Below, piece after piece: positions 1 to 64,000 of a DNA stretch of 64,000 nt. The notes beneath the pieces were generated by a model. It did not search any database. It was not told the DNA's origin and saw only the letters and a program-made list of their open reading frames with translations. Source of the DNA: Cytauxzoon felis (taxonomy: Eukaryota; Apicomplexa; Aconoidasida; Piroplasmida; Theileriidae); assembly GCA_020283715.1 (NCBI GenBank), contig JAIQCW010000079.1, positions 61,563 through 125,562 of the forward strand. The letters run 5' to 3'. A program made the translations under genes and the position numbers. Positions within the stretch are counted from its first letter, which is position 1. The number at the start of each line of letters is the position of its first letter.

Positions 1-405
1 TACATGCCTAAGTCATATAGAAAATATGATTATAGGTGTTACAAAGGTTGGTTTATTACTATATATTATTCATCTAATTATTTTTAATAGAAATTTCAAT
101 ATAAAATGCGCTTAGTACATGCACATTTCCCTATTAATTCTAATATTACTGATGATGGGAAAGTTGTAGAGATTAGGAATTTCTTAGGTGAACGTCGTGT
201 AAGAGTAATAAGAGCATTACCTGGTGTCAAGGTTGAGAAATCTGAAACAGTTAAAGATGAATTAATATTAACAGGTGTCGATGTAGAAAGTGTTTCAAGA
301 TCAGCAGCATTAATAAGACAATCATCTGTTGTTAGGAACAAAGATATAAGACAATTCCTAGATGGTATTTATGTCAGTGAAAAAGGTGTAGTAGATGATA
401 ACTAA
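1..405 (+). CDS. RPL9: Ribosomal protein L9 (uL6), 3' portion
   Basis: This is the C-terminal part of the large-subunit ribosomal protein uL6/L9, which binds 28S rRNA near the GTPase-associated centre. Two exons are visible: one entering the window and ending at 46, and one at 91-405, separated by a 44-nt GT-AG intron. Joining them gives the family sequence around HIENMI, then [39 protein letters not shown] and the terminal YVSEKG. Roughly the first 75 residues lie upstream of the window. The identification rests on recognising these conserved blocks and is firm. The 5' end is cut by the window edge, not by damage. Confidence 0.95.
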
Positions 406-472
406 ATTAAATTATATTATAAATTATATTATATATATTATTTTCAAGTGAAAATTGAACCAAAACCAGGAT

Positions 473-2062
473 CTAAGAAATTAATTGTTGTAAAAGTTCC
501 AACTTACCAGCATATATACGACATATCTTAGATGTTACCTTAACCTAGAAAATTATATAATCATCATCCCATTAAACTCACCACCTCCCATACACTTGAA
601 GTCGCCTTGAATAATTTACTAAATACAGGATATGGTATACGACATGTATACTATAAATATTATAATATATCATCCACTAGATGTCCAATCCAACTCTTTT
701 CATCCTGCCGTCAGCTCTCCACCTGAGGTTACAACCACTGTTCCACTCGCCGTGGAGGCCTCTTCTAATTACTTCCCCCTTCGCTTCCCTGAGATCAGCT
801 GCGGGTTCCACTCGAGGTCCAGTACTATTCTTCATTCCATCTACACCTTCATCATCGCCACGATCTCTGGGAGTGGCTTTACTCTTTAGAGATAGGTAAT
901 TGGAAGGGCTGTCTGCAAGACTAACCTCAGGTGGAACGCCTAGTGGAAGAAGAGTAAGATTGGATCTCGAGTGGAAGAGAAGGTGGTGAGGACGTAACCT
1001 CAGGTGGAAAAGAGTATGAGAATTGATGGGTTATATTCTTGTGATCAACATACTGGAAAATTTTTGAGGAAGCACAGATGTACGGGTCCTACGAATATAC
1101 ATCCGCATAGTACAGCGAACATGTTCCCTAATACATGTACCATAGTAGCAAATATATCATATCCAAATTGAACACCACCTCTTATGTAAGTACATAAATT
1201 AATAAGCATCTCTAAACGATCACAACTTGCTTGTGTATTACAAGGTGTATCAGTAGTCAAATCCAATTGATCAAAAATAGTTTTAATCTCAGTAAAACGT
1301 TGCATGTTTGGCTTTATATATTCATTATTAACCTCTTCAAACTATAATGGGAACAATAAAGACCGACCTCAGTATATCAACACACCTTTTGAAACTGATC
1401 CTTTACCAACAAAATCAAAATTCTAGCCATTTTTAATTCATTTGATGATATCTAAATGAAAAATGAAGTATAAACGCTCATAGAGCACGAAAATTTTTGT
1501 TAATCATACCGTATTATCAGTCAATTTCTTGTAATCTTCCATGTAATCTTCATTGAAATTTTCATTCAGGTGATCATTCATAGATGTATCTATTAAATCC
1601 TCCTCTATATAATCACCATCCTTATATCTGAGGTGTATGTGTGATTTGAATAGGGAATAAACTCACTTCTCTTTAAACTCCTTAATCATATTCCTGAAAA
1701 TTATGAATGTTTTGGATGAATTTTTTAAAGTACCTAAAATATGTAACTTCACGATCTATAGATATGATATAAACCTATGATTATGCATCAACATACCTCC
1801 ATATTTACTCTTCAGTATAAACTCAACACGTCTAATGTCTAAAGGAGAAAATGTTAATTAAAATTGAAATGTGTAGATTATAATTACATTCAGGATCTAA
1901 AATAGACTCTGGGTGATATGTTAGCCCATTATAATCTTTCTTGTATGTATTATACAACTCATTAAATAACTTGTCCGAGAGCAGACTTGTAACATTCTCA
2001 CAGGATGTATATGCGATATAATTAATAAATATTACAATAGACAATAATATTAAATTAAACAT
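473..2062 (-). CDS. Predicted secreted protein of unknown function, nine exons
   Basis: I do not recognise the family. The model starts at 2062 with a hydrophobic signal peptide (MFNLILLSIVIFINYIAYTS). Exons in order are 2062-1888, 1838-1797, 1755-1734, 1693-1667, 1627-1510, 1451-1386, 1341-1054, 605-582 and 544-473, with GT-AG boundaries and no frame break, giving about 277 residues. The middle is acidic. The part near residue 190 has spaced cysteines (PCNTQASCDRLEML, then LINLCTYIRGG), followed by a hydrophobic stretch (MFAVLCGCIFVGPVHL). All introns are 34-59 nt except the seventh (606-1053), which carries a PMR repeat. Likely role: a secreted or surface parasite protein (inference from the signal peptide only). 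Confidence 0.7.
674..1010 (-). repeat. PMR modular repeat in intron 7 of the secreted-protein gene
   Basis: The repeat has T ends at both sides, two X variants, the C module, P, and S with its 3' GATCGTGGC. Its S module is in the same orientation as the host gene. It is flanked by ordinary AT-rich intron sequence, so it lies inside the intron and does not define its ends. Confidence 0.9.
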
Positions 2063-2194
2063 TACTTAATTAATTCATATATATATTCAATAAAATATAC
2101 GGAAATCCAAAAGATGGTGTGTAGAATAGGGGTAGGTAAAACGACATCAGCAAAAGGTAATGACGTAAACCAAATAATAACACATATGTAAATA

Positions 2195-2620
2195 TTAAAA
2201 TATTAACTCTAATTGTTTTTTTTCAGCAGCTAATGATAGCAACGCTAGATCATTCTGTACCTTCCAGTTCTTATAGTCCCTAGGTCTTGAAGGGTTATAA
2301 AATGCCCTGGAATCCGAGCTGGATGAAGTCTTGTAAAATTGTTCCGTGGTAAACATTTCCTTATCCGTCTGTATAATGAAATTAAATGGGTTAAAACAAT
2401 TGATGAGTTAAATTTGCAATAGAAACATGACAAATACACAATAAAAACTAACCTGCCTAATGTACTGATATAAAAATAGCGGCGGAAAAAAGACCCACGA
2501 TTTACGGCAAAGGATACCTAATTTAATGGCGCGTTCCTTGGTAATCTCACTGGCTGTTTTATATCTCAATAGACGAATGGGCATAGTTGCGATATTTTTT
2601 AACGCACTGAAGAAGCTCAT
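2195..2620 (-). CDS. Small conserved-looking protein, unknown function
   Basis: Two exons (2620-2453 and 2368-2195) joined across an 84-nt GT-AG intron give 113 residues. The N-terminal half is basic with one hydrophobic patch (WVFFPPLFLYQYI). The C-terminal half is polar (YNPSRPRDYKNWKVQNDLAL) and ends in a short helix-like tail. There is no signal peptide. I cannot name a family. It could be a mitochondrial or small membrane-associated protein, but nothing seen here decides this. It is transcribed away from the gene at 2931, with a 310-nt divergent region between them. Confidence 0.55.
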
Positions 2621-2930
2621 TTTTACATTAAATAATTTAAATTTAATGATATAATGGATTAGGTTATAAATATAAAAGAATGAGACAGTTGTGATGGTAG
2701 CTATGATAAGGACGATGTGGGATTTAGAATTACAAGACTCTATAGTATAGTACCATATTTATATAAATTTAGGTATATATTTTATCAAAAAATAACACAG
2801 AAGTCCTTATTTTAGCTGAAATTTTTATAATTTCATATGGGGGTTCATATGTTATTATAATGGAATGTGTAAGGGGTGTACATTTAGCTGTTACAGGTGT
2901 ATATAATGACTGTTTATGGTTGTAATATAA
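2621..2930. promoter_or_regulatory. Divergent intergenic region
   Basis: 310 nt between two divergently transcribed genes, probably holding both promoters. It is AT-rich with short runs such as AATTTTTATAATTTCATATG. No repeat, RNA gene or coding segment was seen. Confidence 0.4.
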
Positions 2931-4207
2931 ATGGAGGGGTATGTATCGGATCTAACGACTGATTTATTGGAGCGTACTCATAGATATTTGAATGCTGCAG
3001 AATTAGTTAGTTTTATATTACCATTACCATTTAATGACGATACTATATTGGATAAGAGGTCTTTATTAATAAAGATGCTCTCTAATGTATCATGTATACC
3101 AAAGGAACAGATGTATAAGATAGTAAGGAATTTACATTGTGGTAATAAATCAATTGAATCTGATCATTCATCATTTACTAGGGCTTATGATTCCACATAT
3201 CTTTTAGGTAAAGGTCAAAGAATGACTAAAAATACAAATTCCAATGTTCGTGGAATTAGAAGTGCTCTTAGATTATCTACTACTTCTACGAATCATAATT
3301 TAATATCGGAACTGTCTAGTATTCATACTAGTGAAACAATCGCAAATAAATTACTACAGGTTTGTTTACTATGGAGTTTATACTATATCCAATATCCTCT
3401 AACTCATATTTCATTTCACTTACCTATCATCATTACATTATGGATATGAACATCACCTCTAACTTTTATAATTGTCCTCCAAATACTTCGTGACTTTATC
3501 CTATCCTCATAATCCTCAATCCATTCTAGAGGAAATCAAGTTAATAATTTCAATTGTTAATTTGGCTTGAAAATTTTTGTACATTTATCATCCTCGATAT
3601 AATTTTATAATAACTACAGGTGATTAATGACATGTCTAATCCATCAATAGTGGGTTTCGTAATGATAATAGGTCATAAAAAAGTACGTAATAGACGTAAT
3701 TTAAATGTAGAAGAGAATATACCATTTATACCATTAGCTGGTGGTATGGTAGAATTATTAGACCCAGAAGAGCATTGTATAAGATCTGTATGGTGTGATC
3801 CAAATTTACCATCGAATATAGAATCTGATTTTATAAAAATATTAATATTACGTATATTAGGTCATGCATTTGATTATGGATATCCTGGTTGTAATACACC
3901 ACAACGTTTAAAACATATTTCCGTACTTAATGTACATGGGATATTATTCCCAAAATCTGTTTACACATTTCTTATTGATACACTCAAATTTGGTAAACAT
4001 TTCGAAACTGGTGATAATGGTGGATCACATGAAGATTCTGCATCTAATCCATGTAGATGTTTTAAATTAGCAAATTCCAATGATTCTGAACTTTTTTGGG
4101 GCATTTCTGAATCTAGATTACGTAGTATATATAATAACATAAAATCTAAAATACCAAACTTACCTACAGATGATGCAATTAGAGCATACAATTGTATGTC
4201 TTATTAA
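2931..4207 (+). CDS. Unknown protein, two exons
   Basis: Exon 1 is 2931-3359 and exon 2 is 3620-4207, in phase 0 on both sides, giving 338 residues. Exon 1 encodes a helical N-terminus (LTTDLLERTHRYLNAAELVS) and a Ser/Thr-rich linker. Exon 2 encodes a compact domain with HGILFPKSVYTFLIDTL and conserved-looking PGCNTPQRLKHISVL. No signal peptide or membrane span is seen. The intron is 260 nt, well above the usual size here, yet carries no PMR. I do not recognise the family. Confidence 0.6.
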
Positions 4208-5959
4208 TGTCATTAATACAATTATACATTATATAAACATAATACCATCTACTATATACAATAAATTACATACAAGAGAAATTTTTTATATTATATTTCC
4301 ATTTATATATAATATAAAGTCTTATATATTTTAGTTTATTAAATTAGTTTACATTTAAATATTAGATATATATACAACTAGAAGACATAATACAGTGTAG
4401 GGTTTATTATATTTATAGAATTCAATAGAGATTTCATGCGTGCTGAATGGTGGTATATAATTAGTCATTGTATAGATAATTAGTATTACAAGTAAAAATA
4501 TTATTAATTATATAATTATTTAACATATATATACAATAAATAGCTTATATAATTATAATGTATTGTATATCTTGTTCTAGAATAGTTAGAATTCCTAATT
4601 GTATTATAAATTATGTAAATATAAATAATTAATTTTATGGGTATAAATATGGATGAAATTTTATTAAAATTTATATTTGGATATTTTATAGCATATTGAT
4701 ATCTATAATAACATTTCAAATATCATATGTCTAATTATTGTTTGTTATATTGTAGATTCCTATATTATAGGTATATAAACCCCCATATATTATCTAGTAG
4801 TTTTCAGTATAATTTTTTTTTAATTATATAATCCATACATGTTTATATAATATGTATAAATTTAGTGTAGGTCTTTGATTGCATAGGAAGATTGTCTTTT
4901 AAAGACATGCAATATAATTTACCAAAATTCTACCCACATTATGGGTAATTAGTTTAAATTAATTTCAATAATTATATTGCGTAAAAAAATTTTTTAAAAT
5001 GACTTAATTTACATATTTTAATGAGAATATATAGACGATTGTCTAATTTATATTAACATTATAACTTTTACTTCATTTAATTTACAAACTTGTAATTTAT
5101 TATAATTCATGACGATAATTTGTAGAATATTGATAAATTGTATTGAATTAATTACAAATACAAATTATTAGATGGGATAAAGTATAGAATATTATAAAAT
5201 TTCTAATAATGTAGTATATAATTTAAAGATGTTGTAATGGTGGATATAAATGATAGTATTCTGAAATTAATATTTGAACATGTACACATTTTAGAATATT
5301 TATGTAATAGTGATGATTATAATAATGGAAATATAAATATTATTATAGACATGTTATATAGATTGGAGTTTGATTTAAATTTTGAATTGTTTTCATTAAA
5401 TTGGGTAGTATGGGATAATTGATAAAATAATGGAATTTATACCTATACTTTAAAATTATAATAGAAATGACTTTGATAATATATATAAAGGACGAATTTA
5501 TAAATGATAATGATTGAAATGTTGAATTTAACACGACTTTAAATATAATTATAATCCTCTAAACATGATAATAAATGATTTAAAAAAATTGTTTATATTT
5601 CATGTAATGATATAAAAGTAGGATACGAGATGTAAAGGTATATAAAATAATTATTAACATATAGAAATTGTAAAGTTTTAAAATATTAAAAGTTTCAAAG
5701 TGATGATGTTAAAATCTTGAATGATATTATAAAGATTTATAAATTTTCATTTATTGAAATTTTAATAATAAAACAAATTATTAATTGAATTTCTTTAACA
5801 ATTTAAATTGAAGATGTAAATATAAATTAATATCCCATGTAATGAATTATAGAAGGAAGAGGAAGGTGGAAGGGGGAGGGGAGGGAAGAGAAGGGGGTGT
5901 AATAAAAAAATAATATGATACACCTTCCAATAATTCTAATATCCAATAACTTCTATAAA
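4208..5959. other. AT-rich intergenic region between convergent genes
   Basis: About 1.75 kb of mostly A+T with short homopolymers. A 61-codon frame at 5237-5422 has no recognisable features and the same composition as its surroundings, so I do not call it a gene. The only distinct object is the polypurine G-run tract near the right end, listed separately. Confidence 0.5.
5872..5897 (+). other. G-quadruplex-forming motif in a polypurine tract
   Basis: Within a nearly pure purine stretch (about 5851-5897) there are four G runs of 5, 4, 3 and 5 separated by loops of 1, 1 and 7 nt. This fits the classical intramolecular G-quadruplex pattern. It stands out in an otherwise roughly 80% AT region. 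It lies 63-88 nt beyond the stop codon of the CCCH gene, on the opposite strand to that gene. Confidence 0.6.
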
Positions 5960-6598
5960 TTACAATGAAAATTTATCAAGTTTAATTTGCATAAATGATG
6001 TATTTTGTTCATGATTATAATTAAATCTTAAATTCATTGAATTATTTTTATATAATTCTAGTGTAGGTGTACTAGTATTAGTTTCAGGTGTATCATCAGA
6101 ATATAAAATATTATTTAATTCATTACATAAATGTGAAAGTGGTGTATTAATATCATAATTATCATATGGATTATCTCTATTTTTAATCATTGATATAATT
6201 TTTTTACAAATATCATTATTAAATTCATAATTTGATAATATAATTTCCATATTATCATCCCATAAATTCCATTTTCTTTTCCATTCTAACCATTTTAAAT
6301 AAGAATCTGTTTTATCATTATTATTATGATAGAATGCACATCTAGTAGAAAAACTACATATATTTAATAAAGACATTTTACATTTTTTTGATTTATGTAA
6401 TATAGGATGAAATATAACCTCAAGCTTAGTATGACTAAATGGACATAATCCATTATTACATTGCCTACCTAGAGGACATTCTATTGGTACATAAAAATAG
6501 TCTAATGGATTACGTCTTTTAAATTTATTTGATAAAAATGGATGTATTTTTTTAGGTAAAAATGATTTATTAACTGGTGTATCATCTATCTCTTTCAT
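5960..6598 (-). CDS. CCCH-type zinc-finger protein
   Basis: A single-exon 212-residue protein with two tandem CCCH fingers. The first is CPLGRQCNNGLCPFSH (C-x5-C-x4-C-x3-H, residues about 40-55). The second is CKMSLLNICSFSTRCAFYH (C-x8-C-x5-C-x3-H if counted from the first Cys, residues about 73-91). Spacing resembles the Unkempt/plant-like C3H group. Such proteins bind single-stranded RNA, usually to control mRNA stability or translation. The C-terminal half is Asn-rich and acidic with no further domain. The fingers are read directly; the RNA-binding role is family knowledge. The gene is PMR-free. Confidence 0.8.
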   Translation of the reverse strand: MKEIDDTPVNKSFLPKKIHPFLSNKFKRRNPLDYFYVPIECPLGRQCNNGLCPFSHTKLEVIFHPILHKSKKCKMSLLNICSFSTRCAFYHNNNDKTDSYLKWLEWKRKWNLWDDNMEIILSNYEFNNDICKKIISMIKNRDNPYDNYDINTPLSHLCNELNNILYSDDTPETNTSTPTLELYKNNSMNLRFNYNHEQNTSFMQIKLDKFSL

Positions 6599-7394
6599 AT
6601 TAAAGAATCTTTTATATCTTGTTTTATAATAAAATAGAAAATGTAATCAAAGGAGGAGTAAAATTTTTTTTTCAAAACATAAAATGATTATTTTATAATC
6701 GTTTAAAAAAAATTTTACATTATCCAAATATAATTATTCCCATTATTATTTCATTTAAAATATTAATGGTGTTGATGGATATCATCATCAACAACGACAA
6801 CAACAACAATTATAATAATAATATTATAAATTATAACTTTAATTAAATAAATTTGGTATATATTACTATTATAATGTTACCAAATCTTTTAAAAAACAAA
6901 TATACATTACAATAATTTCTAAATTATAATTTAATATGGTGGATAATTTACACCACAACTTTTAATATTATTGGACAAGAATTATAGAGGAGAATGAAAT
7001 TTATGGTTGATAATAGAATAAATAAATTATATAAACATCATTTATATTATAGATGCTAGTTAATGGAATGACGATTTATAATTTTAATAATTTCATTTAT
7101 ACATTTATACATACAGACATACATTCAATCGTCTAAATAATTTTCCTTCAAGACATCAAGTAATAAAATTATAATGATAAATCAACATTATATTTCATAC
7201 ATGAACAATATTAATGACATTTAATTACTACATGGAGCACAATAACTATTTATATAATACTACTAGTAATGAAATTAAATAATTTATAATTATAATAAAC
7301 ATTTATATAAATTAAATGAATAATTGTACTTGTAAATTTTATATTTAATATAATTTCAATTATTATATTCAATTGATATAAATTATTTAATAAA
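6599..7394. other. AT-rich intergenic region
   Basis: About 800 nt upstream of the CCCH gene and downstream of the repeat-rich gene at 7395-9863. It contains a short CAACAA-type run at 6788-6809 followed by AAT repeats. No gene, RNA or PMR copy seen. Confidence 0.5.
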
Positions 7395-9863
7395 TTATAA
7401 TGATATCATCGATTTTTTATTTATCCTCTCTAATATATAATTTATATCATATCTTCTCTCATACATATTCATTATTATCAACCATTTTAAATCATACCAT
7501 AACTTGTCCATTGATACCTTACCCATACCATTATAACTACTAGATGAAATAGAATTGGTCTTATGATAATCATCATTATCTAATGATGAATTCGATATAT
7601 AATAATTATCTTTAGAATTTTCCAATACATTTTTACTACCAATATTGATGTCAGATGATCGAATTGATGATGGAATACCTATACCCAATGTTGTAGTAGA
7701 TGATAGATTTGTAGTATCAATGTCAGTATATACATGAAATATATCTTTTCTATTATATGGAACTTCTACATTTGATGTTGTCTTGCAGACAGCTCTTCCA
7801 CCTGAGGTCGTCTTGCAGACAGCTTCTCTATTTACTTCCCCCTTCGCTTCCCTGAGATCAGCTACGGGTACCACCTGAGGTCCAGTAGTATTATTCATTC
7901 CACTCGCCGTTCCACCCGAGGTTAGAATCCTGCCGTCAGCTCTTCCATTTATTTCCCCTTCCAGCTCCCGTAGATCGCTTCCAGGTAGTCCACTTGAGGT
8001 TACATCCAACAGATCCTTAGCACCATCTTCCATCATTCCCATGATGGATGATCCATCACTAACTTCATCACCACCACGATCTCTGGGAGTGGCTTTACTC
8101 TTTAGAGATAGGTAAATGGAAGAAGGCTCCACGGCGAGTGGAACAGAGGTTGTAACCTCAGGTGGAGAGCTCTCTGCAAGAGAAGGAGAGTTGATGGTAG
8201 GACGAAATGAGGTGGATTGGACTTTGTGTGGATTGTGTATGAGTAGATGTTGATACATTGTTATGAATTGTTTTTTGATGTTATGATTGGGTTCCCATTG
8301 TGAGAATTTATAGAGTGCTTCTTCAGTTAATTCAATAAGTTCATCATTTGTAGCATTATTTAAATCATTAATAGTAAATTTTCTTTTAGTTAAATATTTC
8401 ATTAAAATAATTATCCTTTTCATTATATTTGTATTACAAGAAATTTTATATAAACCTTTACCTATTAATTCTTCAGAATTAAATTTATTTTTATAACCCT
8501 CTATTCTCATTACTTCTAATAATAAATTTCTATTCTTAATCAATGATTTATCATATGGTACTTTATTTAAATATCTCAATATACTTTTCAATTGATCATT
8601 ATCCATAACCTTAACATCACTCTCCCATAATATCATGTCATCCAATAATTTTATACACCATTCATCATTACCATCATTAACCTTAATATCACGAATAACA
8701 CTCGACGTTCCACCCGAGGTTACAATCCTGCCGTCAGCTTCTCCATTTACTTCCCCTTCCAGCTCCCGTAGATCGCTTCCAGGTATTCCACTTCCACTTG
8801 AGGTTACATCCAATACATCCTTAGCACCATCTTCCATCATTCCCATGATGGATGATCCATCAGTACCTTCACCACTACCCTCACCACGATCTCCGGGAGT
8901 GGTTCTACTCTTTAGAGATAGGTAATTGGAAGAGCTGACGGCAGGACTAACCTCAGGTGGAGAATTATGGGGATTATCATGGGGCAATTCTACATTATGG
9001 TGTTTATTATCCAGCTCATGGGGTTGTTTATCATTATAGTGTTTTTTATCCCTACATTCCCCACAAACCTCACATCCGCCACGATCTCTGGGAGTGGTTT
9101 TACTCTTTAGAGATAGGTAATTGGAAGAAGCCTCCACGGCGAGTGGAACAGGGGTTGTAACCTCAGGTGGAGGGGCTCCACGCCGAGTGGGAAAAGAGTT
9201 GGATAGCTCATGATCAATTCCATTGAAATCCATGAGATGATCAATGGGGTTTAATTTATAAGTATCATAGGTATTTTCATCATCATTAACGATAATATCT
9301 CTATCGAAGTCATGGAATTTTACATTATTTTCATCGTCATTGAAAAATTTTGTCCTTAATTCATCAAATGTTAAATTATTTTCAGGTTCAGCTTCTTTAA
9401 ATGTCAATGTTTTATTATCATCAACTTCATCTTTAATAGGATCCATTCTTATACCCGTCCTATAATTACCAGCCATATCAACCTTACCCATAACAATATT
9501 ATCAACATCAACCGATTTCATACCTATACAATTATCCCTCATACCCCAAGAAGAATCATCATTATTTACAGATAATGGATCCACACCCGATGTCATGACC
9601 TTATCTTCCTCTTGTAGAGAGCTTTCCACCTGAGGTACAGTACTACTCTTCATTCCATCACTAACTTCACCTTCCTTTCCACTCGCCGTGGTGGCTTTCT
9701 TATTTACTTCCCCTTCCAGCTCCCGTAGATCGCTTCCAGGTATTCCACTTCCACTTGAGGTTACATCCAATACATCCTTAGCACCATCTCCACCTTCATC
9801 ATTGCCACGATCTCCGGGAGTGGCATTACCCTTCAGGGATAGGTAATTAGAAGAAGGCTCCAC
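7395..9863 (-). CDS. Repeat-rich protein of unknown function with translated PMR copies
   Basis: A continuous 822-codon frame. The frame stays open upstream of 9863 through another repeat to about 9970 without an ATG, so the 5' end is unresolved. It may start at an internal ATG, or it may be a spliced continuation of the RRM gene at 9961-11658. Non-repeat segments are acidic and Asn/Asp-rich (near residues 95-230), a helical domain at about 395-540 (WCIKLLDDMILWESDVK, then LTKRKFTINDLNNATNDELI), and a C-terminal helical segment ending in YDINYILERINKK. Between them lie PMR-encoded stretches such as [15 protein letters not shown] and [18 protein letters not shown] do not recognise the unique domains. 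All repeat copies are translated in one frame. Confidence 0.6.
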   Translation of the reverse strand: MEPSSNYLSLKGNATPGDRGNDEGGDGAKDVLDVTSSGSGIPGSDLRELEGEVNKKATTASGKEGEVSDGMKSSTVPQVESSLQEEDKVMTSGVDPLSVNNDDSSWGMRDNCIGMKSVDVDNIVMGKVDMAGNYRTGIRMDPIKDEVDDNKTLTFKEAEPENNLTFDELRTKFFNDDENNVKFHDFDRDIIVNDDENTYDTYKLNPIDHLMDFNGIDHELSNSFPTRRGAPPPEVTTPVPLAVEASSNYLSLKSKTTPRDRGGCEVCGECRDKKHYNDKQPHELDNKHHNVELPHDNPHNSPPEVSPAVSSSNYLSLKSRTTPGDRGEGSGEGTDGSSIMGMMEDGAKDVLDVTSSGSGIPGSDLRELEGEVNGEADGRIVTSGGTSSVIRDIKVNDGNDEWCIKLLDDMILWESDVKVMDNDQLKSILRYLNKVPYDKSLIKNRNLLLEVMRIEGYKNKFNSEELIGKGLYKISCNTNIMKRIIILMKYLTKRKFTINDLNNATNDELIELTEEALYKFSQWEPNHNIKKQFITMYQHLLIHNPHKVQSTSFRPTINSPSLAESSPPEVTTSVPLAVEPSSIYLSLKSKATPRDRGGDEVSDGSSIMGMMEDGAKDLLDVTSSGLPGSDLRELEGEINGRADGRILTSGGTASGMNNTTGPQVVPVADLREAKGEVNREAVCKTTSGGRAVCKTTSNVEVPYNRKDIFHVYTDIDTTNLSSTTTLGIGIPSSIRSSDINIGSKNVLENSKDNYYISNSSLDNDDYHKTNSISSSSYNGMGKVSMDKLWYDLKWLIIMNMYERRYDINYILERINKKSMISL
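7780..8223 (-). repeat. PMR repeat, translated copy in the 7395-9863 frame
   Basis: Carries two X modules, P (both variants), D and S, with T ends. Read on the minus strand it encodes PPEVTTSVPLAVEPSS and the D peptide. No stop codon in the host frame. Confidence 0.9.
8702..8962 (-). repeat. PMR repeat, translated copy in the 7395-9863 frame
   Basis: T end, X, P (CGCTTCCAGGT variant), D, S, X and inverted T. Sense with the host frame. Just beyond it (about 8965-9060) is an extra module encoding DKKHYN, also found near 58140 and 60220. Confidence 0.9.
9076..9206 (-). repeat. PMR repeat, short translated copy
   Basis: A shorter copy with S, C and T modules only, in sense with the 7395-9863 frame. 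Confidence 0.85.
9493..9636 (-). repeat. 144-nt coding segment duplicated at 23188-23331
   Basis: Encodes part of the 7395-9863 protein (SLQEEDKVMTSGVDPLSVN and onward). An almost identical copy, with about three mismatches in 144 nt, sits at 23188-23331 next to another PMR. In both places the segment ends at a T module (CCACCTGAGGT). Confidence 0.9.
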
Positions 9864-9949
9864 GCCGAGTGGAACAGAGGTTGTAACCTCAGGTGGAGAG
9901 CTAACGGCAGGATGGACCTCAGGTGGAGATTTGAATTGGACTTTGTGTG
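9625..9949 (-). repeat. PMR repeat at the 5' end of the 7395-9863 frame
   Basis: T, C, P (CGCTTCCAGGT variant), part of D, S, C, X and several T modules. It spans the unclear boundary between this frame and the upstream RRM gene. Confidence 0.85.
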
Positions 9950-9960
9950 GAGTGTTTGAA

Positions 9961-11658
9961 TTATAAGAATGTGATGGATAATTTTTTTATTGTTGGGTAT
10001 ATATTTTTATATGCATAATAATTCAATTTAGTTTTAAATATAATATTTTCTGGATCATAATTACCACCAATATGATCTATTAAACGCTTCTCCCACCAAT
10101 ATACCTTCTCATCCGTAACAGTAGAATCCATCGTCAAATATACCAATTTCCTCCTCGGAACATTCAACTCCACCTCATCATTATCATTAACAATTCCATC
10201 TGAGGTCTCCCACTCGCCGTGGTGGCCTTCTTCACTTGAGGTTACATTCCTGCCGTCAGATTCTCCACTTGAGGTCTTTCCACTAGGCGTGGAGCCTCTT
10301 CTATTTACTTCCCCCTCCAGCTCCCGTAGATCGCATCCAGGTATTCCACATCCACTAGAGGTTACATCCAATACATCCTTAGCACCATCTTCCATCATTC
10401 CCATGATGGATGATCCATCAGTACCTTCACCACTACCCTCACCACGATCTCCGGGAGTGGTTCTACTCTTTAGAGACAGATAATTGGAAGAGGCCTCCAC
10501 GGCGAGTGGAACAGGGGTTGTAACCTCAAGTGGAGAGCTGTCTGCAAGACGACCTACGGTGGGGGTAACCTCGAGTGTAGTATCTTCATTAAATTTATGA
10601 TTGGAAAGGTTATTGATAAGATTAGGATGTAGATGTTCTTGCCAGATATCATTTTCGTATGGGAATGTTGCGGTAGTGCATCTGATTTTTTCGATATAAA
10701 GATTGATTTTGAGTCCTTTATAGAGTACAAGTTCTTTATTTTTGAGCCAATTAGAATCTTGTCCTGTAAACCCGATATTTTTTGCGATACGATTTCTTTT
10801 TAATACACATATAACTTTTTCTTTAATATTATTAATGATTTGATAAATATTACATTCAACAATAATACCATTACGATAAATATCAGTAATGATACCAAAA
10901 ACTTTATCACCACATTTTAAATTATTAATATTAATATATTTAATATTAAAATTATTATATTTAACAACAAGATTAGAAGGATTAATATAATTTCTTAATG
11001 CTGGTTGTTTTTTATAACCATCATTATAATATTCTTCATATGCACATTCATTTAATTTATATATTTGTATATATCTCATACCTAATATATTATTATTCAT
11101 TTCATTTATAATTTTATCTCTAGTTGATATATCAATACATCTTATATATGCATCACCTGTAAAATTACCATTAGAATCTTTTATTAATATAACCATTGTA
11201 ATTTGATAATCATTTAACCAATTATATATATCTTCTTCTTTTATTTCATATGGTAAACCTTTTAAATATAATAATGCATTATATGATATATTATCTTTAT
11301 CTTTAGGTTTAGGTAATCTTTTTCTTATAGGTATCTTATTTACTTTGGTTATAAATTCTGTTAACTCTTCATTTAATACTTGTTCTCTACTACGTTTACA
11401 TGTAGCTAAATTTATAAATTCATATATCTTATCATTTACATTATTTTTATATCTTCTATACATACGATTCCTTTTAATCTTTATATCATTACCCAAGGAT
11501 GGGTCAAATTTAAATCTTTTAGCATTTAAACCTATATCTAATCTATTATATATACCATTATCAAATCTTAATGTATAATATTTATAACCAACAATTATAT
11601 AATCATTATATAAACTTAATAATATTATTATTATATAATATATAAAAATTCTCATCAA
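9961..11658 (-). CDS. RRM and S1-like RNA-binding protein with signal/transit leader
   Basis: A single-frame 565-residue protein. The N-terminus is a strong signal peptide (MMRIFIYYIIIILLSLYND) followed by a Lys/Arg/Asn-rich stretch, the pattern of a bipartite apicoplast-targeting leader. Residues about 125-200 form an RRM: RNP2 is LYLKGLP and RNP1 is GDAYIRCI. Residues about 240-300 look like an S1-type beta-barrel (CGDKVFGIITDIYRNGIIVE). A PMR is translated in frame at about residues 360-490. The protein then returns to unique sequence (KVYWWEKRLIDHIGG) before the stop. An apicoplast RNA-binding role is inferred from the leader and domains. Whether the PMR is translated or spliced out cannot be seen. 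Confidence 0.7.
   Translation of the reverse strand: MMRIFIYYIIIILLSLYNDYIIVGYKYYTLRFDNGIYNRLDIGLNAKRFKFDPSLGNDIKIKRNRMYRRYKNNVNDKIYEFINLATCKRSREQVLNEELTEFITKVNKIPIRKRLPKPKDKDNISYNALLYLKGLPYEIKEEDIYNWLNDYQITMVILIKDSNGNFTGDAYIRCIDISTRDKIINEMNNNILGMRYIQIYKLNECAYEEYYNDGYKKQPALRNYINPSNLVVKYNNFNIKYININNLKCGDKVFGIITDIYRNGIIVECNIYQIINNIKEKVICVLKRNRIAKNIGFTGQDSNWLKNKELVLYKGLKINLYIEKIRCTTATFPYENDIWQEHLHPNLINNLSNHKFNEDTTLEVTPTVGRLADSSPLEVTTPVPLAVEASSNYLSLKSRTTPGDRGEGSGEGTDGSSIMGMMEDGAKDVLDVTSSGCGIPGCDLRELEGEVNRRGSTPSGKTSSGESDGRNVTSSEEGHHGEWETSDGIVNDNDEVELNVPRRKLVYLTMDSTVTDEKVYWWEKRLIDHIGGNYDPENIIFKTKLNYYAYKNIYPTIKKLSITFL
10196..10580 (-). repeat. PMR repeat, translated copy in the RRM/S1 gene
   Basis: T, C, T, X, C, P (CGCATCCAGGT variant), D, S, C, T and X modules. 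It encodes [15 protein letters not shown] and [17 protein letters not shown] in the host frame. Confidence 0.9.
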
Positions 11659-11835
11659 GATCCATGGTATATATATACATTTATATATAATAGATTATAG
11701 ACATTATAGTGGTGGAACAATGTAATTGATATAATGAATTCTATAATGATACATAAATATATTCTATAATATATAATATCATTTTAAAAATAAATTAATT
11801 TAATTAGTGTATATTAATCTTATAATTTAATAACT

Positions 11836-12718
11836 CTATTCATCCGTCTTTAAATTAAGAGATTTTACCATACCCTCAAGACGCTTTAATATAAAATATT
11901 GAGTCTCCAAATTTCTTTGAGCACAATTCCATATACAACTCTGTTGACTTGATGATAAACTCTCACCAGGAGTAGGTACACATCTATTAAAACATACACC
12001 CAAAATCTTCAATGTCATCTTCTGCGATTGTATAGCCTTTTGCAACGTTAAAAATGCCTATAAAAAATTATAAATAATAAATAATAGAAGATTATCATTA
12101 ATAAAGATGATGATAATTATATATTAAACATAATATTGAATTGGAATCCATATTAGGTCAAAATCGTCCTTCCATCGACATACTATCCATCATTCCACCT
12201 GAGGTCTAATAACTACCCTCACCTCTTCCACTCGCCTCCACTTGAGGTCTTTCCACTAGGCGTGGAGCCTATTCCATTTACTTCCCCCTTCGCTTCCCTG
12301 AGATCAGCTGCGGGTAGTCCACTTGAGGTTACATCACCAACATCCTCACTGCCACGATCTCTGGGAGTGGCACTACTCTTTAGAGATATGTAATTAAAAG
12401 AGGCGCCACGCCTAGTGGAAGACAAGGTTGTAACCTCAGGTGGAACGCCTAGTGGAAAAGAGAGTCGGATTGTAACTCCAGGTGGAACGCCTAGTGGAAA
12501 AGAGAGTCGGATTGTAACTCCAGGTGAAATGAGGAGCAGGATTGGACCACAGGTGGAGTTAAAAGACTAATGTAAGGTATAAACCTTGATTGATGTAATA
12601 AATAATGTTTGTATTCGTTGGAAAGAACGTCTATTGTATCTTAGATGTTTATAATTCATACCTCGGCTTTATCTTTATCATCTTTGAGATTACTAGGCAA
12701 GGACGACGTAATATCCAT
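11836..12718 (-). CDS. Small TIM chaperone (Tim8/Tim13-like)
   Basis: Exons 12718-12662 and 12057-11836 give a 92-residue protein, the usual size of a small mitochondrial intermembrane-space chaperone. The twin CX3C motif is present (CFNRC, then CIWNC, 17 residues apart), with the typical acidic/helical N-terminus and KRLEGM tail. These proteins escort hydrophobic precursors to TIM22/SAM. Tim8/Tim13 fits best, but I cannot separate these from Tim9/10. The exon 1 frame (MDITSSLPSNLKDD) joins exactly at phase 0. The intron is 604 nt and holds a PMR. The stop of the pyruvate carrier gene lies 60 nt upstream on the same strand. Confidence 0.85.
12193..12560 (-). repeat. PMR repeat in the small TIM intron
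   Basis: T, C, P, S modules and a partially duplicated C-T unit at the 12420-12560 side (CCTAGTGGAAAAGAGAGTCG occurs twice). Sense with the host gene. Confidence 0.9.
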
Positions 12719-12778
12719 TACAAAAATATATATTAAATAATATAAATAGACAAGTATATAAAATTAATAGTATTTTTT

Positions 12779-13244
12779 TTACTTCTGGGGAGCTTGGAGT
12801 TTATCTCTGACGATACGACTGATTTGATACATTCCAGTGACAGCCATGGCTAAATTAACTGTATTAATTATTATATTTTTTTATATTATATGAGATAATT
12901 ACCTAAGAATAAGTTGTAATTTTTTGGTATAATGACCATACTATATCTAGACCAAATCAAACCTGTACAGGCAACAGCTATAATAGATGTAATATAATTT
13001 AATCATTTCTAATCATACCTAATTGTTGTGGTAATGACATTAAATGTGTTGGCCTATTAATATCTGATAAATTAGCTATAGAAATAGCCCATTTAAATGA
13101 TGGAGCATAAAAATGTATAGTAAATAGACCAGCTGGATGTGCCATAAGAAATTTAACCTTTTCAGGTAAAGGTAAAGCTAAAGCTTTAGATTGTAAATAT
13201 GGCGCTATGCCAGGGAAAAAAATTTTATTTAAAATTCCACTCAT
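12779..13244 (-). CDS. Mitochondrial pyruvate carrier subunit (MPC2-like)
   Basis: Three exons (13244-13019, 12977-12903, 12858-12779) separated by 41- and 44-nt introns give 126 residues, the family size. Recognisable blocks are MAHPAG, then FYAPSFKWAISIANLSD, RP, the second-helix segment CTGLIWSRYSMVIIPKNYNL and NLAMAVTGMYQI. MPC is a hetero-oligomer in the inner mitochondrial membrane that imports pyruvate. The GLIWSRY and NY motifs favour MPC2 over MPC1. The gene sits in a same-strand cluster with the small TIM and CIAO1, 60 and 86 nt from its neighbours. No PMR. Confidence 0.93.
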
Positions 13245-13330
13245 TATATATAAAATGTATTAAAGGATATAATTATAATCCCCCATTGTATAATGAAATT
13301 AAATTAATGTGTCTATAATGTATTTTACAA

Positions 13331-16312
13331 TTATTTAACATTACAATTAAAACGCCAAAGTTTAATATATTCATCATCACTAACTGAAGCAAATATAAAT
13401 TCTGTATCGTATGGCTTCCATGCTACACAATTCACATCCAAATCATGTGCCTTGATCTAAAGTAATATTAATATAATAAATATAATTATAATCATTAGAC
13501 ATACATTAGCTAGAGGTAATGTAAATTCACTATTAGGTTTAATAATTTTGATTGTATTATCTCCACTACCCTAAAGGAATTTATATAATTAAATGATTAA
13601 TAATATAGACATACTGTCAATATATATTGACGATAGTCTACAGAAAAAATCGGCCTCTTATGTAAATTCCCATATACATGAATCGGTGCCCAGTCATCTA
13701 TATATGAATTATAATATGGCTAATCATAGAATCTATGTCTACAAATATTATATCATCTGTTCCACCGAGGTCCATCTTCTCCATTGCATGGAACTTCTCC
13801 ACTTGAGGTCGTCTTGCAGACAGCTTCTCCATTTACTTCCCCCTCCGCTTCCCTGAGATCAGCTACGGGTTCCACTTGAGGTTATATCATTACCATCACG
13901 TTCTTCCGGGTTAACATTATACCGAGGATGATCTACGGGAATCCGAGGGGAGATAAATAAAAGAGCTGTCTGCAAGACCAACCTCAGGTGGAGATGAGTG
14001 GAATGGAAGGTGGATAGCCGCACGGCGAGTGGAAGGAGAGTAGGATTGGACCTCAAGTGGAGTTGGGTATGACTGTTATAAGTGTAGGTAATTGTGATTA
14101 CATACCGGCTCGTATTGGTGTGTGTTTATGTTTATTACTAGAGAGTAATGTTGCTGGATAATGTATGGGCATTGGTGAATTATATAATCCGAGGTGTAAT
14201 TGTGATAATTTATTAGTGTTTACTACTTCTTTAACTATTTTACCTGAGATTGTTTATGTGATTTAAATTTCTATTTGACTTACTCTCATAGATAATGACA
14301 CTTAAATCTGAAGAACAAGATGCAAATTGTGTACCATCAGGATTAAATGATAAACACCATACAGTATTCTCATGCAAATTTAAGATTTGTATACAAACCC
14401 TAAAGGAAATTTCATTTCAAATGTCAATCGTTTCTTCAACATACCATTCATTATCTTCTAAACCCCAAACTCTTATACTATTATCATAAGAAGCACTCAC
14501 AAGCAATAAAACCATAGGATTCCATGCCACATATTTTACATCTATAAATTATATATATGTTATAACGTCAACCCGGAAGAACAACAACCGTAGGTCCAAT
14601 ACAACTCTCCTCCACCTGAGGTCCAATAATCCGACTCTCTTCATCCTGCCGTCAGCTCTTCTATCTACCTATCTCCAAAGAGTATAGCCACTCCCAGAGA
14701 TCATGGCGATGAGAAGTTAGTGATTGGACCTCAAGTGAATGCCCGTAGCTGATCTCAGGGAAGCGGAGGGGGAAGTAAATGGAACAGGCGCCACGCCTAG
14801 TGGAAGACGAGGTGGATTGGACCTTGAGTGGATAAAACCACATGAAAATTATACGCAATCTGTTCCGCAGCTTTAGTAGGAGCACTTTGTTGAACAACAG
14901 CTTTAGGATTGCTTTGTTTTCCTGCGGCTGAAAATCCTACAATCTCTAAAATTTCCTGCCAGAAATTAAAGGATACACAGATGGCTTGTAATAATCGTGG
15001 TCTACTATGGAGGAAGGTGGCAATTAAACCATCAGGAAAATGTAACATCGTGATGAAAATGTGGAGACATAGGACATAAGGTACAGCCGCTATCCAGAAA
15101 CAGTTCCATTCAGGTTTATCATACCAATTCTTAGTCTTAATACCGGAACCTGCACTGTATATTTTACTTTCGTCTCCACTATTGAAACCGTCCCCGCTTC
15201 CGGGTCCGAGATCAATCTCATCCAATAAATAAATTTGATCATCCCATAGATCTATCCTCTTTCATATAAATTAACAAGAGACAATAACCTCTTGAAAATA
15301 AGGTACAAGTAGCCTAGTACAATATCCAGTCATAGAAACATACCATGTGTATGCCCAGTAAGTATGGCAGAACAAAAATAATTCAAAGCTTCATTACTTT
15401 TAGTATTTCCTTTAGTAGGTTCTGATAATTTTTCATAGACCCAAACAGTCTTATCACGACCACAAGTTGCGATGTACCGTCCAGTACTATTAATTGATAT
15501 ACATTTTACCTGAAATTAAATGATAAATGAAGTAAATTCAATATATAACTCTTCTAATAACCAATAGAATATAAGTTCTGTCGAGACTTATCACACTGAT
15601 AATCGACCCGATGTTACAGTCTTATTTTCCACTCGCCTCCACCTGAAGTTACATCACTGCCTTCCCTTCCACTCGCCGTGGAGGCCTCTTCTATTTACCT
15701 CCTCCTCCGCTTCCCTGAGATCAGCTGCGGGTTCCACTCGAGGTTACATTAACTACACTTCTGCCACGATCTCTGGGAGTGGCTTTACTCTTTAGAGATA
15801 GGTAATTGGAAGAGGCTCCACGCCTAGTGGAAGGGAAGGCAGTGATGTAACTTCAGGTGTAGAGCTATATGTAAGACGTTATAAAACTAACTTCATTTTC
15901 ATGTCCTTCTAGTGTAGCTAGACAATTCCATTCATTGCTATCTGTTGCTTGGCTCCAAACTGACGCATTACTATCAAAAGATGCGCATAATAAATACTTT
16001 CCATCTGAACTGAACTTGACACATCTTACAGACCTTTTGAAATGATTACATATAGTGTACTGTATTGAATGAGGTGTATAAAAAGTATAATCAACAAACT
16101 TCTAACTTTAGGTTATATAAATGACCACATTCATTTGAATTCAATGTACAATAATTTTTTTTATTATCATTAGTATCATTTTTGACTAATCTCCAGATTT
16201 TAACGTTAGAATCTGCACCGCTGGTTGCAAAGATATCATCGATTGGACTCCAAGCAATAGACCAGATTCTTTGAGTATGTCCATTAAAACATAATAAATG
16301 ATCGATTATCAT
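13331..16312 (-). CDS. CIAO1: CIAO1 (Cia1), WD40 subunit of the cytosolic Fe-S assembly machinery
   Basis: Nine exons (16312-16100, 16059-15892, 15509-15344, 14538-14445, 14399-14284, 14243-14106, 13697-13615, 13570-13505, 13456-13331) join without a break to 389 residues of WD repeats. Diagnostic segments are GHTQRIWSIAWSP, TLEGHENE, CGRDKTVWVYE, DVKYVAWNP, ENTVWCLSFNPDG and the final AHDLDVNCVAW. CIAO1, MMS19 and CIAO2 deliver Fe-S clusters to nuclear and cytosolic targets. Introns 2, 3 and 6 (382, 805 and 408 nt) each hold a PMR, and intron 3 also holds a Tpr-like gene fragment. The others are 39-48 nt. The start lies 165 nt from the divergent zinc-finger gene. Confidence 0.92.
13761..14065. 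repeat. PMR repeat in CIAO1 intron 6
   Basis: T, X, P, E (CTTCCGGGTTAAC on the plus strand), a P-like CGAGGATGATCTACGGGAAT variant, X and T modules. It lacks a clear S or D module. Confidence 0.85.
14567..14833 (+). repeat. PMR repeat in CIAO1 intron 3
   Basis: An E motif (AACCCGGAAGAAC) at its left, then T, X, S (plus-strand sense, antisense to CIAO1), inverted P, C and T. It abuts the Tpr-like fragment on its right. Confidence 0.88.
14834..15232 (-). pseudogene. Tpr-like membrane protein fragment nested in CIAO1 intron 3
   Basis: About 130 codons closely resembling the C-terminal part of the Tpr-like copy at 39.9-40.4 kb. Shared blocks are LDEID, GPGSGDGFNS, WYDKPEWNCFWIAA, PYVLCLHIFIT, HFPDG and FSAAGKQSNPK. 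Similarity starts abruptly at LDEID and stops at EQIAYN, where the PMR begins. There is no N-terminal half and no plausible own start region. It has the same strand as CIAO1 and lies wholly inside the 805-nt intron. Best read as a captured gene fragment; whether it is spliced into an isoform is unknown. Confidence 0.8.
15628..15866 (-). repeat. PMR repeat in CIAO1 intron 2
   Basis: C, T, C, P, T, S and C modules. S is in the host orientation. The intron runs 15510-15891. Confidence 0.9.
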
Positions 16313-16477
16313 TATAATAATCTAATATATTGTTGTGTTTTGTGATGTTATATATTAATGTGTAAATAAAGGAAGGTTACCACTACAATAATATAAGATG
16401 TATTCATTATAATATTTTACATGTCTTTTTTTTAAAAAAAATTTTTATTTAATGTATAGTGTTTGTTGTATATTAAC

Positions 16478-17869
16478 ATGTCATCCGATGATGGTAATTT
16501 TGATCTGGATGTATTTAATTTAAATTATTATAAATGTAATGAATGTAATTTAATGTTTGGTGATGGTAGTAATTTACGTAGGCATAAACGTACCCGCCAC
16601 TTAAATGAAGTCAGTTTATATTAACTTTAATTTAATTAAAATTCCAATGTCTAATTATAATATTAATATTATCCATATATAGAAACCATATAAATGTAAT
16701 ATATGCAACAAAATTTTTGGACGTTCTGATCATCTTAAACGTCATATTTGGTGTCATAATAATCCTACAACGAAGTTAATTTGTAATATCAATGGATGTA
16801 AAAAAAGTTATATCTCTACAGAAAAATTAGAACAACATCGCAAAATACACACTAATAAGTTGTCAGAAGGTATAAATTCAAGTATACTCTACTATATATC
16901 ACTATTAATTCACAATACCCTTCAATTCAACTCTTCTAGATGTTATAATGATCAAAGGATATCAAGTCAAAAAAATTATTAACGATAATGTAACAAAATT
17001 ATTATGCCCATTCAATAACTGCACCAAAATCTACAACTCATATGCTGGAATGATCAAACATATTAATGCACATAATACCAAAAAGAAATATAAACAAGTC
17101 AGTTATATCATTAGATTCTATCCGAATCAAATGATATCATTCTTCCATACTCTTGAATATCAAAACAATGTCCAATCCTAATCTACTCCACTTCCACCTG
17201 AGGTCGTCCTGCAGACAGCTCTTCTATTTACTTCCCCTCGGATTCCCTGAGATCATCCTCGGTATAATGTTAACCCGGAATAACGTAAATATATCAACCC
17301 CTAAGAACAGGAATTCTACCCGGAGGAACTAAAGATGTTCAACCCGGAAGAACGTGAAGGTAATGATTGGACCTCAAGTGGAATACCTGGAAGCGATCTA
17401 CGGGAGCTGGAAGGGGAAGTAAATAGAAAAGGCCACCACGGCGAGTGGTAGAAGTTGAAGGTGTAGAGGTTGTAACCTCAGGTGGAACGGCTAGTAGAAG
17501 AGGTGAAGGTAGTGATTGGACTTTGAGTGTAATTTCGCGATAGAGATGTTCTGAAATTACGTATAATTGAGATAAGAAAGTATTTATAAACTTATATAAA
17601 ATAAAATAGGAAGCTGAACAAGTGTCTACAGGTGTATTTAAGGAGTTGGAGAATTACGTATGTCCTTATGATAACTGTAGAAGGATTTATACGAAAGTAA
17701 GTGATGATAACTATATACGAATATATAAATGAAATTTTTATAGGCAAAAAATTTAAAGAGTCATATGAAAACAGTTCATGAAGTTATTGAGTACAAATGC
17801 GATTTTTGTGATAAACTTTTCCGTACTAAAGATCTACTTCAATCACATATATGTAATCACTCATTATAA
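16478..17869 (+). CDS. C2H2 zinc-finger protein, TFIIIA-like
   Basis: Five exons (16478-16609, 16683-16869, 16940-17097, 17610-17696, 17744-17869) give 229 residues with about six C2H2 fingers: CNECNLMF...H, CNICNKIFGRSDHLKRH, CNINGCKKSY...H, CPFNNCTKIY...H, CPYDNCRRIY...H and CDFCDKLFRTKDLLQSH. The alternating C-x4-C and C-x2-C spacing and the number of fingers recall TFIIIA, which binds the 5S rRNA gene and 5S rRNA; that identity is inferred. Intron 3 (17098-17609) holds a PMR. The last 13 nt of the coding region overlap the end of the opposite LSm7 gene. Confidence 0.75.
17193..17531 (+). repeat. PMR repeat in intron 3 of the zinc-finger gene
   Basis: T, X, P-type CTCGGATTCCCTGAGATCAT, then three or four E motifs (about 17266-17360), T, inverted P (CGATCTACGGGAGCTGG), C and T. 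No S or D module. Confidence 0.88.
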
Positions 17870-18360
17870 TCAATAAATGGATTGTCAATCTTCTCCATAC
17901 CATCTACAGGATATATAACAGTTACTGATGTACCACGAGCCACTAATAAACCTAATGTACGAACTTCTGAGCCAGTTGTACCTTCTTCATCTATAGAAAT
18001 TTATAGAATGAATGAAAATAAAATCCATAATATAGAATAATATATAATTTAAAATAAAAAAATATGCATCTACTCTTCATCCATTTGATGGATGCTAAGT
18101 CGTTCCCGAGATTGAATATACATCAATACATTACAACACTTACTCTTAAGGAATTCTACAGTATTATCCAATACTAAATTAGACATTGCATCATGACCCT
18201 TGAGGATACCTTGAACTATAGAAATATTTTACACGTCAAGAAAAATTAAAAGCATACCTTCTCTACCACCACTGAATTTAACATGGACAAGTTTATTTAA
18301 ATGTTTATTCAAATTAATTACACTCTTAACATCCCTAAATGATTTACTAGGAGCTCCCAT
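17857..18360 (-). CDS. LSM7: LSm7, U6 snRNP / mRNA-decay Sm-like protein
   Basis: The N-terminal exon from 18360 encodes an Sm1 motif (LNKHLNKLVHVKFSGGRE, then GILKGHDAMSNLVLDNTVEF). The last exon encodes Sm2 (RTLGLLVARGTSVTVIYPVDG) and the LSm7-like tail ending NPFID-YNE. LSm7 is one of seven subunits of the LSm2-8 and LSm1-7 rings. The segment between FLK and EEG (about 18020-18150) has more than one possible splice arrangement, so the middle loop is uncertain. The stop at 17857-17859 lies inside the coding end of the convergent zinc-finger gene. Confidence 0.87.
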
Positions 18361-18586
18361 TTTATATATAAAAAAATTAAACAAATTAATTATTAATAGC
18401 ATTACAATGTGTGGGTACGAATACCTTTAGACAATTATACAGAATCCTATTTAATAAACATATGCGATTGAATACACAATAATTTAAAAGAAAAATAAAC
18501 AATTTTATACAAGGAATGATTTTACAATAGATACTATACCGGTCATTACATCTGTTCACATGAGTCTTCCAGCTTCCCTCATCTTC

Positions 18587-18934
18587 CACTAGCTGTTACA
18601 CCTGTGGTCGTCCTGCCGTCAGCTCTCCACTCGAGGTCCAATCCAACTAATCATTCCACTCGCCGTGGTGGCTCTTCTATTTAGTTATCTCTAAAGAGTA
18701 TAGCCACTCCCAGAGATCGTGGAGAAGGTAGTGATGGATCATCCATCATGGGAATGATGGAAGATGGTGTTCAGGATGTGTTGGATGTAACCTCAAGTGG
18801 AAAACTCGAGTGGAAGTGGAACCCGAAGCTGATCTCAGGGAAGCGGAGGGGGAAGTAAATAGAAGAGCTGTCTGCAAGACGACCTCAGGTGTAACGGCTA
18901 GTGGAAGGAGAGTTGGATTGGACCTCGAGTGGAA
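18587..18934 (+). repeat. PMR repeat between LSm7 and PYM
   Basis: Intergenic copy 20 nt from the PYM stop: C, T, X, T, C, S, D, T, inverted P, X and T modules, with S and D in plus-strand sense. The rest of the 594-nt gap (18361-18586) is AT-rich and should hold the LSm7 promoter. Confidence 0.9.
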
Positions 18935-18954
18935 TCACAGAGAATCCGAATATA

Positions 18955-19905
18955 CTAATTGTCACTAGCATTAAGCTCTTTTTTATTTTTGCTGTTTTTT
19001 ACAATGCGATTATTCCTGCCCTTAGGCTGATCATTGTTATCCTGTGGTGTTGCTTCAGATGTTGATTTGGATTTGACGTTCGGATGTGGACCCGTACTCT
19101 TCTTAGAATTTTGATTTGTTGCGATATTCTCGGAGGATGTAGTGTTTGTTGGCGTTTTATGCCTTATAAATTTGCGATCACCGGTAAATCTTCGTCGATT
19201 TGGCTTAACATTTCCCGGAGCGACACTTTTATTGTTAGGTTTGCCTAATTTAGAAGTACCCTCTCCAAGATAATGAGTAACTGTTCCATCTAATGATACA
19301 GTCTTATCTTCACTCAGCTCTCCACCTGAGGTCGTCTTGCAGACAGCTTCTCTATTTAGTTTCCCCTCCGCTTCCCTGAGATCAGCTACGGGTATTACAC
19401 TTCCACTAGAGGTTACATCCTTACTTCCACATCTGCCACGATCTCTGGGAGTGGCTCTACCCTTCAGGGATGGGTAATTAGAAGAGGCTCCACGCCTAGT
19501 GGAAAGAGAGGCTGATTGGACCTTAGGTGGAACTGTGGTTGTAGCCTTATATGGGCCTCCTAGACCAGCAGATGTTATGGTAGAACTAGATGAACCTTTT
19601 GTGGTACCTTCTAGCTTACTTCTTATACTCGTCGGATCTTTACTATCCCTTTTATGTACTGGTACATATAACTTGATCTCCTCCTGTATATTTTTATCAA
19701 TTTATACAACTCAACGTACTGGTAGAGCATATCCCGGCCTTATTTTAATTTCTTTTCTGTAACTACCATCTGCTCTGCGGGTAGGTTTGATACACCTCTC
19801 ACCAGTTTCTGGGTTAACGATGTATACCTCACCATATTCGCCCTTGACCTCTTGTAATTTACCGCTGATTTCCAAAGACTTCAGATCATCCACCAAATTA
19901 TCCAT
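18955..19905 (-). CDS. PYM1: PYM homologue (partner of Y14-Mago) with an in-frame PMR
   Basis: Exons 19905-19720 and 19683-18955 give 304 residues. The N-terminus carries the PYM block that binds the Mago-Y14 core of the exon junction complex: VNPETGE, PTRRADGSYRKEIKIRPGY and, after the 36-nt intron, EEIKLYVPVHKR. PYM removes exon junction complexes from translated mRNA. Residues about 115-185 are encoded by a PMR ([10 protein letters not shown], then RATPRDRGR and SDLREAEGKL-like sequence). After this comes a basic, Asn/Lys-rich tail with RRFTGDRKF. No stop codon interrupts the frame. The divergent EMC7 start is 133 nt away. Confidence 0.82.
19316..19533 (-). repeat. PMR repeat, translated copy inside PYM
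   Basis: T, X, P, T, S (with ATCCCTGAAGGGTAGAGC in place of the commoner CTAAAGAG) and C modules, in sense with the gene and open in its frame. Confidence 0.9.
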
Positions 19906-20038
19906 ACTTTGGAGGGATAATATCCATCAAAAATCTGTATTCATTGCCCTTAGAAGAATGATGAGGAGTGAAGGCAGTCATCCAGTTCCCAACAAATCCC
20001 TGATGAAGTTAAAGCACTTTACCCTCAGTAGACATCAA

Positions 20039-21217
20039 ATGAACATTGTAGTCCTGTTGCCTCTTATTTTCCTTAATTTATATAAAACATGTGGAGGTTA
20101 TGTACGTTCTACAGTAATTACAGGCCAAATTTTTGGTCTAGTACATGATGACCTGCTAGACGTTTCTATAACCATTAATGGTGGCCTTAAAAGGATTAAA
20201 ATAGATACCAGAGGCTCGTATATTATAAATGATTTAACAACTGGTAATTATGTACTGAAAATTTCACATCCAAAGTACGAATTCCATGATGTTCTCATCA
20301 ATATTGATGAGAACCTCGATGCCAAGTTCTCTCACGTTGATATCTACCGCAAATCTAAGCCTGTCTACTTCAATAAACTCTACAGTAGTCCTATCAATAA
20401 TACAAACACAGAAGAGGAATATAATGCATGGCTGATTTTACGTAAGCCTTATGTGCTATTTACTATCCTCTTCATTCTCATTTCAAATATGAGGTCATCC
20501 ATGAACTATAGAAACTGGAAAAACCAGAAAATCGCAAAGGAACTTGAGAAGAAACAGGAAGAGTTATACAGAATCATAGAAGACGCGCATGTAAATGATG
20601 ATGCCGGAGACGCGAAGGAGAGTGAAAAGGAAGAGAAGATTACGGATATCACTGATGATAACATCCCATTACCTCCACCACCTAAGAAGATCACTTCATC
20701 TGATTTAGGGGATAGTCCTTCTACATCCAGTAAAGCGTATGCCCCTACTAGAAAAGACGCTCTTACAGAGATCTCGTACGACACAATATACGGTAGCACG
20801 GAGGATCAAAACGACAATTGCAAAAATCCGGTAGAAGAAACACCAGAAATTAGAGAACTCGAACTTATACGTAATGACGTATACGATGATGACGAGGAAC
20901 TTCAAGGTAATGTAGTCCAACGCGAAGATGGGTACACACCTTGCGGGGAGACGACATCAGGACAGAAGGCATCAAAATTACCAGCAACTTCAGACGATTT
21001 AAAAAAAACTCAAGTATATAGAGATATATTTGCGGCGATAGATCCGGAATATATCGATAATTTACGTCAGGCATTGATAACTACTGTGTATGGTGAGCCG
21101 GAGTTGGAGGATGAGGTAAAGGACGAGGATTCAGATTTCAATAGGCCATTTATGAGATTTATAAGAAAATCAGCAATATATTTTGGTCGTATGGATTATA
21201 ATTGGCGTTGTAAATGA
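20039..21217 (+). CDS. EMC7: EMC7-like ER membrane complex subunit with a long acidic tail
   Basis: The chosen start at 20039 gives a clean signal peptide (MNIVVLLPLIFLNLYKTCGG); an in-frame ATG at 19961 would bury it. A luminal beta-sandwich follows (TVITGQIFGLVHDD, DTRGSYIINDLTTGNYVLKI, FHDVLINI), then one membrane span (PYVLFTILFILIS). This is the order in EMC7 (DUF2012), part of the EMC insertase. The cytosolic tail of about 230 residues is much longer than in animal EMC7 and is charged, with a PLPPPPKK stretch. No PMR is present. Divergent from PYM. Confidence 0.8.
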   Translation: MNIVVLLPLIFLNLYKTCGGYVRSTVITGQIFGLVHDDLLDVSITINGGLKRIKIDTRGSYIINDLTTGNYVLKISHPKYEFHDVLINIDENLDAKFSHVDIYRKSKPVYFNKLYSSPINNTNTEEEYNAWLILRKPYVLFTILFILISNMRSSMNYRNWKNQKIAKELEKKQEELYRIIEDAHVNDDAGDAKESEKEEKITDITDDNIPLPPPPKKITSSDLGDSPSTSSKAYAPTRKDALTEISYDTIYGSTEDQNDNCKNPVEETPEIRELELIRNDVYDDDEELQGNVVQREDGYTPCGETTSGQKASKLPATSDDLKKTQVYRDIFAAIDPEYIDNLRQALITTVYGEPELEDEVKDEDSDFNRPFMRFIRKSAIYFGRMDYNWRCK

Positions 21218-21639
21218 TAATTAGCTACACTGTAGTGTATACATTAATTTATTGGGTTGCGCTGTATATTGTGTTGTTAGTTTTTAGATACCCTAGTGGA
21301 TCATTTTATAATTATACGGGTGAAAAATAATTTGCTGGTATATATTAAAAATAAGAGTATTTAAAATAAAATTTTTTTAATTAATAGAAATGATGCATTA
21401 TCTGATGTATGAATTATTGAATTCATTACAGATGGTAAATTATATAAAATTTTGTAGAGATATAGATATAAGGCTATTGCAGTAAGATTTAAATGATGGT
21501 GGATATTGGTTATAGATTATAATATAATATTATGAAGTAGAATGATTAAGTCGTATTATAATTTAACAAAAAATTTTGGCTGGGTTATTTTCTTTTGAAC
21601 TTTTTTATTGTTTTTAGTCGTTTGATTGTATATTTCAAG
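21218..21639. other. AT-rich intergenic region upstream of eIF5
   Basis: 422 nt between two plus-strand genes, likely holding the EMC7 3' UTR and the eIF5 promoter. A pyrimidine/T-rich stretch at 21587-21618 precedes the eIF5 ATG. Nothing else seen. Confidence 0.45.
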
Positions 21640-22878
21640 ATGTCATTGGTCAATATACCTAGATATAGGGATGATCCTAATTATCGCTATAAGATGCCAA
21701 GGATACAATCTAAGATTGAGGGTCGTGGTAATGGTACAAAGACGAATATATTGAATATGGGTGATATAGCTCGTGCATTGAAGCGTCCTCCTACTTATGC
21801 TACTAAATTTTTTGGTTGTGAGCTTGGTGCTATGTCGAAGTTTGAGGAGTCTGAGGAGAAGGCTCTTATAAATGGTGCTCATACTGAGAAATCTTTAATG
21901 ACTATATTAGATAAATTTATTGAGCTTTATGTATTATGTTCTAATTGTCAATTACCTGAGATTGAGGTATTTGTGCGTAAGGGTATCTTATCATGTTCTT
22001 GTAATGCATGTGGATACAAGGGAACATTAGATATGACTCATAAAGCTGCAAGTTATATGATTAAGAATCCTGTTTCTACTATGGTGAATTCTAAAAAGAC
22101 TAATAGTAGTAGCGTTAGTAATAGTAGTGGAACTCGTGATGGTAAAAAAAGTGTTAAGAAGGCTGTTGGTAAAGATGACGATGATTTAGATTCTCCATCT
22201 TTAACTCCACCTTCGGCAGGAACAACAGCTGTAGATTCCAATAAAAAGTCATCTAAAACATCAATGTCATCTGGTATCATTGATGGAAAGGGTGATTCAT
22301 CTTCAAAGAGTAAGGATAAAAGGAGGAGAAGGAAGAAGGATGATGGTACGATACAAGATCGTGTTGATGACGATGATGAAGATTTCGAAGAATTAACTGT
22401 AGAGAGTTTGGAGATTAATGATATTATAACAAGATTAAGGTCATTTTTAAATAATGGTGAATTGAAGACTGGTGAAGATTTTTCTGAAGAGCTTCATATG
22501 CTACAATTATCACAAGGATTTGATAATGTCTGTCGTTTATATATTGCTCTATGTGCTATCTTCTCTGAAGATGAGGGACCATTGACTATTGAACTATTTC
22601 GTAATAAATTTGACCTTGTAAAATGTGCTACTAAGTATAGTATGTTACCAAGGGAGATTTTATGTGCTTTAGAAACATTTATTGTTGTACAACACGAGAA
22701 TCAATTAGTAGATTATCCATACTATTGTCAGACACTTTATAATAATGATCTAGTCGAAGGTAACGACCTCATACGATATTATAACAAGACTACAAGATAC
22801 ACTGGCTTACATAATAAATCATATCTACAATCCAAAAATGCCATCACACCATTCATACAATGGCTGAAGAATGATTAA
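21640..22878 (+). CDS. EIF5: Translation initiation factor eIF5
   Basis: Single exon, 412 residues from the ATG at 21640; upstream in-frame codons to 21595 lack family resemblance. The N-terminal GAP domain has the start MSLVNIPR, then RYKMPRIQSKIEGRGNGTKT with the catalytic-type Arg, and GCELGA. A C2-C2 zinc ribbon follows (CSNC, then CSCNACGYKG). The central linker is basic/acidic with RRRRKK. The C-terminal W2/HEAT domain (residues about 290-410) ends in FIQWLKND. eIF5 stimulates GTP hydrolysis by eIF2 in the 43S complex. Intronless and PMR-free. Confidence 0.95.
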   Translation: MSLVNIPRYRDDPNYRYKMPRIQSKIEGRGNGTKTNILNMGDIARALKRPPTYATKFFGCELGAMSKFEESEEKALINGAHTEKSLMTILDKFIELYVLCSNCQLPEIEVFVRKGILSCSCNACGYKGTLDMTHKAASYMIKNPVSTMVNSKKTNSSSVSNSSGTRDGKKSVKKAVGKDDDDLDSPSLTPPSAGTTAVDSNKKSSKTSMSSGIIDGKGDSSSKSKDKRRRRKKDDGTIQDRVDDDDEDFEELTVESLEINDIITRLRSFLNNGELKTGEDFSEELHMLQLSQGFDNVCRLYIALCAIFSEDEGPLTIELFRNKFDLVKCATKYSMLPREILCALETFIVVQHENQLVDYPYYCQTLYNNDLVEGNDLIRYYNKTTRYTGLHNKSYLQSKNAITPFIQWLKND

Positions 22879-23187
22879 TTTAAATGTACATTTATATATA
22901 TATATTTCTCTAGCGTTAAGTGTAGTTCCGAGTGAAACGAGGACAGCGAATGAAACGAAGTAAGGTGATGTGAACCGGGGCGAGGTGGTCCTAACTTTTA
23001 TATAGTCGTTTCTGTACTTCGATTTGTTTGTCTGCATTATTTCCTAACTGTAATTTTCTCCTCCCCCACTATATAGATAATTTCCCCCATTATTATCTAC
23101 TCTTCCCCATATATTTTCAGTCTATATTACATTTCTCCTTCCCCGCTATATAGATAATTTTCCCCATTATTCCCCACTGTTCCCCAT
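22879..23187. other. Intergenic: GC-richer island and a two-copy repeat
   Basis: At 22912-23012 there is a stretch much richer in G+C than its surroundings (AGTTCCGAGTGAAACGAGG, then GTGAACCGGGGCGAGG). It is not part of a convincing reading frame and could be a 3' UTR structure or a small RNA. Then two imperfect copies of a roughly 75-nt unit sharing CTATATAGATAATTT and CCCCATTAT lie at about 23055-23115 and 23132-23180. Confidence 0.4.
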
Positions 23188-23331
23188 ACAATATTATCAA
23201 CATCAACTGATCTCATACCTATACAATTATCCCTCATACCCCAAGAAGAATCATCATTATTTACAGATAATGGATCCACACCCGATGTCATAACCTTATC
23301 TTCCTCTTGTAGAGAGCTTTCCACCTGAGGT
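23188..23331 (-). repeat. Duplicated coding segment from the 7395-9863 gene
   Basis: Near-identical (about 141 of 144 nt) to 9493-9636, including the terminal T module. Here it has no surrounding gene, so it is a displaced fragment immediately next to a PMR. Confidence 0.9.
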
Positions 23332-23590
23332 CCAATCCTGCTCTCCTTTCACTCGCCGTGCGGCTATCCACCTTCCATTCCACTAGGCGTGGAGCCTCTT
23401 CTATTTACCTCCCCTCGGATTCCCGTAGATCATCCTCGGTATAATGTCTACCCGGAGGAACGAATAAAGTTCAACCCGGAAGAACAGGATGTTAGTGATG
23501 TAACCTCAAGTGGACTACCCGTAGCTGATCTCAGGGAAGCGAAGGGGGAAGTAAATAGAAAAGCTGACGGCAGGATGGACCTCAAGTGGA
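23319..23590. repeat. PMR repeat between eIF5 and eS12
   Basis: T, C, C, P-like GGATTCCCGTAGATCATCC, two E motifs (about 23448-23492), T, inverted P, X and T. It lies between the 3' ends of two convergent genes. From 23591 to 23850 only AT-rich sequence was seen. Confidence 0.88.
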
Positions 23591-23850
23591 GAGGTATGAG
23601 TATGTTTGTTATATGAAGAAGATGATCTTTATATGCACATGAAAATTTTTTAATACTAACATGTTGCACTAGACAAGAAGATGTTATATGAGAGCTATCC
23701 TTCATTCAAATGTATAAAGTAAAGGACCTATACTTCAATTACCTCATAGTATACGTCGGAAATGGTCGAATAAACACTATAATATGGGTATAGCTACATG
23801 AAATGAAACATCATATACATATAATAAGTCAAGAGATTAGTGTATTTCCA

Positions 23851-24276
23851 CTACTTTGCAAGTGTAGAAATGTGTTTTTGTAGAAATACTAATGCTTCAG
23901 ACTGTTCACCAAAGTCCTTTATAGCGACACTTGTTGCACCTACAATCTTCCTAGGTTTACCCTCAAGATCATATTTACAGAGCCCAGCCCATTGACCAAG
24001 AGTTTTAGAATCACAATCAGTTTCTATTAATGGTATAGAATTTTCTTTACATAAAGCTTGAACTAATTTAACATATGAAGGCTCAGAACATCCTTTAGAT
24101 AAGAAACATACAAGAGCAGTCTTAGAATCTAATGCTTTAGTAACCTCATGTAAACCACGTACTAAACCACCATGAGATAATGAAAACATTAATACTTTCT
24201 GTATAGCAGTAGGTAAATCATTAACCTGTTCATCATCAACATCATTAATGACCTCTGGTAATCCGTCTTCAGCCAT
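23851..24276 (-). CDS. RPS12: 40S ribosomal protein S12 (eS12)
   Basis: Single-exon 141-residue protein of the L7Ae/L30e fold. Family blocks are GLVRGLHEVTKALDSKTALV, CFLSKGCSEPSYVKLVQALC, TLGQWAGLCKYD and GATSVAIKDFGE. It is a component of the small subunit beak. The start ATG is followed by the acidic N-terminus normal for eS12. No intron and no PMR in the coding region. Confidence 0.96.
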   Translation of the reverse strand: MAEDGLPEVINDVDDEQVNDLPTAIQKVLMFSLSHGGLVRGLHEVTKALDSKTALVCFLSKGCSEPSYVKLVQALCKENSIPLIETDCDSKTLGQWAGLCKYDLEGKPRKIVGATSVAIKDFGEQSEALVFLQKHISTLAK

Positions 24277-25181
24277 CTTTATTAAATTACACCTACTAGA
24301 ATTTATATTAAATAGTAAATGAAATTTAGTAAATGTACCTTCAAAGAAGATCCAACTGTAAGCGAATTCTATATAGCGTCGATGGATTAATTTTATATAA
24401 AGATTTACTTTTCACTTTAAATCAATAATACCGACCTCAAATAAAGATCTCTCAATTAAAAAACAGACAATTATTTACAATAAATTTATTATGTACCGCG
24501 TCATCAATGACAATCTCCTTGTAATATCCAATGGGGTTAATAGTATACATTATAATTCTGATTGATTCTATCATATAAATCATTCTATAACCATCAAAAG
24601 GTTATTTAAATCATTATACAATAAGTTTTTTAGTTTGTCGTTACTGTTTTCCCTTATATTCCTAGAATTTAGTCCCACACTTCAACCCAGATATAGACAC
24701 CCACGGAATGATGAAATATCTACGCATAGAGGCATTAAAGACTAGTATTTACTACCTTAAAATAAACTTTTAAAGTATTTTATTTTATTATAAGTGCCAT
24801 TTTATAAAGTTTCCCGTATTTTCAGACTTATTAGTGGTCCTCTTGTTTACACCCTAGTCTTGACCTAAGATCCAACTTCTCTCGAGTATAAACCGCTATT
24901 ATGGAGTGTTAACTATCGGTATTTTTTTACTATACATAAAGGTCCAGATTTCACATGTTAAGCTTTTTTTCCTCCTCTAGTATTCTCCCATCACGCTTCC
25001 TTACACTCAGTAGGTGCGCCCGAGGTGATATAAAATTTTCATACATATAAATGGCTATGTAGACAGTAATATTTTGTCTTTTATGTATATTATTAATTTA
25101 TTCTATTTATACTCGTAAAAGATGTTTAATTTTATTTTAATTTTTAATGTAGAATTTTTTTTATATGTAATATGTTAAACC
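24277..25181. other. AT-rich region without a recognisable gene
   Basis: About 900 nt between the divergent eS12 and ENT-like genes. It has many short homopolymers and no long frame, PMR or tRNA-like element that I could see. A weakly GC-richer patch (TACACTCAGTAGGTGCGCCC) lies at about 25003-25022. Presumed to hold both promoters. Confidence 0.4.
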
Positions 25182-27132
25182 ATGGATCTAAGTAATAACT
25201 CAATCGCAAAAGTATTGTTGTTCAATTATATACCATCTATAAACAATGAAAATAAAGGCTTGTTATCCAAGAGATTACTCTTCTTCTTTATTGGTACCAT
25301 GGCTTCTTGCCAAGGTTCTACTGGAATACTCAGCTCTAAAACATTCGGCGTAGAATTGTTCCTACCAGTATATTTGCAAGTGTACTTTACTGTAAATATA
25401 TTCGCTTATATAATAGTTATGCTTTTTGTCAAATTATCATTCTTCATAGCCGTAGTCAGTTCATGGGCGACCGTATTTATACACCTACTCTTCTCACTAG
25501 ATGCCGCCTTCTGTTCAGGTAATGCCGGGAAATATATCTATATTACACTCTACGGACTTATCGGATTCATGGAGATTTTCTTACTACAAGCAAGTATGTT
25601 TTTACACAACAACGATAATGTGTCTATGACTGATGTATTGTCTATTGCACTTGAAGTATAATTCAACTCTCTTCGTCCTGCCGTAAGCTATCCACCTGAG
25701 GTCCTATCCTTGTCTTGCAGACATCCTTCTCTATTTACTTCCCCCTTCGCTTCCCTGAGATCAGCTACGGGTACTCCACTTGAAGTCTCCACTTGTGGTC
25801 CAATCACTGTTTTCCACTTCTTCATTTTTACCTGTAAATTTGAAGGAATTTATGAATTTCTGGGGAAACTCATGAAGATTGAGGAATGACTATTGGATGT
25901 AATTCTGATGTCAATACTTCATTAAAGAGGAATTTGATGATTGTATTGAATTTAAGAAACCTCTCTTCATTCTAATTTATATTGATTGAGATATCCTGAC
26001 AAACATGAATCTTGTCACTTTAAACTTATCTAGACGAGATTAGAAATTAACCTCATGTGGAATTGATTTATATGTACTACATGTAGAAATGTATATTGTA
26101 TTAGTTTGTGATATATTACTTATTTATATTATAGATTCGTATGTATTGGGTCGTTATTATGATCCTACAATGTTTTCTACGTTTTATGCTGGTTATATTG
26201 GTGGAATTATGATTTTTTCATTTCTTCAAGTGATATATCAGAGTATAATTGGTTCAGAGACTTCTTTTGATGCACGTTTAGCTTTATCATTTACACATTC
26301 TACATATACTTTATTTGTATTAATCCCTACCATATTTCAAACGATTGATTATTTATCAAAGAGGGATATTATAGATGATGATTTTATTTCATTTAATTCT
26401 TGTGTGGTTAAATTTAAGGGAATGTATAAGATGATTTTAAATTTCCCTAAAGTTTTACCACGTTTTTTTCTATTTATGTCTTCAGAAATGTGTAAATGTG
26501 CATTCAGTTTGATATTTATACCATATTTAATGAATTTAACAGATTTGGAGGTAACATCGATTTATTTAATAGACTGTGTATGTGATATAATAGGTAGATT
26601 TGTTGCTAATGGTTTTGATGAATCTATACCACAGAAGGGTATAATGAGTACCAAAGGTCACATATTTTATATAATTATGAGGAATATGAAATTGTATTTT
26701 ATACCTTTAACTTATTGGATATGTTGTTCATTTATAGTATGGACAAGTTGGACATTAAAGTATAGATTTATTACATGGTTTGCACCATTAACAATATATA
26801 TAATAGTATATTCTGGTTCTATGGGATGTTGTTCTAATAGGGGTTTAACTGGTTGTGTACGTATATTAGAGTATTATAATAATGCTAAAGACATCGATGG
26901 TTATCCATTATTTCCAGATGAATATACAGATACATATAATTATATTAATGAATTAAACACTTTTATTCTAAAAGTTCTATGGTATATTACGCTTATAGTT
27001 TCCGAATATTTTGCGGATAAATTGATTGTCCATCAAAAATCTATACCATATAAATTCGCACTTAAAATCGGATTAATTGATTATAACACTGCAGAAGTAT
27101 TCATAAATGCTAGTAATAATCTCGTTAATTAA
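25182..27132 (+). CDS. Multi-pass transporter, ENT (equilibrative nucleoside transporter)-like
   Basis: Exons 25182-25593 and 26087-27132 join through a strong donor (GTATGT) to give 485 residues with about ten hydrophobic spans. The segment YLIDCVCDIIGR near the eighth span matches the ENT signature, which places an Asp before a Gly-Arg pair in this helix. The C-terminal GSMGCCSNRG loop also sits where ENT proteins have a conserved Gly/Asn turn. Parasites of this group salvage purines through ENT carriers, so the role is plausible, but the match is short and the family call is tentative. The 493-nt intron carries a PMR with the L module. Confidence 0.5.
25674..26062. repeat. PMR repeat with L module in the ENT-like gene intron
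   Basis: X, T, X, P and T modules, then the 255-nt L module (about 25800-26045) ending at ATCTAGACGAGAT, and a closing T (CCTCATGTGG). The L module is shared with 36485-36730 and 44925-45170. Confidence 0.88.
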
Positions 27133-27416
27133 TTAATGTATACATACATCGTGAATGGAATATGTGTAGTGTGTTCAATAATCATTATAGAATGTGATAA
27201 GTAATCTACACATTATAAATATAACATGACTTTTAAGTTGACTAAATTGTTTGTATTAATATTGTTGTTATTAGTTTTATATTATCTTAGATATTAGATT
27301 AATATTATATTCCATTAGTATCCCCATGACCATTGTTTTAGTAATGAGTTCTGCATTGTATGTATAGAATTGTATAATAATGTATATATTGTATATAAAT
27401 AGATTTTAATAAAATA

Positions 27417-29189
27417 ATGTTATATTATTTTAGGGTTATAACCCTTATTATTGCTATATTGGCATATGTTGTTGATAGTAGTGGAATCACATTAGATATA
27501 GAGAGTCCATCTCCCGAGGTTATACACACTGAAATAACTGAAAATAATAATATATATCGCACATTCATATCTAAAAATGATGAAAAAATCACTAAAATTG
27601 TAGAAGGCGATATTTTAATATGGGAGTCTATCCATAATGAATATTCGAATTCTGTTATACTCAATACACGTCATAATGAGTTTAAAGTTGTTAATATCCG
27701 TATTATAACCGAAAATGGTGGTTCTTGTAGACATTTTCGTAGAGAAGAAGGTAATAATGCATGGTATGAAACGGAATGTACCGTTGCCACAAATTCTTAT
27801 AACTATATAGTACTTGATGTCACAAAGATTGACAATCCACAATATCATATTACAACTACTAAACATGGTAACCAAATTGTAAAATATAACACATTTATAT
27901 ATAATCGTATAATTTCTATTATGGATGGAGATAGAGTTGTATGGAGAAGTGGTAATTCATGTGAATTTTGTGCAAAATGTACATCATATATAAGGAGAGG
28001 TGAATTTAAGTTGGTAAAACTGGAGATTTCTAATGACTTATCGTATGAATCGTTATATTTTGAAAAATCTTCTTATGGATATTGGAGTAGAATTACATCG
28101 GATCATTATTTTTTAATTTCTAGAATTATTTCAACAGAACGTTCTATAAATTTAATTGATTCTATTACTAATGATGTAGTTGATGTTGAAATTGCATTAC
28201 TATTAGATATATCATCAAATGTATATTCACCAAAATTAGGTGTTTGTATTACAGAAGTTAAAGATGGTGATAATGTTATATGGCATTCAGAAAATATTGA
28301 ACGTGTTCAATATGCTGTTTGTCATTTGAGAAATAGAGAAAATAAATTAATGATATTAGAGATAGCTACTTCAAATGATCGTGTTTTTAAATGTTTTTAC
28401 AAATCAATGAATGATGGTTGGAGAGAAATTGATCGTACAGAATATACACATAAATTATTTTTAATAGCATTTGGACATGTATTTAATTTACAAGATTATG
28501 ATAGAGTTAATCCAATATATCATTATGCTACATATATTGGTAATGAACGTACTGTTTATGCTAGTTCACCATATTATTCAATAACAAAAGTTATTGATGG
28601 TGATCATGTTTTATGGGATTCATATGATGAATATGAATGTAATTATATAACTATACATTCTAGAAATAAAGTACCTGTATTATTATCTTTAGAATCAATA
28701 AGATCAAATCCAACTTTTACTTATTATAAAGTATATAATGGAGATTGGATATCAATTGAACAAGATATATATGTAGATTTAACCCAAAGATTAGAATCTG
28801 AAATTATAATTGATATAAATAAAAGATTATATAGAGATAAACTTGTAATTTATTATCATAATATAGATAATACATCATCTTATACTTATACAGCACTTAA
28901 TAATACATTTATAAGTAAAGTCAAAGATAAAGATCAAATTATATGGGAAGAATCAACATGGGATTCTATAGATTATACAAAATGTACATTTGTTGTTGTA
29001 CATTACTATAATTTCAAACCAAAATTTGTACATTTATATATTAAAACTAAAGAATATACAGATGGTAATAAATTTTATGAAAAAATAAATGGAAATTGGA
29101 TCGAAGTAGAAAAAAATAATTTCTATAATTCAATGGAACTAGAAAGTAAAGAATATAAAAATATACGCAGAACGAAATCAATCAATTAG
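27417..29189 (+). CDS. Secreted protein with five FAINT-type (DUF529) repeats
   Basis: Single-exon 590-residue protein with a signal peptide (MLYYFRVITLIIAILAYVVD) and no membrane anchor. Five repeats of about 110 residues share a core of Ile-x-Lys/Glu-Val-x-Asp-Gly-Asp-x-Val/Ile-x-Trp. The five versions are ITKIVEGDILIWES, IISIMDGDRVVWRS, ITEVKDGDNVIWHS, ITKVIDGDHVLWDS and ISKVKDKDQIIWEE. This is the FAINT domain, expanded in secreted piroplasm proteins of unknown function, some exported to the host cell. It supports the taxonomic call. No PMR is inside the gene. Codon use is very AT-rich. Confidence 0.88.
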   Translation: MLYYFRVITLIIAILAYVVDSSGITLDIESPSPEVIHTEITENNNIYRTFISKNDEKITKIVEGDILIWESIHNEYSNSVILNTRHNEFKVVNIRIITENGGSCRHFRREEGNNAWYETECTVATNSYNYIVLDVTKIDNPQYHITTTKHGNQIVKYNTFIYNRIISIMDGDRVVWRSGNSCEFCAKCTSYIRRGEFKLVKLEISNDLSYESLYFEKSSYGYWSRITSDHYFLISRIISTERSINLIDSITNDVVDVEIALLLDISSNVYSPKLGVCITEVKDGDNVIWHSENIERVQYAVCHLRNRENKLMILEIATSNDRVFKCFYKSMNDGWREIDRTEYTHKLFLIAFGHVFNLQDYDRVNPIYHYATYIGNERTVYASSPYYSITKVIDGDHVLWDSYDEYECNYITIHSRNKVPVLLSLESIRSNPTFTYYKVYNGDWISIEQDIYVDLTQRLESEIIIDINKRLYRDKLVIYYHNIDNTSSYTYTALNNTFISKVKDKDQIIWEESTWDSIDYTKCTFVVVHYYNFKPKFVHLYIKTKEYTDGNKFYEKINGNWIEVEKNNFYNSMELESKEYKNIRRTKSIN

Positions 29190-29319
29190 AAAATTTTATA
29201 TCCAGAGAATTATCCATAAATATTCACCTCAATAGAAACATATAATTGAAAAATATTACATAGATGAAATATAATAGTTATGTTACTCATGTTGTCTTTC
29301 ACTACAAGTATAATACAAC

Positions 29320-29431
29320 TCGCCTCCACCTGATGTTACAACCACTGATCCCACTAGGCGTGGTGCCTCCTCTGTTTACCTCCCCCTCAAGTTCCCGTAG
29401 ATCACTTTCGGGTTCCACCTGAGGTCCAATC
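29320..29431. repeat. Short PMR fragment downstream of the FAINT gene
   Basis: T, C, P (GATCACTTTCGGG variant) and T modules only. Confidence 0.8.
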
Positions 29432-29526
29432 ACTAATAATATACTGATTAATTGAACAACAAATACAATAATTATCTTCCCTCAATCACTTACAATCTTC
29501 TTATAATATTATTATAATTATTTAAT

Positions 29527-29745
29527 GTATATATAGTTAGTATTATTATAAGTATAATATAGTTAGTATACTATACTTCATATCATGTTTGTAGTTATAT
29601 AGTATATATCTTGTAATAATTATTTATATAAATACTTATACATTATCATACAATTGTACATCATCCTTCAATTGTATTAATATAGTTGTATATATTATAT
29701 TAAAAGAGTAATCTTCAATAGACACGATAATGTAGGGAATGTGGT
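29527..29745 (+). repeat. AT-rich dispersed repeat, inverted relative to 48.3-49.0 kb copies
   Basis: Aligns by eye in reverse complement with 48301-48510 and 48841-49030. Shared parts include GTATATATAGTTAGTATTAT, ACTATACTTCATATCATGT and TATATTATATTAAAAGAG. It sits between two PMR fragments. No coding potential seen. Confidence 0.7.
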
Positions 29746-29788
29746 GTTTTTTATCCCGACATTTATAGTGTTGTATGAAAATATTGAC

Positions 29789-29920
29789 CGTAACCTCAAG
29801 TGGAACCCGTAGCTGATCTCAGGGAAGCGAAGGGGGAGGTAAATAAAGGAAGCTGTCTGCAGGACGACCACAGGTGGAACTGCATGAGGATGAAGAGTTG
29901 GATTGGACCTCAGGTGGAAG
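29789..29920. repeat. Short PMR fragment
   Basis: T, inverted P, X and T modules. From 29921 to 30316 the sequence is AT-rich and should hold the promoter of the HAD gene; nothing else seen. Confidence 0.8.
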
Positions 29921-30316
29921 AGCTCATGCTATGAAAGAGATATATTTTCCATAAATTTTATGGATATTTCAGTTAATTCAGCTTATAATATAATTTCAAA
30001 CTCTAATGATTGTAATCTAATATAAATTTGTATTTTTAATAATCTAGTGTTATATAAGGGATCAAGCATAACAAGACATATAACTGTAAATGCACAGTCT
30101 GACTTGATGGATATATGAAAATGTTGAATTATCAACTCATTTAAGAATAATTAATGTTATAAGACACATACAAATAAGATAAATTAATTATTATTTAGTT
30201 TCTAATTTAATTCTCCCCATTCATGAATAGCATGTTATGCAATATAAATCGTTCATATCTGTTGTATTTTGTTGATATTTCATTGTTATATCATTGATTT
30301 AACTCACATATAATAG

Positions 30317-31762
30317 ATGATATTGATAATACACTTTATTTTGTTGTATTATTTATATAATATGAAAGATGGTTATGTATTATATAAAAGCAAATTGCCA
30401 ATACATATTACCGAAAATTCACATCATAATGAAAACAATATAGCACATATTATAAATACTTGGACCGGTATAGATTTTATTAAACCAATAAACCCACCCA
30501 AATATTTCGGAATTGATCTAGATGGTACCTTCTTTACCGACAATGAAGAATCCATGAATAGAAATTATAAAGCATTGACAAATGTAATTAAACTAGGAGT
30601 AACACCAATATTTTGTACTGGTATGTTTACAGACAAATAAATTCAATAATTACTCCATTCAAAGTCCAATTTACCTCTTCTTCTCCACCTTCCATTCCAC
30701 TAGGCGTGGAGCCTCATCCATTTAGTTCCCCTTCCAGCTCCCATGGATCGCTTCCAGGTATTCCACTTGAGGTCCAATCCTATACACCTCTATTCCACTC
30801 GCCGTGGAGGCTTCATCTATTTAGTTGTCCCTCCGCTTCCCTGAGATCAGCTACGGGTTCTCCACTTCCACCCGATGTCCAATCATCCACACCTACACAT
30901 CTGCCACGATCTCCGGGAGTGGCTCTACTCTTTAGAGATAGGTAATTAAAGAAGCTGACGGCAGGATGACATCATGTGGACGCCTAGTAGATGTAAAGGT
31001 TAATTGGACCTCGAGCTTGGAAGTATATGAAATTAGTTCTTTTTTGATTCATCCATAATAATTCATTCAGGACGAACGTTATATTCGACTTTATATTTAT
31101 TGAATAATCTCAAGGAAAGATCTGGATATAATGGTTATCCTGGTGTTTATGCTTGTGGATGTTTAGTTCTTGATAAAGATGGAATTGTAATTAGATCAAT
31201 TGAATTTAAGAAAGAGACATTGAAGATAATCTGTAACTATCTTGAGGATAATAATTTATTTCCTAATACAACATTTATTACATTATCACGTCCATTAAAA
31301 TGTACTGAATACATTGAAGAGTTGGAAATGAGGTCTACAATTGATAGATGTCCACCGAGTGAGTTAATAAGTAAGCAAGATTTATTGAAGGAGAGTATTA
31401 TGACTGTAATTATATATTCAAATTATGATTTAACAAATATTGAAATTCCTGGACTTGAGAATGGTAAAGATTACATCGTAATAAGATCATCTAATAATAA
31501 ATATGAAATTACACCACCAGGTGGTAGTAAAACAGAAGGTTTAAAAATATTAATGGAATACTATGGTGAAGATCCATCATCATGTGGTTATATTGGTGAT
31601 CATGAAAATGATATAGATATAATGAAATTATCAAATTTATCATTCGCTGTGAATAACGCGCATGATTATGTTAAAAGAGAGGCTAAATATTCTGTAAATT
31701 TATCTAATAATGAAGCTGCTGTTGCATACACTTTACAACAGGTTTACTCTATTCCTATGTGA
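30317..31762 (+). CDS. HAD-superfamily Cof-type phosphatase
   Basis: Exons 30317-30620 and 31071-31762 give 331 residues. Motif I is FGIDLDGTFF, with the nucleophile Asp and the acid/base Asp. Motif II is the Thr of IFCTGR, split by the intron. Motif III is the Lys in GGSKTEGL, and motif IV is GYIGDHENDIDIM. The cap lies between motifs II and III, the Cof (type IIB) layout, typical of sugar-phosphate or phospholipid-related phosphatases. The first 16 codons are hydrophobic and could be a leader; a second ATG lies at 30362. The 450-nt intron carries a PMR. The 3' end is part of a 73-bp tandem repeat. Confidence 0.87.
30662..31020 (-). repeat. PMR repeat in the HAD phosphatase intron
   Basis: T-like, C, P (CGCTTCCAGGT), T, C, P, T, S, X and T modules. 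S is antisense to the host. Confidence 0.9.
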
Positions 31763-31925
31763 AATATATTGCTAAAATTGCAATGAACTCTCTGTAACAT
31801 ACACTCTACAACAGTTTTACTCTATTTATATGTAATATATATTGCTAAAATTGCAATGAACTCTCTGTAACATACACTATACAACAGTTTTACTCTATTT
31901 ATATGTGAAATATACTGCTAAAAAT
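31725..31925. repeat. 73-bp tandem repeat (about 2.7 copies) starting in the HAD coding end
   Basis: Three starts of CATACACT at 31725, 31798 and 31871 give a period of 73. The first unit contains the last codons and stop of the HAD gene, so the other copies duplicate its 3' end and UTR. The rest of the gap to 32166 is AT-rich with no gene. Confidence 0.8.
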
Positions 31926-32166
31926 TGGCAAACTTGTACTATTAATGACATTTAAACGCTGTTAAAATTTCGCTAAAAGTTGGCAAATTTGTTAATGTAG
32001 TAAAATGTCTATATTGATTAATCCTTTTAAAAAATTCCTCCCACAACCCGATGATGAAGTGGGGTAAGTGGGGGCGAGGGAAAAAGATTATAACTGTTAA
32101 ATATAATAAACATGTCTTCTAATATAAATAATCTTAATGTATACATATATATATTCATCAATACAT

Positions 32167-32780
32167 TTACGACTTTTGTTTGGAGATGGCGTATTGTGTG
32201 AGTTGTCTGGCGAAGGAGTTGACGGTATTACAGCCTTTTCTAGAGAGTCTTCTACCATGTTTGAGCATATCTTGTTCTAAAAAGCCGATACTTTCTAATT
32301 GTTGTACTATTGTACGTATAATTTTACCAGAGGCCCTACATGTATGATTTGGTGCACAACCACGTCTCTTCTTTGAACTATAAACACGTCTAAGACGATC
32401 AATACCAGTATCAGGATGAAAATATAAATGACGAAGTATAGCAGCAGCTCTAATATAAAACCAATTAGGATCTTGTGGTGCCAATTCCTTTGCTACCGAT
32501 GTCTTAACATAATCAATCCATTTTGGGCATTCAATGTAACCCTTCAATTTCATATGCTCGGCAAATGCCTTTATAAACAAATCTGCATCACAATCCTTCA
32601 ATGACGTATTCAAACGCCTATATGGAACCTTGGCATCAGCCTTTTTAACCTTTAACTTTGAAGTATCAATAGCCCACTCCATCTATAGAAATAATGAGAT
32701 AAATGATAATAGAATATGAGGTAAATGGTAATAGAAGATGAAGTAGACTCATTAATTTCCAATACCTTTTCATTCTCCAT
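32167..32780 (-). CDS. RPS19: 40S ribosomal protein S19 (eS19)
   Basis: The main exon 32682-32167 encodes the eS19 blocks [54 protein letters not shown] and the terminal FARQL. A likely first exon of 15 nt (32780-32766, MENEK) joins through an 83-nt intron with good GT-AG ends. Without it the main exon still starts with an ATG, so the upstream exon is likely but not certain. The protein acts in 18S rRNA processing and the 40S head. No PMR. Confidence 0.93.
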
Positions 32781-33459
32781 CTTGAAATGACGGCAACTTC
32801 AAAACCACGGCTAATTTAACAAGAAAGAGAATAAGAAGGCAATTTAAAATAAATAAATCTGTATCAGATAAATCTTCAACAGAGGGAAATCTGAAAACTT
32901 TGGGAGAGTCATCCAATAGATTATGTTGGATGAACTTCCATAGCCAATTTTGGAGATGGGTATATAAAAATTAAATTTAAACTCACCTTTTTATATATTA
33001 ATTAAATATAAAACAGCTATAATAAATTATTATAAATTTATACTGTGATACCAACACTTTTTAACCCCGAGGTCCATAGTCATAATGGGGGAAGACTTCC
33101 ATCCTCAACTGGAAATCAATCAACATCCAATGTGGTCTTTTAAACTTTTATACATTATCCATCTCTAGTTATCTTGATGTTATATAAATATTTATCATAG
33201 ATTTACCTTAAATTACTCTACAAATTTCCCTCATTCACTCTTAATTTCTATCGTTCTCACTACACTCTCAAAATCACTTAACTTGATTGATTCAACCCTT
33301 AACTAGTTAATTAACTTTTATTAAACTTTAAATACTTTAATTAAGCTTTGATTTTCAACATCATATCGTATATATGTCACTAGACACCACTTGCCCTTTT
33401 GGGCCTATGACTCTACCTTGACGTAGATTTAATAAAGGTCAATTTTATAAAATTGTAAA
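32781..33459. other. Intergenic region between eS19 and Rab-GDI
   Basis: About 680 nt between divergently transcribed genes. It is moderately AT-rich with short C/T-rich stretches (for example 33225-33285). No PMR, RNA gene or coding exon recognised. Presumed promoters. Confidence 0.4.
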
Positions 33460-36400
33460 ATGGATGAGATTTATGATGTTTGTTTGATGATTTTTATTAA
33501 TTTTTCCTTAAATTTCAGGTTTGTGTATGTGGTACTGGTCTTAAAGAGAGTATTTTAAGTGGTTTGTTATCACAGGATGGTGAGTTGATGCTTTTACTTG
33601 AAATATAATGTGCATTACAGGTAAAAAAGTACTTGTTCTTGATCGTAACTCTTATTATGGCGGAGAAGCTGCTTCACTAAATCTTACAAATCTGTATAGA
33701 CACTTTAAACCAGGTATGTACATTATAACCTCCTAAGAGGGGCATATCTCCACTGGATTTATACTGGAGCTCTAATTTATAAATGAAATGAATACTCCTG
33801 GTGATGTATTTGTTACTGAGGATCCTATTCAGAAGGGTGTAAAGGAATGGATTGGTAGGAGTGCCATGTTGATTGATGGATACCATACTCGATGTCTACC
33901 TCAATTGCGGAAATTGATGAAGTACGAAAGATACTAGCTAAGAATTGGAATGGTAATGCTGAAGAATCAGCATTTGCCTTCCTTAAACCTACTGGTGCTA
34001 ATAAAGAATGGGCTTCAGGTACACATGAAGACGCTGTTATAACTAAATGCAAGAGAGTTCTGTGGTTATCTTCCCTCCGGAATTTGGTGTAGTTTTACAG
34101 GTGAATATTTAAATTTTTCTGGACGACTGACATTAATGGATGAGTATAAAGTACTCTTAAGGGAAGGCTATGATTATTATCTTATGAGTATCTAAATATT
34201 AATTACCACTGGACTCTCTCTCCTATATTCTATCCTGTGGACTGGGAATGAATTATTACACGTAATTTTACCCTATAATGATGAAGGATTTGTAAAGTTC
34301 GTCATTCTTCCCAGCAATGGGTGGAAGACCGGGGATGAAGCTAATAAAACCAATGCTGCAAACACACTTAATCTTGACCCATCTGGTACCAGAAGGGCTT
34401 TTGACAAATTTAAAGAGGGTGTAGGTGATATAACTAATGAAGATGTAAATGTTATAAATGCTGGTAAAGTGGCTTTAGTCTTATTTGGTGTATTGGGAGT
34501 ATCCTCTGTATCACGCTGGATATTTATCATCCAGGGGTTTGTAAATCCGTAATCATTTTTGGAATCTCCCTCCAACCACTTCTTCAATTCCATCCTCCTT
34601 CTTCCTCCTCCCTAACTCTCCTCATCCTATATTTTCCGGAGTTGTCATAGCCAACCACAGGGAAAAGAGTACATTGAAATTCTTTGATGATAGTAATGCT
34701 AGGAATGCTAATGATGTTGCAGCTAAAGCTAAGGAGATTGCGAGAGCGAATTTTTATTGTACCATTGGCATCTCTGCTCTAGTGATGGTATTTATAATTG
34801 TTGGGTTATTTTACCTCATATTATTTAACTTAGTGGGGGATATTTGATTAATAACATGATTTTTGGTGCAATAATAGTTGGTAGTTTCACAATTATAAGT
34901 GAAACTGCGGGTAATAAATCACTTGTTAATGGCAAGGGTATAATAAATGGTTGTTTATTATTATCTCTTCTAATAGTATCTATAATAACCACATCATACA
35001 CTATTATACAATATAAGTCATATTTTGCTCTCAACTATACCATTCGATGTTACAACCTACTCTTCCACACGCCTCCACCGTTGGTCTTGCAGACAGCTTC
35101 TCCACCTGAGGTCCTTCCACTCGCCGTGTAGGCTTTCCTTATTTACTTCCCCCTCCGCTTCCCTGAGATCAGCTGCGGGTTCCACTCGAGGTCCAGTACT
35201 ACACTTCATTCCACTTGAGGTTACATCCAATACATCCTTAGCACCATCTTCCATCATTCCCATGATGGATGATCCATCACAACCCTCTTCACTACCTTCG
35301 CCACGATCTCTGGGAGTGGCTATACTCTTTAGAGATAGGTAATTGGAAGAGGCTCCACGCCTAGTGGAAGGAGAGTTGGATTGGTCCTCGAGTGGAGAAG
35401 CTCCATGCAATAGGAAAGATAGTGTGGATATGACTTTATATCGAATAGTTTTGGGATCTTCTATTTTAGTTAATATTATTGATTGATATTATATATAGGT
35501 ATTGAACCAGATAGATCATTGGGTGTGAATCGTGATTGGAATGTGGATTTGATACCGAAATTTGTATTAGCGGGTGGGAAATTGGTGAAGATATTACAAG
35601 TAACAGAGACATCACAATATTTGGAATGGCAGGTATTGGATGGTAGTTATGTTTATCAATATCAAAAGGGTACATTATTATATAATGAAAAGTTTATACA
35701 TAAAGTACCAGCAACAGATAAGGAAGCATTAACATCACCATTGATGGGATTTTTTGAAAAGACTAGATGTCAAAATTTTTATCGTTTTATTGCACAATTT
35801 AATGAAAAAGATAATACAACATGGAAAGGACATGATCCATATGTTGAAAGTATAAGAGTATATTATGATCATTATGGTCTTGAAGAAAATACAATAGATT
35901 TTTTAGGACATGCTGTAGCATTATATACATGTGATGATTATATAAATGAACCAGCTATTGGTCCTATTTTAAAAATGAAATTATATATGACATCATTAAT
36001 GAGATTTGGTTCATCACCATTTATATATCCTATTTATGGTCTTGGTGGTATACCTGAAGCATTTTCTAGACGTTGTGCTATATTTCGTGGTACATTTATG
36101 CTCAATAAACCTATTATAGGATTCCAATTTGATAATAATGGTAAAGTTAATGGTGTTAAAACACATGATGGTGAAATTGCACAATGCTCACTTGTTATAT
36201 GTGATCCAACATATATTGTTAATCTCTTACCCGAAAAAATTAAAACCATCGGTCAAGTCATTAGATGTATCTGTATACTCAATCATCCAATACCAGATAC
36301 CAATAACGCATCATCATGCCAAATCATCATACCACAAAAACAACTCAATCGACATCATGGTATGTTTACTACCATATTCCACTCGCTTCCACCTGAGGTC

Positions 36401-37437
36401 TTCCCACTAGGCGTGGTGCCTCTTCTATTTACTTCCCCCTCCGCTTCCCGGAGATCAGCTACGGGTAGTCCACTTGAGGTCAATATTCACTGTCTTTCAC
36501 TACTTCATTTTCAACCTCCAAAATTTGAAGGAAAATCTGAATTTCTGGGGAAACTCATGAAGATTGCGGAATGACTACTGGATGAATTTTAGATGTTAAT
36601 ACTTCATTTAAAAGGAATTTGATGATTGTATTGAGTTGAATAAACCTCACTTCATTCCTATTTATATTCATTGAGTTATCCCTACAAACATGAAATTCGT
36701 CACTTTAGTCTTATCTCGACGAGATTAGTGATGTAACCTCAGGTGGAATACCCGTAGCTGATCTCAGGGAAGCGGAGGGGGAGGTAAATATGAAGGCCTC
36801 CACGGCTAGTGGGAGACCTCAAGTGGAGAAGCTCCATGCAATGGAAAACATGGACCTCGATAGACAGTCTTATTCTTTGACTAAATAAATTAATTAATAT
36901 AGATATTTACTTAACGTTGTTATCACATTCTCATGGTGTTTGTACTAGGGGCAAGTATATTTGTATAATATCTACGACGGTGGAATCTGGTAATCCGAGG
37001 AAAGGTTTGTTGAGTTTAGATTTCATTACCAATTATAATTGGCATTGGAATATATAAAATTATATTTATTTTTAATATAGAAATTGAACCAGCATTGAAA
37101 CTTATTGGCGATGTTGAAGAAACATTTGTTCAAATCTCTGATATTTATGTGCCTGTTTCTAGTGGTACCAAAGATAATGTAAATTGATATTATGATTGAT
37201 GTTATATTTATAAATTCCCTTTAGATTTTTATTACGGAATCATATGATGCTACTTCTCATTTCGAATCTGCATCTAATGATGTCTTGAGATTGTATGTTT
37301 GATATATATCAATTAACATATTCAACAGATATAAGGAGATTACAGGAAAAGATTTAGATTTATCTAAGATCCCTGTAAGTAGAATTATACTTAATTATTC
37401 ATTACCCTTAATCTAGGAGCCGAAGTATGATGAATGA
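33460..37437 (+). CDS. GDI: Rab GDP-dissociation inhibitor
   Basis: Nine exons (33460-33477, 33519-33579, 33621-33713, 35499-36359, 36903-37004, 37081-37178, 37225-37292, 37329-37374, 37417-37437) give 455 residues, the family size. Conserved blocks are the FAD-fold-like [32 protein letters not shown], the Rab-binding platform [27 protein letters not shown] and [11 protein letters not shown] extracts GDP-Rab from membranes. Intron 3 is 1785 nt and holds a broken membrane-protein gene plus a PMR. Intron 4 is 543 nt with a PMR and L module. The other six are 36-76 nt. Confidence 0.95.
33740..35030 (+). pseudogene. Broken multi-pass/secreted family gene nested in GDI intron 3
   Basis: Several coding-like fragments on the host strand, separated by stops and frame changes. 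They are [20 protein letters not shown] (about 33810), [17 protein letters not shown] (about 33900), [15 protein letters not shown] (about 34465), a charged/hydrophobic segment with VVIANHREK and [18 protein letters not shown] (34640-34830), and a membrane segment [12 protein letters not shown] (34865). The hydrophobic spans look like a degraded multi-pass protein. I do not recognise the family with certainty; a Tpr-like or related parasite-specific family is possible. Confidence 0.55.
35062..35414 (-). repeat. PMR repeat in GDI intron 3
   Basis: C, X, T, C, P, T, D, S, C and T modules. S and D are antisense to GDI. The acceptor of exon 4 is 84 nt further right. Confidence 0.9.
36379..36863. 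repeat. PMR repeat with L module in GDI intron 4
   Basis: C, T, C, P and T modules, the L module (about 36485-36730, ending ATCTCGACGAGAT), then T, inverted P, C and T. Confidence 0.9.
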
Positions 37438-37782
37438 TGATGATGATTAGATGATTGAAAAAAAAATTTCGGAAAATTTGTATTATACTCTCTTTAAATT
37501 TTAATTTTATAAAATATAAATTATATATTTTATTTATTAATTGTAAATTTTATTTTTAAATTTATAAAACATCCTCCTCATATTTAGAGTGTTAATGTAA
37601 ATATTTATTAAATATAAGAATCAAATTATAATATGAAATGAACTTTATATATATTCATTATCTACATTTAAAATATTTTAAATATATAAATGGATTATTT
37701 ATTTATTATTATTTTAGCTCTTTGAAAATATAAACGACATTAATTTTAATAATTTCAAACGATAATTTAAAAATAAAAAAAA
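37438..37782. other. AT-rich intergenic region
   Basis: 345 nt between GDI and the SWIRM gene on the same strand, nearly all A+T with poly-A and poly-T runs. Terminator/promoter space; nothing else seen. Confidence 0.45.
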
Positions 37783-40700
37783 ATGCCAAGAGGCAGAAAT
37801 AATTCATATATTGCAGATAATAAAATATTTCAAAATTATTTAGAAAAAAATGTAAATTTTATTTTCAAAATTTATTTTTATTATCTATATTAGGATAAAA
37901 AATCAAATTATAAAAGACGAAGACAAAATGATCTATTAATAACATCCGATAATGAAACTAATCCAATAGAAAATACAAAACCTATTGAAATTATTCTACC
38001 AATCTATACTCAATGGTTTGATATTAATTCAGTTAATAAAATTGAAGAAGAATGTGCCAATAATATCTATATAGGTTCATTTCAATCAATAAAATTTTAT
38101 ATACATTATCTATAGGATTAGGACTCGATGGTAATATCCTAATCGAAGCATATAAACATCTCAGAAATACCATCATTGCATTGTATCGCAGAAACCCATT
38201 CAAATATCTCACAGTCACAGAATGCATACGCAATATCGGTACGTTTATAACAATCATAAATATAAAAACAACAAATGAAGTGATTCTACTCTGTCTTAGT
38301 CCTGCTGTCAGCTCTCCAGTTGAGGTCTTCCACTCGCCGTTCCACCTGAGGTCCAATCCGACTCTCTTCGTCTTGCAGACAGCTCTTCTAATTACCTATC
38401 TCTAAGGAGTATAGCCACTCCCAGAGATCGTGGCGGAAGTATAGTGATAATGGACCTCAAGTGGAAGTGGAACACCTGGAAGCGATCTACGGGAGCTGGA
38501 AGGGGAACTAATTAGAAGAAGCCACCACGGCGAGTGGAAGAAGAGGTGGATTGGACCTCAGGTGGAGATCTCACGGCAGGACTAAGACGTACTGTGGATG
38601 ACAATGAAATGTGATAGAATCTTGTTCTTATATGTTGATGATGGATATTATTCTTGTTGTTATAATTCTACTTATAGATGGTGATGCATCTTTGATAATG
38701 AAGATTCATACATTGCTAGATTATTGGGGTATTATCAATTTCCAGGCACGTAACGAACATGGCGATCGCATTTTTAATAATAACATACCAAGTGTAAGTT
38801 TACACATCACAACAACCAATTAAAGAAGTTTTTCCTACACCTGAGATCAATCCTGCCGTCAGCTCTTCCATTTACTTCCCCCTCCGCTTCCCATAGATCA
38901 GCTGCGGGTTCCACTTGAGGTTACATCCAACACAACCTTCATCATCGCCACGATCTCTGGGAGTGGCTATACTCTTTAGAGATAGGTAATTAGAAGAGCT
39001 GACGGCAGGACCTCAGGTGGAACGGCGAGTGGAAGAAGAGTTGGATTAGACCTCAGGTGGAAAGCTGACGGCAGGACCAACGGTAGAGGCTAGTGAAACA
39101 GAGGTTGTAACCTCAGGTGGAGGTGGGGGACCTTTGGTTGATATCGATTTGTCTTTCATTTTTTATTGTTTCATTGATATTTTAGTCGAATACGGATTAT
39201 ACGATGGTTAATTTTAATAATGTGATGAATCATATTCATAATGTTGAGAATGAGCCATTACCGGAGACGAATTCTATAGATGAGGTTGTTAAACTTTGTA
39301 CGAAGATTAATTCAAATACTTATTTTAATAATCCTAATAATGTACACCGTAGATGTTACGGTTGTAGTGTACCTTGTACTACATCTTATTACATACTCAG
39401 CCCAAACGCTAACAACGGTATGTTTACTTTACTTGGACCCCAGATGGATTTATGTGAAATATTTTCTTCATGAGGTAGATGGATATTGAGGTTGAAATTT
39501 GATGATTTGTATATTTAAATACTTATAAGTTCCAAGGTACAGCTGCTAATGAAATACCTGCTGCTATACGTCATAAGTTAGCGATGTTCCTCACAGGATT
39601 TATGTTACTCGAATAGGGCATTTTCACGAATAACTTTTCCATATTCCAACTTGGAAATAGATATAGGGAGCAACGTAAAGGTAATGGTGGTCAAAATTGG
39701 GATACTAATCAACTCGCCGGCTCCGTCATACCAAACAACGATGCTATAGGGGAATTATTCGGTTTCGCACGCGAAGTTAAAGATAATGATAATAATACAA
39801 GAGGTGGTGATAATTATGATCCTAAACAAGCGTGGTCCCATTGGTCGCCCATTTTAATGCTCTCGATATCTCTAGGAACGGTCTATGCGTTCTATCCTGC
39901 AATAACGCCTTATCAGTTGATGGATGTTGAGGATGCTAATAATACAGATTTCTATATACAATTTATATCTGCAATACCGACATTGGTTATTGGGGTATTA
40001 GATGAGATAGATTATGGCCCCGGAAGCGGGGACGGTTTCAATAGTAAACACGATACAATTAAAGGTATTTTTGGGAATCCTTTATACAACTGGTATGATA
40101 AACCTGAATGGAATTGTTTTTGGATAGCGGCAATACCTTACGTCCTATGCCTTCATATCTTCATCACAATGATTCATTTTCCTGATGGTTTCATTGCAAC
40201 CTTTCTCCATTCTAAACAGTGGTTACTCAAATGCATTTGTGTATCCTTCAATTTCTGGCAGGAAATTTTAGAGATTGTAGGATTTTCAGCCGCAGGAAAA
40301 CAAAGCAATCCCAAGGGAGTTGTTGTGAAGAATAATCGTGTTGATACTAGTCTAACTGAAGGTGATGCCAATGAAGAGATTGCGTATAATGGATATATGG
40401 ACATGTCAATCAATATTACCCTTCAATTTAAGCCCCATTTCAATTATTTCTAACCAAATGGAATTAATTATACCCCATAAACATCATTCATTTTATGGGG
40501 CATTTGCTGCATAATTATCCTCTAAACCTCATTGAAGATTTTACATCTAGGATTAATCATTCATCAGCCCACATATAGTATAATAATATTTCCACTAGCC
40601 GTTCCACCTGAGGTTACAACCTTCCCTTCCACTCGCCTCTACTTGAGGTCCAATCAAATTCTCTTCGTCTTGCAGACAGCTCCTCTAATTACCTATCTCT

Positions 40701-43176
40701 AATGAGTATAGCCACTCCTAGAGATCGTGGCGATGAATAAGGTGTAGATGGAATGAAGAGTAGTACTAGACCTCGAGTGGAACCCGCAGCTGATCTCAGG
40801 GAAGCGGAGGGGGAAGTAAATAGAAGATGCCTCCACGGCTAGTGGCAACGGCAGGATGACCTCAGGTGGAACGACGAGTGGAAATATTATTAGACTTTAT
40901 GTGGATTATCATTATAGATTTATGTTTGATATGTATGGAAATTTTGTTGATATAATATATAATCTTATTAATGTATAGATGTGAGTGGTAGTTTACGTAA
41001 TTATGGTGTATGGTGTAGTTTATGTTATGGTAATTCAAATTATCCATTATCATTAAGTAAATCTAGTTTTATGCGTATTGATATACCACTTCGTTTATCA
41101 GAGGTTGTTGATCGTATAAATAATGGTGATGAAGTATGGACTAGTAATGATTTTGAGAAATTATATGAGGGTATAAAAAGGTATGGTACAGATTGGAATA
41201 GTATAGCCCAATATATGGGATCTGATATAACAGCAAATGAATGTTTATTTCAATTTATAAATGCACCATTAGAAAAAGAAATAAATTCAAGGATTAAATT
41301 AACTACATATATGGAAGATGGTGATATGTTACCTGAATCAAAAAAAAATAATTTCCCATTTTTTGATAGTCCAAATACAATTGTAGCATTGTTATCATTT
41401 TGTGCCAGTGTTGTTAGTCCTGTTGTAGCATCTACAGCAGCTAAAGTAGCATTTAATGTCATCTATAACTCTAAAGATAATACAAGTACCAGTGCAATCT
41501 CCACAAATAATGAAAGAAATAATTGTAATACAATAATTAATTCAACCGAAAGTACTTCAAATCATCATGGAAGCTCCATACATGAAGGTACAACCACTGT
41601 ACCCCTTGCAGAGATCACTTCCACCGAGGTCCAATCCAACTCTTGTCCACTCGCCTCCACCGTTGGTATTGCAGTTCCACCTGAGGTTAGTCCTGCCGTC
41701 AGCTCTTCTAATTCACTCCCCGTAAACGGTAAAGCCACTCCCAGAGATCGTGGCAGAGGTGAAGGTATTGATGTAACCTCAAGTGGAATACCTGGAAGCG
41801 ATCTACGGGAGCTGAAAGGGGAAGTAAATAGAGAGGCTCCATGCAATGGGAAAGATACAATGACCTCAGGTGGAATACCCTTAAGCGAACATAGGGAGAT
41901 TGAGGTTGAAATAACTACAGATAGCTGTCTGAATGACGATGTAACAGTTACTGGATACTCCTCTGATATTAAAAATCGTGACAATGATGATATTATGAGG
42001 GGTTCTGGAAATAAAAAACCTCACAATACTGAAAATAATCCCCAATATTCATCACTCGCAACAAATAATACCAACCTGGAAGAAGGTAGTGATGGATCAT
42101 TGAAGGGTAGTGATGGATCATCCATCATGGGAATGATCGAAGATGGTGCTAAGGATGTGTTGGATGTAACCTCAAGTGGAATGAAGAGTAGTACTAGACC
42201 TCGAGTGGAACCCGCAGCTGATCTCAGGGAAGCGAAGGGGGAAGTAAATAGAGAAGCCGTCTGCAAGACGACCTCAGGTGGAAAAGTTGGATTAAACTCT
42301 GTTGTAATGAATGGATCTCCAATGGAACTGGAGAATAATATAAATAAAGAGGATACTTCATCCATTCCGGGTACTGTTTCAATGAGTGTTGATGATATAA
42401 ACAAAGGTTCAGACAATATGTCATGTGATAAATCGTCCGTGGGATGTAATGATACAACAGATGTAAAGATTGTTAAAGGTAGTACAATTCAATTAGCTGC
42501 TGCCGCAGCATTAGGCGCTGCCGCCGCCAGAGCTGGTGAACTCGCTATCATTGAAAGTGAACGTCTTAGTCAAGCATTACCAACACTCATATCTCTAAAA
42601 ATTAAACGTATTAAAGATAAACTCAAACTCTATAAACGTACCGAACAACAAATGAAAAACGATCAAGCACAACTCGTAAGTTAACATCACGAGGTTATTT
42701 CTACTACACCTTAACTTCCACCTGAGGTCTAATCCACCTCTTTCTACTCGCCGTTCCACCTGAGGTCGTCTTGCAGACGGCTCTCCACTCGAGTCCATCC
42801 TGCCGTCAGCTTCTTTAATTATCTATCTCTAAAGAGTAGAGCCACTCCCAGAGATCGTGGCGGTAGGAAGGTAGTGATGGATCATCCATCATGGGAATGA
42901 TGGAAGATGGTGCTAAGGATATGTTTGATGTAACCTCAAGTGGACTACCCGTAGCTGATCTCAGGGAAGCGGAGAGGGAACTAAATAGAAGAGGCGCCAC
43001 GCCTAGTGGGAAGACCTCAAGTGGATAAGCTGACGGCAGGACGAACTAAAGTATCCTGGATGAGTAGTATACAGAGATCCGTCGAATAGACAACATATCA
43101 GCCATTATTAATTCTACATAAATTCATATAGGAACAGGAGTTACATCGTATATTGAAGAAGAAGGGTTACGTTTAA
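37783..43176 (+). CDS. SWI3/SMARCC-like SWIRM-SANT chromatin remodelling subunit
   Basis: Seven exons (37783-37851, 37894-38074, 38116-38238, 38678-38793, 39186-39417, 40979-42675, 43132-43176) give 820 residues. SWIRM: LPIYTQWFDINSVNKIEEE through YRRNPFKYLTVTECIRNI to LLDYWGIINFQ. A Cys pair region follows (RRCYGCSVPC, then WCSLC). SANT: EVWTSNDFEKLYEGIKRYGT with DWNSIAQYMG. The C-terminus has an Ala-rich stretch and a coiled coil (LKLYKRTEQQMKND). This order is that of the SWI/SNF core scaffold. Two PMR blocks are translated in exon 6. Four introns (439, 392, 1561, 456 nt) carry PMR; the 1561-nt one also holds a Tpr-like fragment. Confidence 0.9.
38300..38588 (+). repeat. PMR repeat in SWIRM gene intron 3
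   Basis: X, T, C, T, X, S, T, inverted P (CGATCTACGGGAGCTGG), C, T and X modules. S is in host sense. Confidence 0.9.
38836..39129 (-). repeat. PMR repeat in SWIRM gene intron 4
   Basis: T, X, P, T, S, X, T, C and T modules. S is antisense to the host. Only one short exon separates this copy from the one at 38300. Confidence 0.9.
39530..40453 (+). pseudogene. Truncated Tpr-like membrane protein nested in SWIRM gene intron 5
   Basis: A C-terminal half of a Tpr-like protein on the host strand. Upstream coding-like sequence (ANEIPAAIRHKLAMFLTGF) is interrupted by a stop at about 39617. From 39857 the frame is open for 198 residues: LGTVYAFYPAITPYQL, FISAIPTLVIGVLDEID, GPGSGDGFNSK, CFWIAAIPYVLCLHIFI and FSAAGKQSNPK. 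The full-length relative is at 46188-47675. It could be a pseudogene, a short gene, or an alternative exon set; the missing N-terminal spans favour a relic. Confidence 0.75.
40591..40905 (+). repeat. PMR repeat in SWIRM gene intron 5
   Basis: C, T, C, T, X, S, T, inverted P, C, X and T modules, to the right of the Tpr-like fragment. S is in host sense. Confidence 0.9.
41591..42300 (+). repeat. Two translated PMR blocks inside exon 6 of the SWIRM gene
   Basis: Block one (about 41591-41880) has T, C, T, X, the NSLPVNGKATPRDRG form of S, T, P and C. Block two (about 42078-42290) has two D starts, T, inverted P and X. The unique spacer between them is open. All are sense and in one frame with the gene. 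Confidence 0.9.
42714..43050 (+). repeat. PMR repeat in the last intron of the SWIRM gene
   Basis: T, C, T, X, T, X, S, D, T, inverted P, C, T and X modules, host sense. The final exon of 45 nt follows 81 nt later. Confidence 0.9.
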
Positions 43177-43258
43177 GTTGGATTTTTTTTTACGGAGATG
43201 ATACGCACTATATAACCATACATTATATATAATTTCTTTTTTATATAAACACCTTCTA

Positions 43259-44111
43259 ATGTCTAGATTATATGATGTTGGTAAATTATGTAAAAACAGT
43301 AAGGAACGCTGGGATAATTTAGTGAAGGAATTAAAAGTTGGTGTATTTGGCTACAAGTGCGGTATGTTTATACTTATTGGTATCCTATGAAAATCTCTAG
43401 GCCTTCCAGGCGAAGAGGAATGGTTAAAACCATTAAAAGGTCCAAGTAGGAATAAATGGTATTGGCCTAGCAAATATTTACATTTGGATTTTACATTACG
43501 TCATTATATTTCTATGCAAATTAATAGGTTTAAACCAAAGTATGACGACCCAGCAATATATGAACTCTGGGAGACTGTTTCAAAAATTAAACAACATAAA
43601 GATGTGATTAGAAGATACTTGGAATCTATAGATGAGGATACCTTTCTCAAATCTACAACTTTACAAGATACACACTCGCTCTATAAAATGATACATGAAG
43701 AATCACCCCTTAAATTTCAATATGATACGAATGTAGATTACACAAAGTATAGACCGTACATCGATTGTAAGTTATAAACTTTTCCTCAGTGCTTCACTTA
43801 TTCTTCATACAGTCGCGTTGAACTGTGAAAGGCAAAAGGTTGTAGATATAAGTGCAACTAGGATTAGAAATCGTTTAAGGACTTTACTTAAATCGAATAA
43901 AGCCTTGAAGGAGTGTCTAATGACTAGAAATCGCTTCGTTGATGGACTGTACATGAGAAGACGTGCCTATTACCTAGATAAAGTCATTAGAAAGAAACCA
44001 ATGTCCGATACTCAAGTCAAGTATAAATCGCATTTTCATACTCATCCAGATGATAAGGAGATTTGGCCAGACAATAAAGGGATAACACAACACCGATGGC
44101 CATCGAGATGA
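43259..44111 (+). CDS. Unknown protein, three exons
   Basis: Exons 43259-43361, 43401-43766 and 43813-44111 give 255 residues. It is rich in Lys/Arg/Trp/Tyr, with no signal peptide or membrane span. Notable segments are LKGPSRNKWYWPSKYLHLDF, RFKPKYDDPAIYELW, a basic helix with RIRNRLRTLLKSN, and a His-rich end (HFHTHPDDKEIWPD). The basic, aromatic composition would fit a mitochondrial ribosome or other RNP protein, but I do not recognise the family. All introns are short and PMR-free. Confidence 0.6.
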
Positions 44112-44194
44112 AGGTGGAAGAATGTGTAGATTTATTATTTTATATATTGGATGAAATCAATAAATTCCAAATAAATATCGCATAAATAGTTATA

Positions 44195-46195
44195 ATGTCT
44201 AAATTTATTAATATGGATTCAAAATTTATGTTAGATATTGAAGAGTTACGTGAGAGAGAGGGTGTTGCCACAACCGTCACCTGTAAGGAGTTGGATTTTC
44301 CAGGAGAACCATTGAATTTAGATTATTCTATGCTAAATGATGATTCTTTATGGAATGATTTGTTAGATATCGCAGATTCTCCTCGTAATTCCAAGGATTT
44401 GTTGTTTGAGATCGACCTCAACGAGACAAGTCAGTATAAGTCATGTCTTCGATTCTAAATTACCACTACTATACAGATTTGAAGATAAATAACATACTAA
44501 CGCGGCTGCTTAAGAAATCTGAATTTAGTACCAGAGGTCTATACGTTAGTTCATTAGCCATCAAAGAGAATCCAGCCAATTACACAGCCTGGTATTATAG
44601 AAATGAATGCTTCAATCATATCAAAGTTGATTTTAACGAAGAATTAAGTACGTTTCCATACTTTACCTCAATGCATTTCTAGCCTTTACCAGGAAAATCA
44701 CACTTCAAAGCATTAAAGCCTATCAGGTAATTAATATCATACATTAAGAAGCAACATTCATCGTAAATTACTATACATCTTCTTCTATTGCATGGAGTTC
44801 TTCCACTTGAGGTCCATCTACCTTATATTCCACTAGGCGTTCCTTTGTCCTGCCGTCAGCTCTTTTATTTACCTCCCCCTCCGCTTCCCTGAGATCAGCT
44901 ACGGGTTCCACTTGAGGTCCAATCACTACCTTCCACTACTTCATTTTCAACCTCCAAAATTTGAAGGAAAATCTGAATTTCTGGGGAAACTACTGAAGAT
45001 TGTGGAATAACTATTTGATGTAATTTAAATGTCAATATCTCATTGAAGAGGAATTTGTTGAATGTATTTAATATACTCATCCTCACTTCATTCCAATTTA
45101 TATTCATTGAGATATCATACCAAACATGAATTACATCACTTTAGCCTTATCTCGCCGAGATTAGATTATAACCTCAAGTGGAAGTGGAATACCCGTAGTT
45201 GATCTCAGGGAAGCGAAGGGGGAAGTAAATAGAAGAGCTGACGGCAGGATAGGACCTCAAGTGGTCAAGCTGTCTGCAAGACGAAGGAAAGGTGTTGTAG
45301 TAGAGGACGAGTAACTGCAGTGTACATTGAATGTAGATAGTAATCATCATTATATCATTCATTATAAATTTATAGCCATGGAATCATCGTCGTAACATAT
45401 GCAAATTAACAAATGACTCTTTTAATGAATTGGATTATGTGAAATTGGAGATTACAACATCACCTAAGAATCATTCTGCATGGTCTTATTTGTATATTTA
45501 TATATTTATATATTATAGTTTATAAATTTAGGACATGGTTGGTGAAATATTTTGGATTGGATAATGAAAAGTTGAATAAAGAGTTGGAATATATAAAATT
45601 ATTATTGGATCTTGATGTATATAATAATTCAGTATGGAATTATAAATATTTTATAATAACTAAATATAATAATGAATTGGGTATGGATTATATAATTAAT
45701 GAACTATCTAATGATTATAAATTATTATTATTAAAGAATAATGAAAGCTTATCATATTACATGTATGGTTTATTATGTCAATTAATAGGCCATAAGAAAT
45801 GTCTTTTAACAAGTTCTTGTAATAATATTTGTTAGTTTATTAATTATATATAATTTAAACATGAAAAAAAATATATATATACATTCAATTTATAGGTAAT
45901 GGACCGCCAATTTTATGCATATTAAACGATATATCAACATTAAAGTATACATTTACAACGATCCTTATTTTAGGAAATAATATTTGTAATAATAAAGACA
46001 TTACTCAGGTATATTACAATATGATCCATAATAATATAAACAGATAATTGAAGATTCTATTATTAAAGACATAAAACAAAAGGTATTAACTACATTATAT
46101 AATTACATATTTTACTATAATAACATATCATCATATATAATTTTGTATAGATTACTAGATGTTTAATCATATCAGATCCTTTAAGATTTACATAA
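44195..46195 (+). CDS. FNTA: Protein prenyltransferase alpha subunit (FNTA-like)
   Basis: Eight exons (44195-44429, 44477-44647, 44683-44726, 45376-45491, 45532-45830, 45896-46008, 46044-46082, 46151-46195) give 353 residues. PFTA repeats are visible: KENPANYTAWYYRNECF, then AYQPWNHRRNICKL, SPKNHSAWSYLTWLVKYF, DVYNNSVWNYKYFII and NNESLSYYMYGLL. The shared alpha subunit of farnesyl- and geranylgeranyl-transferase I binds a beta subunit to modify CaaX proteins. The first 75 residues are less conserved. Intron 3 (44727-45375) carries a PMR with L module and falls inside a PFTA repeat. The coding end overlaps the opposite Tpr-like gene by 8 nt. Confidence 0.9.
44785..45285. repeat. PMR repeat with L module in the FNTA intron
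   Basis: T, C, X, P and T modules, the L module (about 44925-45170, ending ATCTCGCCGAGAT), T, inverted P, X, T and X. Confidence 0.9.
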
Positions 46196-47675
46196 CTGAT
46201 GGTGATGAATAATGTATTTCTTCATCATCTCCTGTAAAATATTGTCTTAAATTAAATGTATATGTTGATCTCATGCTATATAATCCTTTTACTATTGATT
46301 TACTAACCCAAAAATATATAACCTCTAGAAGATTCATATCCTCTGATGGTCTTACAGTAGGATCATGTTTATTTATCGTTTTTACATATCCATCACCAAT
46401 AAATGCACATAAATTCATTAAAACCATAGCTACCAATGAATTTATTGTAGATACATTACCATTACTATTAGCTGGTACACCTGAAAAACCAACACATAAT
46501 AATACATTGTGTATAAACATAAATAATACAGTCAAAACCGCCATAATAGTAAAATTTCCATTAATTAGTGCCACTGTTGATTCTGGATTATGTATAGCAT
46601 ATACTAAAATACATTGAATGATAATATATATCGGCACTATAGCCCATATCGCATTCCACGCTCCATTAGTCTCCTTCCATTTTATACCAGGACCCATACC
46701 ATATGCATCCAACATACAAATCATTATACCAGGTAAAGCAGAAACTACCATTTGTAATTTATCAGCCACCTGACAAGCATTAGGAGCAATGAACTTAAAT
46801 GGCAATACCGATGGATAAAAGGCATATACAGGAATGAAACTGATTGATGTCATTAGGAATGCCGAAATAGTATTCGGAACATCTATATCCCCATCCGAAC
46901 TATAACCTCCACTACTTGATTCAACACATATTACTTTACCAGAGGAATCTCCTTCTGAACCATTTTGCTCCTCATTACCATTACTTGGACAAGGTATAGC
47001 TTCTTCCTCTTCGTTCTTCAACTTAGAATGTCTCCCATCATTGATACTGTGTAAGAATTCGAGAGTCCAGAGGAATGCGGCTACTCCTGCGATTATGGCT
47101 CCTATTATTGCTTGTATGAAAACAATCCAGTAGTCGAAATCTTCTCCAATATAGAGTTTTTTAAAGAGTATTTGGTAGATTGTGATTTCTATAGCGCATA
47201 CAGGTATTGATGCTACAAAGTAGCTGGTTTCTGACTCAGCAAGTTTAAATGCGCAGAATTGATTTAGGCCTTGAATACCAGCTCCTATAATTAGGGCCCA
47301 ATAATAAAGAGTAAGATATCCTCTTTCACCACCGATAGAAAATATGATTGCTAAAATAATTAATATAGTACAATTGGCCCATGCTACAAAAATTGAAATA
47401 CTTTCGATACCTGGTCCACCAGACAATACATAGATGGTTATGATTATATATGTTATAAATACTGTGAGTTCCATAGAATTATGGACTCTAGCAACTAGTA
47501 ATCCAACTTCATCTTCACTGATATGGAACCTTTTTGCTGTGTAGAGACCAGTATTTAAAGCAAGACGTAATACTTGTAAAAATGCTATACCTGCCATAAT
47601 CATGGCAGGTATTCTATATGGGCCATGTTTTGGTCCATTATCATTATTATTTGATTGGTCCTTACTCATTTGCAA
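46188..47675 (-). CDS. Tpr-like multi-pass membrane protein, full length
   Basis: Single exon, 495 residues with about ten to eleven hydrophobic spans and a central hydrophilic acidic loop (residues about 215-265, with EEEEAIPC). The second half carries the same order of landmarks as the fragments at 14.8, 39.9 and 55.8 kb: VYAFYPSVLPFKF, then a GMGPGIKW turn, a span after WNAIWAIVPIYII, and CVGFSGVPANSN before the last part. This resembles the Tpr (Theileria parva repeat) family of unknown function, possibly transporter-like. The family name is from pattern memory and needs confirmation. Intact, PMR-free, and the only free-standing copy in the window. Confidence 0.65.
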   Translation of the reverse strand: MQMSKDQSNNNDNGPKHGPYRIPAMIMAGIAFLQVLRLALNTGLYTAKRFHISEDEVGLLVARVHNSMELTVFITYIIITIYVLSGGPGIESISIFVAWANCTILIILAIIFSIGGERGYLTLYYWALIIGAGIQGLNQFCAFKLAESETSYFVASIPVCAIEITIYQILFKKLYIGEDFDYWIVFIQAIIGAIIAGVAAFLWTLEFLHSINDGRHSKLKNEEEEAIPCPSNGNEEQNGSEGDSSGKVICVESSSGGYSSDGDIDVPNTISAFLMTSISFIPVYAFYPSVLPFKFIAPNACQVADKLQMVVSALPGIMICMLDAYGMGPGIKWKETNGAWNAIWAIVPIYIIIQCILVYAIHNPESTVALINGNFTIMAVLTVLFMFIHNVLLCVGFSGVPANSNGNVSTINSLVAMVLMNLCAFIGDGYVKTINKHDPTVRPSEDMNLLEVIYFWVSKSIVKGLYSMRSTYTFNLRQYFTGDDEEIHYSSPSVM

Positions 47676-48300
47676 TTATTGGAGGAATTATTGGGGTTTG
47701 TCTATTTTAAGTAATTTTAGTATTAATGTGCAATATTGTAGACAAAGTACTAGTATTTTAGATGTACTTTGTTCTACAATGAATAACTATCTTAATTAAT
47801 CATTAGTGAAGTCAAAAATCATATCAAGATTATGTATTAAATTATTGCCCCATGTTTATAATTATTAGATCAGGATTGAATATTGAGCAATATATAATAA
47901 TAAATATATATATCTAGATGAATTTAAATATAAATATTATTATAGTAATGGAATTTTTTAAAAAAATTCCCAAATATATATTAGATCAGTATATAATTTT
48001 GTACATGTATATAGTGCATCTATAAAATTAAATCATTAATTGTAATAAATAATTTATTATTAATCTTAAAAATATAATAATATCATTTATAATATAATTA
48101 AGATCTTAATTATTTTAAATTATAAATTTTAATATTTTTATAAATCTTTATAGTGTATATATATTATAATGTATAAATGAAGTATATAAAATTAAAAACA
48201 CCACATATGACAAGATTATGTCTATAATTTATATTAAATATACATGCAATTGACAATTAAAAACCACACATTTTATAATTTATAACACCATTCCCACTAC
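47676..48300. other. AT-rich intergenic region
   Basis: Mostly A+T with many AATAATA-type runs. No gene or PMR seen. Likely promoter of the Tpr-like gene near its left edge. Confidence 0.4.
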
Positions 48301-48510
48301 TTTTTGATTTCTATTGATGATTTCTCTTTAACTATAATATATACTATTATATTAATATAATTGAGGGATGAAGTATGGTTGTATGATGTTATACATGTAT
48401 TAATATAAATAATTATTATAATATATATACTATATAACTACTAACATGATATGAAGTATAGTGCCTGTATATTATACTTGTAATAATACTAACTATATAT
48501 ACTTTTATAA
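48301..48510 (-). repeat. AT-rich dispersed repeat, copy 2
   Basis: Same unit as 29527-29745 (inverted) and 48841-49030 (direct), starting near TCTATTGATGATTTCTC and ending near ACTAACTATATATAC. It flanks a PMR on the left. Confidence 0.7.
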
Positions 48511-48603
48511 ATTATAAAAAATCTATACTTCAGATGTAAATGATTGAAGGAGGATAATTATTGTATTTATAATTCAATTAATTTGTATATTATTAGTGTA
48601 TTG

Positions 48604-48785
48604 ACCCCAGGTGGAGACCTCAAGTGGTAGACCCGTAGCTGATCTCGGGGAAGCGGAGGGGGAGATAAATAGAAGAGGCGCCACGCCTAGTGGAGATATT
48701 ATACATCTTCGTCTTCATCCTGCCGTCAGCTTCTCTATTTACCTATCTCTAAAGAGTAAAGCCACTACCGGAGATCGTGGCGAGT
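48604..48785 (+). repeat. PMR repeat between two AT-rich repeat copies
   Basis: T, inverted P (with GATCTCGGGGAAGC), C, X and S modules. It is followed by a module with GGGATAATAAACACTATTAC, related to the DKKHYN-coding module elsewhere. Confidence 0.88.
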
Positions 48786-48840
48786 GTGGCCATGGTGGGG
48801 TAATAGGGGGTTGTAGGGATAATAAACACTATTACCCTAT

Positions 48841-49030
48841 ATTACCAGTGTCTATTGATGATATCTCTTTTAATATAATATATACTCACACAATAATATA
48901 ATTGAAGGAGGAAGTATAGTTATATGAATGTATGCAAGTACTAGTATATATAATAATTATAATACATCAACATGAACTAAAGTATACTACCTATATAATA
49001 CAGTAATAGATATATATACATCTATAAAAT
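48841..49030 (-). repeat. AT-rich dispersed repeat, copy 3
   Basis: Direct copy of 48301-48510 (shared TCTATTGATGAT, TAATATAATATATACT and ATAATATAATTGA), on the other side of the PMR. Confidence 0.7.
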
Positions 49031-49042
49031 TATTATATAATA

Positions 49043-49909
49043 TTAATGTCTATCACGATGATCATGAGTATTTGGTGATATTACTTTAATATTTGGTATA
49101 TTAATCTTCAAAAAGTTCAACATATCAGCTGTATCCTGATCAATTTGTATAACCGGTACATCAATCTCTGATTTTTCAGGGACAAAATCCATCCTTCTCT
49201 CCCTCTCATCTTCTTGTAATTTCAATGATATACCCCTAACAGGTCCCTTTTGTATCCTCCTCATCAAATGCTAAATGATTTATATAAAATAAAATATAAT
49301 TACTTACCGTAACGAAACCAGCAACCTTATTCCTCATACGCTTAGATGGGATCAAAGCAACCTCCTCAGCTACTTTTTTATTATACTGGAAATCCAAACC
49401 AAGTCTAAAAAAATGAAAATATAAAGATATTGTGATATAAAGTAGATGATAAAAATGAACTCCTCAATTGAGGTCCAATAACTATCTTCTACACCTGAGG
49501 TATTCCACTAGGCGTGGCGCCTCTTCCATTTACTTCCCCCTTCGCTTCCCTGAGATCAGCTACGGGTTCCACTTGAGGTCCAGTACTATCACCTCCATCT
49601 CCACCTTCACTTATGCCACGATCTCCGGGAGTGGCTCTACTCTTTAGAGATAGGTAATTGGAGGAGCCTCCACGGCTAGTGGCAACGAGAGGTAGAGTAG
49701 AGGAAGTTGGTTGTAACTTCAGGTTGATGTAGAAATTTGAGATGATGGAATTCCGTGAATAAATTTTATAATTTGGTTTTTTATGTTTATATGACTTACT
49801 TTCCGTAGTATTTTTCGACGATTTGGCGTGCGGCACGTTTGACGGTTTTAGTTCTGACACGACCCTGAGAATATTATTAATTAAATATGATGAATATGAA
49901 TCTTACCAT
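49043..49909 (-). CDS. RPS17: 40S ribosomal protein S17 (eS17)
   Basis: Four exons: 49909-49907 (only the ATG), 49864-49800, 49404-49308 and 49270-49043, giving 130 residues. Blocks are [60 protein letters not shown] and [18 protein letters not shown]. The start codon alone on its own exon is forced by the family N-terminus MGRVRTK, with a 42-nt intron after the ATG. Intron 2 (49405-49799) holds a PMR. Confidence 0.94.
49461..49723 (-). repeat. PMR repeat in the eS17 intron
   Basis: T, T, C, P, T, S, C and T modules, S in host sense. Confidence 0.9.
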
Positions 49910-50254
49910 TTTAATAAATAATTGAAACTTTAAATAGACCTTCTTTGATTAAATAGCTGTACTTTGAATAAATGATGATTCGATTAATTAATCTGTAGTG
50001 TTGTATGAGCGTATTGCAGATTAAATTATAAAAATTGAATTTCAGGATTTTAAAACTAACCATTTTATTTTTTAACACTATATAATTTATAAAAAGTCAA
50101 TTAAACCCTTTAACATCAATTTATAACCTTCAGTATACTAGTATGGGCATGGGGTATTACTATACGTTCAAGGCATAGATACCAATGGGGAACTGAGATG
50201 TATAAAGAACTTATAAATGATTAAAATATAGTATAGAAGGAATGATTTTAATAT
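49910..50254. other. Intergenic region between eS17 and Trm5
   Basis: 345 nt; both genes are on the minus strand. AT-rich, with no PMR or gene. The left part should be the eS17 promoter and the right part the Trm5 terminator. Confidence 0.4.
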
Positions 50255-52782
50255 TTATTGTCCTAAAAGTAACCAATTTGGACATTTAAATTCTATACAG
50301 TACATTGTCTTCTTCGGCGATACGCTTCGGACCTTCGTTACCTTATAATCCCTGAATTCACGCCTTAAAACTTCATCTAATCTCTCCGATATCTCATTTT
50401 CATAGTTTTCTGGTGTAGCAAAACAATAACAATGGATCTGACACTCCCTCAAATCCGATTCCTCAATACCATCACCCAATCCATAAAATACATCTGTAAT
50501 ATATATAAATATGAAGTATACACTTCTACATAAAGTCCAATCACTATCTTCTACACATGAGGACTTCCACACGCAGTTCCACCCGAGGCTACAGTCTAGT
50601 CTTCCACTCGCCGTGGAGGCTTCTTCTAATTACCTATCTCTAAAGAGTATAGCCACTCCCAGAGATCGTGGCGAATGTAAAGGTTTAGATTTAATACGAT
50701 GTATTGATGTAACCTCAAGTGGAACCTGGAAGCGATCTATGGGAGCTGGAAGGGGAAGTAAATAGAAGGGCTGACGGCAGGACGACCTCGAGTGGAATAT
50801 GAGATGTTTGATACTAACCTAGAAAGTTGATGGCGATTTTGGGTAGATTCATGACGAAATGTAATTTTGATTGTTGTTTTAGTATTAGATCATTATAAGT
50901 TGTTGTAAATTTATTGAGGATATGATTTTTCTTAATGATTTGATTGATGAAGTCTCTTGCGTCATTATTGAAGGCTTTAATTTTATTCTTAACCTATTGA
51001 ATTATATTTAAAGGTATTATTTGTTCTCTTAACCTTATTCAATGATGCATTTCTCGTTATATATTCAGCACCAATAGGATTAAGATCGTTGGCGAATACA
51101 TTACAACCCTTTTTCGCAGCATATACAGCAAATGGTCCAACACCCGCAAACATATCAACTGTATAACATAATGAAATTAATTCAAACCAGATGAATATAG
51201 ATCTCCAATCAAGGCCAATACTTGCATCAGCATTTCTTCACCTAGTACAACCTTGTCTACCACTAGGCGTTCCACCTGAGGTCCATCGTGCCGTCAGCTC
51301 TCCACCTGAGGTTCAATCCACCTCGCGTTCTCCTGCAGAGAGCTCTTCCAATTACCTATCTCTAAAGAGTAAAGTTACTCCCAGAGATCGTGACAGTATC
51401 TACCCCGAAGAACGTAAAATTTAACCCCTAAGAACAGGAATTCTACCCGGAAAAACAGACTTCAACTATAGTAGATGAAACCTCAAGTAGAATACCCGCA
51501 GCTGATCTCAGGGAAGCGGAGGGGGAGGTAAATAGAAGAGCTGACGGCAGGACGAAGACAAGGTTGTATTAGAAGGTGGTTCTGAAGACAATAACTGGAC
51601 TTCAGTTGTAGTGCTCAGTATGTTCCTTCACATCAACCCGGAAGAACGTACTTAGAATATCATCTACATTGAGTAAATCTGTTATTCGTGTTCGTTCTTG
51701 TATTAATCTGAAATAGGGTCAATTGAGATGAGTTTTTAACATACCTGGAATTCCAATAGACATTTTGAAAATCAACGTCGAATTTAAGGCCATTTTCAAT
51801 CTGTAGAATTGTCAGGTAGAGAGACTTCAACATACAGCAGTGGCTTTATAATTCTCTTCACCCGCTAATAATTCAATATCCATTGTTCTAAATTCATTTT
51901 GTAATTCTGATCTTTTATTAATTACAGTTTTAATATGTCTGTGTTTCTATAGGTATAAATTTAAATCATCTGCAATATGTTCATCAACTTACATCAATTA
52001 TTATCTTTGCTATCAGATTCTTTAGTGAATCTCTTTCGGCCGGTATATTTAAATGTGCGATATGACCTATTACTTCAAATCCTACCATGTGTCCAACATC
52101 TTCGCCAATTACTAATTTAAATGACTCCTCTATATTGAAGACAGTTGTTATGGGATAGAAAATTAAGACTAACCTGCAGTCATATCAGAATAAGTGATTG
52201 TATGATATACTACAGAATACTCTTCTGATTCTTTCTCTATAACATCCTGCAGATCCTTAGGTAAATCTGTCCATTCTATGGAAATAGATGAAATATAGTT
52301 GATAGTCACTAACTTTTAGTTACCAAAACTACTTTGGATTCATAATCACGCCTGTCTTCTAAAGGTTGACCACGAGCTTTTGCAAGATTTCTAACAAAAG
52401 TAGAATAAACCCCAAGAATTCCAATGATAAACTCACTTAAACAACCCAGCATTTGAAAATAGATGTAATTTACTCTTTAATAATACAATCCTCAAACGTT
52501 CTTCCTGATACTCGTACCTTTAGAATGAAGATGTAGATGAACCTCTAGAAATCCTCAGATATCAACTCACTGATCAAGGTCTTCAATAGTCTTAATTTTC
52601 ATGTCATCATCAGTAGAATGTGAATTGAGCTTCTGTTTCTTTACAGAGTCATCCATATTTCGGTAGTATTGCGATTGAATGTATAGAGAATGTATATTAT
52701 TGAACCTTGAACTACATGGAATCTTACTGGAATACACATTCAACATAAAATTTAAACATAAAAATATCAATTGTAATAACAT
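50255..52782 (-). CDS. TRM5: Trm5, tRNA (guanine-37 N1) methyltransferase
   Basis: A multi-exon gene of the minus strand from 52782. The N-terminus is hydrophobic ([19 protein letters not shown]), suggesting a signal or organelle leader. Family landmarks follow in order: [20 protein letters not shown], then [31 protein letters not shown]-type strand [17 protein letters not shown], and LIQERTRI. The SAM-binding motif is [18 protein letters not shown] with [12 protein letters not shown], the catalytic-region motif is [14 protein letters not shown], and the tail is CIEFKCPNW. Trm5 makes m1G37, which prevents frameshifting. Introns 50494-50818 and 51159-51651 hold PMR. Others are small; several were placed only approximately. 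Confidence 0.92.
50536..50798 (+). repeat. PMR repeat in a 3' intron of Trm5
   Basis: T, C, S, T, inverted P (CGATCTATGGGAGCTGG), X and T modules. S is antisense to Trm5. Confidence 0.9.
51259..51651 (+). repeat. PMR repeat in a central intron of Trm5
   Basis: C, T, X, T, X, S, E motifs (51402-51460), T, inverted P, X and T, then a further E motif at 51633-51649. The Trm5 splice donor lies at the right edge: the E motif in reverse reads GTACGTTCTTCCGGGTT and supplies the GT. Confidence 0.88.
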
Positions 52783-52883
52783 TTACTAATCTATAGATGT
52801 CTTTGCGATACCTCTACACATTATCAATCATTCCACATTTATTGTACAGATGTTATACACATTGCAACATGGGCATTTAATTA

Positions 52884-55800
52884 ATGGATTTAAGTGTTGA
52901 TAATGTTAAGAAGGTCTTTATAAATGATGAAAAAGAATATGGGATTATAGCTAGGGTTGATTTAGGAACCAAAGGTGACATCCTCTATGAATCACCTCTG
53001 TATTCATTTCTACATTCATTTACTAGGTATAATTCTATTATTCAACTCAAAATTTTATCTACTATCGTTTAGGAAGTGTATATTAACATGTTTTACTTGT
53101 TATAGAGGAATTGGTTCATTGACGGATAATTTAGAGCATATTTTAAAGTTGTTAGTTGATATTCCACCTTCAATTTTTATCACTGTCTCTATAGAAGTGG
53201 GAAGAAGTTGAATAAAAATCTAAAGGATGAGCTCGATTTTTACACCTCCGAACTCCCAGTATGTCTAAAAGTGTATTCAAACTATCCTCTAAACCTCAGA
53301 GCCATACTCTTAATTCATATGTTAAGTGTAGCAAATGTAGTTTACTATTTTGTAGTAGAAAGTGTCTAGAGGTATGAAGTTCCATCTGTCCTCGTGCATG
53401 ATTCAGGAACTGAATGGCGTACATGAGATCATCTACCATGATATGAATGAAGAAGAGGTCACCAAATGGAAGAAATTTGAGAGGTAACGACTAAGGTGAT
53501 GAGAAATCTCAATTGATATTCAGGTACTGCGTATTGTATCATGAGAATTTCTACTTTGCTGGTAAAGACTTTATATTAGAGACATCTATAGACTTAGGTG
53601 TTATTTATGTGGAAATTATATACAAGGGAACAATTGAAGAGGCTGTAAGATCATTGAATGAATTTTATAGTAAAAGTTGGTATGTTGAATATTTATAAAT
53701 TTTCATTATGAAATTATAGGGATAAAATACCCCACAATTGTAGGGTTAATATGGAACGTTTACAGAGGTAATATTAAATAAATTTCAATCTTCAATTTAT
53801 AGGGCTAAAGAATCTATAGAATTATTGAAAGACCCTTTAATATTATATTGTAATAGAATGAATATTGATCTTGAAATAATAAATCAACTCTTCTCATTAG
53901 ATTTTTACTTAAAGCTATTGGTATTTTCCATTACCATTCTATAATTCCATTACATAATAGGGTACAATGGATCTCGTCTGTGTAGATATTGAGATACCAA
54001 ACCCACATAATAATACAATCCTACAACTTTCCCATGATATAAATTCAAAAGAACTCTACCATAATTTGAAAAATGTATGTTGAAACTAAGGAATATAACT
54101 ACTAGAGTGAACATAATGAGTAAGGTGTTGTCCACTACACCTGAGGTTACCTCTACCAAAAGTCCAATCCAACTCTCTACATCCTGCCGTCAGCTCTCCA
54201 GCTGAGGTTACATTCCTGCTCTCCTTTCCACTCGCCGTGGAGCCTCCTCCAATTACCTATCTCTAAAGAGTAGAGCCACTCCCAGAGATCGTGGCGAAGG
54301 TAGTGATGGATCATCCATCATGGGAATGATGGAAGATGGTGCTAAGGATGTGTAGTGATTGGACCTCAAGTGGAACCTGGAAGCGATCTACGGGAGCTGG
54401 AAGGGGAAGTAAATGGAAGAGCTGACGGCAGGATTAAACCTCAAGTGGAGAAGAGCTTACGGATAATCTAATCACAATATGATGGATACATTAATTAATA
54501 CTTTAAATAACTGGGGAGGATGATATTTGGAATAGAAAAATAATGGATATAAAAATTTTGTAAGATGGGTGAACATCAAGAACCTCTAATAGTTTGCGTG
54601 AAGATAGACGACAATAATCGTAAATATTATAAGAGAGGGAATACATGGACCGTGGATGGCACCATAACTAATGATCCAGATAATACTCAAGTTAAATCCC
54701 AACTTCAAACTTCACTTGAGGGTCTAAAGTTCTATACGAAGTTAAGCTTGATAAGAATGGTCCATACAAAGCGCGCCCTCAGGCTAGTCCTGGTGATACA
54801 ATTTCTGTTACAGCAGTAACTCAAACCGGTGGCAATGATTTTAAAGGTTTTAGACATCATAAACAAGATGGAAGCACAATTTCTATAAATCGTATGACTA
54901 TACACGGTCAAATTATAAAAGAACTTACAATTGAGCTTGCTAATTTTACAACAACTGCGGCTACTGGAGGTGTTTTTGTATATTTTACTGAGAGCGAAGC
55001 TAATGGAGATCGTCAGAAACCGCTATTGATATGCCTATCCAAGGATGGAACACAGAGTAATCAAGATTCTGCTGGTAACAATGCATGGTATAAGCGGGAG
55101 TATGATCAGAACACTCATCAAAATAGTTGGACGAATGTTACTGCTGATTATAATACTATAAAACCGGTTGAAAACAATACCCAAATTGATGCTTCTCTCG
55201 TACCAAAACTCCAAACAATTAGAACTGCACTTCAAAATGCTAGTGATGAAGGTTATAAAAAACCAGATTACATTTTGAAATTGGATTATAGACCTGCAGG
55301 TTCTGATAATATTAAATATGTAACGGGCAATGACAATTCTCCTGCTAATAGAGTAATTACTGTTGAGAAGAAGGAGGGTTCTAGCGATAATGTCCCTACA
55401 GGATATGTGGCATATGAACATAAATGTAGTGGTAGCCTTACTGATGTCAAATTTAGACATTCTGGAAATGATATAGAATTGAGGAGAGAGATTGGTGATA
55501 CTAATCCTATAACTATTGCTACTGGAGCTAAAGTCTGGGTATTCTATAAGGATGACGATCCAGGGACACCTCTACTCTTGTATTATCAACAAAGTGGCAC
55601 TACAAACAATTGGTATGGTAAAGGAATGAAGTGGGAAGAGCATACAGATCTGGGTCATATAGATGCATCAACAGAATTACCAAACAAAACTCAACATCAA
55701 ACTGAACATGATGCAATTGCTTCTAAGCTTAAGGCTATGGCTACATATGGTTCTTTTTTTGGATTAAAATTTAGTAAATATGGAACCCTACATTGGTGCC

Positions 55801-57208
55801 CCATATTAATGTTGTCTTTTTCTCTCTGAACCATCTACGCCTTTTATCCTGCTATATCACCATATCAATTAGTTGATGATCCCTATGATGGTAAAAAGAT
55901 TGAACTATGGATCCAGGCTATCTCTGCTACACCCCACATTGCATTCGCCATAACCCAACTTTGTGAAAAAGGCCCTGGCAGGACTTGGAGGAAGAAAGCA
56001 GAGGGTGATACTGGTGATAGTGCTGAATGGTATAAACTCTATCATTTGACATGGTTATTTTTTATTCCCTATATAATATGTATATACATCTTCTTCTCCA
56101 TGATGCATTTTCCCAATGGACGCATTGGTAAATATTTCAGGGCAAGCGTATTTAGAACTGGAGCTCTATGTGTAGTATTCGCTTGGGTACAGGAATTTAT
56201 GGAAGCTGCTGGATTCGGTGGTGGTATGGGTACGCAAGTGAGCGGGAAAAGTGGTGATACTTTTAATGATGACGCTGCATAAATCAATGGATTCATATTC
56301 AAATTCACCATGGGTGAATCCATGTTTAAAGATATGACTCTTATATAATTACACATAAAATCCACCCTAATCCTTACAAAGTCACCTTGTATCAACTCGA
56401 GGTCCATTCCTTGTCTTGCAGACAGCTTCTCCATTTACTTCCCCTTCCAGCTCCCTTGGATCGCTTCCAGGTTCCACTTGAGGTCCAATCCTTATCTCCA
56501 CCTTCCTTTCCACTCGCCGTGGCGGCCTTCTTATTTACCTCCCCTCCGCTTCCCTGAGATCAGCTTCGGGTAGTCCACTTGAGGTTACATCCAACACATC
56601 TTTAGAACCATCTTCCATCATTCCCATGATGGATGATCCATCACAACCTTCACCACGATCTCTGGGAGTGGCTATGCTCTTTGGAGATAGGTAAATAGAG
56701 AAGCTGTCTGCAAGACGAAGGATGGGTGGATTGGATCTCAGGTTGAAGATATACCTATGGATGTACAACTTTTGGTAGACAATACATCACTCATCGTTCT
56801 ATTCATTATAAGCTTATTAAATAATTCTGTTATCTATAGACGTTATTGGAGGTGTATTTTATAATGAATGGTCAAGAGTGCAGTTTGGATGATCTGGAGA
56901 GACTTATAGAAGGGTAAGTTGTATTGAAGTTGATGTATAAACTTTAGTTGTGACTTATTACCAGATATTATTGGCCTTGGTATTTTCGATATACTATCAA
57001 AACTCAATCATTCATGTATGCCTAATATAGAAATTGATTATGGATCAGACAAAATCGCAAATGTAAGTGGAATTATTAATGAAAAAAAATTTAATTCCAG
57101 ATTAATCTTTTAAAAGATATAATTAAAGGTAATGAATTATTAATTTCATATATAAACGAACATGAAAGTTACGAGTACCGTACAAGATTACTCTTGAGTG
57201 TTAGTTGA
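52884..57208 (+). CDS. SET/MYND-domain protein (SMYD-like), with a 2.8-kb intron
   Basis: The gene starts 102 nt from the divergent Trm5 start. Exon 1 (52884-53026) has the split-SET N-terminus YGIIARVDLGTKGDILYE. Cys pairs follow (CILTCFTC, then CSKCSLLFCSRK at 53323-53371), a MYND-type zinc site. Later exons include a helical region, then 53961-54074, 56840-56913, 56948-57062 and 57101-57208. The last two have the SET core NHSCMPN and KGNELLISYI, with YEYRTRLLL. SMYD proteins are lysine methyltransferases. The stretch 53100-53330 allows several splice arrangements and is unresolved. The intron 54075-56839 holds two PMRs around a broken surface/Tpr-like gene. Confidence 0.72.
54132..54452 (+). 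repeat. PMR repeat, left part of the large SET/MYND intron
   Basis: T, X, T, C, S, D, T, inverted P (CGATCTACGGGAGCTGG), X and T modules, host sense. Its middle is almost the same as the copy at 61470-61640 (both end D early at GGATGTGTAGTGATTGGACC). Confidence 0.9.
54565..56282 (+). pseudogene. Broken secreted-domain / Tpr-like fusion nested in the SET/MYND intron
   Basis: The N-terminal part (54565-55740) encodes repeats of a lineage-specific extracellular type: PLIVCVKIDDNNRKYYKRG near the start, PLLICLSKDG with NAWYKREYDQNTHQNSW in the middle, and PLLLYYQQSGTTNNWYGKG near the end. Frame changes occur near 54720, and a stop lies at 55827-55829. The C-terminal part (55830-56282, a different reading context) has the Tpr-like landmarks TIYAFYPAISPYQL, KGPGRTW, HFPNG and AGFGGG. 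It is on the host strand. A disabled member of a surface family is the simplest reading; short introns could explain some breaks. Confidence 0.7.
56395..56746 (-). repeat. PMR repeat, right part of the large SET/MYND intron
   Basis: T, X, P (CGCTTCCAGGT), T, C, P, T, D, S, X and T modules. S and D are antisense to the host and inverted relative to the PMR at 54132, so the nested fragment lies between opposite-facing copies. Confidence 0.9.
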
Positions 57209-57385
57209 TGTATAGATGATATAAATATAAAATAGAATTATGGATTCATTTGTAAATGTCAAAAATGTTTAAATGAATTTCATAAAGAATAAAAATTTTT
57301 TTTAAATATATTTAAATTTTATATAATTTTATGTTGATTGTATGTAGTGATTAAAGTGTGTAGAGTTGTTATCTTGAAATTTAAA

Positions 57386-60300
57386 ATGATTGATATAATT
57401 AAATTTAATGATAAATTAACTATTGATGAATTTATAGAATTATTAGTTACACAAAAAATATTTAATTTAAATGAAAATAATGTTTTTATACAATTAGCAT
57501 CTTCTATTAAACGTACATTTTGTAATAAAGATAAAAATAGTGCTATCAATATCTTTATTAGAGCTACATTAGCTGATAGTACTTATAAAAATAATATTTG
57601 TAACTTTATTAAATCAAAATCTGATAATAAACGTAATAATACATCGCATAAACCAAATATACTACAATGGATCAAAAAAATCAAATCCAATAATCAACAT
57701 CGCAATGATACACAAATAAACAATAACACCAACCCCAAACTAGAAGTACAATCTAACTCTCTTGGTCCTGCAGACAGCTCTCCACCCGAGGTCCAATCCA
57801 ACTCTTCTTCCACTCGGCGTGGAGCCTCTTCCAATTACCTCCCCGTAAACGGTAATGCCACTCCCGGAGATCGTGGCGAAATATCCGAGACGATCAATGG
57901 GAGTCGAGGTGAAGTAAATAGAGAAGCTGTCTGCAAGACAACCTCAGGTGGAACGGCGAGTGGAAAGGAAGGTGGAGGTAGTGATGTAACCTCAAGTGGA
58001 CTACCCGCAGCTGATCTCAGGGAAGCGAAGGGGGAGGTAATTGGAGGAGCTGTCTGCAAGACCAACGGTGGAGGCGAGTGGCAAGACGAACGTGAAGGTG
58101 AAGATAGTAATATAACCTCTGGTGTTGTGGGGGTTTCTGGGGATAAAAAACACTATAATATTAATCACCCCCATAATTTAGATAATAAACCCCATAATTC
58201 TCCACCTGAGGTTAGTTCTGCCGTCAGCTCTTCTCCACCTGAGGTCCAATCCTACTCATCTTCCACTTGGGGTGGAGCCTCTTTTAATTACCTCCCCGTG
58301 AACGGTATTACCACTCCCGGAGATCGTGGTGAAGGTAGTGATGAAGGTTGTGATGGATCATCCATCATGGGAATGATGGAAGATGGTTCTAAGGATGTGT
58401 TGAAGTGTAGTGATGGATCATCCATCATGGGAATGATGGAAGATGGTTCTAAGGATGTGTTGAAGTGTAGTGATGGATCATCCATCATGGGAATGATGGA
58501 AGATGGTGCTAAGGATGTGTTGGATGTAACCTCAGGTGGAATGAAGAGTAGTACTGGACCTCAAGTGGAACCTGGAAGCGATCTACGGGAGCTGGAAGGG
58601 GAGGTAAATAGAGAGGCTGTCTGCAAGACGAAGGAAAGGATTTCAGTTGAAACATCTAATGTTAAAAAGGTCATTAGTTATAATGCATCAAATAAATTGT
58701 CTGGTTATAGGTATATACGTCGTAGTCGTAGGATACATCGTAATAGTATAGATGAAATGGATGGATATGATATGGGTAGTAATATATTGATAATATATGG
58801 TGAGATGAATGGTATGATAGTAAGTTATTATTTATTATCAAAGATATATAAGATGGATATAAAATTATTATTAATAAATGATGATGTGGAGATAAATTAT
58901 TTAAAAATAAATAATAATAAATTACAATATATATGTTGTAAAGAATTAATAATGATGGATATAATAGATTTATATTTATTAAAAAATATATTAATGAATA
59001 AAAATAGTAATATATGTATAATAGATAATATACAATTATTAAATATAAATTATCAATTAATATTATATAAATTATTTAATAAAATTAATAATAAATTATT
59101 TATATTATTATGTAATAATATAAATTTATTAAATATTAATATAAAATCTAATTCTATATTATTTAAAATACCCCATTTTTATATTAATAATTTATTAATA
59201 TTTTTTTATTAATAATTTTTTAAATATTAAATTATCTAAACTTAATATTATTAATATATTTAATTATACTAATAATAATATTATATTATTATATAATACT
59301 ATCTCTTATGCTATTAATAATTATAATAATCCATTAGGTTATCTTAAATTTATTAATATACATTATAAATCTATTAGAAATCTTATCTTACTTATATTAC
59401 AACCTAATATCAATCATAATCATATTAAAAAAATCATACTCGAACTTATCACATACTATAATCATAATCTCAATCAATTATTACTCGATCTATATAATAA
59501 ATTAATCAATATCATTAACATTCCCAATCATCTTATACCCAATATACACCATGTATTCGCTAATGTAAGTTGAATTTTATTCACTACACTCGAGGTCTAA
59601 TCCTACTCTTTTCGTCCTGCCGTTCCAACTGAGGATACAACTACTGTTCCACCTTCCATTCCACTCATCTCCACCTGAGGTTGGTCTTGCAGACAGCTCT
59701 TTTATTTATCTCCCCTCGGATTCCCGTAGATCATCCTCGGTATGTCTACCCCTAAGAACAGGAATTCTACCCGGAGGAACAAAAAAGTTTAACCCGGAAG
59801 AACGTGATGAAGGTTGTGATGGATCATCCATCATGGGAATGATGGAAGATGGCGCTAAGGATGTGTTGAAGTGTAGTGATGGATCATCCATCATGGGAAT
59901 GATGGAAGATGGTGCTAAGGATGTGTTGAAGTGTAGTGATGGATCATCCATCATGGGAATGATGGAAGATGGTGCTAAGGATGTGTTGGATGTAACCTCA
60001 AGTGGAAAACCCGTAGCTGATCTCAGGGAAGCGGAGGGATAGGTAAATGGAAAAGCTGTCTGCAAGACAAAGAGAGGTGGGGATAAGAATTGGACATAAG
60101 TGGACCAATAGCTGATTTCGGTGAAGTAATTAAAAGAGCCGCCATGGCAGTTAGAAATGAACGTGGTTGTGAGGATATTTATAAAGAAATCGATTGGACC
60201 TCAAGTGGAAAATGTGGGGTAGTGGGGATTTCTGGGGATAAAAAACACCATAATTCTCCACCTGAGGTTACGTTCACTGAGGTACAATCACTACCTTAAC

Positions 60301-60794
60301 CTTTCTACCTCCTTTTCCACTCCATCCTCTCTTCGTCTTGCAGACATCTCTCCACTTGAGGTTACAATCACTGTTCCACTAGGCGTGGTGCCTTCTCTAT
60401 TTACCTCCCCCTTCGCTTCCCTGAGATCAGCTCGGGTATTCCACCTGAGGTTACAACACTACCATCTCACTGCCTTCGCCACGATCTCCGGGAGTGGCTT
60501 TACCGTTTACGGGGAGGTAATTAGAAGAGCTGACGGTAGGACTGACCTCAGGTGGAGAGGCCACCACGGCGAGTGGAAGAGAGGATGGAATGAATCAGTG
60601 ATTGGACCTTCGGTGGTTGTAACCTCAAGTGGAACGTATATTATATATGAAAATATATAATTTTATAGGCGTATATTAGACCACCATTAATGATGGATGA
60701 TGAGGATGGTGAGGTAGTGGATGCATCATTTATATGTATAGAGAATTTGGTATTAGATTTAATAAAATTAATTCAGAGTGATGGATTGGTTTAA
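57386..60794 (+). CDS. Unknown protein with many translated PMR modules
   Basis: The start chosen is the ATG at 57386. The first exon runs open to 59212. A long Asn/Ile/Leu-rich frame in another phase continues to 59564, with the switch at a run of seven T (about 59199-59206). That is either a frameshift, a sequencing error or an unseen tiny intron. The last exon is 60669-60794 (YIRPPLMMDDEDGE). Residues about 120-420 are PMR-encoded. The downstream domain (SNILIIYGEMNGMIVSYYLL, then NICIIDNIQLL) has a weak P-loop-ATPase-like pattern as in ORC5, but the nucleotide motif is absent and I make no firm call. The last 27 nt overlap MAK16. Confidence 0.5.
57745..58640 (+). repeat. Large translated PMR array
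   Basis: About 0.9 kb with two S modules in the LPVNG form, several T, X, C and P, the DKKHYN module and three tandem D units (60-bp period, about 58352-58531). It is in frame and stop-free throughout. Confidence 0.92.
59584..60636. repeat. Large PMR array in the last intron of the 57386 gene
   Basis: Contains T, X, P-like, E motifs (about 59745-59806), three tandem D units (60-bp period, about 59818-59997), inverted P, X, the DKKHHN module, T, C, P, an antisense S in the LPVNG form, X, C and T. It probably arose with, or from, the array in the preceding exon. Confidence 0.9.
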
Positions 60795-62014
60795 TTCTTT
60801 TTCTAATGATTCATCTTCATATTCTATTAATTGACCTGAAGATTTTAAAAAAAAATTTGTATTGTGGGGAATAAAATTTGATATTTAATTTACCTTTACG
60901 TTTGATCTTCTTCTTTTCAACATCAATTTGTTTTTCTTCTTCAAAATTATACAACTCACCATAAATCCCCTGAAATATTTAAAAAAAAATATTATAAACT
61001 CACTTGACTTAATCTATTAAGTAATTCATCTTCTATACTTTTATCTAATTTAGCTGCAATTTCAGCTTTCTTTTCTCTTATTGCTTCACGACGTTCTGTT
61101 TTCTTCTTAATTGGCATTAATTTTGTCTTTGAATTTAATACTAAACTTCTCATACGAGCTAATACTTGTTGTAAACGACGATAACGATGTTTACATTTTA
61201 ATGTTAAATGATGAGCATATCCAACTTTAGTCTCTTGTGTTATCTGCTCCATCGCCTCCTTACGTGATTTAGATAATTTTATACGCTCCCATTGACGCCT
61301 TGGAGTATGACTACGCTCAACCGTCTTTAAACATAAAACCAATGAACCTAATAATATTTAAAAAATAATCGAATTTAATAATAATCAATAAATAGTTCCA
61401 TCCGAGGTCCACCTTTCTTTCCCACTTGCCTCCACCTGAGGTCTAATCCAACTCTATTCCACTCGGCGTGGAGCCTCCTCCAATTACCTATCTCTAAAGA
61501 GTAGAGCCACTCCCAGAGATCGTGGCGAAGGTAGTGATGGATCATCCATCATGGGAATGATGGAAGATGGTGCTAAGGATGTGTAGTGATTGGACCTCAA
61601 GTGGAACCTGGAAGCGATCTACGGGAGCTGGAAGGGGAAGTAAATAGAGAGGCCGCCACGGCGAGTGGAACACTGTTAGACCTCAGGTGGAATGACGAGT
61701 GGAAGAGTTGAAGGTAGTGATAGGACATCGTGTAGAGTATGTTATTGAAGAGTATATGGATGATATGGTCATGATAATAGTGGTATCATTGCATCCTTCA
61801 ACAAACCTTGTTCTTCAATAACGGTAGCGTAATTACTATTGGCCAATGGACAGCTGGCATTATTACAGAGTCCAGTTACATTATAGATATTAGTACAAAA
61901 TGATTTCGTATCAGTACTATAAATGATAATGATGAATATATAAAATTCAACTCACGTCTTTCTGAAGGAACAGAATCCATTCTTCAACAAATGCCAAACT
62001 ACATCATCACTCAT
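60768..62014 (-). CDS. MAK16: MAK16, 60S ribosome biogenesis factor
   Basis: Five exons (62014-61956, 61916-61807, 61347-61004, 60969-60894, 60835-60768) give 218 residues. Family blocks are [38 protein letters not shown] (the Cys-rich Fe-S/zinc-type site), [46 protein letters not shown] and DELLNRLSQ then [11 protein letters not shown]16 acts with RPF1 in 27S pre-rRNA processing. The acidic tail is short. Intron 2 (61348-61806) holds a PMR; the others are 34-58 nt. The stop lies within the coding end of the convergent gene. Confidence 0.95.
61396..61737 (+). repeat. PMR repeat in MAK16 intron 2
   Basis: T, C, T, C, S, D (truncated), T, inverted P, C, T and T-like modules. S is antisense to MAK16. 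Very similar to the copy at 54132-54452. Confidence 0.9.
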
Positions 62015-62409
62015 GATCAATTAAATATATTACATTTATATTCATTTAAAAATCAGTTCGTGAATTACTGATTAATTTTATACGTATTTTCATGCGATAT
62101 AATAAATTAATACATTGGCATCACAGCAAGCATCGTGGAAGGTATCCATCAATAACTACATCACTACTTCAACTTTTAAATTTAAATTTAATATAATCGC
62201 AATATTATAGTTAATTAATTCATTTGTTTTTTAATTTAAAATCGTCAATTTTCGTCGTCTAGTATAAAATATGGAAATGTGTCAGTAATGTAGTCGTTTT
62301 TGTATAAAAAATTTTTGATCATTTATGCAGTAGTTTAATTTAAAATTATTAAATGAAGTTTTTTGATTCTGTTTTTATTTAATCGCTATATTGTTTATAT
62401 GTCTGAATA
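62015..62409. promoter_or_regulatory. Divergent intergenic region between MAK16 and ATAD3
   Basis: 395 nt between two divergent starts, AT-rich with T-rich stretches near 62300-62400. Presumed bidirectional promoter; nothing else seen. Confidence 0.45.
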
Positions 62410-64000
62410 ATGTCATATTATAACTTTGGTTTCGGCTCTAGTGCTCCTAGTACCATGCCTAGTACACCAATTAAAGATGACAAGAATATCACTGGGAAAT
62501 GTATGTTTTACTATAGACTATCCTTCTATGTCTCATCATTTTCTTCTATAGTTGATCCTACTGCATTGGAGCGTGGAGCCAAGGCTTTAAAGATGTTAGA
62601 TTCATCTCCAAATGCTCAAAAGGCGTTCGAATTGACGAAGCTACAGGAATTAACTCGTCAACAAGAGATTCAAAAAGAAATTCAACAGGTGAGTTTATGA
62701 TCTTTACTTCATCACTAAATTTCCAGATGCATCTTAGACAAACGGAATTGGGTACACAAAAGGCTAGGATTGAAGGTGATGAGAAACGTAAATTAGCCGC
62801 TCAACAACAAGAACAAGAAAGAATAACAGCACAATATAAAGCTAAACTTGAATCGTATGTTGACTGAGAATAATTTGTTCTAAACTTCTTTCTTCTTAGA
62901 GAAGCTTATCAGAAGAAGCTTATGGATCAAAGAAGGCAGAATGAAGAATGGTTACATCAACAACATCAACAATTCCTACGTCAAGAAGAGATCCGTAAGA
63001 AGACAGGTATGATGAATGAATATTATGTGTACAATTATTTTTTTATAGAAATGGAAATCTTGAACATGAGAAAGGAACAAATTCGTGAAGAAAAGGCATT
63101 GGAACGTGAGACTATGAGAGTACGCGTACAAGAAGAATCCAAAGCAAAGATTAAGCAAGAGCGCGAAAATTTCGACGTTCATGTCAAGTGAGTGGAGAAT
63201 AAACAGCCAAGTCATCCTCATCCAGAATGATGAAAGAAAGATCAATAGAGGAAAGACAAACAAAATTAGAATCATTAAATATCATCTTCTCATCACTTGG
63301 AGCAGGATTCAGTTCATTGTTAGCCGATAAACAAAGATTAACAGCTGGAGTTTGTTGAATAATTGAATTCATTATTACAACAATAGGTCACATCATTGTC
63401 ACTACTCGCTCTCGGAATATACGGAGCTAAAACCGCAACCAGATTAACCGGAAAAATTATCGTAAGTCACATTATATATATTATAATCCACTCGATGTGC
63501 AGTCCAACTCTTTTCATTCTGCCGTCAGCTCTTCTATTTACCTATCTCTAAAGAGTAAAGCCACTCCCAGAGATCGTGGCGATGTTCAACCCCTAAGAAC
63601 AGGAAAAATCTACCCGGAAGAACGAAGAATATCAACCCGGAGGAACGGAGTCTGTTAACCCGGAAGAATAGGAAGTTAGTGATATTGGACCTCGAGTGGA
63701 ACCCGTAGCTGATCTCAGGGAAGCGGAGGGGGAAGTAATTGGAAGAGCTGACGGCAGGATGGACCTCAGGTGGAGAGCTGTCTGCAAGACGAAGAGAAGA
63801 TGGAGTGGAGAAGAGTTGGATTGGACCTCAAGTGAATTGTTTGGATAATATATTTATATATTATAGGAGCAGAGAATAGGTAAACCACCATTGGTTCGTG
63901 AGACATCTCGATTGGTATTGACGGTATGTATGGATTTTGAGATGAAATTTTTAAATATATTTAGAATGGATTTACTAATTTTATAAAGAATTTAATGAAT
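62410..64000 (+). CDS. ATAD3: ATAD3-like mitochondrial AAA ATPase, N-terminal part
   Basis: Eight exons are in the window (62410-62500, 62552-62688, 62727-62854, 62900-63006, 63049-63187, 63226-63349, 63387-63461, 63867-63923); the AAA domain lies beyond the right edge. Landmarks are FDPTALERGAKALKMLDSS, a long coiled coil rich in Gln/Glu/Lys/Arg (LTRQQEIQKEIQQ, MEILNMRKEQIREEKALE), KIKQEREN, the membrane-anchor region LLALGIYGAKTATRLTGKI, and GKPPLVRETSR. ATAD3 spans the inner mitochondrial membrane and organises nucleoids and cristae. The intron 63462-63866 carries a PMR; the others are 37-51 nt. A next exon start near 63990 is possible. Confidence 0.92.
63487..63837 (+). repeat. PMR repeat in the ATAD3 intron
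   Basis: T, X, S, four E motifs in tandem (about 63585-63670), T, inverted P, X, T, X and T. S is in host sense. Confidence 0.9.

Follow-up and report, generated by a model that had tools for sequence, protein, structure and literature searches.

The 64-kb stretch of Cytauxzoon felis DNA analysed here (the window) carries GC-rich palindromic elements of one family, several of which lie in frame within ORFs. Most elements are a head-to-head pair of unlike ends, Q or S on one side and P1 or P2 on the other; between them lies a middle cassette, and the arms consist of dyads that can be exchanged. One strand of the element carries an open frame, and the strands given below are those of this frame.

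Three elements are in frame in a single 863-aa ORF (7398-9986, -): P1,P2-Q at 7778..8171 (-), P2-Q with a second Q half at 8725..9172 (-) and P2-Q at 9623..9929 (-). When the insert-bearing part of this ORF was used as a protein query, nothing was found at E 0.001 among 806 candidates. The other in-frame elements are P2-Q at 10210..10555 (-) in ORF 9964-11694, which encodes an RRM_1 protein of 577 aa; P1-Q at 19316..19505 (-) in ORF 18955-19701 (-) of 248 aa; Q-P2 at 41626..41876 (+) together with a middle cassette and P1 end at 42082..42284 (+) in the SWI3-like ORF 40972-42681; and Q-P1 at 57788..58062 (+) with Q-P2 at 58198..58633 (+), the latter with tandem 60-nt middle cassettes, in the 624-aa ORF 57338-59209.

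Further dimers on the - strand are P1-Q at 683..1010 (loops at 791 + and 867 -), 12192..12500 (short open frame), 15666..15833 (stops between the halves), 35084..35370 (with middle cassette), 38850..39122, 49503..49662 and 60192..60635; P2-variant, P1-Q at 30695..30968 and, with a middle cassette, at 56411..56720; and P1-S at 13796..14062. On the + strand we found Q-P1 at 14610..14806 (halves in differing frames), 18610..18934 (GATGGATCATCCATC middle cassette), 40598..40873 (one loop change in Q), 42715..43042 (middle cassette), 51260..51553 and 63519..63834 (both with a ACCCGGARGAAC-type middle cassette); Q-P2 at 38326..38568, 50600..50797, 54162..54451 and 61430..61693, the last two with middle cassettes; S-P2 at 17191..17491; and S-P1 at 23318..23592 and at 59668..60070 (tandem middle cassettes, stop in the P1 half).

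Five elements have no strand assigned. The long forms combine P ends with an AT-rich interior: P1-interior-P1 at 36386..36829, with an interior of about 240 nt, just past a GDI-homologous exon and probably in an intron of the GDI gene; P1-interior-P1 at 44800..45286; and, at 25691..26055, a P1 end with its interior (25804-26043) and an unrecognisable second P end. Two P ends lie 422 nt apart at 29338..29920, one with an AGT/ACT stem, and at 48631..48781 P1 and Q halves stand back to back, opposite to the common arrangement, with a mismatch in the Q loop.

The earlier note had reported about 35 sites of GC-rich modules in AT-rich surroundings. Clustering of repeated 14-mers gave 47 clusters, and joining those separated by up to 260 nt leaves the same number of 35 sites; 14.8% of the window is repeat-masked, with a GC content of 0.52 there and 0.295 in the remainder. 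The described recurrence on both strands was reproduced: searches allowing a few mismatches matched the core of Q (around CCACTCCCAGAGATCGTGG) 14 times on + and 15 on -, P1 14 and 16 times, and P2 7 and 7 times, whereas the same patterns read backward gave 0 in all six strand counts. The modules are not confined to the window. In the 8.62-Mb genome the core motif TCCCNNAGATC has 7,145 matches (3,580 + 3,565 by strand; reversed control 14, 6 + 8) and GTCAGCTCT has 680 + 682 (control 4 + 2); the piroplasm DNA in these counts is the Cytauxzoon felis genome alone. In a 264-kb sample 13% of bases were repeat-masked (GC 52% vs 29% elsewhere). Of this masked sequence, about one eighth of the sampled DNA, nearly all that was inspected belonged to the palindromic family, and the sample held 166 elements, or approximately one per 1.6 kb. 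The original observation is therefore confirmed and larger than first described, and the interpretation given with it is partly supported as a whole. The conserved open frame, the two unlike inner ends, the common core loop and the copies within protein-coding ORFs are features it had not mentioned.

The modular build was borne out. Neighbouring cores at most 300 nt apart were oriented +- in 119 cases, ++ in 9, -- in 7 and -+ in 0, and the 119 +- pairs comprised 105 Q-P, 11 S-P and 3 others, with 0 Q-Q and 0 P-P. Of 274 modules adjoining a core, 268 are X or C. As claimed, modules come in discrete versions: four of X (CCTGCCGTCAGC, GTC[C/T]TGCAGAC, CTC[C/T]TGCAGAG and CCATTGCATGG) and two of C (GCC-GTGGN-GGC or GGC-GTGGN-GCC). 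The C versions differ in length by one base, so the upstream peptide is altered. The 11-nt core loop is nearly fixed and common to the unlike ends; among 210 anchors picked by arm and boundary alone, the core was perfect in 194 and carried one mismatch in 16. The outer ends of elements are variable arrays, in which neither a fixed-sequence terminal repeat nor a target-site duplication could be recognised.

The stems around this loop vary in pairs. Core stem pairs 1, 2 and 3 are complementary in 295, 291 and 289 of 301 copies (shuffled means 150.6, 119.8 and 116.8), and all three are intact in 279. Seven stem sequences account for this: CAC/GTG (117), GCT/AGC (111), AGC/GCT (30), GAT/ATC (15), AAC/GTT (3), AGT/ACT (2) and GAC/GTC (1). 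The C dyad is complementary in 117 of 127 copies (shuffled 63.6), with 49 two-sided changes against 9 one-sided. The variable sites of Q form 55 pairs, and the only two free of any discordant copy, -18/-11 (80 + 35) and -17/-12 (94 + 21), are the predicted stem partners. The stem changes represent perhaps a dozen ancestral switches and not hundreds of events.

Folding gave no support for strongly stable hairpins. When eight window elements were folded as free single-stranded DNA, z ranged from +0.37 to -3.58 with seven at -1.25 or above, little better than shuffles, and four non-element controls ranged from -0.84 to +0.81 in the same test. Since the folding energies are weak we speak of dyads and covarying arms, and the fold itself is something we infer. 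Pairing of the left arm with the right was ruled out, as the versions on both sides are independent. The sense strand shows no excess of G-T over A-C (9 vs 11 of 903 cells) and hence no sign of an RNA fold; a single-strand RNA function was rejected on the absent G-U excess and on 0 Rfam matches at the gathering score in the window. The Rfam result also goes part of the way towards answering whether the modules belong to a catalogued family: none was found in a comparison limited to Rfam.

Versions reassort between copies. Arm-module versions were identical on the left and right in 19 of 95 dimers (18.1 expected), and at p 0.01 no linkage was seen for 31 of the 55 Q site pairs or for 9 of the 10 P1 pairs. 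All four haplotypes occurred at least three times each in 36 of the 55 Q pairs, reassortment was seen over distances of a few to 30 nt, and two elements with differing outer arms have a 264-nt exact tract in common. The proposal that copies exchange sequence, rather than simply decay, is in agreement with these data. Linkage beyond the stem partners exists as well: at p 0.01 it holds for 24 of the 55 Q pairs, of which 23 fall within sites -21 to -6, and for 1 of the 10 P1 pairs.

Within coding sequence the open frame is kept. Of 56 cores located in ORFs of 300 aa and longer, 53 read in the sense direction and in frame, and these lie in 17 of the 46 such ORFs. Q-P dimers are in frame in 19 of 20 cases in these ORFs, against 34 of 84 where the frame is below 150 aa. 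Altogether 39 of the 166 elements lie within ORFs of at least 150 aa. The carrier proteins match LCCL, FAINT, HIR1-type propeller, kinesin, CAF1, GCP, MFS, RRM and SWI3-like proteins, and the insert is missing from four Theileria orthologues of one carrier protein. Nonsynonymous/synonymous ratios, measured against a consensus of copies and not orthologues, were 0.86-1.21 across four sets. Amino-acid selection on the insert peptide was rejected, the codon statistics being near 1 and showing no sign of it.

One carrier is the surface antigen cf76, to which one locus of the genome is 100% identical. It has two element copies, N-terminal and C-terminal, and the latter sits in the C-terminal region, described as strongly seroreactive in PMC3748084. 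Between isolates the N-terminal element has 66 identical, 16 different and 29 gapped columns, and the stretch upstream of it is variable too; residues 282-575 have 290, 4 and 0, and the C-terminal element shows 0 differences in 85 positions between two isolate sequences. A protein search with cf76 gave only the two cf76 clusters among 7,998 candidates scored.

The statement that no transposase is visible was extended to the genome, where three families were searched. Y1_Tnp (PF01797; the RAYT tyrosine transposases) had no match, although the same profile was positive in 5 of 14 control genomes, and DDE_3 (PF13358) and rve (PF00665) had none in an exon-by-exon search without introns. RVT_1 matched nothing except a Telomerase_RBD protein, i.e. 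telomerase, which speaks against a LINE-type reverse transcriptase as mobiliser (the SINE/LINE reading); within the scope of RVT_1 and the three families searched, mobilisation by a known enzyme was rejected. The exact Q pattern had 0 matches in viral contigs and one exact 23-nt P-core pattern had 0 in a collection of bacterial and archaeal genomes; as protein searches found nothing beyond the cf76 clusters, an origin outside the lineage was also rejected.

Among the closest known systems are the Rickettsia palindromic elements (RPE), reportedly described by Ogata in 2000 and 2002. According to PMC10969869 and PMC6649704, RPE are short palindromic repeats with an open frame of their own, inserted in frame in unrelated genes and present also outside genes. 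The Cytauxzoon family likewise shows in-frame insertion into unrelated proteins and a palindromic sequence conserved as DNA, in its covarying dyads. It differs in residing in a eukaryotic nuclear genome, in having thousands of copies where RPE have tens, and in its build: the two ends are unlike but have the core loop in common, the cassettes of middle and arms can be exchanged, and the stems covary. The REP/BIMEs (PMC3733652) are also small palindromes in dimers and clusters, with sub-families having alternative complementary stems and heterodimers in several families. They are, however, bacterial and mostly extragenic, with a GTAG or CGTC tag and common G-T pairs, and the GTAG families are tied to RAYT tyrosine transposases, whereas the Cytauxzoon family has no Y1_Tnp match, no G-T excess and many in-frame intragenic copies. 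Yeast mitochondrial GC clusters such as GC42 (PMC4478555) are likewise GC-rich palindromes, which proliferate, merge and shuffle within an AT-rich genome, but they are mitochondrial and mostly intergenic. GC42 is 42 nt long, and its loops vary more than its stems, the opposite of a near-fixed core loop with stems varying in pairs. The nematomorph coding palindromes outlined in PMC6649704 are inverted repeats within coding sequence, but are perfect repeats in mitochondrial genes with both arms coding and not a dispersed nuclear family. In line with the earlier note, the literature searches revealed no piroplasm element already described with such a build.

On balance we lean towards a DNA element in the nucleus of Cytauxzoon felis that is selfish and non-autonomous, has a palindromic-mosaic build and works like RPE. 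Its spread and the likeness of its copies would come from DNA-level copying between elements in short ectopic conversion tracts, probably begun at the palindromes by single strands that have folded or broken. The complementary arms would matter at this copying step. The open frame would let copies persist in exons, and many host proteins would thus share one low-complexity insert, placed in their loops and linkers. Little gain in folding, the absent G-T excess, the small number of ancestral stem switches, the linkage beyond stem partners, the invariant C-terminal element of cf76 and the variable stretch upstream of its N-terminal element speak against this reading, and the low core divergence could also reflect selection on a host function.

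A stronger version, to which we give limited credence, is a new kind of mobile element, living and protein-tolerant, whose two unlike palindromic ends and fixed 11-nt loop would be copied via a folded single-stranded intermediate by a putative enzyme, the pieces being reshuffled at copying. An equally tentative alternative dispenses with any mobilising step. Ectopic gene conversion would keep old duplicates alike, and arm covariation would arise from template switching or mismatch repair in micro-palindromes (arm-to-arm correction), with no need for a fold. Reassortment across a few to 30 nt, the conversion-like 264-nt tract, the weak folding energies and the three transposase/integrase families without a match are all consistent with such a passive family. 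It leaves unexplained, however, the origin of thousands of dispersed sites, the pairing of Q or S with P in 116 of the 119 head-to-head pairs, and the near-fixed state of the 11-nt loop, to which template switching would give no protection.

We consider it improbable that the family is a cis-element of the host, be it a chromatin boundary or a signal for replication or transcription, that selection has spread, with the core as putative binding site of two half sites around TCCCNNAGATC. All 210 anchored cores being perfect or one change off, and a density of about one element per 1.6 kb, would fit such a signal, but the half sites are wholly different in sequence between types, and ORFs of at least 150 aa hold 39 of the 166 elements, several in frame within unrelated proteins. 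Outside ORFs, moreover, neighbours show no strong orientation preference (tandem, convergent and divergent 72, 31 and 20 vs 46, 22 and 16 expected). Regular spacing was considered but dropped as evidence, the gap CV of 0.79 being biased by construction, as gaps up to 300 nt were merged.

Eukaryotic MITEs are short, non-autonomous repeats with inverted ends and many copies. The Cytauxzoon elements are likewise short and numerous with inverted ends, show no enzyme coding capacity, and DDE_3, rve and Y1 transposase are unmatched in the genome, as might be expected if they were dead, decaying MITEs left by a DNA transposon that has been lost. They differ in lacking a fixed-sequence terminal repeat, a recognised target-site duplication and a transposase match; furthermore, cores without decay (194 of 210 perfect), the reassorting versions and the differing module content of cf76 isolates make this very unlikely. 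Apicomplexa are reported free of class II elements (PMC9141347). Least probable is a protein domain selected for its peptide, e.g. a decoy epitope common to many proteins: the frame kept in long ORFs and the two copies in cf76, one of them in its seroreactive region (PMC3748084), are countered by nonsynonymous/synonymous ratios of 0.86 and 1.12, close to 1, for long ORFs, by 107 of 136 Q copies lying in frames below 150 aa, and by the one-base difference between C versions that alters the upstream peptide.

A survey of 64 apicomplexan genomes (PMC9141347) lists no transposable elements in C. felis, yet in this genome published as free of mobile DNA about one eighth of our sample is repeat-masked, nearly all of the inspected part being the palindromic family. 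As far as the literature searched shows, these would be the first RPE-like in-frame palindromes in a eukaryotic nuclear genome. They make it testable how a genome tolerates one insert across many proteins, and how complementarity is kept at paired sites when their neighbours reshuffle. If the element is indeed living and mobile, the proteome of the parasite, including its surface antigens, would be continually fitted with versions of one insert. The practical side is cf76, a vaccine candidate under study: with the insert in its seroreactive region, antibodies taken as cf76-specific may recognise an insert common to many proteins.

The GC-rich palindromic-mosaic repeat is a real family of the Cytauxzoon felis genome and is spread throughout it. 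The assembly analysed comprises 8.62 Mb in 181 contigs, with the window at C45:61563-125562; the accessible text of PMC3748084 gives 9.1 Mb and a GC content of 31.8%. Repeated 14-mers in the window form 47 clusters, or 35 once gaps of up to 260 nt are joined, in agreement with the approximately 35 sites in 64 kb counted in an earlier note made from the sequence alone. That note had also described a GC-rich repeat in AT-rich surroundings, and in a 264-kb sample (the window, C9:1-140000 and C4:60001-120000, the latter two from other contigs) the GC content is indeed 0.52–0.53 for masked bases versus 0.29–0.30 elsewhere. Masking used 12-mers occurring at least 8 times, low-GC words excluded, and covered 13.2% of the sample (window 14.8%, C9 14.3%, C4 8.8%). 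A profile search of the sample identified 136 Q and 190 P cores and none in the reversed control, and reversed core patterns had 0 matches in the window. The loop common to the cores, TCCCNNAGATC, is present in 301 copies in the sample (control 0); a search of the whole genome, which the note had called for, located it at 3,580 (+) and 3,565 (-) sites versus 6 and 8 for the control. A 47-nt purine stretch with one interruption, located in very AT-rich DNA at 5851-5897, is unrelated to the repeat.

All core types surround this one 11-nt loop (n=301): Q as CCAC-loop-GTGG, P1 as GCT-loop-AGC, P2 as AGC-loop-GCT and S as GGAT-loop-ATCC, with AGT/ACT, AAC/GTT and GAC/GTC as rare stems. The three inner stem pairs are all intact in 279/301 cores. 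Adjacent cores of the sample no more than 300 nt apart face each other (+- 119, ++ 9, -- 7, -+ 0), and the 119 head-to-head pairs combine Q with P (105) or S with P (11), or include an unclassified core (3); none is Q-Q or P-P. The 16 same-direction pairs include P1-P1 (6) and Q-Q (2), and 45 of the 301 cores are solitary, with no other core within 300 nt. At 48631-48781 a P1 and a Q half are located back to back, opposite to the usual order; this pair was left out of the orientation counts because its Q loop is imperfect. The module adjoining the core, on the far side of a TATTTAC or TAATTAC boundary, is X or C in 268/274 cores (27 of 301 without a recognised boundary were dropped), and outward from it T and further modules alternate. 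The middle cassette consists of GATGGATCATCCATC units, tandem in places, of ACCCGGARGAAC-type units, or of a long AT-rich interior. Tandem 60-nt cassettes are found at 58271-58541, in frame within a 624-aa ORF, and at 59737-60007.

In the long form, P ends flank a conserved interior that is AT-rich and some 240 nt long; the window has this form at 25691-26055, 36386-36829 and 44800-45286. Its interior has 9 matches in the sample, query counted, and at least 40 scored genome-wide from 401 first-look candidates, with a mean column identity of 78% in 8 aligned copies. Since the element at 36386-36829 directly follows a GDI-matched exon, and a stretch downstream resembles, by eye, the remainder of GDI, it is probably an intron of the GDI gene.

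The core stem pairs 1, 2 and 3 are complementary in 295, 291 and 289 of 301 cores, versus shuffled means of 151, 120 and 117. The varying pair of the C dyads is complementary in 117/127, with 49 two-sided versus 9 one-sided changes. X dyads with a TGC loop (n=243) include GTCT/AGAC (62), CTCT/AGAG (16) and CCAT/ATGG (14), and a further class is CCTGCCGTCAG; the second dyad of Q (n=136) is CTCT/AGAG in 84, CCGT/ACGG in 22 and CCCT/AGGG in 16. Among the 55 pairs of variable sites in Q (117 copies), linkage at p<0.01 holds for 24, of which 23 fall within -21 to -6; in 36 pairs each of the four haplotypes occurs at least 3 times. Site +4 shows no linkage to any of the other ten (p>=0.23). The neighbouring sites -18 and -17 are not locked, since three of four haplotypes occur, which alone is no proof of exchange between them. 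In P1 (111 copies), one of ten site pairs is linked (-14/-10) and nine show all four haplotypes. Only the stem partners -18/-11 and -17/-12, of the 55 Q pairs, lack any discordant copy while many Q and P1 pairs reassort, and partner coupling thus stands out over a partly recombining background, although independent stem switches are few, roughly a dozen.

When 210 anchors were chosen by arm module and boundary only, the loop was perfect within 45 nt in 194 and had one mismatch in 16; at control positions 200 nt further away it was perfect in 3/210. Conservation 15–27 nt past the loop drops to a mean majority of 39–66%, unaligned and hence partly reflecting indels. Folding as single-stranded DNA gave z-scores of +0.37 to -3.58 for eight elements, seven at -1.25 or above, and -0.84 to +0.81 for four control stretches. 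These scores count against stable hairpins standing alone.

The earlier note had read the alternative module versions as exchange between copies rather than simple decay, a reading borne out by the site reassortment in Q and P1 and by a 264-nt exact tract common to two elements 1.7 kb apart in a single 1,307-aa ORF, which starts at a C module and stops at a P boundary, the outer arms being different. Left and right arm versions are independent (identical in 19/95, 18.1 expected). The surface antigen cf76, a studied vaccine candidate encoded at L029:1501-3669 with 100% identity to a deposited sequence over all 723 residues, a match that identifies the genome as C. felis, carries two element copies. 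Two cf76 isolate sequences have 66 identical, 16 different and 29 gapped columns in the N-terminal element, versus 4/294 differences in residues 282-575 and 0/85 in the C-terminal copy; positions 116-176 just upstream of the N-terminal element are also variable (10 different, 2 gapped). One copy lies within the C-terminal region that the accessible text of PMC3748084 describes as strongly seroreactive; the same paper amplified cf76 from cDNA.

On the Q-first strand, the open frame encodes a 16-letter peptide, the middle, and either of two 14-letter peptides. Nineteen of the 46 non-overlapping ORFs of at least 300 aa in the sample contain a core, and 53 of the 56 cores within them are sense and in frame. 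Of the three antisense cores, the GDI ORF, which probably runs on into an intron at that point, holds one, and a 305-aa ORF, possibly not a real gene, holds a Q and a P; sense, in-frame cores are thus carried by 17/46. Q-P dimers keep the frame in 19/20 cases in long ORFs, 3/3 between, and 34/84 where the frame is below 150 aa. Elements avoid ORFs: 39/166 lie in ORFs of at least 150 aa versus 76 expected. After removal of copies below 75% identity, and of four whose motif was weak (1 Q, 3 P), substitution ratios relative to the consensus were 0.86 (25/25 copies) in long and 1.21 (105/106) in short ORFs for Q, and 1.12 (20/30) and 1.00 (111/149) for P. Such ratios of 0.86–1.21 suggest that the peptide is more likely tolerated than selected.

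In the window, an SWI3-like protein carries an element in a poorly conserved linker, where the four aligned Theileria orthologues (T. equi, T. orientalis, T. annulata and T. parva; a fifth, P0007, was left out) have none by eye. The other window hosts are an RRM protein and two ORFs without a Pfam match. Beyond the window, 14 ORFs bear a core; ten of them were searched against Pfam, and seven have a domain: LCCL, FAINT, HIR1-type propeller, kinesin, CAF1, GCP N-terminal and MFS; the 305-aa antisense ORF, included among the ten, has no match. The CAF1 protein has 177 residues in place of 20 in human-type PARN, in an alignment whose second half is weak (i-E 1.2). A FAINT protein with an in-frame element is encoded at L011:1640-3271 (-). 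FAINT-domain proteins are typical of the Theileria group, in keeping with C. felis, and another ORF with FAINT (DUF529) domains is located at 27399-29189 in the window.

The earlier note saw no transposase and knew of no piroplasm element so built. Likewise, Y1, rve and DDE_3 have no match in the C. felis genome, the sole RVT_1 match being telomerase (L037, Telomerase_RBD + RVT_1), and no description of the family emerged from the openly accessible Cytauxzoon literature searched on repeats, transposable elements, palindromes and antigens, the accessible text of PMC3748084, PMC6310948 and PMC9141347 included. According to PMC9141347, C. felis yielded no TEs. The element works like a Rickettsia palindromic element (PMC10969869), a likeness in behaviour and not a family assignment. 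The heterodimer rule recalls REP dimers, for which the accessible text of PMC3733652 suggests that a pair of unlike partners may evade the removal of inverted repeats. DNA-level copying probably spread the family, perhaps passing through a folded single strand as the paired arms suggest; short ectopic exchange probably keeps the copies alike, and one frame free of stops allows them to stay in exons.
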